Assembly: GCA_918797485.1 (NCBI GenBank)
Contig: CAKKNE010000004.1
Location: 434,001 to 498,000, forward strand
Reading direction: 5' to 3'
From: Pelagomonas calceolata
Lineage: Eukaryota; Sar; Pelagophyceae; Pelagomonadales; Pelagomonadaceae
Length of the DNA: 64,000 bases
Below are positions 1 through 64,000 of the stretch, piece after piece; position 1 is the stretch's first letter, and the number at the start of each line of letters is the position of its first letter. Under the pieces are notes generated by a model, which saw only the letters and a program-made list of their open reading frames with translations, did not search any database and was not told where the DNA came from. The position numbers and the translations under genes are program-made.

Positions 1-75
1 GCAGGACACATACCCCCCACGCCGCCGAGGCTAGAGCCGAGGCGCCCCACCACGCGACACGGAAAGTACACGTCC

Positions 76-644
76 TTAGTCGTCGTCCGACGAGTCGCCC
101 CACGCGCTCGAGAACGGAGAAGCCGCGAGCTTCTGCGCGCCGCTCATCGGCGGCGGCAAGGGCGGCGCCGCGGGCTTCGGCGCGGGCTTCGGCGCGGGCG
201 CAGCAGGAGCAGCAGGCGCCGCGGGAGGCTTCGGCGCGCTCACCTTTGTTTTGGCCAAAGCGGCGTCAATAGCTCTCAGCTCCGCCTCCGCCTGAGCTTT
301 TTTATCGAGTTCAGCCTTCGTCACGGCCCAGGCCGCGTGGGCGTCGTCCTCCTTCTCCTTGATCTTCGTCAAATATTTGATGTACTCCCCATGGTTGCGG
401 AACGCGATGTCCTCGGACGCATCTCTCTCTTTTTGGCACTTCGCCAGATAAGCCTTGTAGGCCGCCTCATCTTTAAAATTCAGCACGACCTTCTCGGGGA
501 TGGGCGGCTCAAGCTCCGGGCAGTTCGCCCTAGTATGATTACCACCGCAATGGTAACACCCTTTCCCCTTACCGCCTTTGCCGGAGTTCCGTCGGTCGCC
601 CTTGCCGCCGCCGCCTCGTCCTTTGCCGCTGTTCCGTCGGTTCC

Positions 645-675
<31 letters not shown>

Positions 676-822
676 TCGTCCTCCGCCGCCGCCGCCGCCG
701 CCTCGTCCACTCCCTCGTCTACGGCCGCCGCTCTTCTTTTTCGAGGAGCCACCCCCTGCCGGCGCGATGCCGCCGTTGTAGCGCGGGTCCAAGGACTTGG
801 CCATGCCGTCGCCGGGCGCCAT
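76..822 (-). CDS. Gly/Arg-rich zinc-knuckle protein, probably RNA-binding
   Basis: A 248-residue protein. Residues 25-88 are a low-complexity Gly/Arg/Lys tract encoded by long GCC/GGC runs, followed by one zinc knuckle at C89, C92, H96 and C101 (C-x2-C-x3-H-x4-C spacing). A charged, probably helical segment (about 110-190) and a Pro/Ala-rich linker lead to a short acidic C-terminus. RGG-like tracts next to a CCHC knuckle are typical of single-stranded RNA or DNA binding proteins, so a nuclear or RNP role is inferred. No catalytic domain is visible. The ATG is the first of two in-frame Met codons (residues 1 and 7). There is no palindromic promoter motif upstream. A retroelement Gag origin is unlikely, since no other element parts are nearby. 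Confidence 0.75.
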
Positions 823-1380
823 TTTTGCGTTTGCGCTTGCTTTGCTTTGCTTCCTGCAGCAGTGGTGACCTGCAGCAGCTACCTGTACGCGTGTTTGTTG
901 CAGCTCGCAGTCTCAAGATCGATTATGAGTAATGAATGCTGTGTGCCGCGGCAGTATGAGTGCAGCAATGTGCGTATGACCGGCCAACTCGAATGTGCTT
1001 GTCGACGACTGCATTTTCAGCTATGTGCGGGTTTGAAAGCGCACTCGTCCCATGCTTCCTCTCTCGACGGATGTTGTGAAGTGCTTACGACGCCTCCCGC
1101 CGCGCCGCGGCGATCGCGACATTTGCTCTGCACCCAGCAGCAGGGAGTGGCATTGCTCATGGTGCCCCACGCCTGCTGAGAAGTTCGCATTCGTATCATT
1201 TGAGACCGGACGCACTACTGCTGTTGCAAGCGCGCGTCAAAACGGCTGCATCCCTGCGCTATTGCTGCTGAAAAAGCAGTGCAGCCTTCAGCGCGCTGCC
1301 TGGCGCGCCGTCGACGCGAAGTTACAGCCGCCGTGCCCAGCAGTAGCTAGGCAGACACGCCATCGACGTGCAGTTGTAGC
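823..1380. other. Intergenic region between divergent genes
   Basis: This 558-bp spacer separates the zinc-knuckle gene from the transporter gene, which diverge. It should hold both promoters. I see no recognisable element and no copy of the CTAG palindrome found in many other spacers; a weak 'gctaggcagacac' at about 1350 is not convincing. Confidence 0.5.
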
Positions 1381-2313
1381 ATGAGTGCCGTGACATGGCT
1401 CGCGATTGCGGGAGGCGCGGTCGCCCCAGGCCTCATGGCCTTCGGGCTGTTTGTCTGGGCGGACGCGTGGACCTACTCGCCGCTCGCGCTGAACGCCTTT
1501 AAGTGTGCCTTAGGGTCGTCGCTCTTCGGGCTTGTTGTGCTCATATTTTACCGAAGGCCGATGCCGGAGCGCGTCGTGTTATGGCTGGCGTTTTCCTCGC
1601 TCTTGGGAATCGTGATCGCAGATACGCTCTGGCTCGCGGCGCTGCAGATTCTCGGCGCGCGGCGCATGATCGCCATTGATGCTTTAAAACCTTTTGTGGC
1701 GGCCTTCATGGGCTACTTTTTGTTAGGTGATGCCGTGCCGTGGCTCGGGTACCTTGGTGTTGTCGTTTGTGCGCTGGGCGTGTATTTGCTGAATGTGGAG
1801 TCTGCCGAAAAGAAGGAGGCGGACGAAGACGCCGTGGAGGCCGACGACGTCGCCGTGGAAGAGGCGACGGAGCCCCCATATCTCAGAGGCTACGCCTACG
1901 CGACGGTCAACGTGGTCCTCGACGTCTACGCCGCCACGATCACGGTCGCCGAGCGCGGGCCCCTGTCCTCTGCCGAGGTCAATTTGTTGCGGTTCGGCCT
2001 AGCTGCGGTACTACTGATCCTGGTCTGGGTTTTACGAGAGGGCCGCCGCAAGTCAGACGCGAAGCCGATGGCGCGGCGCGACTGGCTGCGCGTGGCGTTG
2101 GGTGTGGTCTTCGTCACGTTCCTGACGCCGTTGATTACGGTGTGGACGATGTTTGTCCTTCCGCTTGCCGTGGCCGTGACTCTCTGGTCGCTGACACCGT
2201 TGTGGGCGCTGCCCGTTTCCGTGTACTTCGGGCAAAAGGTGTCGTCCCGGGCGGGCGCCGGCGCCCTGCTCGCAACGGGGGGTGTCGTGATGCTCGCGGT
2301 CGCGGTGACGTGA
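1381..2313 (+). CDS. EamA/DMT-superfamily membrane transporter
   Basis: A 310-residue polytopic membrane protein with about ten hydrophobic helices in two five-helix halves. These match the two EamA repeats of the drug/metabolite transporter superfamily. The halves are split by an acidic loop (residues about 140-163), after which the second repeat begins. Length fits the family (about 300). Members export or exchange small metabolites, but the substrate cannot be read from sequence. Either the plasma membrane or a plastid envelope is possible; there is no obvious transit peptide. The start is the ATG directly before the first hydrophobic helix. The stop is followed by a short introner-like sequence. 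Confidence 0.8.
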   Translation: MSAVTWLAIAGGAVAPGLMAFGLFVWADAWTYSPLALNAFKCALGSSLFGLVVLIFYRRPMPERVVLWLAFSSLLGIVIADTLWLAALQILGARRMIAIDALKPFVAAFMGYFLLGDAVPWLGYLGVVVCALGVYLLNVESAEKKEADEDAVEADDVAVEEATEPPYLRGYAYATVNVVLDVYAATITVAERGPLSSAEVNLLRFGLAAVLLILVWVLREGRRKSDAKPMARRDWLRVALGVVFVTFLTPLITVWTMFVLPLAVAVTLWSLTPLWALPVSVYFGQKVSSRAGAGALLATGGVVMLAVAVT

Positions 2314-2858
2314 GGGCGCGGCGTCGATGGCGTGGATGATTCGGCACGGCCGTGTACTTTTGATTTCCGCACGTGGTATTTTGTGTTGTATAAATTTGGG
2401 GTATTTGTATTGTCCCGGAGGCCGCCGCCGGTCGCGCGCGGTCGCTACCGGCGCAGTACCGGTCCCGGACCGGTCCGACGCGTCGGGAAAGCCCCAGAGC
2501 GACGCGCGCGCGTCTCGCTTGATTCTTTTTTTCCATACCCTACTCCGCACTTACCTGTACTTCAGCAGGCCCGGCTAAAAAGGCAATTAAAACGCGGCCG
2601 TGAAACTGATCCCACGCGTAAATAGCGAAGTGGAGGAAGCTCACAGACCTTCGAGGACGCCGCCTGAGTCGTTAAACGAGCGACGACGGCGGCGCTGGGC
2701 TGATTGGGCTCAGGAACAACAGGAATTGCTCATTAGCTAAACGGCGGCGCGGAGACCGCCGGGCGCCACACGGGCCGCGCAGAAACACGGCGCGACGATA
2801 ACAGGCCTTGCGAGATTAACAGGTAATTCCACTCGCAAGTGCTGCCGTACCGTTAACG
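2314..2858. other. Intergenic region with introner-like remnant
   Basis: This 545-bp stretch has no supported gene. Its first 60 bases carry two sequences otherwise seen inside introns here: the core GCGTCGATGGCGTGG (2321-2335) and an end-like TGATTTCCGCAC (2361-2372). An A/T-rich run with TATAAATTT lies near 2390. The rest shows nothing I can name. Confidence 0.45.
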
Positions 2859-3479
2859 ATGCGGTCGAACCAACTCGCGCTCCTCCTCATAACGGCGGCC
2901 GCGGAGCACCATTGCCCCGCGCGCACGCCGGGCGACGACGTCGCTAATGTTCATATCAACGGCGCGGCCGTGGGCTGCTACACGGGCCCGTGCGAAAGAT
3001 GTTTAGTTGGCGCCGAGTGCGCCACAGCGCCAAACCTCACGATGACCTACTCGAGCGTCACGGCCGCGGCGGGCGGCGCCTTCAGCCCCTGGAAGATGAT
3101 GATCGAAGTCACGGCCGACGAGATGCACGACCACCTCGGCCTCGCCACGATGATCGCTCCGTTCGTCGGCCGTGTCCATTAACAACTTGTAGCATGGGGC
3201 GCTGATCTTGATTTCCACAGGTCGCCGGACTGGTTCACGGGCGCTTCCTCGCTCGAGCTCTGCGACTACGAGACGGGCATGTGGAAGGAGGAGGTCACCC
3301 ACATGGCCATGGCCTACGACGCGGGCACCGACGCTGGCATGACGTTCACCGCGGACGACATGCCCGAGGACTCGGCCAAGCCCATCTCAATGATCATGTG
3401 CGGCGATGCCGACGCCTTCTGCGACTCCGGCGACATGATGCCCGTCGCGACCATCACGGTCACGAAGATGATGATGTAG
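2859..3479 (+). CDS. Small secreted Spondin_N-domain protein
   Basis: Two exons, 2859-3160 and 3221-3479, give 186 residues. The first ~15 residues are a hydrophobic signal peptide, followed by a Cys-containing segment. The splice restores a hallmark of the Spondin_N domain: after 'ATMIAP' comes SPDWFTG, then LCD, a Trp, and YDAGTDAG. Spondin_N is a C2-like beta-sandwich of secreted and extracellular-matrix proteins that binds calcium and lipid in known members. Here it stands alone, without thrombospondin repeats, as in many microbial versions. Cellular role unknown; probably extracellular or cell-surface. The frame is only open across both exons if the 60-nt intron is removed, which supports the model. 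Confidence 0.8.
3161..3220 (+). other. 60-nt intron of the Spondin_N gene (introner-like)
   Basis: A GT-AG intron, phase 2. It begins gttcgtcgg and the next exon begins GTCGCCGG, so the donor lies in a near copy of the acceptor-side exon sequence. Inside that copy sit CGTGTCCATTAAC at the 5' side and, inverted, TTGATTTCCACAG at the 3' side. This resembles the ends of the introns in the antenna and PAS genes. Confidence 0.65.
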
Positions 3480-3562
3480 GCACCCCCCCCCATCCCTGCC
3501 TAAGCTAGACGCCGTCGACGCGCGTGTACAAAAGGGAGCACATGCTTAGGAGGGACCCCCGC

Positions 3563-4976
3563 CTACTCCGTCGCCCCGGGCACCAAGCAACTTTCGATCT
3601 TCTCCGTGAGGAACTTGCGGTCGAGGTTCCGCCCGATGAACACGATCTTGCTGACACGTCTCTCACCTTTCTGCCACTGCGTCTGGGCCGGCCCGAAGTC
3701 GATCTGCTCGTGCACGCCCTGAAAGACGAATTTTTGGTCGCCCTGTCCCGCGAAAGACAACACGCCCTTCGACCGATACAAATCGGCAGCTCTCGTTTGT
3801 AAGAGTTCAGCCATGAAGATGTTGAACTTCGGGACGTCCAGGAACCCCTCCACACTGATACCACAGGAGGACACCATCGACAGGTCGTGCACCTTTCCAC
3901 TCGTGGGTTCTTCTGACCCTTCCGTCTTCTTGAAGAGCACGGGATCGAGATCAATGCACTTCTCGATGTCAAACGAATTGATCCCAATAATCTTCTTCAG
4001 GTCGACTCGGGACCTCTCGCACTCGATCACTTCAGCAAAATGATTGATCTTCCGGATGTCCTTCCTTATGGCTGTGAGCTCGTCCGGCGTCACCAGGTCC
4101 ACTTTATTGAGCAAGATCTTATCACTGAAAGCTACTTGTTGCACGGCCTCGTTGACGGCGCCTGCGTTTTTCGCGTCGTGAGATTCGCTCCACGATGGGT
4201 CGCGGCGACGGCGTGGGGGCGGTGGCAGCGCTAGCTCGGCGCGAGCCACCAGCAGCGACGCGAGTGAGTTGCGTGTGTGTGTGTGTCTCGGCGACGGCGT
4301 CGACGGGCGCGCCGGGGAGACTCGCACTCCCACCCCCACGCCATCGCCGCGACGCCACCGCCGCGCGACCAAGCAAGGACGCCGCAGCACGCACCGTCCG
4401 GCTTCTGCTCCTCGAGGTGCGCCTTGACGTGCTTCGCGCTCGCGAGGCAGACGACCTGCGTGGAAGCTCAAACTCGGCCACGACCGCCGAGCGACGCCCG
4501 CGACCGTACCCAGAGAGCAGCAGACCGCGACCCACCCCGAATTGAAGTAAACCTTGAAGTTCGGCACTGGCAAAAACCGCGTCGATCGCAAAATTATCAT
4601 CAATCCATTGATTACTTTTCAATGTTGCGATGATCGGCGCCGGGTCGGCCAGACCCGTCGTCTCGAGCATCACCGCATCAAATTGTTGTCTTTTCTCTAC
4701 TAATCCTCCTAATGTGCGTACTAAGTCACCTCTTATCGAACAGCAAGCACAGCCGTTGTCCATCTGGATCAGGTCCTCCTTCGACGCCATATTGGCCGAC
4801 ACGAGCTTCTCGTCGATATTGATCTCGCCGAACTCATTTTCTATAACACAAATGCGCTTGTCCCGCTGCTCCGTCAGTATGTAGTTTATGAGGGTCGTCT
4901 TGCCGGCCCCTAAGAATCCGGTGATGATCGTGAAGGGCGTCTTGGCTTCGTCCTTTGTTGATGATTGCTCGGCCAT
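3563..4976 (-). CDS. CobW/COG0523 G3E-family GTPase (metal chaperone type)
   Basis: Three exons on the minus strand: 4976-4578, 4455-4395 and 4161-3563, giving 352 residues. The Walker A loop GFLGAGKTT is at residues 20-28, the metal-binding GCACC motif at 75-79, and the base-specificity motif NKVD at 171-174. A C-terminal CobW_C-like domain with W/F-rich strands follows. COG0523 proteins use GTP hydrolysis to deliver zinc or another metal to client enzymes; the client cannot be identified here. The 61-nt middle exon codes for the switch region VVCLASAKH...EEQKPD, which the family requires, so both introns are well supported. An in-frame ATG at 5048 would add 24 residues. Palindrome P1 lies about 190 bp upstream. 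Confidence 0.88.
4162..4394 (-). other. Intron 2 of the CobW gene
   Basis: A 233-nt GT-AG intron, phase 1, with a (CA)n run near its middle. The downstream exon begins GCGCC and no terminal repeats are clear, so this may be an ordinary spliceosomal intron. Confidence 0.65.
4456..4577 (-). other. Intron 1 of the CobW gene
   Basis: A 122-nt GT-AG intron, phase 0. The next exon starts with GTC, as in the introner-type introns nearby. Its 3' half contains a 'GGCGGTCGTGGCCGAG' stretch close to one in the antenna-gene introns and ends gcttccacgcag, like the TTCCACAC ends of family A. Confidence 0.65.
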
Positions 4977-6011
4977 GGCTGCGGCGTGGCGCGCGCGCGC
5001 GTGGCGGTCGCTCTTAGAGCTCTTGGAGAGTGTCTCAATAGAGATCACCCACCGGGTGGCGCTGGCCTTATCGCTGCGGCCGGCGCTATGAAAGGACAGC
5101 CGGAAGCCTCCGAGTAGGAGCCGTGAATCGCTCTCTGGGTCGCCCTCGAGCGCGTGATGTCGAATTAGCTAGCGGCCTATAAGACACACTAGCAATCAGC
5201 CGGCATCCAGGCCGATGCCAGCCGACGGGAGAGGGTGCCCGACGCATCTCATCATTAGGTAGCGACCTTTTTGGCTTGTTGGAGCCAGATGCTCATTGTT
5301 GTGTGTGACGCTGCGGCACGGCCCGAATCCGTCCTGTGGGGCCACGACGGCGTCGATCACGACGTGTAGCGACGCCTCCCTGATTTTCCGCGGCCGACGA
5401 GGATGCGTGCTCGTGTCCTCATCAGCAGCCTCGATCAATTGTGCATCAAGGAAGAGTAGGAGCCGGAGTCTTCGTCAAAAAATCAGCGTGAGGGACGCCT
5501 TCATGCACGAGATGCCGCCGCTGCAAGCTCGCTGCAAATGCTGCATCAGCGGATGAGCTGCTTATCTTGGATCCGCCCTCCGCCATCTTTCGTTCGGCGC
5601 CGGACGGCCAAGAAAAGGGCCAAACGCGCCGTAAGCGTTCGCGGTGGCATCGCTGAGGCCAGAACGCAGCATCGCGCTAGCATCTGGTGCAAAAAAAAGC
5701 GATAGCTGCGAACGCGGCGGCGGTCGGACGCGAGTTCGAACGTCACCAGTCCCAGCTTATCGCAGCGCTGCTGCCGCGAGCGGCCTATGCATACCTAGCA
5801 CTGCTCGGTATCATAGCGCAACGCGCATCAACTGCGAGTGCTGGCCGGAGGCTGGAGCCGCGGCCGCCGCGAATACCGCGGCGCTCGCCGAGAGGCCGCT
5901 GCGAGGCGGACGCGCTGCGGCCTCGCCGTGCCCCCGCGAGAGCCGCTGCGAGGCGGAGACGCGACCGTCGCTCCGCGCGCCGTGCGCGACATAATGTCCC
6001 CGCAGGTTAAA
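4977..6011. other. Long intergenic region between CobW and antenna genes
   Basis: About 1 kb between divergent genes. Apart from palindrome P1 at 5168-5193 I see no supported gene or RNA. The last 200 bp are extremely GC-rich and repetitive in GCG/CGC, which creates long spurious open frames on both strands. Confidence 0.5.
5168..5193 (-). promoter_or_regulatory. CTAG palindrome P1
   Basis: GCTAG...CTAGC arms around a TATAAGACACA core; reads as the consensus on the minus strand. It lies 192 bp upstream of the CobW start. Confidence 0.6.
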
Positions 6012-7083
6012 ATGAAGCTCGTCGTCGCGCTCGCGCTCGCCCCCGTGGCGTCGGCCCTCGTCGCGCCGTCGACGCCGGCCGCGTCCAAGACGGTCCTCGC
6101 CGACGCCAAGTCGGACCTCGTCGACCTCCAGAACTCGATCCCGGGCCCGCCCGGCTTCTACGACCCGCTCGGCCTCTCGGACATGTCCTTCGCTTTGGGC
6201 ATGCAGGGCAACGCCGACGGCGGCGTCGGCCAGGAGGCCACGATCGGCTGGCTCCGCCACTCCGAGATCAAGCACGGCCGCATCGCCATGGCCGCGTTCC
6301 TCGGCTTCATCGCGCAGTGCACGCCCCTCGTTTCCGGCGAGCACAAGTTCCTCCCGTACCGCGGCTACGTCGCGGGCTGCACGCCGCAGGAGCAGTGGGA
6401 CAACATCCCCCTCTACGGCAAGCTCCAGATCTTCGTGCTCGTCGGCATGCTCGAGTCGTACGGCGAGGGCGCGTCGCAGCCGGACGGCTACGTTCCTTAC
6501 CGTGTGGAAATCACACCCGACAATTCTTCACCAAGTCATGGCTCGGCGACGACGCGGCCGTCGTGGCTCGGTGCGCGGTGAGGAACCGGTACCGCCACGC
6601 CGTCGAGCAGGCGTCGCGTCGATGGCGTGGAGGCCATAATCCGAGACGCGCCGCGAGAATTTGATTACGCACAGGTCCACTACATGCGCGGCGGCAAGCC
6701 GGGCTTCTACCCCGAGATCAAGGGCAAGGGCGGCCCGGGCGGCCACTTCCTCCTCAACCTCTGGGACCCCTTTGGGTTCACCACCAAGCGCACCGCCGAG
6801 CAGAAGGAGCGTGGCCTCAAGTGCGAGATCCTCAACGGCCGCGCGGCGATGCTCGGCATCATGGGCATGCTCTCGGCCTCCACCGTGCGATCTCGGCGTC
6901 CCGCGGTCGTGGCTGGTTTCTTTTCGATTTTGAGGCCGTTCGGACCGAGTCGCGAGACCGCGATGCTCCGCGCAGGTGCCGGGCTCGGTCCCCTTCCTGT
7001 CGGGCATCGAGGGCTTCCCGCAGTACGCGGGCAACGTGATGGTCCCCTTCTCGAACGACTTCACGCTCACGTCGATGGCCTAG
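6012..7083 (+). CDS. Fucoxanthin-chlorophyll a/c light-harvesting protein
   Basis: Three exons, 6012-6491, 6675-6884 and 6976-7083, give 265 residues. Residues 1-15 form an ER-type signal ending in ASA, then LVAPS, consistent with a bipartite signal to a secondary plastid. The chlorophyll-binding helices are clear: E-x2-H-G-R at residues 85-90 in helix A and E-x2-N-G-R-A-A-M-L-G from residue 211 in helix C. Length suits the FCP family. The protein sits in the thylakoid and funnels excitation energy to the photosystems. The chosen ATG gives the targeting peptide; an upstream in-frame ATG at 5994 is less likely. Both introns are phase 0, and both downstream exons begin with GT. Confidence 0.92.
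6492..6674 (+). other. Intron 1 of the antenna gene (introner family A)
   Basis: A 183-nt GT-AG intron. It starts gttccttac while the next exon starts GTCCACTAC, an imperfect target duplication. The 5' terminal repeat CGTGTGGAAATCA (6500-6513 region) pairs imperfectly with the 3' end TGATTACGCACAG. An internal hairpin is formed by CCACGCCGTCGA and TCGATGGCGTGG. Confidence 0.75.
6885..6975 (+). other. Intron 2 of the antenna gene (introner family B)
   Basis: A 91-nt GT-AG intron. It starts gtgcgatc and the next exon starts GTGCC. It shares both ends with the RCC1-gene intron: a 5' GATC-CGGCGTCCCG block and a 3' GAGACCGCGATGCTCCGCG-CAG block. Confidence 0.8.
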
Positions 7084-7407
7084 AGCGGTTGTCGACTCGG
7101 TCTCGGGAGGTTTCGCACATTGGCGATCTGGTGCGGCCCCGGGTCCATTGCTAGGTTTGAAGTAAGCTTTGACGTGTACTTAAGGCCGTCGGCCGCGCCC
7201 ATCGGGGGCGGCGGACTGGGCATGAGTAATGGGAGCATCCTTCTTTGATCCGTGCGGTATTTTTTGTTTTTTTAGACACTGGCAAGTATAATCAGGGGGA
7301 GGGTCGCGTCCTGGCTCCTAGCGGCGGCGCGGCACAGGAAAGTGAGGGGGAGAAGGGGATGTACATCAGCGGCTCCGAGGTGCACGGCCTCGTCGACGTC
7401 GGCAGGC
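7084..7407. other. Spacer between convergent genes
   Basis: A 324-bp gap that should hold the two 3' UTRs of the antenna gene and the small secreted protein gene. I see nothing else in it. Confidence 0.5.
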
Positions 7408-7794
7408 TCAAGCCTCGTCCAGGGCGGCCCCGTTGTCCTCCGAGAGCTTGCGGGCCGACCCGAACTTGAGCTTGCGCGTCATCGGTGTCCCGGCCTTCTG
7501 CGCGGCGAGGTCGGCCTCGCGCTTCGCCTGGGCCTCCTGGGCGCGTCGGCGCGCCTCGCACGTCGGCGAGGGCGTCGGCGAGGTCGTCGGCGAGGGCGTC
7601 GGCTCATCCGTTTTCATGCTCCCAAATTCTAGGGCGCGACCGGCCGGTCTGGAAGCCTGGCCGTCCGCGGCGCCGCGTAGCTTCGGCGTCATGTCAAACG
7701 TGTCACCGACGGCCTCGGTGCTGCCGCGTGGGGTTGACGGCGCGCCGCAGGCCATCGCCATGGCGAGGGCCAGCACTAAGTGCTTGAGGGTCAT
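7408..7794 (-). CDS. Small secreted protein with Pro/Thr/Ser-rich linker
   Basis: 128 residues. A hydrophobic signal peptide (residues about 1-17) ends in a typical AxA-like cleavage region. The middle holds a PTPSPT repeat tract (about residues 64-78) encoded by tandem GTCGGCGAGG-type DNA repeats. Then comes a basic, helical segment rich in Ala/Arg/Glu. No known domain is recognised. The Pro/Thr/Ser tract is the kind that is O-glycosylated in extracellular proteins. Convergent with the antenna gene. It could also be the N-terminal exon of a longer secreted protein. Confidence 0.5.
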   Translation of the reverse strand: MTLKHLVLALAMAMACGAPSTPRGSTEAVGDTFDMTPKLRGAADGQASRPAGRALEFGSMKTDEPTPSPTTSPTPSPTCEARRRAQEAQAKREADLAAQKAGTPMTRKLKFGSARKLSEDNGAALDEA

Positions 7795-8229
7795 GTTCGA
7801 CTACCGCACGTGGCCTGCGAGGCGGACGCAGATGTTGTGTTAGGGGCCGGGCGCGGTCTCCCAGTTTTACCGGAGCCTCTCACGGACCGGCGCTGTGGTT
7901 TTGAGACGGGCCGGGGTAGTCTCGACGCCGCCCGGGTCTCAAACTTCAGCTGAAGACCAATTTGCATAAACCAAATATTCGACGACGCAGGAGTCAACGG
8001 GCGCCGAATTCGCATCTAGGGCCGCAGCCGTACCCATGAGGGTCACGGAGATGACGAGCGAAATCATTTTGCGGTGGTTTGGTGGTGATGATAAGCGCCG
8101 CTTTGGCAAGCCTGTTTTGGCCATAGCAATACGCATTAACCTTAGTTCGAGCCGTCCCTATCTTTTTGTATGGCGTCGGACGCTCTGGTGGACGCCTGGG
8201 CCCCGTATGAATCGTTTTCGCCTGCTTGC

Positions 8230-8253
8230 TAGTGTCTTACAAGACGCTAGCCT
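8230..8253 (+). promoter_or_regulatory. CTAG palindrome P2
   Basis: Full consensus: GCTAGTGTCTTACA, AGA, CGCTAGC. 271 bp upstream of the XPD-like start and about 435 bp from the divergent secreted-protein gene. Confidence 0.7.
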
Positions 8254-8396
8254 GGGCTTTGCGGGCCAAAAGGCCGGCGCGCACCGGGCGCGGCTGCAAA
8301 GGGGAACCGCGGGCGCGTCAAAAAAAGCTCTCAGAACATCGCTGCGCCGAGACGCGCGTCAACACATCGATCGCGCGTCGTGCCGCAACAAGTTGG

Positions 8397-8490
8397 GCAA
8401 GCTCTCAGCACTGCCTGGACGGCGACGCCGCACGCGGGACGCGCTAGCGCACGCCACCGCTTTGCAAACTCTCAGCACTGCTGGACGGCG
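8397..8490 (+). repeat. Imperfect direct repeat in 5' region of XPD-like gene
   Basis: Two copies, 8397-8424 and 8464-8490, of a unit with core CTCAGCACTG-CTGGACGGCG, differing by one indel and one substitution, with start-to-start spacing 67 bp. Likely in the 5' leader. Confidence 0.6.
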
Positions 8491-8524
8491 CGCGCGCAAG
8501 CGAACGCATCGCTCGCCAAAAAGA

Positions 8525-10396
8525 ATGGCGCACCCCCTCGCGCTCGACGCCGCCACGACGCTAAGACTCCCACAAGCTCTGGAAGAGGCCGAGACGCATT
8601 ATCTGCGAGCGCTGAAGGCGGCACTAGCAAGAGACGACGCCGTGCAGGTCGTGGCAGCCCCCCCAAACGCGGACGCGGGCGCCGTCGGCGCGCTCTTCCA
8701 CGCCTTGAAAAGACCCCTCGTCTATGCGACTGACGGCACGGCCAGTTGTGAACGCGCGGCGGGCGCCATGCGTTCTTCCGGTTGTGGTGTCACCATACTA
8801 ACGAGTAGGAGGCGCGCCTGCACGAATGAAGACATACAAACGTCAGCCCAGAGCGACTTTGAGGTCCTGAGGCGGGCCGCGGGGCGGAAAAGTGAAGACG
8901 TGCCTGTCAAGAGGCGCAAATTAGATGCATGCGCCTACGCCCAATCTCGTAAAGATGCCGATGCATCGGACGTGATTGTACTGGATGCGCGGCTCATCCT
9001 CGATCCCCGGTCTTCACTAGCTCTACCAGATAAAGCTGTGGTGTTGTTCGACGATGCGGTGGATGTGGAAGGTTTAGCGAGATCGTTAGCTTCTGTCAGA
9101 GTCGACGACGCACTCCTAGAAAGAGCGGACCGCGAGTGCGCGCGCCTCGACAGAAAGGCTTCGAAGTCGGAGACGGAGTGCAACCGCGACTACGTGAAAG
9201 TCTCGCAGAGCAAGACGACGCCGCCCTCATCAATATGTGGCGTCTGCGGGTTGGCGTCGTCGGTAGATGCCGATGCTGATACGACGCGGGTCCCGGGCGA
9301 CTGCCGGCGGGCGCACCACTTTCTTAGAAGAGTGAGAACCTTCATCAAACATCTGAAACAGGCCGCAAAGACGTGCAGCGCCAAGGCATTCTTGTTAGAA
9401 ATAGCCGAGTCGACGTCCGGCGAGACGCTGGCAGCTTTTCCTCGCAGATTAGCCTCTCTCAGGAACGCCCTCAAATGCCAGGGAGCGGGTCCGAAGGCCC
9501 AGGCGTTGGACGAGGTCTGCGCCTTCGCTCGGCTCGTGACGCGCGTACCGGCGTTAGTTGTCGAGGGCAAACGTCTCGAGTGCCTGGACGCGCGACGAGC
9601 CTTGGACGAACTGCGGTTTTCCCAGCCGTTGATTGTCGCGGCGACCTGTGCTGCGGAGGTTGTAGCGAAATTGTTGAGATGCGAGCCGCCGGAGCCGGCT
9701 CTAGCGACGGCTCGGTCAGCATTACCAGTGGTAGTAGCAAGAGGCGCGGACCAGCTCTCGCTCACGACGGGCCAGGGCGCGCTGCGGAACGACCCGACGC
9801 AGGCGCGGAACTACGGCACGTTAGTCGCCGACGTGGCTGACAGTGTGCCAGATAATGTGGTCTGCGTTTTTCCGACGAGCGAGGACATGGAGAGCGCGCT
9901 CGTCACGTGGGACTCTACAGGAGCGATGAGAAAAATACTGCAGAAGAAGCTCGTCACTTGTGCTGTTGGCGATGAATCTGAGACGTCGAAAGCCTTGGAG
10001 GTCTTTTGTCGATGCGCCGATCGAGGTCGGGGTTGCGTGTTTTTTTGTGCCGCGTCTTCGGCGGCGTTGAGCTGTGCGATAGGATGTGCTAGAACCGTGA
10101 TCTTCGCGGGCGTGCCCCTGGAGCCCATGAGCGAAGCGGTCCGCGCTAGGTTGGATCGCGCGCTCTGTGATTTACAACTGCGCGAGTCCGACCACTTGGC
10201 CGCGCGAGCGGCTCTGATGACGCGGGGGGCTCTCTCAAGGGCGGAAGCTGTTGTACTGGCGGACCAGCGCTTCGCGCGCGCGGCCCATCGAAACCATCTG
10301 CCAAAGCACGCGCGCGACGCGGCTTTAAGAGATGGGGGCTCGGCGGACGCGGCCGTGTCGGCGCTGCGGGCGCGGTTCCGGGGCAGTACGGGCTAA
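8525..10396 (+). CDS. XPD/ERCC2-like protein with lost helicase motifs
   Basis: 623 residues, collinear with XPD (TFIIH 5'-3' helicase, about 760) over most of its length. Matches include the LILDP...AVVLF strand before motif II, the FLRR arch-domain helix, and the second helicase domain from ARGADQ through NYGTLVADV, VPDNVV, DMESALVTW, GVPLEPMSEAVRARLDR, RESDHL to VLADQRFA. The catalytic residues are gone. Walker A is replaced by an APPNADAGAVG loop without Lys, DEAH reads DDAV, the motif VI Q-x2-G-R-x2-R is absent, and the Fe-S cysteines are not evident. It should therefore not hydrolyse ATP. A structural or regulatory TFIIH-related role, or an evolving paralogue, are options. Start chosen downstream of palindrome P2; the frame is open further upstream. 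Confidence 0.8.
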   Translation: MAHPLALDAATTLRLPQALEEAETHYLRALKAALARDDAVQVVAAPPNADAGAVGALFHALKRPLVYATDGTASCERAAGAMRSSGCGVTILTSRRRACTNEDIQTSAQSDFEVLRRAAGRKSEDVPVKRRKLDACAYAQSRKDADASDVIVLDARLILDPRSSLALPDKAVVLFDDAVDVEGLARSLASVRVDDALLERADRECARLDRKASKSETECNRDYVKVSQSKTTPPSSICGVCGLASSVDADADTTRVPGDCRRAHHFLRRVRTFIKHLKQAAKTCSAKAFLLEIAESTSGETLAAFPRRLASLRNALKCQGAGPKAQALDEVCAFARLVTRVPALVVEGKRLECLDARRALDELRFSQPLIVAATCAAEVVAKLLRCEPPEPALATARSALPVVVARGADQLSLTTGQGALRNDPTQARNYGTLVADVADSVPDNVVCVFPTSEDMESALVTWDSTGAMRKILQKKLVTCAVGDESETSKALEVFCRCADRGRGCVFFCAASSAALSCAIGCARTVIFAGVPLEPMSEAVRARLDRALCDLQLRESDHLAARAALMTRGALSRAEAVVLADQRFARAAHRNHLPKHARDAALRDGGSADAAVSALRARFRGSTG

Positions 10397-10417
10397 CTTT
10401 TAGGAACTTTAGGGTTT

Positions 10418-11014
10418 CTACGATGGCGTTTCGCGGCGTTCGGCGAGGATGGCCCGTGCAGCTTCGGTTTTCCACGTGTCGCTTGTAGTTCGCGGACAAT
10501 CTCCGAAGACCCGCCTCCGCACGCGCAAGACGTTTTCCATGGTCTCCACGGCGTTGGTCAGATCTTGCAGACTCGAGTAGGGGTCCATGTAAATTGCCAT
10601 CGCGTAGTTCGAGCGCAATCTAAGTGTAATGTCATGATCAGACCCGAGTAGGCGGGTTGACTCGCCGATGCGCTTTGATGAGAATGTGCGTGCCTCCGAA
10701 TATCGTTCTGTGTCACACAAGATCATTGATATGTTTAAAGCGGTGGTCAAAGTTCCCTCCGTGAAGCCCTTTCGTGCCGTTTCGAAAGCGTAGATTTCAC
10801 GATGGAGTCTGAGGGCTTCCTCATGCCGCCCGAGGTCGTTGTAACATGATGCGAGATTGTCCCTTTGAACAACGTTTTCACGATGTGGCCACGCGCGTTC
10901 CGCCGCGGCCAGGCCTGCTTCATAAATCGCCACATGTGTCACGAAACCAGATCGAAGTACGGCGAGCGTCTCATGCGCGGCTGTTCGTGCACCGGGACCA
11001 CTGGACTTGCGCAT
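10418..11014 (-). CDS. TPR (kinesin-light-chain type) repeat protein, N-terminally reduced
   Basis: 198 residues with about three TPR units of kinesin light chain type. The pattern NLASCYNDLGRHEEALRLHREIY is followed by ALNISMIL and an RRVFG-type C-terminal unit. Related proteins, including one at 52.4-53.3 kb, carry a RING-CH-like finger before the TPRs, but none is present here. Its first ~130 nt overlap the plus-strand gene at 10883 head to head, so one of the two 5' ends is probably not real. Likely a protein-interaction module, or a decaying family copy. Confidence 0.55.
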   Translation of the reverse strand: MRKSSGPGARTAAHETLAVLRSGFVTHVAIYEAGLAAAERAWPHRENVVQRDNLASCYNDLGRHEEALRLHREIYAFETARKGFTEGTLTTALNISMILCDTERYSEARTFSSKRIGESTRLLGSDHDITLRLRSNYAMAIYMDPYSSLQDLTNAVETMENVLRVRRRVFGDCPRTTSDTWKTEAARAILAERRETPS

Positions 11015-11950
11015 CTAACTTGCGTCATGACTCAAGCAACACTCGGGACAGCGTCGACCTGGGTCAAAGCGTCGAACGAGCCCGACGGGTGGACGCAGTG
11101 GAACACGTGTCGGCTGTGCGGACAGGAATACCACGGGACAGTCCGTTGCGCGCTCGGGTGGCAGTGCTGGTTCATCAACTCCGCTCGAAAGGCAGGTGAT
11201 GAGTACCTTTACAGGGCGATGCTCGAGCTCGGGATTGGTCTGGTCGCCGCTTCTCGACACGAAGAGGCGTTCGGCGTGCTCGAGACGCTCCTGAGCCAGC
11301 TTCCGTTCCGCAAATTCCACGAAACCATCCACCCAAGGTTGTCCTGCGAAGCGGTTATGTACTTGGCCACGGTCTGCAACAAACTCGGCTGGGAAAGTTC
11401 GATGGTCAATGTTAATAAATTAAGGGCTAACTTCCTCTCGCTCGTGCCCGGTAGACCTCGATTGAGCGGGCTGAACATGCTGCGAGTTATTATTGGCAAA
11501 GTATTCATTAATTTGGGCGAGGATGACGAGCTCAGACACCGATGCGCGCTCGAGCTCGGAGTCTGTATGGTCGATCAAAATTTAGTGGCCGAGGCCTCGA
11601 GGTTCCTCGGCAAGGCGGGTCATGCGACGGTGCGGGCTCTCGGAGAAGAGCACGCCATATGTATCGAGATGCACTGGCGAATTGCGCAATCTATCTACAA
11701 ACGACATTTCTTTGGCGGCAATGATTACCGAGACCTGTTGATGGCATCCATCAAAGGACACACGGCTGTCCTCGATCAGTCTACAAAGGCCCACGGCGTT
11801 GAACACCCAACGACGCTCGCGATCCGCGCGTCGCTGAAACTATGCTTCGAAGAGCAGCTGGACTGGACGCTCGACGACATTCCGCGGCGCGTTTTTGAGG
11901 CGCTCGACGAGATCCCGCGACCGCCCGGGCATAAAGTCTTTTGGAGGTAA
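10883..11950 (+). CDS. RING-CH-like finger plus TPR-like protein, incomplete finger
   Basis: About 355 residues from the first ATG; in-frame ATGs at 10934 and 10973 are equally possible. A C-terminal half of a RING-CH finger is clear: GCSCTGTTGLAHLTC, then W-x2-WNTCRLCGQEYHG and an RCALGWQCW helix. The first CxxC pair expected upstream is missing, either on an undetected exon or lost. The remaining ~250 residues are helical and TPR-like but diverged. RING-CH proteins are usually E3 ubiquitin ligases; with an incomplete finger that activity is doubtful. The gene runs up to the TPS gene leader, and the 5' end overlaps the antisense TPR gene. Confidence 0.55.
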   Translation: MWPRAFRRGQACFINRHMCHETRSKYGERLMRGCSCTGTTGLAHLTCVMTQATLGTASTWVKASNEPDGWTQWNTCRLCGQEYHGTVRCALGWQCWFINSARKAGDEYLYRAMLELGIGLVAASRHEEAFGVLETLLSQLPFRKFHETIHPRLSCEAVMYLATVCNKLGWESSMVNVNKLRANFLSLVPGRPRLSGLNMLRVIIGKVFINLGEDDELRHRCALELGVCMVDQNLVAEASRFLGKAGHATVRALGEEHAICIEMHWRIAQSIYKRHFFGGNDYRDLLMASIKGHTAVLDQSTKAHGVEHPTTLAIRASLKLCFEEQLDWTLDDIPRRVFEALDEIPRPPGHKVFWR

Positions 11951-11957
11951 TCCGCTC

Positions 11958-11981
11958 CCTAGTGTCTTACAGACCGCTAGC
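11958..11981 (+). promoter_or_regulatory. CTAG palindrome P3
   Basis: CCTAGTGTCTTACAG, AC, CGCTAGC. It starts 8 bp after the stop of the RING-CH/TPR gene and ends 205 bp before the TPS ATG. Confidence 0.7.
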
Positions 11982-12186
11982 TCCGCTTGCTCTTTTTTGG
12001 CGTGCGTGGGAGCAAGGCCTTTCCGCAGGCCAAGGGAAGCCGTGGTACGCATTGATTCGCTGCGCACGTAATCCAGAAGCCAGCGCTCCCGTCGGCCGCC
12101 CCGCAGCAGACCCAGCCAGAGCTCAGCTCTCTGCTCTGCGACGCCAGCGCGCGCGGCGCGCCGCCGCGGAGCGCCACAAACCAACC

Positions 12187-14949
12187 ATGGCCCAGGACGG
12201 CCTCTACACGAAATTACACTTGGCCGTCCGAGCGAGGACGCAGCCCGGACAAGTGGTACTAGTAAGCGGTAGCGCGACGTCCGACCGCACGTCGGGCGCC
12301 CTGGAGATGGTCACGAGCCCCGACCAGTACCCCATCTGGCGGACGCCGAAGCCCGTCATCATCGCGCGGGGCGTGCGCCACGACTACCGCTATTCCATCC
12401 GCTCCGCGCATGACGTCGAGGCTGAACCGGGCCACGTGCGAAGCGTCAAGACGAACACGCCGGAGCTCCACAAGGAGGACGACTTCGGCGTGACGCCGCC
12501 GGAACCGCCCGACGTGCCCCTGAAGAAGCCGTCGCCCACACCAGGGGCTTCTAGACTCGTGATCGTTTGTTATCATCTACCAGTTAGAGTGGTAAGAGAC
12601 GCTCAGAACAACTGGACGGCCTCGTGGGGGTCGTCGATCATCGCCAAGTCGCCGTCCGAGTCCATCGCCGATTCTCGCGAGACGTGGTGGGCCGGGACGA
12701 TTCATGGTGGCCTCAACCGGCGCCAGTTGACGGACCAGGACAAGGACGAGATCCGCGCCGTGCTCCTGAAGATGAACTGCATCCCCGTCTTCTCGTCGAA
12801 CAGCGAAGAGGGCTACCTCAACTACTGCAAGAGGATTCTTTGGCCTTCTTTCCATAACGTGACTGTCTTGGACCAGTGCTGCGCGGCCTGGCACGAGCGC
12901 GCGGAGTGGGACCAGGACGCTGGTAGTTCCTGGTCGGCGTACGAGGCGATGAACGGGGATTTCAGAGATATGCTCTTGGACTTTTTACGGGCGGGCGACA
13001 CGGTTTGGGTCCATGACTACTACTTGATGCTCTTGCCTTCTCTGTTGGCGACGTCGGAGCCGTTCCGGGTCGATCGGCACCAGTCGCGGAAAGCTAGGAT
13101 TGTGTTCTTCTTGCATGCGCCCTTCCCGACGTCGCAACTGTTCTGTGCTTTAGCCAATGGTCCGAAACTACTTGAGGGAGTTGTTGGGGCTGATGTAGTA
13201 GGCTTCCATGCGTTTGAACACGCGCGGCATTTCCTGAACGCGTGCACGCGGCTCATGGGTATGGAACGCGCTTCCGTGGCCGGGGGCATCACGGGCGTGC
13301 TCCATCAGGGCCGGACGGTCATGGTGGTTGTTCGTCATGTCTCGGTCGAGACGGACCAGATCGAACAAGCTCTTAGGGATGAAGTGCCTTCGCATGTCCC
13401 TGCTATTGAGGGGTTAATACAGGAGCCCTCGCGGGAGACGCCGAACAATGCCAAGAGGATTGTATTATGTGGCGTGGACCCCTGCCAGCGCCTGAGCGGT
13501 ATCTCGCTCAAACTGTTGGCTTACGAGCGGTTCCTCGCGGAGTATCCTCGGTGGAGGGGTCGAGTAGCGTTGGTGCAGTACTGCCTGTTGGACGGTACGC
13601 GCGTGCAGGACGAAGCTCGCACGTTAGATGAAATCAAAGCGCTTGGGCAGAGATTAAATGCGCAGAACCCCGGTAGCGTCGTATTGATAGAGCGACCTTC
13701 AGGAAGGTTAGGCATGGCGGAACGCTTAGCCCTCTTCCAACGCAGTGATGTGCTCGTCGGCACGGCCATCCGAGAGGGCCACACGTTGTACCCGTCGGAA
13801 TACGCCCTCGCACGAGCTCTGAAGGGACGACCGGGCGTCATACTGGCCTCGGAATTCTCCGCAACTTCCACACTCATGTCCGGGGCCGTGAACGTGAACC
13901 CGTTTGATGTTCCCAGTGTAGCGGCAGCGTTGGATACGGCTCTCAGCATGGATGCGGTTGAAAAAAGAGACAGGTTGGATCGCGACCTGCCATACGTGAA
14001 AAGTCGTCCGAGTGGCCGGTGGACGCAGGAGATCCTGGAAGACATGGAGACGGTCCATCGCCAGGTTGCGGTGGATGAGGACGCGTCCTTGGCCATCGCG
14101 CAGCGACTGGAGATCGGTCGGCTGGCCGATGCTTTTTCCAGATCTTCCAGAAGGTTTTTGTTCTTGGATTTAGGTGGGACGCTCATACCGAAGGGCGACA
14201 GTGTCAGCAAGGTGCTCAAAAGTGCCACGAAGGGCGCGCTGTTGCGGCCCGGGGTGAGGCGCGCGTTGCAGGCTCTGTCGGAGGATCCGCAGACGACTGT
14301 TTACGTTGTAAGTGGTACGACGCCCTCCGCCCTAGAAAGTTTATTTTCTGATCTACCACAACTATCCTTAGCGGCTGCCAATGGCCTAGCGACGTCCTTA
14401 CCATCTCAACGACCGCAGACGACGATGACGAGTTACGGCACCGACTGGGACGCGGTGCGCAAAGCGGCCCTGCCGCTCATGAAGCGGCGCGCGGCCTGGA
14501 CGAACGGTTCCGCCGTGTTGAAGCGGGAACCGGGCTTAGCTTGGAGTTATTACAGGGCGGACCCCGAATGGGGGCGGATCCAAGCCTTGCAGTTGGCCCA
14601 AGACCTCGAAAGTATCCTGGCACCGTTCGATGTCGCAGTAGCTCATAGGGAGGGCATGCTCGAGATCGTGCCCCAGGCCATGCACAAGGGCCACGTCGTC
14701 AAAAAAGCTTTATCTGAAGCTTTGAGTCGAGGGGAACCGCCGGACTTCGTCCTTTGTGTGGGCGATTCGTTGTCCGACGAGAAGATGTTCTCGTCGGTCT
14801 ATTCGTACTTGGCGGACGCGCCGCGTGCGCCCTTGGATCGAGCGTTTACGGTTGCGGTGGGGCGGAAGGCGTCGCGAGCTCTCTTCTATTTGGACGACGA
14901 CGCGCACGTCGGCGACGCACTCGCTGCGCTCGCGGGGCGCGCGGCGTAA
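12187..14949 (+). CDS. Trehalose-6-phosphate synthase/phosphatase-like fusion, active sites altered
   Basis: 920 residues. An N-terminal CBM20-like starch-binding module (about 5-80) precedes a GT20 domain (about 122-640) and a HAD-type trehalose-phosphatase domain (about 655-915), the class II plant/stramenopile order. GT20 landmarks include VWVHDYYLMLLP, FLHAPFPTS and IREGHTLYPSEY. At about residue 428, where active synthases read GVERLDYxKG, this protein reads GVDPCQRLSG, losing the Arg and Lys that hold the UDP diphosphate. The HAD nucleophile motif is DLGGT instead of DxDGT, while GDSLSDEKMF is kept. Loss of both activities and a regulatory role in sugar sensing are inferred. The start has a good context (accATGG) 205 bp after P3. 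Confidence 0.85.
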   Translation: MAQDGLYTKLHLAVRARTQPGQVVLVSGSATSDRTSGALEMVTSPDQYPIWRTPKPVIIARGVRHDYRYSIRSAHDVEAEPGHVRSVKTNTPELHKEDDFGVTPPEPPDVPLKKPSPTPGASRLVIVCYHLPVRVVRDAQNNWTASWGSSIIAKSPSESIADSRETWWAGTIHGGLNRRQLTDQDKDEIRAVLLKMNCIPVFSSNSEEGYLNYCKRILWPSFHNVTVLDQCCAAWHERAEWDQDAGSSWSAYEAMNGDFRDMLLDFLRAGDTVWVHDYYLMLLPSLLATSEPFRVDRHQSRKARIVFFLHAPFPTSQLFCALANGPKLLEGVVGADVVGFHAFEHARHFLNACTRLMGMERASVAGGITGVLHQGRTVMVVVRHVSVETDQIEQALRDEVPSHVPAIEGLIQEPSRETPNNAKRIVLCGVDPCQRLSGISLKLLAYERFLAEYPRWRGRVALVQYCLLDGTRVQDEARTLDEIKALGQRLNAQNPGSVVLIERPSGRLGMAERLALFQRSDVLVGTAIREGHTLYPSEYALARALKGRPGVILASEFSATSTLMSGAVNVNPFDVPSVAAALDTALSMDAVEKRDRLDRDLPYVKSRPSGRWTQEILEDMETVHRQVAVDEDASLAIAQRLEIGRLADAFSRSSRRFLFLDLGGTLIPKGDSVSKVLKSATKGALLRPGVRRALQALSEDPQTTVYVVSGTTPSALESLFSDLPQLSLAAANGLATSLPSQRPQTTMTSYGTDWDAVRKAALPLMKRRAAWTNGSAVLKREPGLAWSYYRADPEWGRIQALQLAQDLESILAPFDVAVAHREGMLEIVPQAMHKGHVVKKALSEALSRGEPPDFVLCVGDSLSDEKMFSSVYSYLADAPRAPLDRAFTVAVGRKASRALFYLDDDAHVGDALAALAGRAA

Positions 14950-15031
14950 GGCTCATCACATGCTAGGTTCGAGGTAGACTAATGGTTAAGTGGGCCCGCG
15001 GCTTTGTGCCGCCCGGGCCGATGGAGAGAAT

Positions 15032-15808
15032 TCAGCACCCCGTCGCGGTCAGCGTCGCTCGCAAAGTTTGAGGAGCAAATCTAGGTAAAGTCGACGCCGA
15101 CTTCAAAACGACGGACAGCCCGTGGACGCCGTCCGGCAGACTCCCGAAGTCCACCGCAACTCGCTGGTCCGCGCTCCGCACCTCCAGCTGCCTCTGCGCA
15201 AACAGTCTCGATTCCACATAAACGTCCGCCGTGATGAGCGTGCCCAGAGCGGCGTTAACTAACCAGGGATCCAGGCGCCACGAGACCGTCGACGCGCCCT
15301 TGCCGACGACGTGTCGTTCCGGCGTCGGCGGCGTCGTTTGCAGCGGTAAAGCTTTCAAGGCCTCGGCGCGCGCGTCCAACAAAGCGTGCGTGAGGTGATA
15401 CACTGGTGCCGGTACAGGAGCCGGCGGCTGCGACAGGTCCGGTTCCGCCGAGTAGTCTGTGACAGACAGGTCGACGACCGCCAGCGGTTCGGGGGTGGCG
15501 GGGCTCCCCTGCAGGGCCAAGGCGCAGGCCAGCGCGACGACCGCACATGCCACCGCATTGCGCTTCGGTCTCTGCAAGGAAGGTAAACGGATGCGCGGCG
15601 GACTCGGCGGCAGCGCCTCCGACGATCGGTCGTCGACCCAGTCCGTCAGCGGCCCCCTTCGTAAGGAGGGGAGGCCGGGCGGCGTGGCCACTTCGCCATC
15701 CAAGCGTCTCGGGCTGCGTGAGGGCGTCACGGGCGGGCTGCGGTAGTTGTTGGTCAGCGTGGTGCGCAGGGGGCTGATGGGGCCCAGCGAGGCCGTCTTG
15801 CCGACCAT
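15032..15808 (-). CDS. Type II single-pass membrane protein, unknown
   Basis: 258 residues. A Ser/Pro/Arg-rich N-terminus of about 85 residues, probably cytosolic, leads to one hydrophobic helix (AVACAVVALACALALQG). The C-terminal ~150 residues should lie in the lumen or outside; they are rich in beta-strand patterns and end near LRATLTATGC. I recognise no family. Convergent with the TPS gene (82 bp apart) and divergent from the J-domain gene. No palindrome is seen in the shared upstream spacer. Confidence 0.6.
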   Translation of the reverse strand: MVGKTASLGPISPLRTTLTNNYRSPPVTPSRSPRRLDGEVATPPGLPSLRRGPLTDWVDDRSSEALPPSPPRIRLPSLQRPKRNAVACAVVALACALALQGSPATPEPLAVVDLSVTDYSAEPDLSQPPAPVPAPVYHLTHALLDARAEALKALPLQTTPPTPERHVVGKGASTVSWRLDPWLVNAALGTLITADVYVESRLFAQRQLEVRSADQRVAVDFGSLPDGVHGLSVVLKSASTLPRFAPQTLRATLTATGC

Positions 15809-16186
15809 GGTTGCTGAGGGGTGCTGGGCGTTGTGTGCGAAGCTGCGTCGGCGGCGTGGGGCTGCCCGGCGCGCGAGCAGTGGCCTGCGTCGAGAAGCAA
15901 ACGGGCTGCCAGGAGTTGTTTTTTAGTGCGGCGCGGACCTCATCAAACGGACGGCCGGAGGGCGTCGAAGCAGGCGACTCCTCGGAGGACCGCCGCGAGG
16001 TTTCGGACACGCGAACCCGCACCCTGGCAATCTCGTTGCGAAGCGCTGTGGGCCTGTGGCCGCCGCAGATCAGTTATTGCTGCCCGAGCGGCACCGCATT
16101 GCTCGAAAGGCATCGCTGCGGCCGCGGCGCGGTGCGCGCGCCCGGCGCTGCCCGGCACGCGGCACCACACCATACCCCTTGTTGCT

Positions 16187-17557
16187 ATGGCGGACCTGGA
16201 TGTCTTCCTCACCGAAGCCCCGGGCAAGAGCCTCTACGCGCTGCTGGGCGTGCCCCACACCAGTACCATCGCAGAGCTCAAGAAGGCCTATCGAAGGTTA
16301 TGCTTGTGGTGCCACCCAGATAAAACCCCGCATCCGCGCGCGGCGGACGCGTTCCTGCTGGTCTGCTCGGCCTTCGAGCTGCTGAGCGATCCTGCGAGGC
16401 GCAAGGCTTACGACGCGTCGCTACGGCCCGCAATACCAAAGCCGGCCTTTGCCAAGCCGCGTGTTTATGAGCCGGCCTTTGCCAGGACCCAAGCCGGCGC
16501 CTTCTCTCCCAACGCCGGCCGCGGCTCGCGCTGGACGGATGAGGCCTGGCGGGACGCGGGGAATTGGCCGTACGACCAGAGGCGACCGGCGGCGTACGAC
16601 GCGGGGAATGATCAGAGGCGGCCGGCGGCACCATCGGAACCCCGCGTGCGGCCGCGGTCCGCGCCGGCGAAGCCGCGGCCCCGGTCCGCCGGCGTCGAAC
16701 AGGCACAGAGGCGATCGCGCGAGCGCGCCGCGGCGGCGCGCGAGCAGCGCGAGGCCATGGAGCGCGAGGCGCAAGCGAGGCGCGAGGAGGCGGAGCGACG
16801 TAGACAGGCGGGCACCGACGAGGCTCAGCGCGCGCGCGAGACGGCGCGGCGCCGCGCGGCCGCGACCGCCCAAAAAAGAGCCGCGGAGGCGCGCAAGAAG
16901 TACGCCGAGGCGTCTGCGAAGACGCGCGTTGACGTCCGGCCGGCGTCCGCGCGGCGGCCCGCAAAAACAAAAACCGAAAACGAAGACACGTGGAAGTCCA
17001 TCATGCGCGACCTCGCGGCGCCGGAGCACTCAAAAAGGCGCGCCCTGGCGCACGCGAAGCTGCGGAAGGAGCTCGACCGCCACAAGGCAGAATGGGACAA
17101 GTTCGAGCGCGACTTTCAGAAATCGGACGCGACGCGGATGCCGCTACCGTCACTCGATCGGGAGCCACCGGTCACAGCACCGGACGTCAACGTGCGTGCG
17201 CCCGCGGACGACGACGTTGATGTAAGAGCCGTCCAAAGAGGAGGGCCCTTCGTCGTGCGCCACCGCACGGAGCCAAAAGACCTCTATGCGTGGGTCTCGC
17301 ACGACGCCATGCGCCTGCAATGGCGCGCTTTAGACATGGGGGCCGCGGACGGGGCGCCGTGCGGGTTTGCCGCGCTCGACGCCGTCGACAGCGTGCGCGT
17401 GCGGCACCGCAAGGGCGTGCCTGTCATTTGTGTGAAGGAACCGGGGCGGAAGCTGTTCCTGGAATTGGCGCCGGAGAGCGACCTCTCCGCGGCGACGTGG
17501 GCTTCTACTTTGACGCATTTGGTGCGGCTCGCGCGGGAGTCGTCGGCGTTTAGCTAG
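16187..17557 (+). CDS. J-domain protein with C-terminal PH-like domain
   Basis: 456 residues. The J domain occupies about 12-75, with the HPD motif at residues 43-45, so it should stimulate an Hsp70 ATPase. A long Arg/Ala/Glu-rich charged region (about 170-300) is probably coiled coil. The C-terminus (about 350-452) has the strand-rich pattern and final Trp helix (ATWASTLTHLVRLAR) of a pleckstrin-homology fold. J plus PH is uncommon; the PH part could target phosphoinositides or a protein partner. The frame is open 120 codons upstream, but the Met before ADLDVFL is the natural start because the J domain follows it. Confidence 0.8.
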   Translation: MADLDVFLTEAPGKSLYALLGVPHTSTIAELKKAYRRLCLWCHPDKTPHPRAADAFLLVCSAFELLSDPARRKAYDASLRPAIPKPAFAKPRVYEPAFARTQAGAFSPNAGRGSRWTDEAWRDAGNWPYDQRRPAAYDAGNDQRRPAAPSEPRVRPRSAPAKPRPRSAGVEQAQRRSRERAAAAREQREAMEREAQARREEAERRRQAGTDEAQRARETARRRAAATAQKRAAEARKKYAEASAKTRVDVRPASARRPAKTKTENEDTWKSIMRDLAAPEHSKRRALAHAKLRKELDRHKAEWDKFERDFQKSDATRMPLPSLDREPPVTAPDVNVRAPADDDVDVRAVQRGGPFVVRHRTEPKDLYAWVSHDAMRLQWRALDMGAADGAPCGFAALDAVDSVRVRHRKGVPVICVKEPGRKLFLELAPESDLSAATWASTLTHLVRLARESSAFS

Positions 17558-17581
17558 TGGGTAAAATTTAGGCCGTATGTA

Positions 17582-17854
17582 TCAGAGCACGTCCGTCGCG
17601 GCGGCTTGGGACTGCCTCCGCCGCGGCGACGTCAACGGCGCCGTCGGCGCGTCCACGGCGTCCCGCGCGTCGTCCTCCGGCACGAGCGCCACCGGCAGGG
17701 TCACGGACGTCGCCGCGTCCCGCCGCCGCCGCTGCTCTGCGAGCCAGTGCCGCCGCCGCCGCGCGAAGACGCAGAGCTCGCAGAGCGCGCCCGCGACGGC
17801 GAGGCCGCAACAGACCCCAAGGATAATTAAAGCATCTTGTTCCAATTTCGTCAT
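17582..17854 (-). CDS. Small single-pass membrane protein, unknown
   Basis: 90 residues. One hydrophobic helix (ALIILGVCCGLAVAGALCEL, residues about 8-28) is followed by an Arg-rich stretch, so the N-terminus is likely outside or in the lumen. The rest is acidic and Thr/Pro-rich. No family is recognised. It converges with the J-domain gene, 24 bp apart. Open frames arise easily in this GC-rich DNA; the clear helix with a flanking positive charge is the main support. Confidence 0.4.
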   Translation of the reverse strand: MTKLEQDALIILGVCCGLAVAGALCELCVFARRRRHWLAEQRRRRDAATSVTLPVALVPEDDARDAVDAPTAPLTSPRRRQSQAAATDVL

Positions 17855-18003
17855 CACTACGACGCCACCGAGCCGACGGACGACGGCGCGTCGACCGCGC
17901 CGGACGCCTGAGATTAGGCTGTGTGTTGAGCACTCTCAAAATCAATGGAGATTACAAGTATCTACTGAGGGTGCGGTCGCTGCTGGCGCGCGACCGCGCG
18001 AAG

Positions 18004-18255
18004 ATGGCGCTCAAAACGCCCGAGGCGATCGCACGCCTTTTTGGCGGCACCGGCTGGGCACCCCGATGTCTGATGACGCGCCGGGACCGCCCGCGGCCGG
18101 AATACTTCGCGGGCGTCCCCGACCCGATCTTCTGGAAGGTCATGGAGTACTGGCGGCTCGGCGACTGGCGGCGGCCCTACCAGTCGCCGCTGCCCTTCCA
18201 CGACGGGCCGCCACGCTACCGTGGTCCTGGCGGTACCCTGTTTCGCGGCGACTAG
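18004..18255 (+). CDS. Small basic protein, unknown
   Basis: 83 residues from the ATG in context aagATGG; the frame extends 27 codons upstream. Rich in Arg, Pro, Trp and Tyr, with PDPIFWKVMEYWRLGDWRRPY as its most distinctive stretch, which is not low-complexity. The composition recalls small mitochondrial ribosomal or respiratory-complex accessory subunits, but that is only an impression. An AATAAA lies about 26 bp after the stop. Confidence 0.45.
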   Translation: MALKTPEAIARLFGGTGWAPRCLMTRRDRPRPEYFAGVPDPIFWKVMEYWRLGDWRRPYQSPLPFHDGPPRYRGPGGTLFRGD

Positions 18256-18295
18256 CAGCGAATTGAGCTAACTTGAAGAATAAAACATGTGACTA

Positions 18296-19528
18296 CTAAC
18301 TCCCCCGTCGACCGGGCCGCCGCAACAAAGACATCTCCCACAGCCGCAGCGAGTCCCAGGACCCGTTGCCCGGGAGGACGGCCTCCCCAAAAAGCCGCGC
18401 CTCGTCGCGGCCGCCGTCGACGACGTCGCGGTTTTCATCAAAAAAGGATGAGAGCGGCACGGACCGCGCCGCGAAGCCCGCCCGCTTCGCCTCGGCCAGG
18501 ACCTTGGCCTCGAGGCCGGCGACGCGGTCCTCGTAGGCCACGATCAATCTACCATGAGACGCGAGGAGCTTCGCCGCGCAGGCATAAAACGCGCCCAGAT
18601 CTCGAGCTTGAAATAATACATCAGACGCCAAAATTGTCGAGAAGGTCCCGTGCAGCCGCAATACCGCCTCCACATCACCAAGCGAGTGCCAATCGAGCGC
18701 GTGGACGTGGCCGCACGACGCGTTGAGGGCGGTGTTGTGCCTTAATAGTTTGAGTGTGGTCACGTCGTGGTCCGTCAGCACTATCCTCTCACATTTTCGG
18801 GCCCGCTGCGCGTAGAGCCCGCAGAGGCCCGCGCCAGCGCCCAGCTCCAGGACGCGCTCGCCCGCCAGATTTATAGAATCGAGGTACTGCACGAGGACGT
18901 TGGATGCGGGCCACAGTCTGGTACCCATGGCCCTTCCTAATTCCGCGACGGCGTCGGCGTCGCCCGCGCGCGCGCAGAACTCCAGGGAGGCGCCGTCTAT
19001 GGTAACATCGCGGCGCGGCACCTCCACCAACGTCGCGTCGACGGCGTAGGTTCCGAGAGATGCGTCGACGGCGGCGGGTTTGGGAGGCGGCAGGGGAGGC
19101 AGCGCCTTGCGCGGCTTTTTGGGCGGTGGCGTGGCCGGAGGTGTGCGCGGCGGCGGCGTCGCCGGGCGGGGCGGCGTCGCCGGCGCGGGCGGCTTCCGCC
19201 GGCGCCGCCGCCGTTGGAACGCGAGGTCCTTCTTACGCTTTTCAGCGTCGCGGGCCCGCTGCACGTCCGCGAACGTGGCCCGCGCGCGCACCGGCGCCCA
19301 GAGCTTCTGCAAGCCCGCCGCTCGTCTAGCCGCCCGTACAGCAGCGACGGCGGCGGGAGTCGTCGGTCGCTGGAAGCGCTGGAGCGGCGGAATGGCAGCC
19401 TTGCCGCTCCGCAGGGGAGGCAGCCGCGCCGAGTCGCGCGCACGCGGGGGCAGCCAGAGGTCGGGAAGAGCTGGAGACGGGCAGCCCGCGGGCGTGTAGC
19501 AGATGCCGGCACTTAATGAAGCGATCAT
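18296..19528 (-). CDS. METTL21-like protein methyltransferase (Methyltransf_16)
   Basis: 410 residues. The first ~150 are Arg/Pro-rich and probably disordered. The C-terminal ~240 form a seven-strand SAM-dependent methyltransferase: LWPASNVLVQYL, the SAM-binding VLELGAGAGLCGLYA (about 226-240), VLTDHD after strand 2, and a DVLFQ motif in the place of the family's DVxY. Family members methylate lysines on Hsp70, eEF1A, VCP and other chaperones. The substrate here is not predictable. The gene is divergent from the ARM/SAM/U-box gene, with palindrome P4 between. Confidence 0.8.
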   Translation of the reverse strand: MIASLSAGICYTPAGCPSPALPDLWLPPRARDSARLPPLRSGKAAIPPLQRFQRPTTPAAVAAVRAARRAAGLQKLWAPVRARATFADVQRARDAEKRKKDLAFQRRRRRRKPPAPATPPRPATPPPRTPPATPPPKKPRKALPPLPPPKPAAVDASLGTYAVDATLVEVPRRDVTIDGASLEFCARAGDADAVAELGRAMGTRLWPASNVLVQYLDSINLAGERVLELGAGAGLCGLYAQRARKCERIVLTDHDVTTLKLLRHNTALNASCGHVHALDWHSLGDVEAVLRLHGTFSTILASDVLFQARDLGAFYACAAKLLASHGRLIVAYEDRVAGLEAKVLAEAKRAGFAARSVPLSSFFDENRDVVDGGRDEARLFGEAVLPGNGSWDSLRLWEMSLLRRPGRRGS

Positions 19529-19861
19529 CGTCGCGTTCCGGCTGCCTACACAAGGCGCTCCATGATGCTCTCCCTACAGCTTGTTGTGGTACGCGAAGGT
19601 GCCCAGCCCGCCTTCCATTCTTCCTCACACAAAGCCTAAACGTGCGAGGAGTCCTGCACTTTCCATGGAAGTAGGTTGAGCTAGTTATAACCCACTAGAT
19701 TTTGTGTACGGCGGAGGCGCCGCGCAGACGAGGCGACATCGCGGAATCACACTGCCCCGGACATCCGCGAGGCTGCCCCGCACTTGTGCTAGCCCTTCGA
19801 GCCCATAGCTACGGCGGCACCAGACGCGCGTGCCGCCCATTCCACAAGTTCGGCAGCGACC
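19529..19861. other. Bidirectional intergenic region with P4
   Basis: A 333-bp spacer between two divergent genes. It contains a reduced palindrome at 19680-19698 and no other recognisable element. Confidence 0.5.
19680..19698 (-). promoter_or_regulatory. CTAG palindrome P4 (degenerate)
   Basis: GCTAG, TTATAACCCA, CTAG. The arms are kept but the GTCTTAC core is weak. Centred between two divergent genes (152 and 164 bp from their ATGs). Confidence 0.45.
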
Positions 19862-22800
19862 ATGGAGGCCGGCGCCGCCCTCGACGAGGCCATGGACGCG
19901 CTGGCGCAGAAGAACGAGGACCTGACGGAGGACGTCCAGACGTTTGCGAAGGCCTTGGATGGCTTGGGCGAGCCTCTCGCGGATGCGAAGGCCGAGCGCC
20001 GACGACTGGAGACGATTCGGGCCGAGTACCAGTCCCAACGAGATCATTTACTGCGGAAGATGGCCGCCAACGAATCGTTGCCGAGTGATGTGAAACGGAC
20101 GATTCTGGAAGCTGCCGAGACGGGTGGTCGCATCGTGGACGCCCTCGCTGACGTAGCAGCAACCAGGAGAGCATTAGCGGACGAGAACGACAGGCCCCTG
20201 GGCAAGCCTCTATCACTCGAAGAGGATGTGACAGTGAAGGAGGAGGGGTCCTTTTTTCGGGGGGCGTCTCTGGTGAAAGCACTCGAAATCCCGAACAACG
20301 AGGATTCGGACGTAGCAAAAGCCTGCGCCGTCGTGCTGGATCCCCACCGACCGCCGGCCGTCATGGCGGACGTCGAGTCCGTCATTTCTGCCTTGAAGGC
20401 GAGGACGCCGTCGTGGCGGTCCTGCGTCGCGGCGGCCAACCTGGCAGCCCATCACAACGACGTGTTAGATAGAAGAGCAGAACTAGTACCGGGGTTGCTG
20501 CGGGCCGCCTGCCAGCGCGATGCGTATTATGCGCAAGTGTTCGCCGGCGAAGCTTTAGCGAGGTTGTTCCGACGGGGGGATGCGGCAAGCATCAACACCG
20601 TGGCACCGGGCGCACCTCTCGCGAGGTTATGTAAAGCCGTCGCCGAGAGGTTGATGACGGAGCCTAGAGAAAGGCACGTCGCGTTCTTATCTTTGACCCA
20701 GCCGCAATCCCCATGTGCATGGCGCATGTTCGCGGCTCGTTTGGCAAGAGCGTTAGTTGGTGGGCAAAGAGCGCAAAAACTGGTGCGGGAGGCGGCGTTG
20801 CCTTTGGTGCGAGCTTGCGCGGCGAACTGCGGACCTCTTCGTGCAGATGCGTCTGATGACGATCATGGGAGGTGTTTCCTGCCGCACTGCGCCGCGGCGG
20901 TCGATGTCCTTGCGAGGACGCATGGGTCGTTATTCTTAGAAAGATATGAAGACAGGTCGTTGCTTGGTCTAGTGGCGGTCGCGGCGGCGCCGAATCTCGG
21001 GAGTCCGGACGCTCGCACCGCCGTTGATGTTGCTCTACAACTCAGAGACAGAGGGGAAGCGCGAGCCAAGGGCCCGGAATGGTCGCGGTTTCGCGATTTA
21101 GCGAAGGAGTTCATCGGGCGGAGTCCGAGGCACGCGCGCGGCGTCGACCGAGGGGTGGTTGTGGGCCATTGCCGCGCGGCGCTACCGCACTTGCTGGTGG
21201 CGGCCTGTTCCATCCAAGATAGGGCTTATTTGGATAACGACATCGCGCGATGTGTGGACGCCTTGGCGGCTGATCTGGGCGACGGTCGAGCCGGCGCGGC
21301 TCTGGCGGTGGCCTTGTTAGCGGCACAAACAGACTCTTGGAGTCAACGAGCGGCGCGAGGCTTACTGCCAGCCTGCGGCGATTTGGCGTTGTGTGCCCTG
21401 GAGGGCCTGCGGCACCCGCCGAACGAAGGGCTCCAACAAGCATTAGATGCGATCGGAGACGCGTTATGTGCCTGGTGCGATCGGGAAGACACGCGCGTCG
21501 GCGCCTTAGCGGCCGTAGCGAGGTTGATTCGCCACGTGCCCCACGTCATCACGGCCACGTCACCCCATTTGGTCTGTTGGCGGCGGTGCGCGGAAGCCGC
21601 GGAAAGAGCCACTAAAGCATTATCACAGGAGGACGCGAACTTATGCAGAGACCTAGCCGCTTTATGGGTCGCGTCCGATGCTTCTAGATGTAATCAACAA
21701 GATGATGAAAAAGCAGCCAGAGCGTGTGAAAGACTCGCGGACCGGGCGGTCGAGGGCGCCGGGACACCTTCCGCCAGAGTATCAGCCAAAGCAGTAGCTG
21801 ACTTAATAGCCCACGGTGGCTTCGATGTATTGACGCGCATCTTAGCTTCTGACAGGGACTATCCGGGAGAACACGAGAAGCACCGAAGGCTGCATCTTGT
21901 TAGGGCCGCGCACGAGGCATTCGCTCCACTCTTATTAGCAGCGCGAGAAACGTTGCTACCCGTCTCCACCCCAGCGAAGGCCATCTCCAAAGAAGACCCG
22001 TTCCGACGCCAGGCCGGCCAGCTCTGCGAGCGCTGGGTCCATTCGCACGACTTCCGGGCCGCGCTGGCCGTGTCGTCCACAGCTCTTGCTGAGGAAACGT
22101 GCCTACTGTTAGACAGGGTCCAAGGCGACAACGAGCATGATCCCCGCTCGCGAGCGACCGCCTCAGGATTGGTACTGATCGATTGTCTGTTTGCAGCTCA
22201 TAAAGCGGTAAGGAAAATAAACGAAGAACAGGAGGACGATAGCGATAGCGACGACGACACGGACGAGGACATGGGCCAGGCCTGGAACCAGGCGGCCCAG
22301 CTCGTGTTGGCGTCGTTGCCTCATTGTTTGGAGTCTGCTTGTGATGCTTGTCCGCTCGGTGCGGCCTTTCACGTGTTGTTTGACCTTGGGCTCGCGGGCC
22401 ATGTTGGGAGTGCTGCTTCGGAGGAAGCGGCGAAAGTCCTGATCAACTTGTTAGGGTCAGAACGACTCGTGGATGACGGGAGGAAGTCGACACGATCAGC
22501 AACTCTACAACCCGACTCCGCACCCATCCTGGCGAGGCATGCCGCTGCTGTAGCTTTGTTGATCTTTGCCGAATCGAGACGAGGCAGGAACGCCTGGTTG
22601 AGAGATGTTTGTCTACATCAAGGTTTACCACCTCTGTTGCAAATTATGGCGCGCGACGCGCCCGAATCTGCCCAGCCGAAGAAGAAGCGCGCGGCCGCTG
22701 CGGCGGAGAACGCTGTCAGAGCTGCTGCGCATTTACTATCGTTGGCGGCTCGAGCGGCGTCGGGGCGGCCCTACCTGCGGAAGGCCCTGGTCGACTTTGA

Positions 22801-24271
22801 CCCACTTTTTGCGCCTGCCGAAGAGACGGAAGCGGACTTGCTCTCATCGCTAGCCGCTTTGGAAGATGCTGCCGCCGATCGGAGGGAACTGTTTCGGAGG
22901 AGACGGAAGCGCATCCAGGACAGGCAGCAGCAGAAGGTGGTCAGTGAGCAAGCCGCGGCCGACGCCGATCGAGCCGCGGCGGAGCTCATCGCCGAAGTTG
23001 AGGGAGAGGACGAGGCCAAGGAGAAGAAGAAGAAACGGAACAAGAAGAAAGCCAAGAAGAAGAAGGCGAAGCGCGATAGTGAAGAGAAGGCAGTCCCGGC
23101 GCCCGCTCCGGGCCGGGCGTCGCCGCGCCTCGAGGAGTTCACGTCATATGATGACAAGGACGACGCCGCGGCCGTGACGCCCGAGGACTCGGCAGACGAC
23201 GTTGTTGTACAAGCGCCCGCCGAGGCGGACTCGGACGACGGTGACGAGGCCGACACGCCGCTCGACGAGGCGCCGCGAGAGGTTGAGGTGGAGGACGCTC
23301 ATGACGACGCGGCGGCCGCGCGGCGCCTCGCCGTGCAGGCGCTGGAAATGGGCATCTCCACGGCGGCGGACGACATCCCCGAGGCCCTCGCGCGGGAGAT
23401 GGAGGCGGCCGACGCGGCGGCGGAGGTCGAGGCCGCGCGGCGCCCCGCAGCGCTCGCCCGCCCGGACCCGACGCCTGCCCGCCCGGCCGCCCCGCACCCG
23501 ACGCCCACGTTTGATGATAGCCAGTACACCACCGCCTTGGACGCGGCGGCACTGACGCCGCAGCAGCGCGCCGACGCCGAGAAAATAGCCAGAGAAATCG
23601 AGAGCGGCAATCTGAGGGTCGGCGCGGACGGCCTCCTCGCGGCGGCGCCGCACCCCGACTACAACGCCCGCCAGGAGGGCCAATTACTATCAAGGCAGCC
23701 GACGCTCGACAAGACGGACCCCACGCTCGAGGAATACGAGGCGATGCGAAAAGCGCAACTGGCACAGGGGCCGCCCGGCCTGGCGCCACCATCTGCACAG
23801 AGTTCGCCGAACGGCGTCGAGGCGACGTCTGTGAGCTTTGATGCGGAGGACGATGCTCTGGATGCTGCCTTACTAGATGCTGGGCTGGCATCTGATATCA
23901 GAACGAGAGACATCCTGCGGTGGGAAGGCATCGATGCGCACTCATTGATGTATCTGGAGTATGAAGACTACGTCAACTTGGATTTGAGGATGGGTGCTCG
24001 CGCGAAGTTGCGGCGGTGGGCCGCGTTGCAACGGTCTGAACCGGTGCCGGAGTGGTTGAAATGCCCGCTGTCTTCCGAATTATTTGACGACCCCGTTTTG
24101 CTAATTGTCGATTCCAGGACTTATGAAAGAAGTAGAATAGAGGCCTGGCTCGCGCGCCACGGCGCGTCGCCCTTCACGCAAGCGCCCGCGCGGGCGACGG
24201 ATCTGGTGTCGAATTTGGCGGTGCGGGCCGCGGCGGACGCGTTTCGGAGCGGTGGCCTTCGGGCGTCGTAA
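19862..24271 (+). CDS. Large helical-repeat (ARM/HEAT-like) protein with SAM and U-box domains
   Basis: 1469 residues. Residues 1-60 are coiled coil, and about 100-1040 are Ala/Leu-rich helical repeats of ARM/HEAT type, with an acidic insert near 790-805. A Lys-rich run near 1053-1071 resembles a nuclear signal. A disordered acidic region precedes a SAM domain (about 1340-1395). A U-box follows (about 1399-1465), with LKCPLSSELFDDPVLL, a TYERSRIEAWL helix and SPFTQ. U-boxes recruit E2 enzymes without zinc, so this is a likely E3 ubiquitin ligase with the repeats choosing the substrate. No intron is seen across 4.4 kb. Confidence 0.8.
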   Translation: MEAGAALDEAMDALAQKNEDLTEDVQTFAKALDGLGEPLADAKAERRRLETIRAEYQSQRDHLLRKMAANESLPSDVKRTILEAAETGGRIVDALADVAATRRALADENDRPLGKPLSLEEDVTVKEEGSFFRGASLVKALEIPNNEDSDVAKACAVVLDPHRPPAVMADVESVISALKARTPSWRSCVAAANLAAHHNDVLDRRAELVPGLLRAACQRDAYYAQVFAGEALARLFRRGDAASINTVAPGAPLARLCKAVAERLMTEPRERHVAFLSLTQPQSPCAWRMFAARLARALVGGQRAQKLVREAALPLVRACAANCGPLRADASDDDHGRCFLPHCAAAVDVLARTHGSLFLERYEDRSLLGLVAVAAAPNLGSPDARTAVDVALQLRDRGEARAKGPEWSRFRDLAKEFIGRSPRHARGVDRGVVVGHCRAALPHLLVAACSIQDRAYLDNDIARCVDALAADLGDGRAGAALAVALLAAQTDSWSQRAARGLLPACGDLALCALEGLRHPPNEGLQQALDAIGDALCAWCDREDTRVGALAAVARLIRHVPHVITATSPHLVCWRRCAEAAERATKALSQEDANLCRDLAALWVASDASRCNQQDDEKAARACERLADRAVEGAGTPSARVSAKAVADLIAHGGFDVLTRILASDRDYPGEHEKHRRLHLVRAAHEAFAPLLLAARETLLPVSTPAKAISKEDPFRRQAGQLCERWVHSHDFRAALAVSSTALAEETCLLLDRVQGDNEHDPRSRATASGLVLIDCLFAAHKAVRKINEEQEDDSDSDDDTDEDMGQAWNQAAQLVLASLPHCLESACDACPLGAAFHVLFDLGLAGHVGSAASEEAAKVLINLLGSERLVDDGRKSTRSATLQPDSAPILARHAAAVALLIFAESRRGRNAWLRDVCLHQGLPPLLQIMARDAPESAQPKKKRAAAAAENAVRAAAHLLSLAARAASGRPYLRKALVDFDPLFAPAEETEADLLSSLAALEDAAADRRELFRRRRKRIQDRQQQKVVSEQAAADADRAAAELIAEVEGEDEAKEKKKKRNKKKAKKKKAKRDSEEKAVPAPAPGRASPRLEEFTSYDDKDDAAAVTPEDSADDVVVQAPAEADSDDGDEADTPLDEAPREVEVEDAHDDAAAARRLAVQALEMGISTAADDIPEALAREMEAADAAAEVEAARRPAALARPDPTPARPAAPHPTPTFDDSQYTTALDAAALTPQQRADAEKIAREIESGNLRVGADGLLAAAPHPDYNARQEGQLLSRQPTLDKTDPTLEEYEAMRKAQLAQGPPGLAPPSAQSSPNGVEATSVSFDAEDDALDAALLDAGLASDIRTRDILRWEGIDAHSLMYLEYEDYVNLDLRMGARAKLRRWAALQRSEPVPEWLKCPLSSELFDDPVLLIVDSRTYERSRIEAWLARHGASPFTQAPARATDLVSNLAVRAAADAFRSGGLRAS

Positions 24272-24301
24272 TTTTGGATTGTTGGTTGATTTTTATTCCT
24301 A

Positions 24302-24367
24302 GCAGCAGACGTATCGGCGCCGGCCCCTCCGCGAAAGGAAAGGCCGCCGCGTCACGGAGTCCGCCGC
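24302..24367 (-). promoter_or_regulatory. Candidate SECIS element of SelH
   Basis: Just after the SelH stop, on the transcribed strand. Helix I pairs GCGGCGGAC with GTCTGCTGC over nine positions, allowing G-U. Next come the core bases GTGA on the 5' side and CGAT on the 3' side. Helix II pairs GCGGCGGCC with GGCCGGCGC (one mismatch), and the apical loop carries CC after TTT. This fits the SECIS plan with a GTGA variant and a CC loop. An AATAAA follows within 10 bases. Folded by eye only. Confidence 0.65.
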
Positions 24368-24374
24368 AAAACAT

Positions 24375-24959
24375 TCACTGCAGCGCCGCCAAGCACGCGT
24401 CCGCGACCTCGTCCAGGTCGAGCGCCTTGAGGTCCTTGAAGGGTCGAGGTTCCGGTCCTGTCTCGGCCACGATTAGCGGTGGCCGACCCACGGGCATCGC
24501 TGTCACGCGGAAGACGCTCTTGCACGGCTTGTCGGGCAGGGGTTCTGCGGGCGTGAAGCCCTTCCGCGCGTGACCGACGACTTTGGCGCTGCTTGCCACG
24601 AGTCCCTGCACCTTCGCCGCCGCGCGCGCGAAGGCCTGTCAGCTCTTGCACGCTTCTATGAGTACGGTCGGCGTCATGGCCGTGACGGCCTGTGGCACGT
24701 CGCAATCGAGATCGAGCTCGTCCTCCATAATCTCGCCCGGGCCCAGCAAGCGCTCGATGAGCTCGGCCTTGCGCCCGCCGACTTTCAGCCCTTGCGCGCG
24801 CAGCTCATCTTTCAGTTGTGGTACTGTCTTGCGTAGTAACTCGAGCTCACGCTCCGCGCGCGACGCGGCATGGCGCACGAGCCGCAACGAGGCCGTGCGC
24901 GGCGCGTTAAACGCTGCCGTGCGAGCAGCCAGTGAGAGCATTATGAAGGACCGAGCCAT
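24375..24959 (-). CDS. SELENOH: Selenoprotein H with N-terminal SAP domain (TGA read as Sec)
   Basis: 194 residues if the in-frame TGA at 24641-24639 is read as selenocysteine. Residues 1-35 are basic and Ala-rich, possibly a targeting peptide. A SAP DNA-binding motif covers about 42-72 (VPQLKDELRAQGLKVGGRK). From residue 98 the protein follows SelH: TVLIEACKS-U-QAFARAAAKV, with a C-x2-U redox centre at 104-107, then the thioredoxin-like Rdx fold ending in a helix. Translation continues in the same frame for 87 codons after the TGA, with family similarity throughout, and a candidate SECIS follows the final stop. SelH is a nuclear redox protein in animals; the SAP domain fits DNA association. 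Convergent with the U-box gene. Confidence 0.85.
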
Positions 24960-25436
24960 CCGTCACGCCATCACGTCACTCTCAAACAGCGCTCTCCCAA
25001 AACTCTGAGATGCTCTGCGTACGCAGACGCTTTCAACGCCGCGTTTTTAGCACACCGTTGCGTCCAGCAGCCAAATAGCGGTCTTCAAAGGCTTTGAAAC
25101 AACGCGTCGTCCACCACCGCGTCCAGCACGCCGATCCTCACAAAAGCTGGAGCTAGCGATCGTAAGACACTAGCATGCCGGCTTGTCGGTGTTTGTGTTT
25201 TGGCCGCTACCGCACAGATTTGCAAGCCAGGACTCAACGTCGTCACAAGGAGTCACGACGGAACAGATCGGCACGATATCAAGGCGTCCGACGCCTCGAT
25301 CAGTGGCAATTGGGTAAAACCAAAAAAGCCAGGCCGACGTGGACCGGCCGTAACGACGCGAGAGAGGACTTAAGCGGTCACGAACGCTAGCGACGCGCCG
25401 GCAAAGAGAAAGAGAGTAGCAAGCTGTCACGGTGCC
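24960..25436. other. Bidirectional intergenic region with P5
   Basis: A 477-bp spacer between the divergent SelH and aspartyl-protease loci. Palindrome P5 lies at 25152-25174. Nothing else recognisable. Confidence 0.5.
25152..25174 (-). promoter_or_regulatory. CTAG palindrome P5
   Basis: Minus-strand consensus: GCTAGTGTCTTACG, AT, CGCTAGC. 193 bp upstream of the SelH ATG. Confidence 0.7.
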
Positions 25437-26991
25437 ATGCGCGCACAACTACTCCTCGTGGCGAGCACATTAGCCCTCCAGAAGGTCCCCCTGCAGCGCC
25501 AGGCCACGACGCGACGACGCCTCAGTGTAGGCGGCCGGACGGACCTCAAGACCTGCGACGACAACGTCTTCTACGCGGAGGCGTCGCTCGGGACGCCGCC
25601 GCAAACTTTCCAACTATTAATCGACACGGGCTCCATCGGGGGATTGGGTATTGGGCGATCCGTTCCTGCGGGCTTTTTATTTGGCGTTGGACTTCGACGA
25701 GGATCGCGTGGGCGTGGCGCCGTCGTTTCCGCTCGGCTCTCATCCGGCGCGCATCGTGCGGGCGTCCGAGGGCGCGCCGGCCGACGAGGCCGAGGACGCG
25801 ACGTGCCGCGACGACCCGGCCTTCTTCTACGGCGGCGACGAGGACAACGACTGCGCGCACGTCGCCGCCAAGCCCTCGCGGTGCGACGACTCGGACAATA
25901 ACGATGGAGAGCGCACGGCGCGGGAGGCCTGCGCGAAGACGTGCGGCACATGCCCGACGCCGGGGCCGACGGCGTCGGAGGAGGCGTGCGCGGACGACGC
26001 TTCCTGGTACTACGATAACGACGAAGATCGGGATTGTGAACATGTCGCGGCGAACGCGCAAAGTCGGTGCGACGCCGATAATACTAACGACGAGGGCGTC
26101 ACGGCGTTGGAGGCCTGCCGCGTGACGTGCGGCGCGTGCCCCGCCGCGACGCCCGCGACCGAGGGCCCGACGCCCGAAGCGAAGGAGCCAACGCCGGCGC
26201 CGACGGCGGCCCCGTCCACGACCGTGGTCACGGAGGCTCCGACGGGCGCCTGCCAAGACTCGGCAACCTGGTTCTATAGTGGAGATGAATGGAAGACGTG
26301 CGCGTACGTTGGCCAGGAGCTCAAGCGCTGCAAGGAATCGAACGTCGACGACGATGGTATATCAGCATTGGAGGCCTGCCCCGTGACCTGTGACACGTGC
26401 GATGCGGCGCCTTCACAAAAGCCGACGGCGGCACCCGTTCTACCAGTGACTGGTGATGATCAATTTGACGACGACGACGAGCCGACGCAGAGCCCCGTGG
26501 CCAATTGCGCCGACTCCCTCGAGTGGTACATGTACATCGGGAACGAGCTGCAGACGTGCGGCGCCGTCGCTGGTAATCCAGATCTTTGCAAGGTCGGCGA
26601 TACGGCGGAGAACTGCCGGAAGTCGTGTGGTACCTGTGGCGTGTTCGTGGAGACGCCGCGGCCCTCGACAAAACCGTCGCCGGCGCCCACGGAGGACTTC
26701 GAGGCCTCCGGCCGCGACCGCTCCGTGTCGGCGCGGGGGCTCCCGGCGATGGGCTGGCTCCTCGTCTTCGTCGTCGTCGGTTTGGTCGCCGCGGCGGTCA
26801 TGTGTCTCGTCTGTCGGAAAAGACGGTCTTCTGCGCGACTCAACTCCGAGGACAACTGGCAGGCGCAGTGGTCGCAGGTCTCGAGCACGACGCCGGCCGG
26901 GGGCGCCGTCGAGCTCCACCAGGTGGGTGTGCGGAACCCGATGGCCGATCATCGCGAGAAGGGGTTCTCGGACGTGAACCTGGGCGTGTAG
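25437..26991 (+). pseudogene. Aspartyl protease (pepsin type) with Cys-rich modules, internally deleted
   Basis: A signal peptide and prosegment lead to the first active-site strand of a pepsin-type protease, YAEASLGTPPQTFQLLIDTGS. This passes almost at once into the far C-terminal protease strand, WVLGDPFLRAFYLALDFDEDRVGVA, in a different frame. Some 250-300 residues, including the second catalytic Asp, are absent, and there is no room for an intron. The rest is open: four Cys-rich ShKT-like modules of six cysteines each (about 25803-26640), separated by Thr/Pro linkers, one transmembrane helix (GWLLVFVVVGLVAAAVMCLV) and a cytoplasmic tail. The intact form would be a membrane-anchored secreted protease. 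Either a recent pseudogene, or a deletion or assembly error. Confidence 0.65.
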
Positions 26992-27471
26992 CCTAGTCGA
27001 GGGGTCCGTGTCGTAACGAGATTATCTATATGTTGCATACTACTATCACTACTAAATTTGATGATGGGGGTCACGCAAACTCGTAGAGGGACTCGGTTGC
27101 TCGGTGGTCCTAGTGTGTTACTTGGCCGCTAGCTTCGCCGACGCGCGCTTCAGCGGCCGCAGTGGTCGAAAAACGTGGTCAGGAGGACAGTGGAGGACAG
27201 CAGACGTGCCGTGCGTTACTACTTCGAAGCCTTGGCAGCGTAGAGCCACGGCTCGGCACTTTCCCGGCATTTCCCTTCAGCCCTGGCCTAATCTGCCGCG
27301 GCGCGGAGGGATCCCCCGAGAGCAGCAGACGGGAACAGGAGCCGGCGCGCGACGCTTTCGACGCGTTGGCAGCGTTTGGTAAACCGCTACGCCTATTTTC
27401 CCGACGCGCCGTGATCGGACGTGGTGCACTATTTCTCGACGCTGTGAGTGGCGCGCACTGCACATAGAAAA
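26992..27471. other. Intergenic region with P6
   Basis: A 480-bp spacer between two plus-strand genes with palindrome P6 at 27109-27133. No other element seen. Confidence 0.5.
27109..27133 (+). promoter_or_regulatory. CTAG palindrome P6
   Basis: CCTAGTGTGTTACTTGGC, CGCTAGC; one core substitution (GTGTTAC). 338 bp upstream of the LIM-protein ATG. Confidence 0.6.
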
Positions 27472-28818
27472 ATGAAGCGCTCGCCGCGGCGCGAGCGCGG
27501 CTCCAACATCGAGCCCATCGAGCTGCTGCTAGACCGGCCGCGCCCGGCGCCGGTGGAGCGGCGCTGCTGCTGCACGCCGCGGAGCCTCGCGAACGCCGTC
27601 CGCTGCTTCCACTGTTTGGCGAGGCGCGGCATGCAGCAGTTCCGGCGAACGCGCTCGGCGCCGCCGACGCCGCGGGATGAAGAGGGTGGAGTCATTTCCC
27701 CGCTAATCCTCGCGAGCCCGCCGCGGCGCAAGCGGCGGAGCCCCTCCGAGGCGCGGACTGTGTCGACGTGCGCCACGCCGGCGAACACGCCGTACGGCGC
27801 CCCGGCGCCCGCGGGCGCCTTTCCGTCGCCGCCGCGGCCGACGGGTGCCAAGATCTCGCCATCCGTGCAACCGGGCTCTGTCGCTGCGCGACTCAAGGCG
27901 ATGCAGTCTGCGAAGCCGGCGCCGCCACCCCCGCGCCCGCCAAGCGCCGCCGCAGAACGTTTGCGAGCGCGTCGAGCGGCGCCGGCGTGCGGGCGGTGCG
28001 GTCTGGACGTGCATGTCGCAGATAGGGTCGTCCACCGAGACACCGCCTACCACGCCCAGTGCCTCCGCTGCGGCGCCTGCCGCCGGTCCGTTGTGGATCT
28101 CGCCTGGGGAACTCTCGACGGCGACGACGTCCTCCTCTGCGACGATCGTGCCAGATCGTGCCTCGTAAAAGCCAGGACAGCGAGCCTCGCGCACGCGAAG
28201 GCCGACAAGGACGAAAGACCGAGCGCCACGGACGTCGCGGGCATGCGCGAGGCGCGATTGCGAGCCGTGGAGCTCGTGGGCGACGAGCTCGAGCAGCTCG
28301 CGCTGACGGGCATTGCGCCGACGTGCGCGCTGTGCGGCGGCCGCTTCGCGCCTTCCGATCGGATTGTCATGCAGGGCATGGTCAAGATGCACGAGGCCTG
28401 CATGACCGGCTCGAAACCGGCGCAATGTAACGGCCCGCGGCTGCCGCCCGCGCGGGCGCTCAAGGACGCGCTGGCCACGCTGGTGATCAAGGTCTCGCTC
28501 GGCAAGGGCGTCGCGACGTTCTACGTCGCGCGCGTCGAGCAGGATGACGAGACCTGCGTCGCCTACAGGCCGGATCCCGCCGCGCGGGCGCCGCCGAAGC
28601 GCCGCGTCGACATCGATGCCCTCGCCGGCGCGACGGTGCGGGCCCTGTCGCTGCAGGGGGCGGAGGTCGCCCCTGCTACGACGCTGGACGGAGAGATTGC
28701 GCCGTTCCGCTGGACGGCCCAGGGCCTCGACTGGCACTTCGACGTGCGCTTCGCCATCGATTCGACCAAAAGCGTCGTCGCGGTGGACGGCGCCACACTC
28801 ACCGTCACAATCAATTGA
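27472..28818 (+). CDS. LIM-domain protein
   Basis: 448 residues. The first ~170 are basic and Pro/Ser-rich. A LIM zinc finger follows: CGRCG, then H-x2-C-x2-C-x2-C (YHAQCLRCGAC) and a second half with CDDRARSC. About 70 residues on is a half-finger, CALCGGRFAP...MHEAC. The last ~130 residues (ALATLVIKVSLGKG onward) are beta-rich and unrecognised. LIM fingers mediate protein contacts, often with the actin cytoskeleton or in transcription complexes. The start is the first true ATG after P6. Confidence 0.75.
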   Translation: MKRSPRRERGSNIEPIELLLDRPRPAPVERRCCCTPRSLANAVRCFHCLARRGMQQFRRTRSAPPTPRDEEGGVISPLILASPPRRKRRSPSEARTVSTCATPANTPYGAPAPAGAFPSPPRPTGAKISPSVQPGSVAARLKAMQSAKPAPPPPRPPSAAAERLRARRAAPACGRCGLDVHVADRVVHRDTAYHAQCLRCGACRRSVVDLAWGTLDGDDVLLCDDRARSCLVKARTASLAHAKADKDERPSATDVAGMREARLRAVELVGDELEQLALTGIAPTCALCGGRFAPSDRIVMQGMVKMHEACMTGSKPAQCNGPRLPPARALKDALATLVIKVSLGKGVATFYVARVEQDDETCVAYRPDPAARAPPKRRVDIDALAGATVRALSLQGAEVAPATTLDGEIAPFRWTAQGLDWHFDVRFAIDSTKSVVAVDGATLTVTIN

Positions 28819-28925
28819 ACGACCCCCCACGACCAACCCCCTTATCTATGACCACGATGTGAACTAACAAACAATTCTGCTGTAGCCAGGGCCCAGGGCT
28901 GCCTTGTAGTATGTGAACAACAAAC

Positions 28926-31900
28926 TTAAAACGGGGCATTGTATCGCCCGGTGTCGACGTACTCGGCCACCATAGATTTCACGAGGTGGTTGTCCACCAG
29001 GTGTAGGTGCTCCAACGGCGCGCCAGTCGTCGGCGACGTAGTGTTGCCGCGGGCAAGCCAGTCCTCGATGCTACGCCGGTCATAGGTATGCCCGTCCGCG
29101 GCAATCACCGGCCGCTCCATCAACTCGAGAGAGATCGGACAGCAGAGTCGCTCGGGGAGATCCACGGACCCCGCCGCCGGTGTATCCTCCGCGGCAGTCG
29201 CTGGCTCCTCCGCGGCAGTATCTGCCGGCTCCGCCGCCGGTTCCGCGTCCGGTACCGCCACAAGGGCCGTCCCCGCCGCGCGCCGCGCCTCGAACTCCAC
29301 TGTAGAGACGATTTTTCGCGCGTCAGCGGCGGCGACGCCCGCTTCAACCAGATCCTCGACGGTCAAGAACGGCAGCGCGTTCTCGTCGATCTGTTCGCGC
29401 GCGAAGACCGGACCCACGCGCTCCTCGAGGCCGAGGCGGTGGAGCAGCATGACAACTTCGTCGTGCTGTTGCGGCTCGTCGATGGTCGGCTCGGCGACGG
29501 CCTCCTCGACAGACGGCGCGTCGACGGTGGGTATCGGAGCAGCGCCGCCGCGTTTCCCCCTCCTCTTTTTCTTTTTTTTCTTGGCCGCGGCGGCGGACGC
29601 CTCGGCCGCTTCCTCGGCAGCGAGGAGCTCCGCGGCGGCCTGATCAGCAGCTTTCGCCTTGGCCTCAACAGACGCCTCGGACGCCGTCTCCGCCTCGTCG
29701 TCGTCCGGCGAGGGCGCGCGCTCGGCCTCTGCTCGCGCGGCCTCTTCGCGCTTGGCCGCTTCCCACTCTGCCAGCTTGCGCCGGCGCTCCTCCGCCTGTT
29801 TCCGCTTGGCCCGCAGCTTCTCCTCTTTCTCCTTCTCCCGCGCCTTCGACTTCCTCGCCGCGAGTTCCCTCTTCGAGGGCTCGGTGCGCGCGGCGGGGTC
29901 CGGGAGGGCAAAGCTGTCAGCCGCCTCGCGGCGCAGCCGGTCCGTTTCGGCCGCCTTCGCCTCGGCTTCTGCGGCCATGGCCTTGGCCTTGGCCCTGGCG
30001 CCGGCCTCGGCCTCGGCGCTGCGGAAGCGGTCGGCCACCTTGACGACGCGGCGCGTCCGTAGCTTCTCCTCGCTCGCGCGCTGGAACGAGCCGCCGTCGT
30101 CTCGGGGCGGATCCGTGAACTCCGGCATTTGTCCTGCCATATCGTCCGCCTGCTTCTCCGCGAACTCTAGTATCCGGCGGAAATCCTTGTGCGGCAGCGA
30201 ACGCACATACTCCAGGCACTCGGAAACCTGGTCTTCGCTGAACCCCAAAGGTCTTCGCAAACTATCACGAACCTCCATCGGCATGGTTAGCATCCTGGCG
30301 CGCCACCCCTCGGGACTGACCGGCGTTACAACGCCGTGGAAGCGGGCGTTCAAAATGGCATGTTGCAGTAGGGATGTAGCAACTCTCCACCGGGAGAACT
30401 CCTCCATATCCACCGGTTCCTCTTCATCGTCGTCCGAGTCTTGCTCCGAGTCCGAGTCCGACTCCGGCTCCGGTTCGGGCTTCGCCGCCGCGTGCCGCCG
30501 CCGCGGCCCGGGTCGCTCGCGCCGCTCCTCGTCGCGCAGGAGCTCGGCGGCCGCCTCGTCGGCGGCGCGGCGGGCCTGGTCGTCGGCTCGGCCGCGGGCT
30601 CCGTCGCGCGCGCGGTTGACGCAGTCGAGCGCGCGGTTGACGACGGCGCCGATCCCGTCGCGGACGGCTCCGGCGAGCCACCACCACGCGGTTTTGCCTT
30701 CGGCTTTGCCTTCGGCTTCGTGTGGGGCACCCGTCAGCATACCGAGGCCGCGCCAGAACAAGAGCCCGCCGCCGAAAGATTGGACCAAGACCGTCACCTG
30801 GCCGTCCGTGTAGAACGTGTCCGCGTACATCACGCAGAGCGTCGCGCATGCGCGGAACCAGGCTTGACGTTCGGACAGTAGTTTGTCAAATATCGCCCAG
30901 TAGCCGGTGAAGATGCAATGGAACATGAAGCAGTTGGAAGCGCACTGGAGGCTCAGCGCGATCGCCAGGCCTTTCTTGTTAAGCGTCTCAAACTGGCCCC
31001 GCTCGTACCAGGCGAAGACCGCCGCCAGAAGGACCAGGCCGACGTATCCCAGGGTGGTCGACAGCAACGAGAACTTGGTGGCATCCGAGGTGCGGGAGGC
31101 GCCGTCGCGCGGCCCCGCGCCGAAGAAGAAGCGCTTCGAGGCATTGAGCACGATCCCCCCGAAGAGCGCGCGGCACGCGGCATACTGTCCGAATATGTAG
31201 AACAGGGCGCCGGGCTGCATAAGTGCCTGCCCGCCGAAGTAGATCGCCAGGGCGCACCCGGCGTCGATGAACCAGGCGTTCATCTTGGGATGCCTGATGC
31301 GCGCGACGCTTCCTTGGAAGCCCCACGCGACGAGCGCAGCTCGCACGGAATACCGGCGCCAGGTGTAGGGGAGAAGACCCCGAGGACGGTCGAGCATCTC
31401 CGCCAGTCCGCCGGGTGAAAGTGCGTCGTTCTCGCCGAGGAATTCTGCGCGGGCCGCGGCCGCGACGGCGCCCGGCTCCATTACGAGCGCCAACACGAGA
31501 AAGAGCTTCCCGACGCGCCTCGTGCGTCCGCTCCAAATCCTATTCTCCACGCTCTCGTCGTAAACCCCTACATACGCCATCACGATCCACGCGAAACCAA
31601 CGATCAGGTGCCAGGCGTGGAACCAAAGCGCCGCCAGGAGCGCCAGGCCACCCGCGTAGACCGCCACCCGCCACTCTGCCCTGACATGAGACGCCAGCTC
31701 GTTTACACCTAACATGAAGTAGCCCACCGTGCCCATGAGCCCGAAAATGCACCTCGCGCCGTACCGGAGCCACTCCCACGCCCAGACGGCCCGCGGCGCG
31801 CCGCCCGCGATCAGGGCCGCGACGCGTATGCCCTGTGCGGTCTCCGCCGTAACCACCACACAGTAGCCTGCCGCGAACGCTGCGAGGCACAAGGCGACGC

Positions 31901-32729
31901 CCGCGACGGCGAGTTCCCTGTTGCTTAATCCGCGCTCGCGCCGCAGCGACACCCAGCGGCGCAGGTCGGTCGCGAAGCACTCTTCCGTGCGAGAGTCGAC
32001 ATCACACAAGCCGTGAAAGTAATAGTCATACGCCAGCGCCAGCGCGCCGCAGGTCACCGCGCAACGCGGGATGTACCAGCACGCAGGGACGGTGAGACCC
32101 AAGATGGATAGCAAAAAAATCCTATAGGGCAAGTCCTCTGCTAGGTCGTAGGTATATACGATCTCGTCCAGCCCTCGCCCTACCACATAAAACGTGGGGA
32201 ATCCCCTCGCGCACCAGTCCGCAACGAAGCCCGCCCAAGATTTGTACGCAGCTGCCCACGAGCTAGGGCACGCAGCCGGAACCACGAGCACGGCGCCTGC
32301 GACAACGCCTGCGACGGCGCCTTCCCCGACGCTTAATCCGCGCTCGCGCCGCAGCGAGACCCAGCGGCGCAGGTCGGTCGCGAAGCACTCGTCCACGAAC
32401 TCGTCGCCGCGCCAGCCCGCCGCAGAGTCGTGAACGTAGAAGTCATACGCCAGCGCCAGCCAGCCGCAGGTCGCCGCGCCAAGCGGGATGTACCAGCACG
32501 CAGGGACCGTCAGACCCAACATCAATAGTATAAAGATCAAATGGCTATCGTGGTAGTGCCAGTCGATCTCGTCCAGGCAGCGCCCTACCATATAAGCCCA
32601 GGGGAGTCCCCTCACGCACCAGGACACAGCGGAGACCACCCAAGACAAGCACGCAGCTGCCCACGAGTTAGAGTACGCAACGAGAGCCACGACGGCTGCG
32701 CCGACGACCGCTTTCCCATGGTCGACCAT
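28926..32729 (-). CDS. Polytopic membrane protein with coiled coil, SAM and U-box domains
   Basis: 1267 residues. The N-terminal half has more than ten hydrophobic helices. Within it, a block of about 140 residues is duplicated in tandem: VRGLPWAYMVGRCLDEI...ACWYIP...ECFATDLRRWVSLRRERGLS against ARGFPTFYVVGRGLDEI...ECFATDLRRWVSLRRERGLS. A charged coiled-coil region (about 700-1060), a SAM domain (about 1093-1143) and a U-box (about 1190-1262, LCCPISLELMERPVIAADGHTYDRRSIEDWL) follow. A membrane-bound E3 ubiquitin ligase is inferred. The next gene upstream carries a close copy of the SAM/U-box end. Confidence 0.75.
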   Translation of the reverse strand: MVDHGKAVVGAAVVALVAYSNSWAAACLSWVVSAVSWCVRGLPWAYMVGRCLDEIDWHYHDSHLIFILLMLGLTVPACWYIPLGAATCGWLALAYDFYVHDSAAGWRGDEFVDECFATDLRRWVSLRRERGLSVGEGAVAGVVAGAVLVVPAACPSSWAAAYKSWAGFVADWCARGFPTFYVVGRGLDEIVYTYDLAEDLPYRIFLLSILGLTVPACWYIPRCAVTCGALALAYDYYFHGLCDVDSRTEECFATDLRRWVSLRRERGLSNRELAVAGVALCLAAFAAGYCVVVTAETAQGIRVAALIAGGAPRAVWAWEWLRYGARCIFGLMGTVGYFMLGVNELASHVRAEWRVAVYAGGLALLAALWFHAWHLIVGFAWIVMAYVGVYDESVENRIWSGRTRRVGKLFLVLALVMEPGAVAAAARAEFLGENDALSPGGLAEMLDRPRGLLPYTWRRYSVRAALVAWGFQGSVARIRHPKMNAWFIDAGCALAIYFGGQALMQPGALFYIFGQYAACRALFGGIVLNASKRFFFGAGPRDGASRTSDATKFSLLSTTLGYVGLVLLAAVFAWYERGQFETLNKKGLAIALSLQCASNCFMFHCIFTGYWAIFDKLLSERQAWFRACATLCVMYADTFYTDGQVTVLVQSFGGGLLFWRGLGMLTGAPHEAEGKAEGKTAWWWLAGAVRDGIGAVVNRALDCVNRARDGARGRADDQARRAADEAAAELLRDEERRERPGPRRRHAAAKPEPEPESDSDSEQDSDDDEEEPVDMEEFSRWRVATSLLQHAILNARFHGVVTPVSPEGWRARMLTMPMEVRDSLRRPLGFSEDQVSECLEYVRSLPHKDFRRILEFAEKQADDMAGQMPEFTDPPRDDGGSFQRASEEKLRTRRVVKVADRFRSAEAEAGARAKAKAMAAEAEAKAAETDRLRREAADSFALPDPAARTEPSKRELAARKSKAREKEKEEKLRAKRKQAEERRRKLAEWEAAKREEAARAEAERAPSPDDDEAETASEASVEAKAKAADQAAAELLAAEEAAEASAAAAKKKKKKRRGKRGGAAPIPTVDAPSVEEAVAEPTIDEPQQHDEVVMLLHRLGLEERVGPVFAREQIDENALPFLTVEDLVEAGVAAADARKIVSTVEFEARRAAGTALVAVPDAEPAAEPADTAAEEPATAAEDTPAAGSVDLPERLCCPISLELMERPVIAADGHTYDRRSIEDWLARGNTTSPTTGAPLEHLHLVDNHLVKSMVAEYVDTGRYNAPF

Positions 32730-32887
32730 CTTGGCCCAAGCCTGACCTCAGCACCCACACACGAAGGGCAGCCCGCCGTCGGCTCGGACGGGTGCTGAAT
32801 GTATGCCAGCAGGCCGCGCGCGCAGCGTTTCCCAAGGTGGGCCTGCCTACCGGCGACTGGATCCCGCGCGCGAGGCGACCCGCTCTT

Positions 32888-32910
32888 GCTAGTGTCTTAC
32901 ATGCGCTAGC
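32888..32910 (+). promoter_or_regulatory. CTAG palindrome P7
   Basis: GCTAGTGTCTTACAT, G, CGCTAGC. It lies 158 bp upstream of the polytopic U-box gene but in the opposite orientation to it, showing that orientation is not fixed. Confidence 0.7.
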
Positions 32911-33008
32911 TACAAGCTCGTACGTAAGCGCGGAAGCCCTCGAGCGAGCCGGCTATCGAAACAAACATACGGGTTTGACCGGTATACATATATGAGAGAA
33001 CAACTTAC

Positions 33009-33890
33009 TCACGCCCGCCGCGAAGCAGCATCGCGATACTCCGACACCATCGACCGCACGAGGTTGTTCGGCGTGAGGCCGAGGTGGGCGAGCGGGGCAC
33101 CGGTCAGCGGAGACGTCTTTTTGCCGCGCGAGAACCAGTCCTCGATACTACTCCGATCATACGTATTGCCGTCCGCGGCGATGACCGGGCACTCCATGAG
33201 CTCCATAGATATAGGACAGCACAGGCTTTCCGGGTGGTCGCCTCCGGACGTCGCCGCCGCGCCGCCGCTCGCCGATGCGGAGGCCGCGGCGACGATTCTG
33301 CGGGCGTCGTCGGCCGGAACGCCGACACCACATAGATCGTCGACCGTGAGTAGCGGCAACGCTTCCGCCTCTATTTGTTCCCGCGCAAGGATTTGGTAAA
33401 TGCGCAGCGCCACGACGCGCAGCGGCACGAGGATCGTGGCCGCCCTGATGGTCCACGGGCCTCCGCTCGCGGCGAACCACACGATCCGCTCGGTGTCCTT
33501 TTCGGAGAGGTCGTGCCATCGCGCGAGAACGGTGGAAAACTCTCCCAACTTGAAGGCCTTGCTGTCGAATATGAGCGACGTACCGTCTGGCAATGTGTCG
33601 ACCTGATCGCCGTCGAGCGGCATCTCCAGTATTGTCTTATTTGGGAAGAGAACCGTGACCGGCGTCGCGTCGCCTCTTTTCCGCCGATCCTCTTTAACTA
33701 TCTCTAGAACCGCCGCGGCGGCTGCACCGGTCGACCCCGAGGTTCGGAGCGTCTGGTAGCCTCGGGAATGGATGTACGGGGTATGTTCGCTTGCGAATGA
33801 GGCCCAGCGAGGGAACCAGTCCGCCTCCGCCTCGGCGCCCCCAGCGCGCGCCGCCAAAGCGGAAAACACCAATAGCCTCGCTAGGCGCAT
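33009..33890 (-). CDS. Secretory-signal protein with partial SAM and U-box
   Basis: 293 residues. A signal peptide (about 1-19, MRLARLLVFSALAARAGGA) precedes a region with no known domain. One hydrophobic helix (ATILVPLRVVALRIY, about 150-165) is followed by the second half of a SAM domain and a U-box (about 222-285). The SAM/U-box part is about 60% identical to the gene at 28.9 kb, so the two arose by tandem duplication with different N-termini. If the helix spans a membrane, the U-box would face the cytosol. Likely E3 ligase. Confidence 0.7.
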   Translation of the reverse strand: MRLARLLVFSALAARAGGAEAEADWFPRWASFASEHTPYIHSRGYQTLRTSGSTGAAAAAVLEIVKEDRRKRGDATPVTVLFPNKTILEMPLDGDQVDTLPDGTSLIFDSKAFKLGEFSTVLARWHDLSEKDTERIVWFAASGGPWTIRAATILVPLRVVALRIYQILAREQIEAEALPLLTVDDLCGVGVPADDARRIVAAASASASGGAAATSGGDHPESLCCPISMELMECPVIAADGNTYDRSSIEDWFSRGKKTSPLTGAPLAHLGLTPNNLVRSMVSEYRDAASRRA

Positions 33891-34014
33891 TTCTACGCGC
33901 GGCGACGGTTCTCCGCCAATCTATTGATGATTATCAATCGACATGCAATCCCCACGCCCCCACGCAAGCGCTATGTCGCGTATCTCGCGCCAGGCCCGGC
34001 CCGGCTCCGTCCTT

Positions 34015-34038
34015 CCTAGTGTCTCACACTACGCTAGG
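34015..34038 (+). promoter_or_regulatory. CTAG palindrome P8
   Basis: CCTAGTGTCTCACACTA, CGCTAGG. Between divergent genes, 53 bp from the DHHC ATG and 124 bp from the U-box gene ATG. One core substitution. Confidence 0.6.
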
Positions 34039-34091
34039 TCGTCGTGCTGAGCGTCGCGTTGCCGCTGCAAGCCGCACAGCTGCTCACAATC

Positions 34092-34760
34092 ATGGCCGAC
34101 GTCGAGCAGGGCTCCGCGACGACGCCGCGAAGTCCAAGAGAAGTCAGGCCGCCGACCCCGGAGCAAATACGCGCCGCACGCAACAAGCTCCCCGAGACGC
34201 CGGCCGCGCCGCCGCCGAAAGATCCGAGGAATTTGGACTACGACGAGCACTGCCACTGCTGTTTGAGGGTAGGCGCGACGTGGCTCATCTGCGGCAAGAA
34301 AAGGGGAAGGTGGCCACTCCAGTGGTTCGTCGGCCCGGATTGGTGCTGCATGTTGTGTACCTATACTTTAGTGTTAGTGCCAACAGTAGCATTTATCATC
34401 TTCATCGGCGAGCACCACTGGGCGGCGAGGTATGGTGCGGTGCTCACGGGTGGCGCTACCCTAGTGGCGTTCTCGTCGGCGGCGTGCAGCGACCCGGGCG
34501 TTATTTATAGAGAGGCGTCTCAAACAGGAAACGAGGGCGATGTCCACAGCTGCAGGAGGTGCGACGTCATAAGACCGCACGAAGCTAGGCACTGCTACGA
34601 GTGCCAAGTTTGCATCGACGACCTGGATCATCACTGTCCATGGACTGGGAAATGTATTGGCAAACGGACGCTCTTCGCCTTCCACGCGTTCCTCATCTGC
34701 CTCTCGGTGCACATTTTGTTCGTGGTCGTCGGGGCGATAGTGGTGTTTGCGGTCAAGTAA
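34092..34760 (+). CDS. DHHC-type palmitoyltransferase, short
   Basis: 222 residues. Two transmembrane helices (about 91-110 and 117-137) precede the Cys-rich domain with CRRCDVIRPHEARHCYECQVCIDDLDHHCPWTGKCIGKRT, holding the catalytic DHHC. A third helix (LFAFHAFLICLSVHILFVVVGAIVVF) follows directly, and the protein stops there. Enzymes of this family S-acylate membrane proteins and normally have a fourth helix and a TTxE motif, both absent. The stop codon overlaps a perfect donor-like GTAAGT, so a further exon is possible, although the RCC1 gene converges only 17 bp away. An upstream in-frame ATG exists at 34044, just after P8. Confidence 0.75.
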   Translation: MADVEQGSATTPRSPREVRPPTPEQIRAARNKLPETPAAPPPKDPRNLDYDEHCHCCLRVGATWLICGKKRGRWPLQWFVGPDWCCMLCTYTLVLVPTVAFIIFIGEHHWAARYGAVLTGGATLVAFSSAACSDPGVIYREASQTGNEGDVHSCRRCDVIRPHEARHCYECQVCIDDLDHHCPWTGKCIGKRTLFAFHAFLICLSVHILFVVVGAIVVFAVK

Positions 34761-34777
34761 GTTATGTTAGTCTAATA

Positions 34778-36389
34778 CTAGTCCGCGACCGCGGCCACGA
34801 CCATGCTGTGCTGGCCGCCGCCCGCGACCTGCGTAATGGTACACGGCACGCCGAACTCGAGGAGTTTCGGCGCGAACTCGTCCCGGGCCCTTCCCAATCC
34901 TAGTGCGTTCATATCTCCATAACCCCAGGCCTTGACACTACCCTCAGCGTCCAAAGCCAGGTTGTGGTGGTCGCCGCAGGCTATTGATTTGACATCTTTC
35001 AGTCCAGGCACGTCACCAGGCGTTTCCCTCAATGAACCGGCCTTCTCGGCTTCTGAGCGCCCAGCACCGAGCTGGCCGTAGTCCGCGCGGCCCCAGGCTT
35101 TCACCGTGCCGTCACCGAGCAAACACAAAGTATGATGCTCGCCGCCGCACAGTTCGGCGATGGCTCTATCTTCCAAACCTTTCACTAATACAGGTCTCGT
35201 TCTGTCTGTGGTCGAACCGTCTCCGAGCTGCCCGTAGTTGTTCAATCCACAAGAAAGTAACCCTAGTTCCGTCGCTGCCAACAAATGATAGGCACCACAC
35301 CCCAAAACCTTGACCTTTTCACCAAAGTCCACTTTTCGCGGCGTCAGGTGGTCGTTCCTTAGTGAATCCAAATCATATTCATCATTGACCTTGACGTCCC
35401 TCACACTTCTACCAAGCTGGCCGACTTCGCCGAGCCCCCACGTGAGGCAGTCGCCGTTGGCCGTGAGCGCAGCATTGAACGCGGCCCCGGTCGCGACATT
35501 TGTTATGTTTTTTAAGGAAGGTATCAGTAAGGGTGTGGTCTGCTTGCGCTTCGGCGCGAGGGTGCCTGCGCGGAGCATCGCGGTCTCTCGACTCTGCGAC
35601 CTCGTCTGATGGACACAAGTCGCGTCGACGGCGTGAAGGCGCCTCCACACGACGGGACGCCGCGATCATACCGGGCGCGTCGAACCACTGCTTCCCCTCC
35701 TTGTCCTTGTAGCAGCCCCAGCCGTAGACCTTACCTGATAAAGTTACCGCAAAAGTTTGGGACCCGCCGGCCGCGACGCACGTGACCTTCTCCGGTAGAG
35801 ATACGGCGCCCGGCATGTACAGTAAGGACTCGTCGCCCTCTCTCCCTAGGGAGCCCTCATCATTACAGCCCCACGTGAAACATACACCATCCAAAGTCAC
35901 CGCCACGTTATGTAACCCACCGCAAGATAACTGGGCCACGACCTTGTTCGTCAGAGCTTTCACGACCCTAGGCTTGGCCACAACTGTATCATTTTCATCT
36001 TCCAAGGTTGAGGAATGCGCGAGTTGCCCGCAGTCGCCGCTCCCGAAGGATAATACTTCAGTCCGCTTCGGCAGGAACCGCGCTTCGAGCTGTTCCGCGT
36101 ACCTGACGTAATCTCTCGCGGCATCGACGATCGCTTCTTTCGGTGAGGAAGTGAGGGCGGTCTCCGCGAACGTACTGAAGGACTTGTTCAGCGACGCGAT
36201 CCTGGTGGAGTAGGCCTCGCGCGCCAGCGGTCTCGAGTCTCGCGACGAGAAGGGGGACACGAGGCGCCGTTGGGCTAGCGTGGCCGCGTCGGCCCTCGGG
36301 AAGGCGCCGCCGCCTTGCGTAGGCTTGGCTTCCCGTCGCGCGTACTCGGCCTTGGAGATCTGGGCGTCCTCGTTGCGGCGCTTGCCCAT
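34778..36389 (-). CDS. RCC1-repeat protein
   Basis: Two exons, 36389-35672 and 35565-34778, give 501 residues. The first ~125 residues are helical. RCC1 repeats then form a seven-bladed propeller, recognisable from VLSFGSGDCGQLAH, VCFTWGCNDEGSLGR, VYGWGCYKDKEG, CLTWGLGEVGQLGR, LLSCGLNNYGQLGDG, VKAWGRADYGQLGAG and VKAWGYGDMNALGLG. The splice joins DAPG to TLAPKR within a blade, as in RCC1. RCC1 itself is the chromatin-bound exchange factor for Ran; other members have different partners. The extra N-terminal helical part resembles RCC1's basic tail only loosely. Shares palindrome P9 with the ABI-like gene. Confidence 0.85.
35566..35671 (-). other. RCC1-gene intron (introner family B)
   Basis: A 106-nt GT-AG intron, phase 1. 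Its 5' GATCGCGGCGTCCCG and 3' GAGACCGCGATGCTCCGCG-CAG blocks match antenna-gene intron 2. The middle carries the inverted core CACGCCGTCGACGCGAC. The ends share an ATCGCGG terminal inverted repeat. Confidence 0.8.
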
Positions 36390-36856
36390 GGTCCTGTTTT
36401 CACGGCGCGATGGCGTCGCGGCGCGATTTGTAATTGGCTCAGCGAGAGGCTGGCCTCTGGCTTGGCTCAGGCCTCAGCGATTCTTGCTGGCTGCCGTCCC
36501 GGCTGCGAGAACAGTCTCGGCGATGCGCACGCGACGTCTAAGGCAAGCAGTGCGCAACAGGTGCTCTAAGCGCGCGCGGCGGCGGCTTGCTGCGCTAGTG
36601 CCTTACATGCCGCTAGCTAATACACGGCTGCTCGGCCGCCGCTGCTGGCTCGCAACGTGTGCGCGCTCTTGGCGCGTCAGCGCGACGCCAACGCTGCATT
36701 TCTTGCGCCCGCCAGCCTGAGAACGCCAACACCCCGCTCCAGAGCTTTGGCCGGCAGCAGCCACTGAGCCACCTCGCGCTACACGCGGACCGAAAGCGCG
36801 CGCGCGCCGAGGACATAGCATTACACGGCCGCGGACAGAAGCGCAGCACGCAAGCG
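36390..36856. other. Bidirectional intergenic region with P9
   Basis: A 467-bp spacer between divergent genes, palindrome P9 at 36594-36617, nothing else recognisable. Confidence 0.5.
36594..36617 (+). promoter_or_regulatory. CTAG palindrome P9
   Basis: GCTAGTGCCTTACATGC, CGCTAGC. 239 bp from the ABI-like ATG and 204 bp from the RCC1 ATG. Confidence 0.65.
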
Positions 36857-37372
36857 ATGGACGCCATGCCTCAAGCACCGACGGACCCCGCCGCCGAGGC
36901 CCTACAATTAGCCTCAACGGAAATCCCCGAAGCCTTAGATGAATTAGGACGGAAGCACGATTATGTTAATGACGTCGTCCAGTGGTGCGAGAGTTCCTAC
37001 CAGTCTGGAGACAAGAACATGGTGCTCAGACAGACGAAAGAATATCTAGTGGATGCTTTGGAGGTCGTCGCCAAAGAGGTCGAGACGACGTCCGCGAAAC
37101 TCATCCGGTTTTTGAGTTTGCAGAACGACGCGGTCGAGGGCCTGGGGCTGGAATTAGATGCGGTGCGCGAGCGGCTGGCCCTCGCGAAGGCCCAGAATGC
37201 GGCCAAGAGAATGGAAGCGCTCTGTCCCGAAAGGAAGCGGGAGCCGTCGCGGCCTCGCTTGGAGGTGCTGGACGATGCCGCGCGAGCGGAACACATGTGC
37301 ACGGTGGGAAACTACGAAAGCTCATTACAGAAGCGGATGACTGCGTTCGACGCGGTGGGCAGTAAGTTGTGA
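36857..37372 (+). CDS. ABI-like subunit of the SCAR/WAVE complex
   Basis: 171 residues. The sequence follows the conserved N-terminal half of Abl-interactor proteins: EIPEALDELGRKHDYVNDVVQWCESSY, then TKEYLVDALEVVAKEVETTSAKLIRFLSLQ. It continues with a coiled coil, ending in KRMTAFDAVGSKL. In the WAVE regulatory complex this part forms a helical bundle with SCAR/WAVE and Brk1 that controls Arp2/3-driven actin branching. The Pro-rich tail and SH3 domain of animal ABI are absent, as in plant ABI-like proteins. The stop is followed by the introner core sequence. Assignment is by memory of the family and should be treated as probable. Confidence 0.65.
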   Translation: MDAMPQAPTDPAAEALQLASTEIPEALDELGRKHDYVNDVVQWCESSYQSGDKNMVLRQTKEYLVDALEVVAKEVETTSAKLIRFLSLQNDAVEGLGLELDAVRERLALAKAQNAAKRMEALCPERKREPSRPRLEVLDDAARAEHMCTVGNYESSLQKRMTAFDAVGSKL

Positions 37373-37449
37373 GGGACGCGTCGCGTCGACGGCGTGGCGT
37401 GGACCAGCACGCCTTCGCCGCGACCCGCTAACATTGTGAGTGAACTAAA

Positions 37450-37827
37450 CTAGTTATTCTGGCTGAACCGGTGGCCGCACTCGAGGCACTCATAAAACAC
37501 GGTCTGGCCCTCGTCCACACTCCTCATCTGCATCGTGTAGAATTCCAAGATGCCGTGGCCGCAATTGGGGCATTCTTGTTCCACGGTCGCGCGCGTCGAC
37601 TTTCGTTTTATCGTCTGTTCCGTCCTCCCGGACGCCCAGGCGGGGGCTGCCCTTGCTTTTGTCCGCGTTTCTAGAGGGTCGGAGGCGCTCGACTCATTCA
37701 ATAAACACGAGGCCCCGCAGTTCGAACACTGCAGGGGCTCCCGGGCCGGTATTTCCAGAAAGCTCCCGCAGTGGCCGCAGAACAAATTGCCGCCGATGGA
37801 GTCGACGACGAGCCGCTTGTCGGCCAT
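37450..37827 (-). CDS. RPA12: RNA polymerase I subunit RPA12 (A12.2)
   Basis: 125 residues. The N-terminal zinc ribbon has CGHCG and CSNCG. The C-terminal TFIIS-like ribbon has CPNCG, then the catalytic-loop sequence QMRSVDEGQTVFYECLECGHRFSQNN. That two-ribbon plan and the length (about 120-125) fit the Pol I subunit A12.2/RPA12, which stimulates transcript cleavage and termination in the nucleolus. RPB9 and RPC11 share the plan, but the tightly kept MRS-DEGQT loop favours RPA12 over RPB9. Convergent with the ABI-like gene, 77 bp apart. Confidence 0.85.
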   Translation of the reverse strand: MADKRLVVDSIGGNLFCGHCGSFLEIPAREPLQCSNCGASCLLNESSASDPLETRTKARAAPAWASGRTEQTIKRKSTRATVEQECPNCGHGILEFYTMQMRSVDEGQTVFYECLECGHRFSQNN

Positions 37828-38580
37828 ACCCTGCGCGCGTCAGTCGTCTTTGTGGTTTTGAGTGTGGACGTTGTGTGTGACTGACTGAGAGCCCTCCGTC
37901 GTTCGATGTATGTGTGAGTGTGATCACGCGCGACAGCGTCAGGTACTATCTAGCAATTCGTGGGTGTCGTCAGCGGGCGCGCGCGACGTGTCGAGACGGG
38001 ACGCGGGAGTGGTGCGAGCTGCGGTGGAGTGCGTCAACCAAGTGTAGCTATGGGCTGCGTGTAAGCAGCGGCGCGCTTACGACGCCGCGGCGACGCTGTG
38101 CGTGTTGCAGGTCGGTGCAGGTCCGTGCGCGGCCGCAGCGATTGTGCAAGTGCAGTATCCGTTCGCAGCGATGCAGGGGCAGATCTACAGCAGGTCTACA
38201 GCAAACGCCGATTTATTATCGCCGCGAACTCACTCGGCAGGCAGTCAAGCGAGCTAGCGGTTTGTAAGACACTAGGCCGTAGGAGCGGGAGGGGTAGGGG
38301 AACCCTGCGACGTAACTAGCCTGAGCCTGAGCCTGTAGGTTGGAAGAGATCCATGGGACTCGTACCGGGGGCCAAAAAAAGTAATAATTGAGTCGCGGTG
38401 CCGTGGCGGGGCCCGGTATACCTCAGAGGATCGCCTCGGGTCGGGCCTCAAGCAAAGCACGTCGCTGCGCGACCTCCGCGACGAGTCCCGTTTACGTGCA
38501 GCAAGACTAGGCAAGAGAAAATCAAGGTGGTCGACAAATTAAGGATTAGAGAGATGATGAGGGACGAGTCGGCGCAGTTC
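37828..38580. other. Long intergenic region with P10
   Basis: About 750 bp, upstream of RPA12 and downstream of a membrane-protein gene. Palindrome P10 at 38253-38276; no supported gene or RNA. Confidence 0.5.
38253..38276 (-). promoter_or_regulatory. CTAG palindrome P10
   Basis: Minus-strand CCTAGTGTCTTACAAAC, CGCTAGC. It is 425 bp upstream of the RPA12 ATG, the largest spacing seen, and in the same orientation as the gene. Confidence 0.65.
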
Positions 38581-39111
38581 TCATGCCGGTACGTACTTGC
38601 TCCGCCGGTACGTCCGCGCGACGTTCACGACGTGCGCCATGACAAAGACGCCGACGGCGAGGGGCCACCGTCGGACCACGAAGCCGTCCACGTAGACGTC
38701 GTAGGCCGCCGCCGTCAGTATCAAAGCGGCGAGCGCTTTTCGTCGTTTCCAGGGACCCGCTACTAAAATCAGTGTGACGAGCGGCCACGGGCGCCGCGCG
38801 ACGAGGGCGCGGAGCGTGATGAAGACGACGCAGGCCGCGTCGACCGCGTCCCGCTCTTGCGGACCGCCGACCGCGTCCGCGAGGTCGAACACAAGAACGA
38901 CGAAAGCGCAGGGCGCGAGACCAACAGCGGCGGCGAGGGCGCTGGCCGCGAGGGCCGCGAGGCCCGGCAGGAGGACTGAGGGCGTCACGGCGGCCCAGGG
39001 GTCCGGCGGCGGTTCCGGCCGCCGCTCCGCGGGCTTCGTCGGGGTGTAGAGGCGCGGGATGCGGCCGCCGCCGGGCGGGGCCGTGACGACGCGCGTGCCG
39101 CTGCTGCTCAT
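38581..39111 (-). CDS. Polytopic membrane protein, unknown
   Basis: 176 residues. After a Pro/Arg-rich N-terminus of about 40 residues come four or five hydrophobic helices with short loops (VLLPGLAALAASALAAAVGLA, CAFVVLVFDLADAV, AACVVFITLRALV, PLVTLILVAG, ALAALILTAAAYDVY, PLAVGVFVMAHVVNVA). A short basic tail follows. No family motif is recognised. P11 and P12 lie upstream. Confidence 0.55.
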   Translation of the reverse strand: MSSSGTRVVTAPPGGGRIPRLYTPTKPAERRPEPPPDPWAAVTPSVLLPGLAALAASALAAAVGLAPCAFVVLVFDLADAVGGPQERDAVDAACVVFITLRALVARRPWPLVTLILVAGPWKRRKALAALILTAAAYDVYVDGFVVRRWPLAVGVFVMAHVVNVARTYRRSKYVPA

Positions 39112-39332
39112 GGGCTCGGGCTCCTCTGCGCAGCGGTGTAGCGCAGGATGCGCGGCCGGGATCCGCTGTGGGAGGCCAGGATACGGCTGTGCAGCGCGCG
39201 CGCTGGCTTGTTTAGCGCGTCTGGCGGTCGGAGAAAATCAATGATACTGCTCGAACGAAAGGTTTGCGTCCCTCTGGCCTGCCACGGCGGTTCTTGTGTC
39301 GTTTTTGATGGAGATCTTGCTCTGGTTGACTT

Positions 39333-39354
39333 CCTAGTACCTTCTTACACTAGG
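39333..39354 (+). promoter_or_regulatory. CTAG palindrome P11 (variant)
   Basis: CCTAGTACCTTCTTACA, CTAGG. Arms kept, core shifted. 222 bp from the membrane-protein ATG. Confidence 0.5.
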
Positions 39355-39576
39355 ACCGCGGAGCGTTGTTGATGTTTTTTGGGGGGGGGAATAAGAGACA
39401 GAGCTCTCATAGCCCGGCCGCGCCGCCGTCGCAATCGAACAAGGCGGGACGCGCGCCGCCGCGCCCCGACGCAGACGATTCGGCAGGCCTCCGGTGGGTC
39501 ATGCGTCTCCCGCTTCCGTAGACGCGGCCGGGACTCGACACCCCAACCTCGAGTACCCGTCGCAATCTTCCATCGA

Positions 39577-39599
39577 GCTAGCGCTTTGGACACACTAGG
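39577..39599 (-). promoter_or_regulatory. CTAG palindrome P12 (variant)
   Basis: Minus-strand CCTAGTGTGTCCAAAG, CGCTAGC. 142 bp upstream of the PAS-kinase ATG. Confidence 0.55.
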
Positions 39600-39740
39600 A
39601 CCTCTCCGCTCTGGCATCAAGCGCGTCAGCCATGTTGAACCATCCGAGCCCCGGGCCCGTGCGAGGCATCTAGAGAACCAGCGAGAGCTGCAGCGTGCGG
39701 GACCTGACGCGCGGCGAGCGCTGGACAGCCCTAGTTTCAT

Positions 39741-42700
39741 ATGGCCTCGCCCCAGCCCCGCAAGCGGGCGCGCATCACGCGCGCGGCGCGCCGCGCGGCG
39801 ACCTTTGAGCTGCTGGGCGACGGCACGGCAAGAATAGCCCTCCCCGTCGACGACGCGCGCAAGAGTGCGGTCCTCGCGACCGCGTCGGGCGAGTTTCGCT
39901 GCGGCGGCCAGAACCAGGCGTCGTTGGAGGCGATAAAAAGGTTCCTGGCGGCGTGCGATGACGGCGGTGAGGTGGCGTCGTCGCCGCTGTCCCGGGCCGA
40001 CGCGGACGTGGCCCTGCGGTGCTGCGAAGCGGGTGCTACGCTCGAGTTACCTTCACTCGTAAAGCTCGGCGTGGCGCGCCTGCGGTCTGTGAGAGGCGCG
40101 ACGTCGCCGCCGACGGGGCGACGACGCTTGGCGCGGAACATCCAGGAGAGCGACAACTCGCGGTTGATCGACACGCGCGCCTCGGCGTTTTACTGGAACT
40201 TCACACTTCGCGTCGATGGCGCCTTGATGATCGCATGAGAGTCCCCGCGTCGCGTGAGTGACCGGAGGCAGTTTCGCGACGGCATCCGTGCCACACACGA
40301 GCGCGCGGCGCGGCGCGGCGCGGCGCGTGCCGGCCGCCCGAGGCACCCGCAGCTCGGCCGCACCGCGCCGCGCCTCTGCAAGCCGCGCGCCATTTCCGTG
40401 GCGCCGCGAGTGTTCAGAGAGAGCTACGCGTGAATGGCGTCGTGGCGTTGGACAGACACGGAGACAGACGCGAGAGACACATAGAGACAAAGACACAAAA
40501 AAAACACACACACAGGGCGAACGCGCCGATCTTCGGCATCGACCGCGACGGGCGCGTCGACGTCTGGAACCAGTGCGCCGCGCGCCTGACGGGCTTCGGG
40601 GGCGAGGAGGTCGCGGGGAAGCGGCTGGTCGAGGAGTACATCACGGACGATTATAAAGCAAGGGTGCAGGAGGTCTTCACGAAAGCTTTAGCGGGCGAGG
40701 AGACGGCGAACTTCGAGTTCCCGCTCGTCACCAAGGGCGGCGTCGTGCTGCAGATTTTGTTGAACGCGACGACGCGCCGCGACGACCGCGGGCGCGTCGT
40801 CGGCGTCGTCGGCATCGGCCAGGACATCACGGCGCGCATGAACCAGGAGCAGGAGTACGCGCGCCTCATCGACGCGGCGAATGCGCCCATCTTCGGCATC
40901 GACGTCGAGGGCCGCGTGAACGTCTGGAACCAGTGCGCTATTCGGTTAACGGGCTTCGACGCCGGCGACGTCATGGGCCAGCACCTCGTCGACGACTTCA
41001 TCACGGAGGACTACAAGGAGCGGGTCCAGGACGTGTTCACGAAGGCGCTGAACGGCGAGGAGACGGCGAACTTTGAGTTTCCCCTGGTGACGAAACCGGG
41101 CACGCGCGTCGAGGTCCTGCTCAACGCCACGACGCGCCGCGACGAGAAGAATAGGGTCATCGGCGTCGTGGGCATCGGCCAGGACATTACCGCTCGTATA
41201 AATCAGGAGCAGGAGTACGCCCGTTTGATCGACGCGGCGAACGCGCCGATCTTCGGCATCGACGTCGAGGGCAGCGTGAACGTCTGGAACCAGTGCGCGA
41301 TCCGCCTGACGGGCTTCGACGCCGGCGACGTCATGGGCAAGCACCTCGTGAACGAGTTCATCACGGACGACTACAAGGACTCGGTGCAGGGCGTGTTCAC
41401 GAAGGCGCTGAACGGCGAGGAGACGGCGAATTTCGAGTTTCCTCTGGTGACGAATCGTGTGGAAACCAAAACTTCGGCGCCCCACGCCATTCGCTTCGTC
41501 TGCTCGATGGCGCGGAGGTGGACGACGCACTAGTAGGACTTCCCTGGCTCACTGGTCGAGTTCCACACAGGTGACCAAGGCCGGCACGCGCGTGCAAGTG
41601 CTGCTCAATGCCACTACTCGAAGGGACGAGAAGAACACGGTCATCGGCGTCGTCGGTATCGGCCAGGACATTACGGCCCGTATGGCGCAGGAGCAGGAGT
41701 ACGCGCGCCTCATCGATACCGCGAACGCGCCGATCTTCGGCATCGGCGTGCACGGCCGCGTCAACGTCTGGAACAAATCCGCCACGAACCTCACGGGCTT
41801 CACGAGCGAGGACGTGATGGGCCGACATTTGGTGAACGAATTCATTACGGAAGATTACAAGGAGCGCGTCCAGGAGGTCTTCAGAAACGCACTGAATGGC
41901 GTCGAGACGGCGAACTTTGAGTTTCCCCTGGTGACGAAAATGGGGACACGCGTCGAGGTGCTGCTGAACGCCACTACTCGCAGAGACGAGCAGAAACACG
42001 TCGTCGGCGTCGTGGGCATCGGCCAGGACATTACGGCCCGTATAGCGAAAGAGCAAGAGTACTCCCGTTTGATCGATACGGCGAACGCGCCCATTTTCGG
42101 CATTGACCTCAACGGCCTCGTGAACGTGTGGAACCGCAACGCGTCAAAGCTCACGGGCTTTGCGAGCGAGGAGGTGATGGGCCGGAACCTTGTGAACGAA
42201 TTCATTACGGAGGATTACAAGGAGCGCGTGCAGGACGTCTTTAACAAGGCCTTGAACAACGAAGAAACGGCGAACTTTGAGTTTCCTCTAGTAACAAAAG
42301 CGGGCGTCCGCGTCGAGGTGCTGCTGAACGCCACGACCAGAAGAGACGAGCAGAACCGCATCAGTGGTGTGGTCGGCATCGGCCAGGATATCACGGCACG
42401 CATGAACCAGGAGCAAGAGTACGCGCGCCTCATTGACGCGGCGAACGCGCCGATCTTCGGCATCGACGTCGAGGGCAGCGTGAACGTCTGGAACCAGTGC
42501 GCTATTCGGTTAACGGGCTTCGACGCCGGCGACGTCATGGGCAAGCATCTCGTGAACGAATTCATCACGGACGACTACAAGACCTCGGTGCAAGGCGTGT
42601 TTACGAAGGCGCTCGAGGGCCGCGAGACGGCGAATTTCGAGTTTCCTCTAGTAACAAAAGCGGGCACGCGCGTGCAAGTGCTGCTCAACGCCACGACGCG

Positions 42701-45700
42701 CCGCGACGAGAAGAATAGGGTCATCGGCGTCGTCGGCATCGGCCAGGACATTACGGCCCGTATGGCGCAGGAGCAGGAGTATTCAAAGCTGATCGACACG
42801 GCGAACGCTCCGATCTTCGGCATTGACTTGAAAGGTCTCGTGAACGTGTGGAACAAAAACGCCAGCGATGTGACCGGCTTCACGAGCGAGGACGTGATGG
42901 GGAGGCACCTCGTGAACGAATTCATTACGGAGGACCACAAGGAACGTGTCCAGGAGGTCTTCACGAAGGCGCTAGACGGTCAGGAGGCGGCCAATTTCGA
43001 GTTCCCGATTGTAACCAAGGCCGGTACGCGCGTCGAGGTGCTGTTGAACGCCACTACTCGCAGAGACGAGTCGAACCACGTCATCGGCGTCGTGGGCATC
43101 GGCCAGGACATTACGGCCCGTATAGCGAAAGAGCAAGAGTACTCCCGTTTGATCGATACGGCGAACGCGCCCATTTTCGGCATTGACCTGAACGGTCTCG
43201 TGAACGTGTGGAACCGCAATGCGTCCAAGCTCACGGGCTTTGCGAGCGAGGAGGTGATGGGCCGGAACCTTGTGAACGAATTCATTACGGAGGACTACAA
43301 AGAGCGCGTCCAGGACGTCTTCACAAAGGCGCTGAACTGCGAAGAAACGGCGAACTTTGAGTTCCCGTTGGTGACCAAAGCGGGCGTCCGCGTCGAGGTG
43401 TTGCTGAACGCCACTACTAGAAGAGACGAGCAGAACCGCATCAGTGGCGTGGTCGGCATCGGCCAGGATATCACGGCGCGTATGAACCAGGAGCAGGAGT
43501 ACGCGCGCCTCATTGACGCGGCGAACGCGCCCATCTTCGGCATCGACGTCGAGGGCAGCGTGAACGTCTGGAACCAGTGCGCTATTCGGTTAACGGGCTT
43601 CGACGCCGGCGACGTCATGGGCAAGCACCTCGTGAACGAATTCATCACGGACGATTACAAGACCTCGGTGCAGGGCGTGTTCACGAAGGCGCTCGAGGGC
43701 CGCGAGACGGCGAACTTCGAGTTCCCGCTCGTGACCAAAGCGGGCACGCGCGTGCAAGTGCTGCTCAACGCCACGACGCGCCGCGACGAGAAGAATAGGG
43801 TCATCGGCGTCGTCGGCATCGGCCAGGACATTACGGCCCGTATGGCGCAGGAGCAGGAGTACGCGCGCCTCATCGATACCGCGAACGCCCCGATCTTCGG
43901 CATCGGCGTGCACGGCCGCGTCAACGTCTGGAACAAATCCGCCACGAACCTCACGGGCTTCACGAGCGAGGACGTGATGGGCCGACATTTGGTGAACGAA
44001 TTCATTACGGAAGATTACAAGGAGCGCGTCCAGGAGGTCTTCAGAAACGCACTGAATGGCGTCGAGACGGCGAACTTTGAGTTTCCCCTGGTGACGAAAA
44101 CGGGTACGCGCGTCGAGGTGCTGCTGAACGCCACTACTCGAAGAGACGAGTCGAACCACGTCATCGGCGTCGTGGGTATCGGCCAGGACATTACCGCCCG
44201 TATAGCCCAGGAACAGGAGTATTCAAAGCTGATCGACACGGCGAACGCCCCGATCTTCGGCGTCGATCGCGACGGTCTCGTGAACGTGTGGAACAAAAAC
44301 GCCAGCGACGTGACGGGCTTTTCCACCGACGAGACCATGGGCAAGCACCTCGTGAACGACTTCATCACGGAGGACTACAAAGAGCGGGTCCAGGAGGTCT
44401 TCACGAAGGCCCTCGACGGCGACGAGACGGCGAACTTTGAATTCCCTCTCGTGACGAAGGCCGGCACGCGCGTCGAGGTCCTGCTGAACGCCACGACGCG
44501 CCGCGACGCCGAGGGTAGAGCGAGTGGCGTCGTCGGCATCGGGCAGGACATTACTGCTCGTATAAAAAAAGAGCAGGAGTACGCGCGACTCATCGATACC
44601 GCGAACGCGCCCATCTTCGGCATTGACTTGAAAGGTCTCGTGAACGTCTGGAACAAAAATGCTAGCGATGTGACCGGCTTCACGAGCGAGGACGTGATGG
44701 GCCGACATCTGGTCGACGACTTCATCACGGAGGACCACAAGGAACGTGTCCAGGACGTCTTCACGAAGGCCCTCGAGGGCGACGAGACGGCCAATTTCGA
44801 ATTCCCGATTGTAACCAAGGCCGGTACGCGCGTCGAGGTGCTGCTTAACGCCACTACTAGAAGAGACGAGGCGAATCACGTCATCGGCGTCGTGGGCATC
44901 GGCCAGGACATTACGGCCCGTATGGCGCAGGAGCAGGAGTACGCACGTTTGATTGATACAGCGAATGCGCCGATCTTCGGAGTCGACGTGAATGGCCTCG
45001 TAAACGTGTGGAACAAAAACGCCAGCGACGTGACGGGCTTTACGAGCGAGGACGTGATGGGCCGGCACCTGGTCAACGAATTCATCACGGACGACTACAA
45101 GGACTCGGTGCAGGGCGTGTTCACGAAGGCGCTGAACGGCGAGGAGACGGCGAATTTCGAGTTTCCCCTGGTGACAAAACCGGGCACGCGCGTGCAAGTG
45201 CTGCTCAATGCCACGACGCGCAGAGACGAGCAGAAACACGTCGTTGGCGTCGTGGGCATCGGCCAGGACATTACGGCGAGAATAGCCCAGGAGCAGGAGT
45301 ACGCGCGCCTCATCGATACCGCGAACGCCCCGATCTTCGGCATCGACTCAAATGGCCTGGTCAACGTGTGGAACCGCAACGCGTCGAATCTCACGGGCTT
45401 TTCGAGCGAAGACGTGATGGGGCGACACCTCGTGAACGAATTCATCACGGACGATTTCAAGGAGCGCGTGCAGAACGTCTTCATCAAAGCTCTCGCGGGC
45501 GTCCAGACGGCGAACTTCGAGTTTCCTCTAGTCACAAAAGCGGGCGTCCGCGTCGAGGTGCTTCTGAATGCCACTACTCGAAGGGACGAACACAACCGCA
45601 TCAGCGGCGTCGTCGGCATCGGCCAGGACATTACGGCCCGTATAGCTCAGGAACAGGAGTACTCGCGTTTGATTGACACCGCGAATGCGCCCATCTTCGG

Positions 45701-48700
45701 CATTGACTTGGAAGGTCTCGTGAACGTGTGGAACAAAAACGCCAGCGACGTGACCGGCTTCACGACCGAGGACGTGATGGGCCGACATTTGGTGAACGAA
45801 TTCATCACGGACGATTACAAGGAGCGCGTGCAGGCCGTCTTCAGAAACGCACTGAATGGCGTGGAGACGGCGAACTTCGAGTTCCCGCTCGTGACCAAAG
45901 CGGGCGCGCGCCTCGAGGTGCTGCTGAACGCCACTACCAGAAGAGACGCGCAGAACCGTGTGACCGGCGTCGTGGGTATCGGCCAGGACATTACCGCGCG
46001 CATCGCCCAGGAGCAGGAGTACTCGCGTTTGATCGACACGGCGAACGCGCCGATCTTCGGCATCGACCGCAACGGCCTGGTCAACGTGTGGAACCGCAAC
46101 GCGTCGAAGCTCATGGGCTTCGCCGGCGAGGAGGTCATGGGCCGCAACCTCGTGAAGGACTTCATCACGGACGACTACAAGGAGCGCGTCCAGGACGTGT
46201 TCACGAAGGCGCTCGAGGGCCGCGAGACGGCGAACTTCGAGTTTCCCCTCGTCACGAAGGCCGGCGTCTCCGTCCGGGTCTTACTGAACGCCACGACGCG
46301 TAGAGACGACCAGGGCAAGGCGACGGGCGTCGTCGGCATCGGCCAGGACATCACCGCGCGCATCGCCCAGGAGCAAGAATACGCGCGGCTGATCGACACG
46401 GCGAACGCGCCGATTTTCGGGATTGACCTGGAGGGCCGCGTGAACGTCTGGAACCAGTGCGCCTCGCACCTCATGGGCTTCGAGACCGACGACGTCATGG
46501 CGCGCGCGCGGCGTCCGTCCGTTGTGAAATGTTTTGATGGCTCACTCACCCCCATCGCAGGGCGCGCACCTCGTGAGCCGCTTCATCACGGACGACTACA
46601 AAGTAAGCGTGCAGAACGTCTTCACGAAGGCGCTCGTGGGCGTCGAGACGTCGAACTTCGAGTTTCCCCTCGTCACGAAGGACGGCGCGCGCGTGCAGAT
46701 TCTGTTGAACGCCACGACCAGACGCGACGAGCAGAACCGGGTGATTGGCGTCGTGGGCATCGGCCAGGACATTACCGCGCGCATCGCGCAGGAGCAGGAG
46801 TACTCTCGCCTCATCGAAACGGCGAACGCGCCGATTTTCGGGATTGATCGCGACGGCCGCGTGAACGTCTGGAACACGTGCGCGTCGAACCTGACGGGGT
46901 TTGGCGTCGCCGAGGTCAAGGGCCGCCACCTGGTCGACGACTTCATCACGCCCCAGTACAAGTCGAGCGTGCAGGACGTCTTCAGCAAGGCCCTGTCGGG
47001 CGTCGAGACGGCGAACTTCGAGTTTCCCCTCGTGACCAAGGCCGGGAAGAGCGTGGAAATTCTGCTGAACGCCACGACGCGGCGCGACGAGCGCGACCTG
47101 ATTATTGGTGTGGTCGGCATCGGCCAGGACATCACGGCGCGCGTCGCGCAGGAGCAGGAGTATGCTAGATTGATCGACACGGCGAACGCGCCGATCTTCG
47201 GGGTCAACGTGAACGGCCTCATCAACGTCTGGAACAAGAACGCCGAGACGGTGACGGAGTTTAGTAGGGAAGATACGAAGGGCAAGAACCTGGTGAGGGA
47301 CTTTATCCGCGAGGAGCACCGCGACCGCGTGCAGGAGGTCTTCACGAAGGCTTTGAATGGCGACGAGACGGCGAACTTCGAGTTCCCGCTCGTGACCAAA
47401 GCTGGTAAGTCTGTGGAGATTCTGCTGAATGCTACTACTAGAAGAGACGAGCAGGGCAACGTCATTGGTGTTGTGGGTATTGGCCAGGACATCACGGCGC
47501 GCATCGCGCAAGAACAAGAGTACTCGAGGCTCATCGACAGCGCGAACGCGCCCATCTTCGGAGTGGACATGAACGGCGACGTTAATGTGTGGAACGTCTG
47601 TTCCGCAAATTTGACCGGTTTCTTGGCTTCGGAGACATTGGGCAACTCGCTGGTCGACAACTTCATCACGCCTCAATATAGACCCATGGTGGCCGAAGTC
47701 ATTTCCCGAGCTTTGAGAGGTATTGAAACCGCAAATTTCGAGTTTCCCCTCATGAACAAGACCTCGACCAAACTTATTAGTATCTTGCTGAACGCTACCA
47801 CTCGTAGAGATGAAACGGGTAAGGTCGTAGGCGTCGTCGGCATCGGCCAGGACATCTCCGAGAGCCGAGCGAAGCAGGACGCCATCATGAAGCAGCGCGA
47901 GGCGGAAGCGGCCCAAGCGGCCCAGGCCACCATCTCCGCACATGTGTACCACGAGATCCGGAACGTCGTGGGCGCTGTACTAGCGCTAGCTGAACGAGTC
48001 TCAGAAACAGTCGAACTCAGTCTGTTGGCCGGTTCGCCCTTCGACGCGGAAGAAGCGACGAAGCTCGCGAAGCGCATGAAGGTCGAGGAGCTGCGAGGCG
48101 CACTCACGTCACTCGGTACGGATACGCAAGGTACGAAACCACTACTTGTTGAGCGGTTAGTCGATGCGAGGAAGACCGAAAGCAGTCAGCGAGGCCAGCA
48201 GATGATGCAGCGCCTACCGGACGCGGTCCGCAAGCTCACGGAGCATCAAAGGGTGGTCTGTCAACACGCAGTCAATACGTTAAATGACATGTTAGATGTG
48301 GCTAAGATCGAGAACGGGACTTACTTACCGAAGGAAGATGTGGTTGATCTCGGGGCACTTTGTGCGAGGGCTGCGGAGCTGCAGGGTCCTCGGTTGCAGC
48401 ATGCTGTGGAGTTGATCGTGGACGCGCCTCAGCCCGGTTCTCTGGTGGTATTAACAGATAGAGTGCTGCTCCTCCAGTTCATGACCAATCTACTGTCGAA
48501 TGCGGCGAAGTTTACTTCCACAGGCAAGGTACTTATTTTCTGTGCCGCGCTCGAACACTCGTCGTCGTCCATGGCGGACGTCGTTTTGGCGGTCGCGGAC
48601 ACGGGCCCGGGCATCGCGCCGGCGCAGCAGAAGCGGGTGCTGATGGCGTTTACTACCGGTGATGCGGTGCCGCATGAGGATTTGTCGGACACTGCTGCTG

Positions 48701-49755
48701 CCAGTCGTAGTACGGGTATCGGTTTGAGGTTAGCTGACTTGATCGCGAATGTCTTGTCCTTACACGGCGGTCCCGAGGTCGAGGTCGACGAGGAAGATAC
48801 AGAAATGAAGGAAGCTGATGCTCTACCGAGGGTGCCTTCGGCCACGAACTTATACGAGCATACGCCGCAGCGACGGTGGTGGCGCGCTCTACGTACGGGA
48901 ATCCAGCTCGAGTCGCCGGTCTGTCCAGATGTCAAAACGACGCTTGGGAGTAGGGGTGGCCCTGGCACACTACTGTGGCTGGCCACAAGGATGAAACGCG
49001 CACCCGCGGGTAGTGTGGAGGACACGATGGTCGAGGAGCGGCCGTCGGACAACACTAGGGTACTAAAACTGCGAGGCAAGATGCGCGTGCTCGTCGTGGA
49101 CGACCAGCGGACGATGCGCCAGATGGTGGCGACGCTGTTCCAGCGCTTATGTCAGGAAAATGCCGGTCTGGAAATAGAGTTAGATACGGCCATTTCCGGG
49201 GAGCATGCGACGCGGTTGACTCGCGTAAGACGTTATCATGTCGTTACCATGGACCAGCAGTTATCCGAAAGTTATTGTAGCGCCGTCTCCGCAGCAAGGG
49301 AGAAGAAGCGCCAGGATAACGAGCTGAAGACCGACACGCTGTCGCCGCGGGACGGCTTCGCTTTATCGTTAACGTTCGGCCCGGACCGCATCCAGAACGC
49401 CCAAAAAAGACTCGCCTATTTCGAACGTGAAATCGACGGCCAGGCGCCCGAGCCCGGCGACGGGACCATGGTCGGCCACGAGGCCATCCGGGCGATTCGC
49501 GACCTGGAGGTGCGGCAGCAGCGGCCGCCGACGGTCTGTTTTAACTTGACCGGGAACATACTAGAAGCCGATCGACGGCAGTACAGCGCGAACGGGTCGT
49601 CGGGCGTCTTGCCGAAGCCGACGAAGTTGAGCGACTTGAAGAACGCGTTGCTGGACGGCGTGCCGACGTTCTTGGCCAACGGGAGCTGCGTGCAACGCGG
49701 CAACGGCGTCTTCCACGCGTTCGGCGAGCTGCAGCTCGCCGACCGGCGGCGATAG
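39741..49755 (+). CDS. Hybrid histidine kinase with 20 tandem PAS domains, SAP insert and receiver
   Basis: Four exons, 39741-40174, 40516-41446, 41571-46499 and 46561-49755, give about 3162 residues. A unique N-terminus (about 140) leads into 20 PAS repeats of 120 residues, each running ANAPIFGID, NVWN, LTGF, GRHLVNEFIT, ETANFEFPLVTK, LLNATTRRDE, GVVGIGQDIT. None has the LOV cysteine. Then come the H-box YHEIRN (His about 2562), a SAP motif (about 2598-2634) between the H-box and the rest of the dimerisation helices, and the ATPase motifs: FMTNLLSNAAKF, DTGPGIA, GIGLRL. The receiver begins VLVVDDQ near 2938, with phospho-Asp near 2996, an insertion of about 65 residues, and the closing LPKP. 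All catalytic motifs look intact. Probably a cytosolic or nuclear sensor kinase; no membrane helix is seen. Confidence 0.88.
40175..40515 (+). other. PAS-gene intron 1 (GC-AG)
   Basis: A 341-nt intron, phase 2, joining SRLIDT to ANAPIFG. The donor is GC, with no usable GT nearby. It contains the introner core CGCGTCGATGGCG (40209-40221), a GGCGC tandem run near 40305-40325, and ends in (AC)n-AG. Frame and homology with the repeat support it. Confidence 0.7.
41447..41570 (+). other. PAS-gene intron 2 (introner family A)
   Basis: A 124-nt GT-AG intron, phase 0, in PAS unit 3. It starts gtgacgaa and the next exon starts GTGACCAA. GTGTGGAA at the 5' end is inverted as TTCCACAC at the 3' end. The other PAS units have a single uninterrupted copy of this site. 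Confidence 0.85.
46500..46560 (+). other. PAS-gene intron 3 (GC-AG)
   Basis: A 61-nt intron, phase 0, in PAS unit 17. It starts gcgcgcgcg and the next exon starts GGCGCGCAC. Removing it restores the DVM-G-x-HLV motif in frame. Confidence 0.75.
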
Positions 49756-50159
49756 CATGTACATGATAGTCCCTGGCAGTTTTGGGAGCCCCATCCCCCG
49801 AGATTAAGAGAAAGATAGAAATACTTTGTCGAGGGGTCGCTGGCGCGCGGGTTTCTTCCGGCGTCGCGTAGCGCGTGCACGGTAGCGGTATGGGCCAAGG
49901 GCGTCACACACACCTTATTTGCAATTTATGCCCCCCCCCCAGCAATGCCACGGTTGTCCGCCGCCGCGGGCTGTGTCGATTATTACTAGCGTCATTGATA
50001 CACTAGTTTTCACGCAGCGCCAGCCTGAGCGCACGAGAACGGCGGTCATAGGCGTGGACGACGAAGCGGAGGCCGCCTTCGGCACGGCAGCGGTGCGCCG
50101 GGCGCATTTGGGCTGCCTCCCGCACGGCAGAGCTAGCGCTGGGGCGCTATAAGGGCAGC
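49756..50159. other. Intergenic region with P13
   Basis: A 404-bp spacer between two plus-strand genes with palindrome P13 at 49985-50007, a poly-C run near 49931 and nothing else recognised. Confidence 0.5.
49985..50007 (-). promoter_or_regulatory. CTAG palindrome P13
   Basis: Minus-strand ACTAGTGTATCAATGA, CGCTAGT. 152 bp upstream of the next ATG. Core partly changed. Confidence 0.55.
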
Positions 50160-52358
50160 ATGTCGGCCTCGGTCTACGCCCAGCCCGTGCCGCGGCCGAG
50201 AAGACGCCAGCCTTCCATCAGGACCAAGGAGCCCCCTCTGCACCCCGCCGCCATGCGCGCGAAGCTGGTCGAAAGCTCCCGCGGCCTCGCTACGCAATCG
50301 GCCGCCGAGATGCGCGCGAAAGGCTACGCCGACGAAGCGAGACGGAGGAACGTCTACACGGAACGCCGGCGGGCCAGTCGCGAGCGCAAGGAGTTCAAGA
50401 AGCAGTACGAGCCCGACGGCGTGAGGGCGTTGCGGGAAGTACCAGTATGGCTCCCCGACAAAGACCAGGCTAAAATAGAGGCGGAGCAAGAAGCCAAGCG
50501 GCAGTTCTACGAGCGGGATTTACTGGACATCCATGGCAAAGTACCCGACAACTACTCGGAACAATTCGCCAAGGACACCATCACTATTTTAGTGTACAAG
50601 ACGGGCGAGCAAAATAACATACGGGAGATCACCCAGACCTATCTACGGAGGGAACCGGAATCTGCGTGGGGAGAATTTATCCATCAAATAGAAATGATTT
50701 TGGGTTTGCAGAAGGTCGATCAGATCAAGCGGCAGCGGGATGGTACTACTGTTATGCGTATAGCATCTTTACGGGCGGGAGAAAGGTATATCGTGGAACC
50801 TTCGCAAGGAGACGCTCTACTCTCTACAATAACGTGGGGTCATGACGCGTCCTTGCAGCAATTACGAAATAGACCGCGGGCACCCTCTTCGTCGGGGTAT
50901 TCGATGGAGGGATTTAGTACTGGATTTCATAGGGTGGCTGATGACGTGACTCAAGCGCAGAGACATCTCAGGAAGGCTCTGCGCGATGCGGAAGAAAAGG
51001 GCTGGGAGGCGGACCCCCACGATCTGGAGGTGATCCAGGAGGCCTTCCAAGAGAAAAATGAACCTGTGGTGTTGCCCAAGGCTAAAACAAGAGCAGAAGT
51101 GATCAGGAGGATGAAACTCAAGGAAGACCGAGAACTGGCTGAGAAAGTGGTCAAGGAGGCCATGTTATACTTGGAGGAGTTCTACAGGGTGAAGAAGGAG
51201 CGCTTTCAAAAATGTTCAGACGTGAATAGGACTCCATCTACGTACTTTGCTGCATTGGATGACGTCGAGGCCATGAACGACGAAGTGTCGTCGGAACCCA
51301 TGTCTCGGGATCTTATAAGGGATCTGTACCGGAAATGCGCTCGGTATATATGTAACCATACAGTTGATCCGAGTCAAGCGCTCGAAATGTGGGAACTCGA
51401 GGCACCTTCACGGTTGTTGCGCTATCTAGATCCGGGCAAAGGTGCTAGATTGCGCAACGGTCCCGGTGTGCTAGGTGATGATTTACAATCACTACAATAT
51501 TTCCTATGTCTCAGCGCGAACATGGCGTTCCACGGGGGCGTGTGTGGAAACATACCCTTCGAGTGTGGTGGCTTGGTTTTGGCCTGTCGGTTGCTCCACG
51601 CGCGATGTGTGGAGTTGAGATTGAAGACGCGAGATGCCGATGATGAATTAAGAAAGACCGCGCCTCTGGCCAATTTGGCGCCGCGGCCGCCTCCTTATAA
51701 TTATGAAGCGTTAGTTGAGGGCGATATTCCGTCATCACAAGTCGACGAGTGCACGATGCGCATCGCGAAATCTTCTCGCGCTCGAACGACGGAGGACGAC
51801 GAACCACCCTCAGAGATGGACCTTCGTAGAATACATTGGTGGGCTTTGTGCGTGTGTCTGAACACGTTACGAGGAGATAGGCGACCTCAGGCGTTGGAGT
51901 TCTTGCTAGGACCGGCTAGACTACCGGAAGCGCTGTTGCAAACTTTTACGCGCTGGAATCAATTTCATGGGATGACGGTCATGCTGGCCTGGGTGCTGCG
52001 GGAGCTCGCCAAGGAGTCGGAAGAGATCAGGGAGAGGTTGAGGAAGATGGGCTTCTTTACACTCGTGAAAGTCGCGCAGAAGAGGCATAGCGAAGTGCAC
52101 GCGACGCATCGCGAATTGCAACTTTGTGTGGATTTACTGCGAGATGAGGTGCGGGACCCGTTTCGCTTGCAGGATAAATTGGCGGAGGCCGTCGGTGACT
52201 TGGAATTGCCTCTGTTGGATGCGGACGCGTCCGCCTATCGCGAATTTGCCCTTCATCCTGAAAAAGTAGGCAAGCAGCCCCTCGCCAAGATCCAGGCGGC
52301 GGTGCGGCTGTCGCGGGCGGCGGCGGCGTTCGGTAAAAAAGGGCGGTCGCCGTTCTGA
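50160..52358 (+). CDS. Doublecortin-like domain plus helical-repeat protein
   Basis: 732 residues. A basic N-terminus (about 1-130) resembles microtubule-associated regions. Residues about 138-225 follow the DCX ubiquitin-like fold: ITILVYKTGEQNNIREITQTYL, then a FIHQIEMILGLQ helix, a DGTTVMRIASL strand and the GERYIV closing strand. The remaining ~450 residues are helical, with ARM-like stretches and a KKERFQKC region. Doublecortin domains bind microtubules, so a cytoskeletal or ciliary role is inferred. The DCX call is by pattern and moderate. Confidence 0.6.
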   Translation: MSASVYAQPVPRPRRRQPSIRTKEPPLHPAAMRAKLVESSRGLATQSAAEMRAKGYADEARRRNVYTERRRASRERKEFKKQYEPDGVRALREVPVWLPDKDQAKIEAEQEAKRQFYERDLLDIHGKVPDNYSEQFAKDTITILVYKTGEQNNIREITQTYLRREPESAWGEFIHQIEMILGLQKVDQIKRQRDGTTVMRIASLRAGERYIVEPSQGDALLSTITWGHDASLQQLRNRPRAPSSSGYSMEGFSTGFHRVADDVTQAQRHLRKALRDAEEKGWEADPHDLEVIQEAFQEKNEPVVLPKAKTRAEVIRRMKLKEDRELAEKVVKEAMLYLEEFYRVKKERFQKCSDVNRTPSTYFAALDDVEAMNDEVSSEPMSRDLIRDLYRKCARYICNHTVDPSQALEMWELEAPSRLLRYLDPGKGARLRNGPGVLGDDLQSLQYFLCLSANMAFHGGVCGNIPFECGGLVLACRLLHARCVELRLKTRDADDELRKTAPLANLAPRPPPYNYEALVEGDIPSSQVDECTMRIAKSSRARTTEDDEPPSEMDLRRIHWWALCVCLNTLRGDRRPQALEFLLGPARLPEALLQTFTRWNQFHGMTVMLAWVLRELAKESEEIRERLRKMGFFTLVKVAQKRHSEVHATHRELQLCVDLLRDEVRDPFRLQDKLAEAVGDLELPLLDADASAYREFALHPEKVGKQPLAKIQAAVRLSRAAAAFGKKGRSPF

Positions 52359-52373
52359 GTAAGTGTTTGTGTT

Positions 52374-53276
52374 TTACGCAATCCCCGACGTTTCGCGGGC
52401 GCGGAGCGCGGCTCGCAAGTTTCGTAGATCGCGCTCAGCTACCGTCGTCATCGGGTGCGCGCCACCGTACACGCGCCTCGCAATCCGTTCGGTGTCCTCT
52501 TGCGTCGCCAAGGCCTCGCGGAGATCGCCGAGCGTGGCGCTGTCGGCCTTGTAGAGCGCGAACGCATAACACAACCTCATTTTGAGCGTGATTTGAACAG
52601 TATCTCCGAGAACACGTCGCGTCACGGGCATCGTTCTGCGCAACAATGACTTGGCTTCTTCGAAGCGCAGTAGTTTGACAAGGGACGACGCGTAGTTGAG
52701 GGCCGCTCCGAAGGTCTCTTTATGTTCTTCGCCATGGAGCTTCAAACGTCCGGAGTATATATCTCGCAGCATCCGTGTGGCGTGTTCGTCACGTCCAAGC
52801 ATTCGATACACGCCCGCGAGGTTGTTCTGCATGCCGAGCATGTTTTGTTTTGATGCGCCAACTCGCCGACGCATAGAAAGCTCAGCCTCTTTCACGGACA
52901 ACGACTCCTCGTAATGTCTAGCCTCATATAATCCGTTCCCAAGCACGTTTATTGCCATTTTTCGAGCCTCGTCCGTCTCCGACCGGTCCACATAAGTCTT
53001 CCAGCACGCCCACCCGAGCGCGCACGCCACGACGCCGTGGTAATTCTGGCCGCATAGACTGCATTTGCGCCACCGCAACCACGCTGAATCTATTCGTTTA
53101 TTGTTCTCCTCGGCCTCCGCGACTAAAATCTTCGCCTGCTCCGCCACACAGTTATGCGTATGCAGTCCTGGCGTTCGCTGCTGCCTCGCGAGACGAATTA
53201 ATATTTGCCGAGAGACTCCTCGAGGAAGCGGTCCGGCGCTTTCGCCGCGTCCTTGGAACAGCTCACCCCAGTACAT
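52374..53276 (-). CDS. RING-CH-like/TPR protein with incomplete finger
   Basis: 300 residues. The second half of a RING-CH finger is present (HNCVAEQAK, then WLRWRKCSLCGQNYHG and ACALGWACWKTYV), but the first CxxC and the GCxCRG segment are missing. From about 110 on come kinesin-light-chain TPRs: LGNGLYEARHYEESLSVKEAEL, NNLAGVYRMLGRDEHATRMLRDIY, NYASSLVKLLRFEEAKSLLR, ending with an RRVYGGAHPMTT unit. The gene's first ~120 nt overlap a plus-strand TPR fragment, so the annotated N-terminus is probably artificial. 15 bp from the DCX gene end. Confidence 0.6.
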   Translation of the reverse strand: MYWGELFQGRGESAGPLPRGVSRQILIRLARQQRTPGLHTHNCVAEQAKILVAEAEENNKRIDSAWLRWRKCSLCGQNYHGVVACALGWACWKTYVDRSETDEARKMAINVLGNGLYEARHYEESLSVKEAELSMRRRVGASKQNMLGMQNNLAGVYRMLGRDEHATRMLRDIYSGRLKLHGEEHKETFGAALNYASSLVKLLRFEEAKSLLRRTMPVTRRVLGDTVQITLKMRLCYAFALYKADSATLGDLREALATQEDTERIARRVYGGAHPMTTVAERDLRNLRAALRARETSGIA

Positions 53277-53329
53277 CGAAAGCGGAAGGCGACTTGGCCA
53301 TACTTCGCAGGCGCATCGCTAAGCTCTAG
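53153..53329 (+). pseudogene. Fragment of a second TPR gene (3' end only)
   Basis: An open stretch in the opposite direction codes YAYAVLAFAAASRDELIFAERLLEEAVRRFRRVLGTAHPSTSKAEGDL and then a stop. This is the last TPR unit of the same family, with its own diverged sequence. No upstream part is present. It sits against the broken end of the minus-strand copy. Confidence 0.55.
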
Positions 53330-53347
53330 TAGTCTAACAAGCACTCC

Positions 53348-55588
53348 TTAGTCCTCCGAAGACGGCACGAGCGCCTCGACGTACGCCCGGATCAAATCGT
53401 TCATCTCGCGGCCGTGCGGCGTCGCGAACTGGACCTTGGTATGAGATACTTCGTCGCCCTCGACGACGACGAAGGATGCGGACGAGTGGCCCCAGGTCAC
53501 GACGGAGCCGTAGGAGAAGGATTTGAGCACGGCCCGCGACGACGGATCGACCACTAGTAGTGAAGTCGCCGTCACCGCCAATACGACCTGTGACGGATAT
53601 TCCGTAGTTTTCGGCCTGGCCTCGAAGTAGGCGGCACCATACACCGGAATCGCTCTACAGGTGGAGACGTAGGCCCGCCTCGCGTCCTCGGGACTATAAC
53701 CCCGCAACTTTCCGTAAAGCTTCAAAACGCGCTGTTCCAATGAAGCAATCAGATCTCTGTCTGAACGAGCCGAGGGCGGCACATGGTCAGCTAGATGGCC
53801 CTGCACCACGCGCAACGAGTGGTCGTTCCGATCTCCGTATTGCTCTTGCAACGCTAGCGCGGCCAAGGTACAAGCTTCAGGCAAAGAACAGGGATACCGC
53901 TCGTCCAAAATATCTTGGCGCGCTTGCTGGTAGTGCAGCTCCTCCGCACAAGGTGATGACAGGGTATCCGTATAAAAGTACCTCACTTTATACATGAGCT
54001 TGTAGTGCGCCGACTTCCGCCTCTTTTTTTTATCCTGCAATTGCATGCGGTCCCAGTACGCCAGGACGTCCAAAACGCGTTCGTCGTCATCTAAACAGCG
54101 TTCTTGTAACGCCTCGTCGGAGACCTCAAACACTCTAAGACCATCCTGACGGGACACGCCGCCCAGCTCACTTCCAAGAGCGTCGGCCAAATCTAGGGCC
54201 GTGGTCCACGCATCTATTTTGATAGTGAGATGTCTCCCATCGACTAGATAGGCTCGCACCGGAATACCTTCGCCCTTTGAGGTAGCCTGCGCTTCGAGTA
54301 GAGTCGGTTTCTCTCTGCGACAACCAAGCTTCATGACTTGAGGTAAGGCGACCAAACACTTCTCCGCATAACTCGCGACACTTTGCGTGTAGTCCGCCGA
54401 CTCCTGGGTTGAGGACAAGTGTTCCCCGAAGTGCCAACCCACATGAGGTGCTAACTGCTCAGACGGGGGACACGTTGACAATACTGATAGCAGGAGTTCC
54501 CAGCCTCTGATAGCAGATTCGGAGGACGGATTCAAGGTCGTCTGCTTGACGAGCTGGCAGTACACTTCGTCGCGCAGCTCCTGCTTGCATCTCAACAACT
54601 GCCCGATGAGTTTCGTTCTATGACCATCTTTATTCTTCGAGGATGATCGGTCGCCCATGTACCCTGTCACGTTCCTATGAGCTTGTAACGCTTCAGCGAG
54701 TAGATCCGCGTCGCGGCAACAACTTTCCAGTAAAGCTAGCTTCATCGTCGCCCTCTTCCAGCGGCAGATCTTGTCGAGCTCCGTCCGCGCCTTGAACAGG
54801 CCCTTGCGGTGCATCTGGAAGTGGGCCTTGGCAAACGTGGGAAAGTCGTGGCCCTCGTAGTCCTGGGCTAGGGCGGGTACTGATGTACTGAGAGCGATGG
54901 AGTCGTTGTCTTCACTTTCAGATGATGTGGTGTCTAATGAGGTTCTTGTGACCGGTAGTGAAGGGGGCGTCGGTCTTTTCAATGGTGGCGACGCCGGTAA
55001 TGGGGGCGGCGGCACCGGGAGTGAGGGGCGCCGCGCGGGCGGCTCCGTGCGCGTAGGAGGCGCGGGCCCGCGGTAGTCGAGCTCCGTGCTCGACCGGCGC
55101 GCGGGGGGCTCCTTCATAATTGGTGGAGGCGGCACGTGGGCGACGACGTTCGGGGACACGCGCCGTTCCATTTTGGGGGACGTGCGCTCCGGCGACGACT
55201 TCGGGGGCGACGCCGGCGGCGAGGGCAGCGGCGCGAGCTTGCGCGGCTCTTCTTCGGGCTCGTCGAGGCGTCGCTCTTCCGGCTTCGTCCACGACGTCTC
55301 TCCAGTCACCGTGTGGTAGTAGTAGTCGCAGCCACTCGCGTCGTCGCGGCGCGTGCGCCACTCGCCCGCCTCCTCCTTCTCCACCTCCGGTGGCGTCCAG
55401 GACGTCTCTCTGGTACTTTCGTTGTAGTAGTAGGTCGCGCCGGTCGCCGGGTCGAGCCGCGACTGCCACTTGGGCGCTTGCGACGCCTCCGTCGGCCGCT
55501 CCCATCTTACATCATTTCCTCGCGCGTAGTAGGTCGCGCCCGTGGCCGGGTCGACGTGGGCGAGCCAGCCGCCGCCCGCATCGGTCAT
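53348..55588 (-). CDS. Three WW domains plus MyTH4-FERM protein
   Basis: 746 residues. Three WW domains lie at about 8-38, 40-70 and 77-107; WW1 is atypical, and the other two read SRLDPATGATYYYN...TSWTPP and TRRDDASGCDYYYH...TSWTKP. A Pro/Ser-rich linker follows (about 115-260). The MyTH4 domain covers about 262-420 (LFKARTELDKICRWKRATMKLALLESCC, LIGQLLRCKQELRDEVYCQLVKQTT). A FERM module fills the rest, with a ubiquitin-like F1, helical F2 and a PH-like F3. MyTH4-FERM binds microtubules and cargo tails in myosins and kinesins; here no motor is attached. WW domains bind Pro-rich partners. The frame is open further upstream; the chosen ATG directly precedes WW1. Confidence 0.8.
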   Translation of the reverse strand: MTDAGGGWLAHVDPATGATYYARGNDVRWERPTEASQAPKWQSRLDPATGATYYYNESTRETSWTPPEVEKEEAGEWRTRRDDASGCDYYYHTVTGETSWTKPEERRLDEPEEEPRKLAPLPSPPASPPKSSPERTSPKMERRVSPNVVAHVPPPPIMKEPPARRSSTELDYRGPAPPTRTEPPARRPSLPVPPPPLPASPPLKRPTPPSLPVTRTSLDTTSSESEDNDSIALSTSVPALAQDYEGHDFPTFAKAHFQMHRKGLFKARTELDKICRWKRATMKLALLESCCRDADLLAEALQAHRNVTGYMGDRSSSKNKDGHRTKLIGQLLRCKQELRDEVYCQLVKQTTLNPSSESAIRGWELLLSVLSTCPPSEQLAPHVGWHFGEHLSSTQESADYTQSVASYAEKCLVALPQVMKLGCRREKPTLLEAQATSKGEGIPVRAYLVDGRHLTIKIDAWTTALDLADALGSELGGVSRQDGLRVFEVSDEALQERCLDDDERVLDVLAYWDRMQLQDKKKRRKSAHYKLMYKVRYFYTDTLSSPCAEELHYQQARQDILDERYPCSLPEACTLAALALQEQYGDRNDHSLRVVQGHLADHVPPSARSDRDLIASLEQRVLKLYGKLRGYSPEDARRAYVSTCRAIPVYGAAYFEARPKTTEYPSQVVLAVTATSLLVVDPSSRAVLKSFSYGSVVTWGHSSASFVVVEGDEVSHTKVQFATPHGREMNDLIRAYVEALVPSSED

Positions 55589-55843
55589 CTTGGGCAGCCC
55601 CTGAGCCTTGTAAAAAGGCTGCCTTCGTCGCGCGGCGAAGCTGCCTCGGGCCTCTTTACCTATCGAGCTGCGCCGCGGCGTGCGTCGTCGCAGCGGCGGC
55701 GGCGACGGCGGGCCGGTTGGGCCGCGCGCGCCAAGCTCTGTGCCTTTTTGCTTTTTGGTCGTCGCCCCGCACGCGTGGCGCGCGAGACGTCGTCGACGCG
55801 ACCCGAGTGATACTAGACGCGGAGAGAAAGTCACAATACGTTA

Positions 55844-56875
55844 TTACACGAGGCCCACGCCCGCGCGCTCGCTCGACCGCGTCCGCGTCAGCGGCGACGC
55901 GAGTGGCTCCTCGTCGGCCGCAATGCATCGTGGCCGCGCGGGGAACGTCTCGTGGCGCCAGGCCATTCCTAGTAGCACGACGCCGACACCACATAATACG
56001 AGAGACACGGCCAGCGCGGCTCTGAGAGCCGCTGCATGAGCCCACCGAAAGTCCAACGCACTGACAGCTAATACCACCCAGACGTCGCAGCCCGCGTGCG
56101 ACGCCACGAGGAAGGGAAAGCCGAAGGGGTGGCGCTCTCCCAGCCACGTCCAGCATCGACCCGCGAACACCAGTGCGGAAAAGACCACCACAGCGGGTAC
56201 GAAACCGGCGACGACGTAGCCAACCACCCCATGGAAGCTGCCGAAGTAGACCGCCGCGAGCAGACGGCTCGCCTCGGTCTGGTCCGTCGCATCTAGCAAC
56301 CCGCGCCGCCGCCGCCGCGGCGAGGCCTCGTCCTCGTCCGTCTCGTCCTCGGTCGTCGAGACCTCGTCGCTTTCGCGGCGGCCGCCGAGCTGCTTCCCGA
56401 GCTCCGCATGTATATACCCCCTCCAAAATAACTCCTCGACGAGCGGATTCACGGTGCAAAACCAAACTCCCATGAAGACCAGAAACGCATCTCTCATCGT
56501 CGAACCCAGCACCAATCCGCGCTCCGCCGTTCCGTCCCGGATGGCCTTCTCTATTCCCAGCAGTTTTAGAGGTTTTTGGAACATGGTCAGATAAATAAAA
56601 AACCCGCCGAAGCCCACGGCACACAACGTCCCGGTCGTGGCCTGCACGCAGGTCGTCCACTTCCGCGGCTTCGTTAATGATCTTCCTAATCTTTCCACTG
56701 CCTTTATGCCTGTGCTCTCTCGTCTTAGACGTCGTGTGAGGATCGGTCCTCCAACTAAAACGAGTTCGTAGAGCGCCACGGCCAGGAAGACATTTTTTTG
56801 TATTGATAATGCGTAGTAGACGACGAGGCACGGTAGTAACGCATTGACGTGCACCAAGTAGTCGGCTGGCTCCAT
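55844..56875 (-). CDS. CPBP (CAAX-type) intramembrane protease
   Basis: 343 residues with about eight hydrophobic helices. The metal-binding motifs of the CPBP/Rce1 family are in order: EELFWRGY (E-E-x3-R), FGSFHGVVGY (F-x3-H) and HAGCDVWV (H-x3-D). Family members cut prenylated CAAX proteins in the ER or act as plastid membrane proteases; which applies is not clear. An acidic loop of about 30 residues is inserted after the first motif. Divergent from the DUF2237 gene with palindrome P14 between. Confidence 0.8.
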   Translation of the reverse strand: MEPADYLVHVNALLPCLVVYYALSIQKNVFLAVALYELVLVGGPILTRRLRRESTGIKAVERLGRSLTKPRKWTTCVQATTGTLCAVGFGGFFIYLTMFQKPLKLLGIEKAIRDGTAERGLVLGSTMRDAFLVFMGVWFCTVNPLVEELFWRGYIHAELGKQLGGRRESDEVSTTEDETDEDEASPRRRRRGLLDATDQTEASRLLAAVYFGSFHGVVGYVVAGFVPAVVVFSALVFAGRCWTWLGERHPFGFPFLVASHAGCDVWVVLAVSALDFRWAHAAALRAALAVSLVLCGVGVVLLGMAWRHETFPARPRCIAADEEPLASPLTRTRSSERAGVGLV

Positions 56876-57243
56876 TGATGTGTTTGCTTGCGCTGTGTAT
56901 CCCAGATGGAGGTGTGTGCCGTAAAAATACGGGGCTCGCGCGGGGCGCGCGTGGTGCGGCGGGCTGGCTGGCTGTCCGAACGGGTCCTGCGCGTGTAGCC
57001 AAGGGCCAAAGGGCTACGAGCGAGGCGCACAGCCTGATTTACGCCAAAGCGCATGCTTCCTAGTGCCTTAGTGCGCTAGCTGATTACGAGAGCATCGGCA
57101 TCTTTGACAGGCTCAGAAGCTCCGCCTCGCAGTCTTTTGAACCTCACGTCTCGTACAGCCCGTTGCCATATATTTCTACGCGCACACGAAGCGTGGTTCG
57201 AGTCAAATCGCCCCAGATCCTGCGAAATACGACCGGAACGCGA
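56876..57243. other. Bidirectional intergenic region with P14
   Basis: A 368-bp spacer between divergent genes with palindrome P14 at 57059-57080; nothing else recognised. Confidence 0.5.
57059..57080 (+). promoter_or_regulatory. CTAG palindrome P14
   Basis: CCTAGTGCCTTAGTG, CGCTAGC. 163 bp from the DUF2237 ATG and 184 bp from the protease ATG. Confidence 0.6.
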
Positions 57244-57804
57244 ATGGCCCGCTTCTTGGCACTCGTTGGCGCCGCTGCGGCCCTGCGACCACATACACGC
57301 CTCTACGCAGAACCCGCAAAAGGACCAGGCATCCAGGTGCCTAGAAACGTCCTAGGAGGCGACCTCGAATGCTGCTGCGCCGACGTAAGGGGAAGCGGCA
57401 TCGGCACGGGCTTCTATAGGGACGGCCACTGCTCGACCGGCCAAGACGACGAGGGCCGGCACACGGTCTGCATCGAGGCGACTAAAGAGTTCCTCGAATT
57501 CTCGGCGAGCGTGGGCAACGACCTCAGTACTCCCAATCCGCAGTGGATGTTTCCGGGCGTCATGCCGGGCGACCAGTGGTGCCTCTGCGCCGCGAGATAT
57601 GCTCAAGCAGTACAAGCGGGCAAGCAGCCGAAGGTGCACCTCGCGCGCACCCACGAACGGACGTTGGATCACGTCCCGCTCGAGGTGCTGCTCGAGAACG
57701 GCGTCGACGCCGACGCCGCGCGTGCTACTTTAGAGTCCGTCGACGAGCAGCGCCAGGCGCTCGAAGGGCTCTTTTCTCGGGTCGCGAACCCCGGTGAGGA
57801 GTAA
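57244..57804 (+). CDS. DUF2237 family protein, possibly organelle-targeted
   Basis: 186 residues. The first ~20 (MARFLALVGAAAALRPHTRL) look like a signal or transit peptide. The DUF2237 core follows: NVLGGDLECCCAD, TGFYRDGHCSTG, GRHTVCIEATKEFLEFSASVGNDLSTPNP, FPGVMPGDQWCLCAARYAQA. This is highly conserved from bacteria to plants, with several invariant cysteines, but no known reaction. The C-terminal ~45 residues form an extra helical tail. The frame is open upstream; the chosen ATG gives the targeting-like peptide. Confidence 0.8.
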   Translation: MARFLALVGAAAALRPHTRLYAEPAKGPGIQVPRNVLGGDLECCCADVRGSGIGTGFYRDGHCSTGQDDEGRHTVCIEATKEFLEFSASVGNDLSTPNPQWMFPGVMPGDQWCLCAARYAQAVQAGKQPKVHLARTHERTLDHVPLEVLLENGVDADAARATLESVDEQRQALEGLFSRVANPGEE

Positions 57805-57825
57805 ATCGATCAATTGTGTGACACA

Positions 57826-58965
57826 TTAATTAGACAACATGAAGCTTTCGTTTGCCGGCCCGGCCGACCGCACCCACAGGTCATTGAACCGGAGCCCGCC
57901 GCCCGCGCGCCGTCGCAGGAAAAACGCTATTTTGGACGCGCAGTCGGCGACCGCTCGCTTCGGCGAGCACCTTCGTTCCGCGCGGACGCACACGGAATCG
58001 TTGGAAGCCACGACGACGAACCGGGCCAGCTCGCCCTCGACCAACGGTTCTTCCAGAGACTCGCCAATAATAGGAAAGGAAACGCCGTCGACCGTCGCCG
58101 CATGCGTACCAATAACCTTCAACGCGGCGATGAGGTCGCCGCTACTATCGGCGTTGAACCGTCGCGTGCATTCCTCGTCCTTGAATAAACACACAAGAGA
58201 CGTGTGGCCGCACGCGTAGTGGCCCTGCTTGTGGTAGAACAGAAGTCCATCTCGCAGGTAAGGTAACGGCGCCCGATAGGCTTTTGCGAGACCTTGCCGG
58301 TCGCAGTCGAAGTACGGCGCTACTTCCAGCTTGAATTCGTCCTCGTCACAGGCTTCCTGTTGACACTCGGCGAGCTTCGTCCGCAACCAGTAAAATCGAA
58401 ATTCTGCGGCACAGGTGTACAGGTCGTAGCCGCCCCAGCACATGCAATCCGTAATAATGTATGTTGAGGAGTGCTCGACGAAGACGCAATCGAGGATCGT
58501 TTGTGGTTTATGTTTTGTCCTTGTAGATCCACCGGGTAAACAATCACAAGTGAACTGGTGTAGTCTATCCCCAGAAGTCTGTCTGGTATCGACCTTGCCC
58601 TTCGAGGCTACGAGGACGACTCTTCGACCCTCCGGTCTAGGCATACAAAACCAGCCCTCAGATGTATTGGTACCGTTTAGATCGTCCGGTATATCACATA
58701 ACCAATCATAGCTACAAAGCTCGCCGGACCAGCGCTCGGCTCGTTGTCTCGCTTCGTCGAAGGCTCGTTGCTTTTTTCTTTGCGCTTTCGTGAGCTGTTG
58801 ATCCACTTCTATCTGTGGCTCAGGCTCGAGCGCGCGGAAGCGGTTCGAGCGGTCGCTCCTTGCGTCCTTCTGCCGTTTCAGCGCTTCTTTTCGACGTCGT
58901 TCCTGGTGGAGCTCGAGGCGCGCGCTCGTGCGGTGCTGGGCGGCTCTTGCCTCTAGCGCTGACAT
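57826..58965 (-). CDS. SNUPN: Snurportin-1 (m3G-cap snRNP import adaptor)
   Basis: 379 residues. The N-terminus is Arg/Lys-rich and helical (RRRKEALKRQKDARSDRSNRF), in the position of the importin-beta-binding domain. The cap-binding domain is clear: WFCMPRPEGRRVVLVASKG, RLHQFTCDCLPGGS, TILDCVF, YIITDCMCWGGYDLYTCAAEFRFYWLRTKL, DGLLFYHKQGHYACGHTSLVCLF. Snurportin binds the trimethylguanosine cap of spliceosomal snRNAs and carries snRNPs into the nucleus with importin-beta. The C-terminal ~80 residues continue past the usual domain end. An in-frame ATG at 59094 would add 43 residues; the shorter start was chosen to keep distance from P15. Confidence 0.85.
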   Translation of the reverse strand: MSALEARAAQHRTSARLELHQERRRKEALKRQKDARSDRSNRFRALEPEPQIEVDQQLTKAQRKKQRAFDEARQRAERWSGELCSYDWLCDIPDDLNGTNTSEGWFCMPRPEGRRVVLVASKGKVDTRQTSGDRLHQFTCDCLPGGSTRTKHKPQTILDCVFVEHSSTYIITDCMCWGGYDLYTCAAEFRFYWLRTKLAECQQEACDEDEFKLEVAPYFDCDRQGLAKAYRAPLPYLRDGLLFYHKQGHYACGHTSLVCLFKDEECTRRFNADSSGDLIAALKVIGTHAATVDGVSFPIIGESLEEPLVEGELARFVVVASNDSVCVRAERRCSPKRAVADCASKIAFFLRRRAGGGLRFNDLWVRSAGPANESFMLSN

Positions 58966-59333
58966 AGCGGCGACGGCGTGAGGCACAGCTTGACCAGCCC
59001 TGCTATATATTTGCGCACACAGATACGGCAATTCGCTTTCGCAGCCAAGTTCGATCGATAGATAACTCACACAGGCAAGATATCTATTGATCAAGCACTG
59101 CGCTTAGGCCTTTTTTGCTCGGCGGGTGAGCCGGTGCTAGCGTCCTGTAAGACACTAGCAAAAAACCGACACTCGGCAGCGCCGCACCTGGTGCACAGCC
59201 GAGGCCACAGACGTCGCGCGGACGACGACCAGCAGCAGCCACGCCGTCGGCGCGCCCCCACAGCGCGGCCGGCAGCCAGTGAGGACCAGTTCCACAGCCC
59301 CAGTGAGGCGGGCAGCCTCCAGCATCGTCAAAG
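58966..59333. other. Bidirectional intergenic region with P15
   Basis: A 368-bp spacer between divergent genes with palindrome P15 at 59136-59159; nothing else recognised. Confidence 0.5.
59136..59159 (-). promoter_or_regulatory. CTAG palindrome P15
   Basis: Minus-strand GCTAGTGTCTTACAGGA, CGCTAGC. 171 bp from the snurportin ATG and 174 bp from the MORN ATG. On the plus strand it is followed by AAAAAA, as is P17. Confidence 0.7.
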
Positions 59334-61187
59334 ATGCAAAATGACACGGCCTTCCAGATGGTCCACCGCGACGGCAAGATCTACCGCAAGGGCACGAAGA
59401 TGTACCCGAACTTGGACCGGTACCATGGCGAGTTCATCCAGGGGAGACGGGAAGGTTTAGGGTTACTTACCTATGCGAATGGTAATACCTACGACGGCGA
59501 GTGGATCAACAACCTGTTCCACGGTCATGGGGTGTTTTCTTCCGTTGATTTTATGAATGTTGCACCGGGCATACCGCACACGGGTCAACGGTACGAGGGC
59601 GCCTACGAATATGGTCGTAAACATGGCAAAGGCATCCAGCATCTACAAGATGGGTCGGTGTACGACGGCGAATTCAAGAACAACTTGTTTCATGGCGAAG
59701 GCGTGCTAAAGACGAAGAAAGGAGACAAGTTGATGGGTGTGTTTGAGAGGGGCAAGATCTCTGGGAGTGGTAAAATCCAATTCGCCAATGGCGATAGTTA
59801 TGATGGCCAATTGCAGGGTGGCCGCTTCCACGGCAAGGGCAAATTCATTTATAATGGGGGAGGTACGTATGACGGTCACTACAAGCACGGCGAGTTTCAC
59901 GGAGAAGGGACGCGAGTGTTCAGTAATGGCTCCGTATACAGTGGTAATTTTGTAAGTGGCATGCAGGAAGGCGAAGGCATGCTCCACAAGGCGAACAATG
60001 ACCAGTACGTGGGCATGTGGTACCGGGACCTACCGGAGGGGAGGGGCGTGTTGATGTATGGCCATGGCGACCGCTTCGAAGGTTTATTTAGTGGTGGTAT
60101 GTTTTGTGGGAGAGGTCGATATACGTGGAGTGATGGTGGTTTTTATGAAGGTCAGTATCAGGATAAGGGTCGGCAGAAGGCTTCCAAAAGTAGTGGTTTG
60201 AGGAACGGCTTTGGCGTACGATGGTGGGTCAGTGGGAATATGTATGAAGGCGAGTGGTGTAATGATAAAATGGAAGGTACGGGGAAGTTTGTTACTGCCG
60301 ATAACGGTCCCACGTATACGGGTCAATTCAAGGACAATAGGAAGCATGGACAAGGTAGGGAGCAGTGGGGGAATCAACTCGGTGTTGATTATTGTTGCGG
60401 CATGGGCTTCAAGCATAAGGGTCGCGGGTTCTGTCGCTATGAAGGTAGTTATAAGAACGATCAGTTTGATGGCCGAGGGTACTTTGTTTGTATTGACGGT
60501 CGATCTTACGAGGGCGAGTGGAGTCAAGGGAAAAGATGTGGGTTTGGAAGACAGGTGTTGTGTCCGGCTGTGGAGCGGGGGGATGCTACACGATGTAACA
60601 TAGGGGGCAACAACGGCTTGTATCGACCTCTCAAATATGTCGGTGGTTGGCAGGACGATAAACGGCAAGGACATGGGTTGTTGGAGCGGATGGACGGCTC
60701 GACGCTCGAAGGGCTGTTCGTCGAGGGGTTCATAGATGGTTCTGTTACGATAACATATGCAGATGGAAGGAAGGACACGGCGCTGTATGAACGAGGTTCT
60801 AGAATAGGATGGACCGATCAGAAGCAACACACGTCCACCAGAAACTGGGCCGACACGGGTATTGATCGGGATCTGTATCGAGAAGTAGGGCGGTCGGCGT
60901 CGCCCTGGACGCTTACTGGTAGAATGCGCGAGGCGGATCTGTCGTGGTTACCTTTGGCCGTGAAGCAGCGCCGGTTGCAGTTCGAGCGGAGAAGGCTGAA
61001 GGGTCGTTTGAAGTTGCTGGGGCGGTCGTTGGGCCAGGTGAAGACGGCGGAGTTGGACATGGACGCGGTCGAGCGGAACCGCGACGTCGTCCATCAGCGG
61101 GAGCAGGCGCGGCGGGCGAGTCTTGAAGAGAGGGACGCGGACTACGACAAGCGGGCCTGGGCGTCGATGTACAACCCGGGGGAGTAA
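59334..61187 (+). CDS. MORN-repeat protein
   Basis: 617 residues. About 14-16 MORN repeats span residues 28-490, each with the YxGxWxxGxxxGxGxxxxxxG pattern (for example YDGEWINNLFHGHGVF and YEGEWSQGKRCGFGR). A short insert near 280-290 and a longer one near 385-420 (VLCPAVERGDATRCN) interrupt the series. The C-terminal ~120 residues are basic and coiled-coil-like. MORN arrays act as membrane- or cytoskeleton-associated scaffolds, and some bind phosphoinositides. No kinase domain is attached. No intron. Confidence 0.85.
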   Translation: MQNDTAFQMVHRDGKIYRKGTKMYPNLDRYHGEFIQGRREGLGLLTYANGNTYDGEWINNLFHGHGVFSSVDFMNVAPGIPHTGQRYEGAYEYGRKHGKGIQHLQDGSVYDGEFKNNLFHGEGVLKTKKGDKLMGVFERGKISGSGKIQFANGDSYDGQLQGGRFHGKGKFIYNGGGTYDGHYKHGEFHGEGTRVFSNGSVYSGNFVSGMQEGEGMLHKANNDQYVGMWYRDLPEGRGVLMYGHGDRFEGLFSGGMFCGRGRYTWSDGGFYEGQYQDKGRQKASKSSGLRNGFGVRWWVSGNMYEGEWCNDKMEGTGKFVTADNGPTYTGQFKDNRKHGQGREQWGNQLGVDYCCGMGFKHKGRGFCRYEGSYKNDQFDGRGYFVCIDGRSYEGEWSQGKRCGFGRQVLCPAVERGDATRCNIGGNNGLYRPLKYVGGWQDDKRQGHGLLERMDGSTLEGLFVEGFIDGSVTITYADGRKDTALYERGSRIGWTDQKQHTSTRNWADTGIDRDLYREVGRSASPWTLTGRMREADLSWLPLAVKQRRLQFERRRLKGRLKLLGRSLGQVKTAELDMDAVERNRDVVHQREQARRASLEERDADYDKRAWASMYNPGE

Positions 61188-61207
61188 TGTGTGCTTTTTG
61201 TTTTTTT

Positions 61208-61229
61208 CTAGTGTGTTACTGATGCTAGC
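61208..61229 (+). promoter_or_regulatory. CTAG palindrome P16
   Basis: CTAGTGTGTTACTGA, TGCTAGC. 97 bp upstream of the next ATG and 20 bp after the MORN stop. Confidence 0.6.
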
Positions 61230-61325
61230 TTCATGTTTTTGCGCCTCAATTTGCTTGGTGGACGAGCGCCGCTTCCCACAACTGCGCACGCACGATTCGG
61301 CCTTTCTGCACGTTAGAATTGGCAA

Positions 61326-62207
61326 ATGGTGGCCACGCGCACTGCCAGGCGCGCGGCCCACAACCGTAGCCTCCCATTTCTGGCGCTGTGGTCGCGAGAC
61401 GATGTGACCGACTCGGTGGTGGATTTTCTGCCGACGCCGACCATCGCGGTGCTTCCAATAGTTGCCAAGCCACTCCGCGCCGCGCAGCAGCGCGTGCTCC
61501 TCACAGCAATAAGACGGCGCGGCAAGACCGCGCCGAGCCCGCCGACGACGCAAGCGTGCCTCGAAGTACTTGGTCTCCCTTATCTCTGCGAGAAGTGGGA
61601 GCGAGGGCTGGAACAATGGAGAGTGGAGCACAGTGCTGCGTACACCGTGAAACCATTCCGCGGCGGTGGATCCTGTCTCGAGATCGTCAAGGGCAATTCT
61701 AGTATGGGTCCTGGAACAGGAGTACACCGAGGTCTTGCTCGCGACATTGACGGCGAGAATCTGCTGGTGACACGGTTCCGGGTGACAGTGAGCCTCGGGA
61801 ATCAAACTGACGCCGTGGGCTACGTATTGCTCTGCGGTCCTGGAGGGGATTTCTTCGATTCCATGGGCGGCGTGAGATTCGACAAAGACCGTTTAACGGG
61901 AGTACAGACACTCGTTTGGTGTAGTTTCAGAGGAGGAACACGGGACCTCTGCAATGCGAAGTCCAACAGGCCATACACCGTCGATGCGATCTTTCATCAT
62001 GAATCGGCGACTACGAACCGCGGCTCGGTCGACATTTCCGTCAACGGGCGACCGGTCGTTACGGGGCTGGCAGTCAATTACAAGCCCCTCTCGTCGATCA
62101 GTGTCTACAACTTTTCCGGTGGAAGATGTGAGATCGGAGAAATCGAGGTGTGGTACAAGGTGGCTGAAGCAAATCAGATGTGGGATGAATACGCCCCCAT
62201 CCTATGA
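61326..62207 (+). CDS. F-box-like protein with beta-sandwich C-terminal domain
   Basis: 293 residues. Residues about 15-60 (LPFLALWSRDDVTDSVVDFLPTPTIAVLPIV) have an F-box-like pattern, though weak. The C-terminal ~190 residues alternate beta strands in the manner of a concanavalin/LamG-like sandwich (LLVTRFRVTVSL, VGYVLLCGPGG, SVDISVNGRPV, ISVYNFSGGRCEIGEIEVWY). If the F-box is real, this would be a substrate receptor of an SCF ubiquitin ligase with a sugar- or peptide-binding sandwich. Function otherwise unknown. It is packed tightly between neighbours, each spacer holding one palindrome. Confidence 0.5.
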   Translation: MVATRTARRAAHNRSLPFLALWSRDDVTDSVVDFLPTPTIAVLPIVAKPLRAAQQRVLLTAIRRRGKTAPSPPTTQACLEVLGLPYLCEKWERGLEQWRVEHSAAYTVKPFRGGGSCLEIVKGNSSMGPGTGVHRGLARDIDGENLLVTRFRVTVSLGNQTDAVGYVLLCGPGGDFFDSMGGVRFDKDRLTGVQTLVWCSFRGGTRDLCNAKSNRPYTVDAIFHHESATTNRGSVDISVNGRPVVTGLAVNYKPLSSISVYNFSGGRCEIGEIEVWYKVAEANQMWDEYAPIL

Positions 62208-62226
62208 GTAAGTATGTGCAACGCGT

Positions 62227-62250
62227 GCTAGCGGCATGTAAGACACTAGC
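62227..62250 (-). promoter_or_regulatory. CTAG palindrome P17
   Basis: Minus-strand GCTAGTGTCTTACATGC, CGCTAGC. 156 bp upstream of the kinase ATG, 19 bp after the previous stop, and followed on the plus strand by AAAAAAA. Confidence 0.7.
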
Positions 62251-62406
62251 AAAAAAAGCGCTGTGGCGCAGCGCAAAAGCTGGGCCGTGCCTGTGCCACA
62301 CCGGCAGGGGAACGCAGAGAGAGGCAGCCCCGCCCGGCGGCACGCCGTCGCAGGCAAGGGCAGCCCCGCGCGCGGTCGCGCTGCGCCGCGCCATCGCAGA
62401 AACACA

Positions 62407-63960
62407 ATGGACCAATTTGTTGTGGTGGACCAATTGGGCGCCGGCGCCTTCGGGCGAGCTTTGTTATGCAGAGACAAGTCGACGCGCGAGTTCGTCGTGA
62501 TCAAAGAAATAAGGTGCGCGGACAAGGCCGCGCGGGACGAAGCTAGACGGGAGGCGGAACTGCTGCGGAAGCATTCGCATCCTAATGTGTGCCGCTTGAT
62601 AGCGTCCTTTTCAAGTGATGAGCAGAAGCGCTTCTATCTCGTGCTGGAGCACTGCGACGGCGGCGACCTGAGCCAAGCTATTAGTAAAAGAAGATCAGAA
62701 AGACGACCGTATCCGGAGCACGAAGCAGCTTCAATATTTGTCATGATCACATTGGCACTGAGGCATGTGCATGCGAGACGCATCGTCCATCGCGACGTGA
62801 AGGCTGCCAACGTTTTTCTGACAAAGAAAGGCGTGGCCAAGCTTGGTGATTTTGGAGTTTCGAGACAACTGGACGTGTCCGGTGGCGGCGCGACGCAGTT
62901 GGCTTCCACCAGAATCGGCACGCCCTACTACTTGGCGCCGGAGATCTTCGAAGGGAAACCCTATGGGAGAAGTGCGGACGTCTGGTCGCTTGGCGTGCTG
63001 TTTTACGAGATTCTGGTGCTGCGGATGCCCTTCGAGGCTAACTCGCTCGCCGCCTTATGTGTAAAGATCACGCAGTCGAGAGCTCCCAACGTCATCGGGT
63101 ACTCGGCGGCGTGCGCCGAGCTCGTCGCGTCATTACTGCATAAGAACGCGGAGAAACGACCACTCACCGATGCCTTGGTTAAAGACGCGTACGTGCGCAA
63201 GCACATGCCCAGCGCCGTCGCGGCGGCGCGTTCGACTCGTATCAATGCCAATGACACGACTCAAGACGACACCACTGATGAAGAGGACGTTGTGGAGACT
63301 GTGATCACGAAGCGCGTCGAGGACATGCTGCCGGCGGGGTTGGGGGCCGAGTACGCTAGATGTAGGGCCGAAGCTTTACGGAACCGGCGGCACCAGGAAG
63401 GGGATCCTGCCGAGGCGCCCTCGCCGCGACGAACCGCGAGGCGGAACCAGGCCTTGGCCTTGCAACGAGATTATGAGGCGCGCCAGAAGGAGTTGCAACA
63501 AGCGGCGTCGCAGCAGTACCGCGAGAACCGGCGCTTCCGCGCCGCGCGCGTCCGCGAGGAGCGCGAGCGGATTGTTAGTGGAGGCTGCGCGGACGACGTC
63601 GTCGAGGTGGCCGCGGACCCGCGTGATTATCGGGAGAAGCTCGCGGACCAGTACCGCGAGAACCGGGCCAAGGCCCGAAGTTACGAGCGCCGCGCACGCG
63701 ACGACTTACAAGGCCCGTGCGTCGACCTGCGCGGCGCGGCGCGCGGCGCGGCGAACCTCGAGAAGCGCATGCGGGAAAAACGGGAGAAGGAGGCCCATGA
63801 TCGGGACTTGAGGGATGCGCTCGCGGAAGAAGCGGCCCGCTACCAGGCGGAAGCGCGCCACGCGAAGCAGGCGGTGGCACTGGACTTCACGGAGGCGCCT
63901 CGACGAAAGCCCCCGCGGCGCCTCTTGCGTTCGATTCCTCCTGAGGAGGGCGCGGATTAA
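62407..63960 (+). CDS. NEK-like Ser/Thr protein kinase
   Basis: 517 residues. The kinase domain (about 3-262) is complete: glycine loop LGAGAFG, VIKEI with the catalytic Lys, HRDVKAANVFL, DFGVSR, GTPYYLAPE and SADVWSLGVLFYE. The order and the HPNVCRL...LEHCDGGDL region fit the NIMA-related (NEK) group. An acidic linker and a long Arg/Glu-rich coiled coil follow (about 340-490), as in NEK1/NEK5-type kinases. These act on cilia, basal bodies and mitosis. The coiled coil should drive dimerisation. The frame is open upstream, but the Met before DQFVVVDQLG starts the domain. Confidence 0.85.
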   Translation: MDQFVVVDQLGAGAFGRALLCRDKSTREFVVIKEIRCADKAARDEARREAELLRKHSHPNVCRLIASFSSDEQKRFYLVLEHCDGGDLSQAISKRRSERRPYPEHEAASIFVMITLALRHVHARRIVHRDVKAANVFLTKKGVAKLGDFGVSRQLDVSGGGATQLASTRIGTPYYLAPEIFEGKPYGRSADVWSLGVLFYEILVLRMPFEANSLAALCVKITQSRAPNVIGYSAACAELVASLLHKNAEKRPLTDALVKDAYVRKHMPSAVAAARSTRINANDTTQDDTTDEEDVVETVITKRVEDMLPAGLGAEYARCRAEALRNRRHQEGDPAEAPSPRRTARRNQALALQRDYEARQKELQQAASQQYRENRRFRAARVREERERIVSGGCADDVVEVAADPRDYREKLADQYRENRAKARSYERRARDDLQGPCVDLRGAARGAANLEKRMREKREKEAHDRDLRDALAEEAARYQAEARHAKQAVALDFTEAPRRKPPRRLLRSIPPEEGAD

Positions 63961-64000
63961 GCTAGTTGTGTGACTTAGTCCTGCTTGTTGTAGCTGAGCC

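Follow-up and report, generated by a model that had tools for sequence, protein, structure and literature searches.

In yeast, general regulatory factors such as Reb1, Abf1, and Rap1 bind in the proximal promoters of a very large number of genes; the sites of Abf1 are bipartite with a spacer, and general regulatory factor sites function regardless of orientation. In mammals, the motifs of bidirectional promoters, such as those for NRF1 or ZNF143, are long, near-palindromic or bipartite, and common to divergent gene pairs. Yeast general regulatory factors are also reported to limit divergent noncoding transcription (PMC9481977). Among stramenopiles, the oomycete core elements INR, FPR, and DPEP are described as each present in an estimated 7-18% of genes, with matches peaking within 50-100 nt of the start codon and a forward bias (forward to reverse ratios of 1.8-5.9; PMC3599244). 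In pelagophytes, introner elements of about 210 bp lie in introns (PMC9481584).

The element described here was found in a window of 64,000 nucleotides (the whole stretch analysed) from the pelagophyte Pelagomonas calceolata, where an initial annotation had reported a recurrent CTAG palindrome marking gene starts. Judged from sequence, it is very probably a direction-neutral proximal promoter site for a putative asymmetric factor or heterodimer, present in roughly 40% of the 5' regions sampled and typically about 200 bp ahead of the start codon. No published description was found in the literature searched, which agrees with the annotation's statement that it knew no matching motif, and the terms CTAG and palindrom are absent from the main text of PMC3599244.

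Abundance in the window, the genome, and other collections

Seventeen CTAG...CTAG pairs in the window fit the annotated description (Table 1); their numbering, P1-P17, was rebuilt from coordinate order and agrees with the stated carriers of GTCTTAC (P2, P3, P5, P7, P10, P15, and P17). Both exact arms, CTAGTG-N6-14-CGCTAG, are present in 14 of the 17 sites, while windows simulated by Markov models (orders 1-3, 60 each) averaged 0.03-0.07 such sites and never had more than 1; the annotation's own pattern matched 10 times, again against a simulated maximum of 1. The recurrence of the motif is therefore real. Taken singly, P4 and P11 are inseparable from chance, although both lie within divergent spacers. 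The core word GTCTTAC alone is weakly in excess, with 9 matches (7 of them inside sites) against 4.4 expected, a count reached in 3 of 100 shuffles.

Table 1. Positions, sequences, and gene context of the 17 sites in the window
Site	Position	Strand	Sequence	Context	Remarks
P1	5169..5192	-	CTAGTGTGTCTTATAGGCCGCTAG	divergent spacer, CobW gene / chlorophyll-binding antenna gene	exact arms
P2	8229..8250	+	CTAGTGTCTTACAAGACGCTAG	upstream of DEAD_2/Helicase_C_2 gene	exact arms; Pfam
P3	11959..11980	+	CTAGTGTCTTACAGACCGCTAG	tandem spacer, upstream of trehalose-6-phosphate synthase/phosphatase gene	exact arms; Pfam
P4	19681..19698	-	CTAGTGGGTTATAACTAG	divergent spacer; coding calls at distances of 141 and 160 bp	doubtful degenerate copy, right arm AACTAG
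P5	25153..25173	-	CTAGTGTCTTACGATCGCTAG	divergent spacer	exact arms
P6	27110..27132	+	CTAGTGTGTTACTTGGCCGCTAG	tandem spacer, upstream of LIM-like gene	exact arms
P7	32889..32909	+	CTAGTGTCTTACATGCGCTAG	tandem spacer, upstream of minus-strand U-box gene 28953-32738	exact arms; Pfam
P8	34016..34037	+	CTAGTGTCTCACACTACGCTAG	divergent spacer, U-box gene / DHHC gene	exact arms; Pfam
P9	36595..36616	+	CTAGTGCCTTACATGCCGCTAG	divergent spacer, RCC1-repeat gene / gene without Pfam match	exact arms
P10	38254..38275	-	CTAGTGTCTTACAAACCGCTAG	tandem spacer, 415 bp from TFIIS-type zinc-ribbon gene	exact arms; Pfam
P11	39334..39353	-	CTAGTGTAAGAAGGTACTAG	shares divergent spacer with P12	doubtful degenerate copy, right arm TACTAG
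P12	39578..39598	-	CTAGTGTGTCCAAAGCGCTAG	divergent spacer	exact arms
P13	49986..50006	-	CTAGTGTATCAATGACGCTAG	tandem spacer	exact arms
P14	57060..57079	+	CTAGTGCCTTAGTGCGCTAG	divergent spacer, Rce1-like gene / DUF2237 gene	exact arms; Pfam
P15	59137..59158	-	CTAGTGTCTTACAGGACGCTAG	divergent spacer, snurportin gene / MORN gene	exact arms; Pfam
P16	61208..61228	+	CTAGTGTGTTACTGATGCTAG	about 100 bp before open frame at 61326	one-arm variant, right arm TGCTAG
P17	62228..62249	-	CTAGTGTCTTACATGCCGCTAG	tandem, upstream of protein kinase gene	exact arms; Pfam

Across the 32.4 Mb genome, CTAGTG-N6-13-CGCTAG occurs 4103 times against 36 in the reversed control, and 2378 times against 21 when the outer G and C are added to the pattern. 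With 16,667 genes predicted for the genome (PMC9481584), this amounts to approximately one site per four genes.

Matches in other collections were few. In IMG/VR, CTAGTGTCTTACAN{2,6}CTAG matched in 12 stretches, none of which contains CGCTAG; these low-GC contigs form two groups (10 and 2) with near-identical flanks within each, and viral use of the site was rejected, as the matches look like two recurrent viral loci matched by chance. A collection of 84,980 prokaryote species, which may leave out records close to the genome of the window, gave four matching contigs in two 'Spirochaeta' MAGs. Taken whole, neither MAG has an excess over the reversed control (9 vs 10 in G001, 1 vs 55 in G002). 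The nine sites of G001 lie in five contigs (C18, C141, C146, C169, and C182), and the three that were compared, C141 (L012), C146, and C182, match the P. calceolata genome at 79-94%; in G002, piece L010, compared from position 2093 onward, matches at 90-95% over 2093-3615 and does not match over 3617-8000. Bacterial use of the site was rejected, and the MAG contigs were treated as mis-binned or chimeric relatives. A k-mer search with the sites masked yielded a second frequent word, ACGCCATCG, 50 copies of which fall in 7 convergent, 21 tandem, and 6 divergent spacers and 16 coding calls; several copies have longer flanks in common, and on placement and shared flanks it was dropped as a promoter motif, looking instead like part of a dispersed repeat.

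An asymmetric, bipartite grammar

The consensus of the element is GCTAGTG-TCTTACAnnn-CGCTAGC, which is bipartite and asymmetric. As a rule, one arm carries TG and the other CG: genome-wide, this form accounts for the 4103 matches given above, while TG/TG is a minor form (133 vs 9 in the control) and CG/CG is at background (43 vs 63). The annotated palindrome consequently survives as an approximate description and fails as a symmetric one, and a perfect palindromic homodimer site, which needs interchangeable arms, was rejected on these counts. The left half, CTAGTGTCTTACA, is seldom alone, with CGCTAG 2-8 bp further on in 1353 of its 1599 copies. When one mismatch per arm was allowed, no excess was seen (149 vs 141 in the control); such relaxed matches, including 29 relaxed sites that were dropped, were left out of the counts.

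Most copies are 21-22 bp long, and the 100 matches listed span 18-25 bp, the whole range that the search pattern allowed, a correction to the annotated 19-26 bp. Among the same 100 matches, the inner spacer occupies every length from 6 to 13 that the pattern allowed, with 10 in 56 of them; this variability is loose for a rigid dimer site and counts against the explanation preferred here.

The grammar also bears on an RNA element, in which the CTAGTG...CGCTAG strand would form a hairpin with a G.U wobble and function as a small RNA or within 5' leaders. The TG/CG asymmetry would then be a U.G wobble, and RNA folds of four of the 17 copies gave -4.7 to -15.7 kcal/mol (z -1.6 to -5.6). However, DNA folds of the same four copies are weak in three, CG/CG arms, which would pair fully, show no enrichment, one mismatch per arm brings no excess such as compensatory changes might yield, and the even orientation (22 sites toward the gene and 27 away) would leave about half of the copies antisense in the leader, so that an RNA element is very improbable. 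At the gathering threshold, Rfam gave no match in the window.

A tiny mobile element or its remains, for instance an introner-like piece or a short insertion that duplicated a 4-bp CTAG target, has in its favour that CTAG...CTAG resembles a target-site duplication flanking a 13-14 bp insert, and that the genome's introns reportedly peak near 210 bp, the length of Aureococcus introner elements (PMC9481584). Insert and arms nevertheless follow one fixed grammar that includes the TG/CG difference. Outside 6 bp on the left and 3 bp on the right, the flanks hold no more than 0.18 bits per position (53 sites, 18 bp each side); since they are nearly without information, the copies do not look like pieces of longer repeats, and a transposable or introner-like element with a longer sequence common to its copies was rejected. 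The annotation's view that these are not simply recent transposed copies is supported.

Placement beside genes and persistence in a relative

Placement was assessed in 294 kb, about 1% of the genome, in 23 tiles, 20 of them on two chromosomes. Among spacers of at least 60 bp, a site is present in 22 of 45 divergent, 13 of 54 tandem, and 1 of 38 convergent ones, which supports the annotation both in that the element marks gene starts and in that divergent pairs share a copy while tandem genes use one singly. Sites are mostly outside coding sequence: 4 of 47 sampled sites are under coding calls, each within the 5' part of the call. Equal richness of 3' spacers and exons, which the annotation had named as evidence against itself, was for the most part not what these counts gave.

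An exact site is present in 49 of the 122 sampled 5' regions, upstream of many unrelated genes, and absent from 73, the latter a point against the explanation preferred here. With the ATG placed, the end of the site lies a median of 200 bp upstream (interquartile range 164-234, n=49), and 35 of the 49 are 130-250 bp from the ATG; in 5000 sets of positions drawn uniformly within the spacers, the corresponding number averaged 13.6 and never exceeded 25. In genes with a site, A exceeds T on the gene strand between the ATG and about -175, and this skew disappears near the site, which is weakly consistent with transcription starting just downstream of it; the trend from 0 to -250 was used, and short spacers slightly contaminate the nearer bins of the profile.

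The sites show no preference of orientation, in line with the annotation's remark that orientation varies, and by sequence placement the element appears to be orientation-independent. The annotation's suggestion of a core promoter was not supported: core elements such as those of oomycetes show an orientation bias (PMC3599244), and this element has none, so a core promoter of the fixed-orientation INR, TATA, FPR, or DPEP type fits less well than a proximal promoter element.

Open chromatin is expected in divergent spacers, and exact copies of one variant are spread across all six large contigs. Both would suit a site for boundaries, insulation, replication, or chromosome structure, whose link to 5' spacers would be no more than a preference. 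Against this, the distance to the ATG is limited in tandem spacers too (153-426 bp in 12 of 12), and one site per about four genes is, in our judgement, more than expected of origins or domain borders; a structural site of this kind is highly unlikely.

That the element marks mostly housekeeping-type genes, as the annotation proposed, is conjectural; within the window, some Pfam-matching genes have a site and some do not. At P1, where the genes are named by Pfam, the left coding call is 157 bp away and the antenna gene 813 bp. P2 lies under a 5'-extended stop-to-stop open frame with in-frame ATGs on either side; the likely start of its gene is the ATG near 8525, about 275 bp downstream. The Pfam match of the LIM-like gene near P6 is slightly under its cut-off, and the open frame after P16 was missed by the dicodon caller.

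Conservation was compared on one 8 kb contig of one relative, whose spacers have largely diverged, and a counterpart was found at all four testable sites. Two are aligned though most of the spacer is unaligned, one is reversed and unaligned, and one is degraded; the degraded and reversed counterparts could also reflect loss and regain. None of the four places compared by eye is clearly empty. This persistence amid diverged flanks, together with 5'-specific placement centred 200 bp from the ATG, makes a mobile element extremely improbable.

A putative promoter factor and known systems

For the proximal promoter site favoured here, we infer a bound protein, its kind, and its effect on chromatin and transcription as follows. 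One sequence-specific nuclear factor would bind the element in either orientation, and it may be an obligate heterodimer or a protein whose two DNA-binding modules are not equivalent. Once bound, it would open or position chromatin and thereby support transcription of a single flanking gene or, where the pair is divergent, of both. A broader proposal is tentative, its chances falling slightly short of even: one factor, restricted to pelagophytes or to Pelagomonas, would organise the promoters of a third to half of all genes through one obligatorily asymmetric bipartite site, whichever way the site faces, and would set starts on both sides at a fixed distance, with the site reversible in evolution and its place kept. 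The site of about 22 bp offers a handle for purifying its putative factor, placing gene starts, and designing expression constructs; the evolution of a bidirectional promoter system in a compact genome can also be studied through it.

As with the yeast general regulatory factors, the element is probably a proximal promoter site at many genes and has no fixed orientation, and it is bipartite as the sites of Abf1 are. The yeast factors are reported to limit divergent noncoding transcription (PMC9481977), while here one element commonly lies between two coding genes, and its protein is putative. Its sequence, about 22 bp with strict arms, is presumably unrelated to the sites of Reb1, Abf1, and Rap1. 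With NRF1 and ZNF143 sites it shares its length, its near-palindromic or bipartite build, and its occurrence between divergent gene pairs, and it differs from them in sequence. Like the oomycete core elements (PMC3599244), it is a candidate stramenopile promoter element found by sequence in a minority of genes; unlike them, it lies about 200 bp from the start codon and has no orientation bias. Pelagophyte introner elements are also short, numerous, and of the same lineage, but the element described here is about 22 bp long, lies 5' of genes, and has flanks almost without shared sequence.

Abundance and arm grammar of the element

Enumeration of CTAG pairs at most 32 bases apart recovered the 17 copies (P1-P17) that the initial annotation had listed in the window. 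Fourteen match CTAGTG-N6-14-CGCTAG exactly, P16 has a single altered arm, and in P4 and P11, which are doubtful as true copies, the right CTAG lacks a preceding CG. These 14 exact-arm sites compare with a mean of 0.03-0.07 and a maximum of 1 in simulated windows (Markov orders 1, 2 and 3; 60 per order). The core word GTCTTAC alone is in weak excess in the window, with 9 occurrences against 4.4 expected, a count reached in 3 of 100 shuffles.

The genome scan covered 32,445,274 bases on 8 contigs; the available text of PMC9481584 describes the P. calceolata RCC100 assembly as six nuclear contigs (32.4 Mb), a plastid and a mitochondrion, with 16,667 genes and 0.45 introns per gene. Genome-wide, the arms alone occur 4103 times against 36 for the reversed control, arms with outer G and C 2378 times against 21, and the full consensus CTAGTGTCTTACAN{2,8}CGCTAG 1353 times against 0. 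One 22-base variant recurs in 43 exact copies spread across contigs C1-C6, with none on C7 or C8 in the whole-genome scan.

The description of the element as a palindrome holds insofar as the arms resemble an inverted repeat, but they are not interchangeable: TG on one arm and CG on the other is the rule, TG/TG forms a minor class (133 versus 9 controls), and CG/CG stays at background (43 sites versus 63 controls). Among 100 listed sites, the spacer ranges over the 6-13 bases permitted by the pattern, with 10 bases in 56, 9 in 16 and 11 in 12. Core sequences comprise TCTTAC (56 sites), other YSTTAC forms (12), YSTTTA-like forms (9), TGTCR (9) and others (14). The favoured flanks are TTG on the 5' side and CT on the 3' side. 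Since CTAGTGTCTTAC words lie inside a full site in 26 of 26 cases (294-kb sample) and CTAGTGTCTTACA is followed within 2-8 bases by CGCTAG in 1353 of 1599 cases genome-wide, the two halves seem to be required jointly, and the complex reading them is probably asymmetric.

Placement relative to genes

Placement was assessed in 294 kb, comprising the window and 23 further stretches, each 10 kb long and fixed in position beforehand (10 on C1, 10 on C2, and one each on C3, C5 and C6). A dicodon model, fitted to 94 long open frames, supplied the coding calls; it can miss genes and leaves introns unjoined, so that some "tandem" spacers may be introns. Four stretches (L034, L042-L044; 10 kb each) carry one or two calls apiece covering 52-95% of bases, which indicates very long open frames there. 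A dispersed repeat containing the words ACGCCATCG and GATTTCCACA, possibly an introner-like element, runs through the sample; ACGCCATCG has 50 copies in 294 kb, 21 of them in tandem spacers, and a ~60-base piece of L062 (Table) has dozens of matches on all six large contigs.

Coding calls occupy about 227,940 of the 294,000 sampled bases, yet only 4 of 47 exact-arm sites fall under them; of the others, 23 occupy divergent spacers, 13 tandem ones and 1 a convergent one, and 6 lie at stretch ends. Each of the four sites under a call sits in its 5' portion, with the first in-frame ATG downstream of the site in L039 and L040 and ATGs on both sides in window P2 and L028. Among spacers of at least 60 bp, a site occurs in 22 of the 45 divergent ones, in 13 of the 54 tandem ones and in 1 of the 38 convergent ones, this one being 2148 bp long. 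The equal frequency in exons or 3' spacers that the initial annotation had set against its own proposal was thus not found, and divergent pairs often have a site in between, as it had stated.

A site is present in 49 of the 122 5' regions to which an ATG could be assigned, and the median distance between the ATG and the end of the site is 200 bp (IQR 164-234; 153-426 bp in the tandem-only subset, n=12). In 35 of the 49 the distance is 130-250 bp, whereas 5000 random placements within the same spacers put 13.6 there on average and never more than 25. Orientation varies as reported, with 22 cases pointing toward the gene and 27 away from it, divergent sites being counted once per adjoining gene in both distance and orientation figures. 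Although the site strand is able to fold as RNA, this evenness, the lack of enrichment of the fully paired CG/CG form and the lack of excess of one-mismatch arms make an RNA hairpin very improbable.

A Pfam scan of 37 coding segments of the window placed beside sites genes for CobW, DEAD_2 helicase, trehalose-6-phosphate synthase/phosphatase, LIM-like, two U-box, DHHC, RCC1, TFIIS-type zinc ribbon, Rce1-like, DUF2237, snurportin, MORN and protein kinase; a methyltransferase and another U-box gene adjoin the doubtful P4 only. Genes without a nearby site include EamA, DnaJ, TPR and MyTH4-FERM, and inspection of these 37 segments revealed no clear functional split. The window also holds a very large gene or open-frame group rich in PAS-like repeats (Table).

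Coordinates of features in the window, the P. calceolata genome and related contigs
Feature	Sequence	Position	Remark
Open frame missed by coding caller	window	61326	
Very large gene or open-frame group	window	40427-49743	many tandem PAS-like repeats
Pfam PAS matches	window	40427-41524	
Intervening frame	window	between the two PAS matches	PAS-like character judged by eye only
Pfam PAS matches	window	46537-49743	also HATPase_c and SAP; sub-threshold response-regulator match
Piece of dispersed repeat	L062	1484-1545	~60 bases
Stretch matched by L012	C6	2236569-2243161	
Oppositely oriented site	L012	5353-5373	versus C6 near 2239186
Further site	L012	462	beyond compared part of P. calceolata genome
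Algal match	L010	2093-3615	90-95%; 2093-8000 compared
No algal match	L010	3617-8000	
Probable chimeric join	L010	near 3616	

Sites in related DNA

Contig L012, which is assigned to a Spirochaeta MAG, matches C6 at 84-94% in its main pieces and is evidently DNA of a relative. In their alignment, coding DNA mostly retains ~75-98% identity per 100 columns and spacer DNA is largely gapped or near random. Within the shared stretch P. calceolata has four exact sites. Two of them pair with an L012 site in the alignment, differing from it by a substitution plus a one-base indel in one case and by a single substitution in the other. The third has an unaligned, oppositely oriented counterpart in the same spacer, which suggests reversal, or loss and regain, with the place retained, and the fourth has a degraded form, CTAGTGTCTTTTATCTAG. 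A mobile element is very improbable, given flanks nearly without information past a few bases and no clear empty site seen by eye at these four places, in keeping with the earlier view that the copies are not simply recently transposed.

The site in L010, a 77-kb "Spirochaeta" contig, is preserved at 22 of 22 positions within a stretch ~95% identical overall, and is hence of little weight. L059 and L062 represent two more relatives; at the place matching the L062 site, P. calceolata lacks the exact same 22 letters. Five contigs of the public Spirochaeta MAG MED672 (C18, C141, C146, C169 and C182) carry the algal site and are probably mis-binned, since the three compared, C141, C146 and C182, match the algal genome at ~79-94%.

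Proposed promoter role and known systems

The position of the sites 5' of genes, their limited distance from the ATG, their lack of a preferred orientation and their survival where the flanks have diverged argue for a proximal promoter element, which a putative protein factor would read as double-stranded DNA. In genes that carry the site, the gene strand has more A than T over the interval between the ATG and about -175; at -175 to -250 this skew is gone. The limit weakly suggests that transcription would begin a short way downstream of the site.

The main texts of three Pelagomonas papers (PMC9481584, PMC13284251, PMC12054182) mention no motif, promoter or palindrome, the Chrysophaeum genome paper (PMC10366177) no promoter, palindrome, CTAG or cis-regulatory term, and the Phytophthora binding-site paper (PMC3520976) no CTAG or palindrome. 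A viral early motif is described in the available text of an AaV/Aureococcus paper (PMC5917014). A literature match to four site strings returned one paper, on diphthamide, rejected on its unrelated title and abstract. The initial statement that no described motif matches holds for these texts and for the titles and abstract openings listed in further searches, mostly of non-subscription papers.

Its proposal of a core promoter fits less well, since oomycete core promoter elements, in the available text of PMC3599244, differ from the site in position and are orientation-biased, whereas the site is not. The same text reports over-represented, orientation-unbiased motifs lying 75-300 nt ahead of the start site, called probable enhancers or proximal elements, and the site resembles this class. 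The closest working analogy is with the general regulatory factors of yeast.
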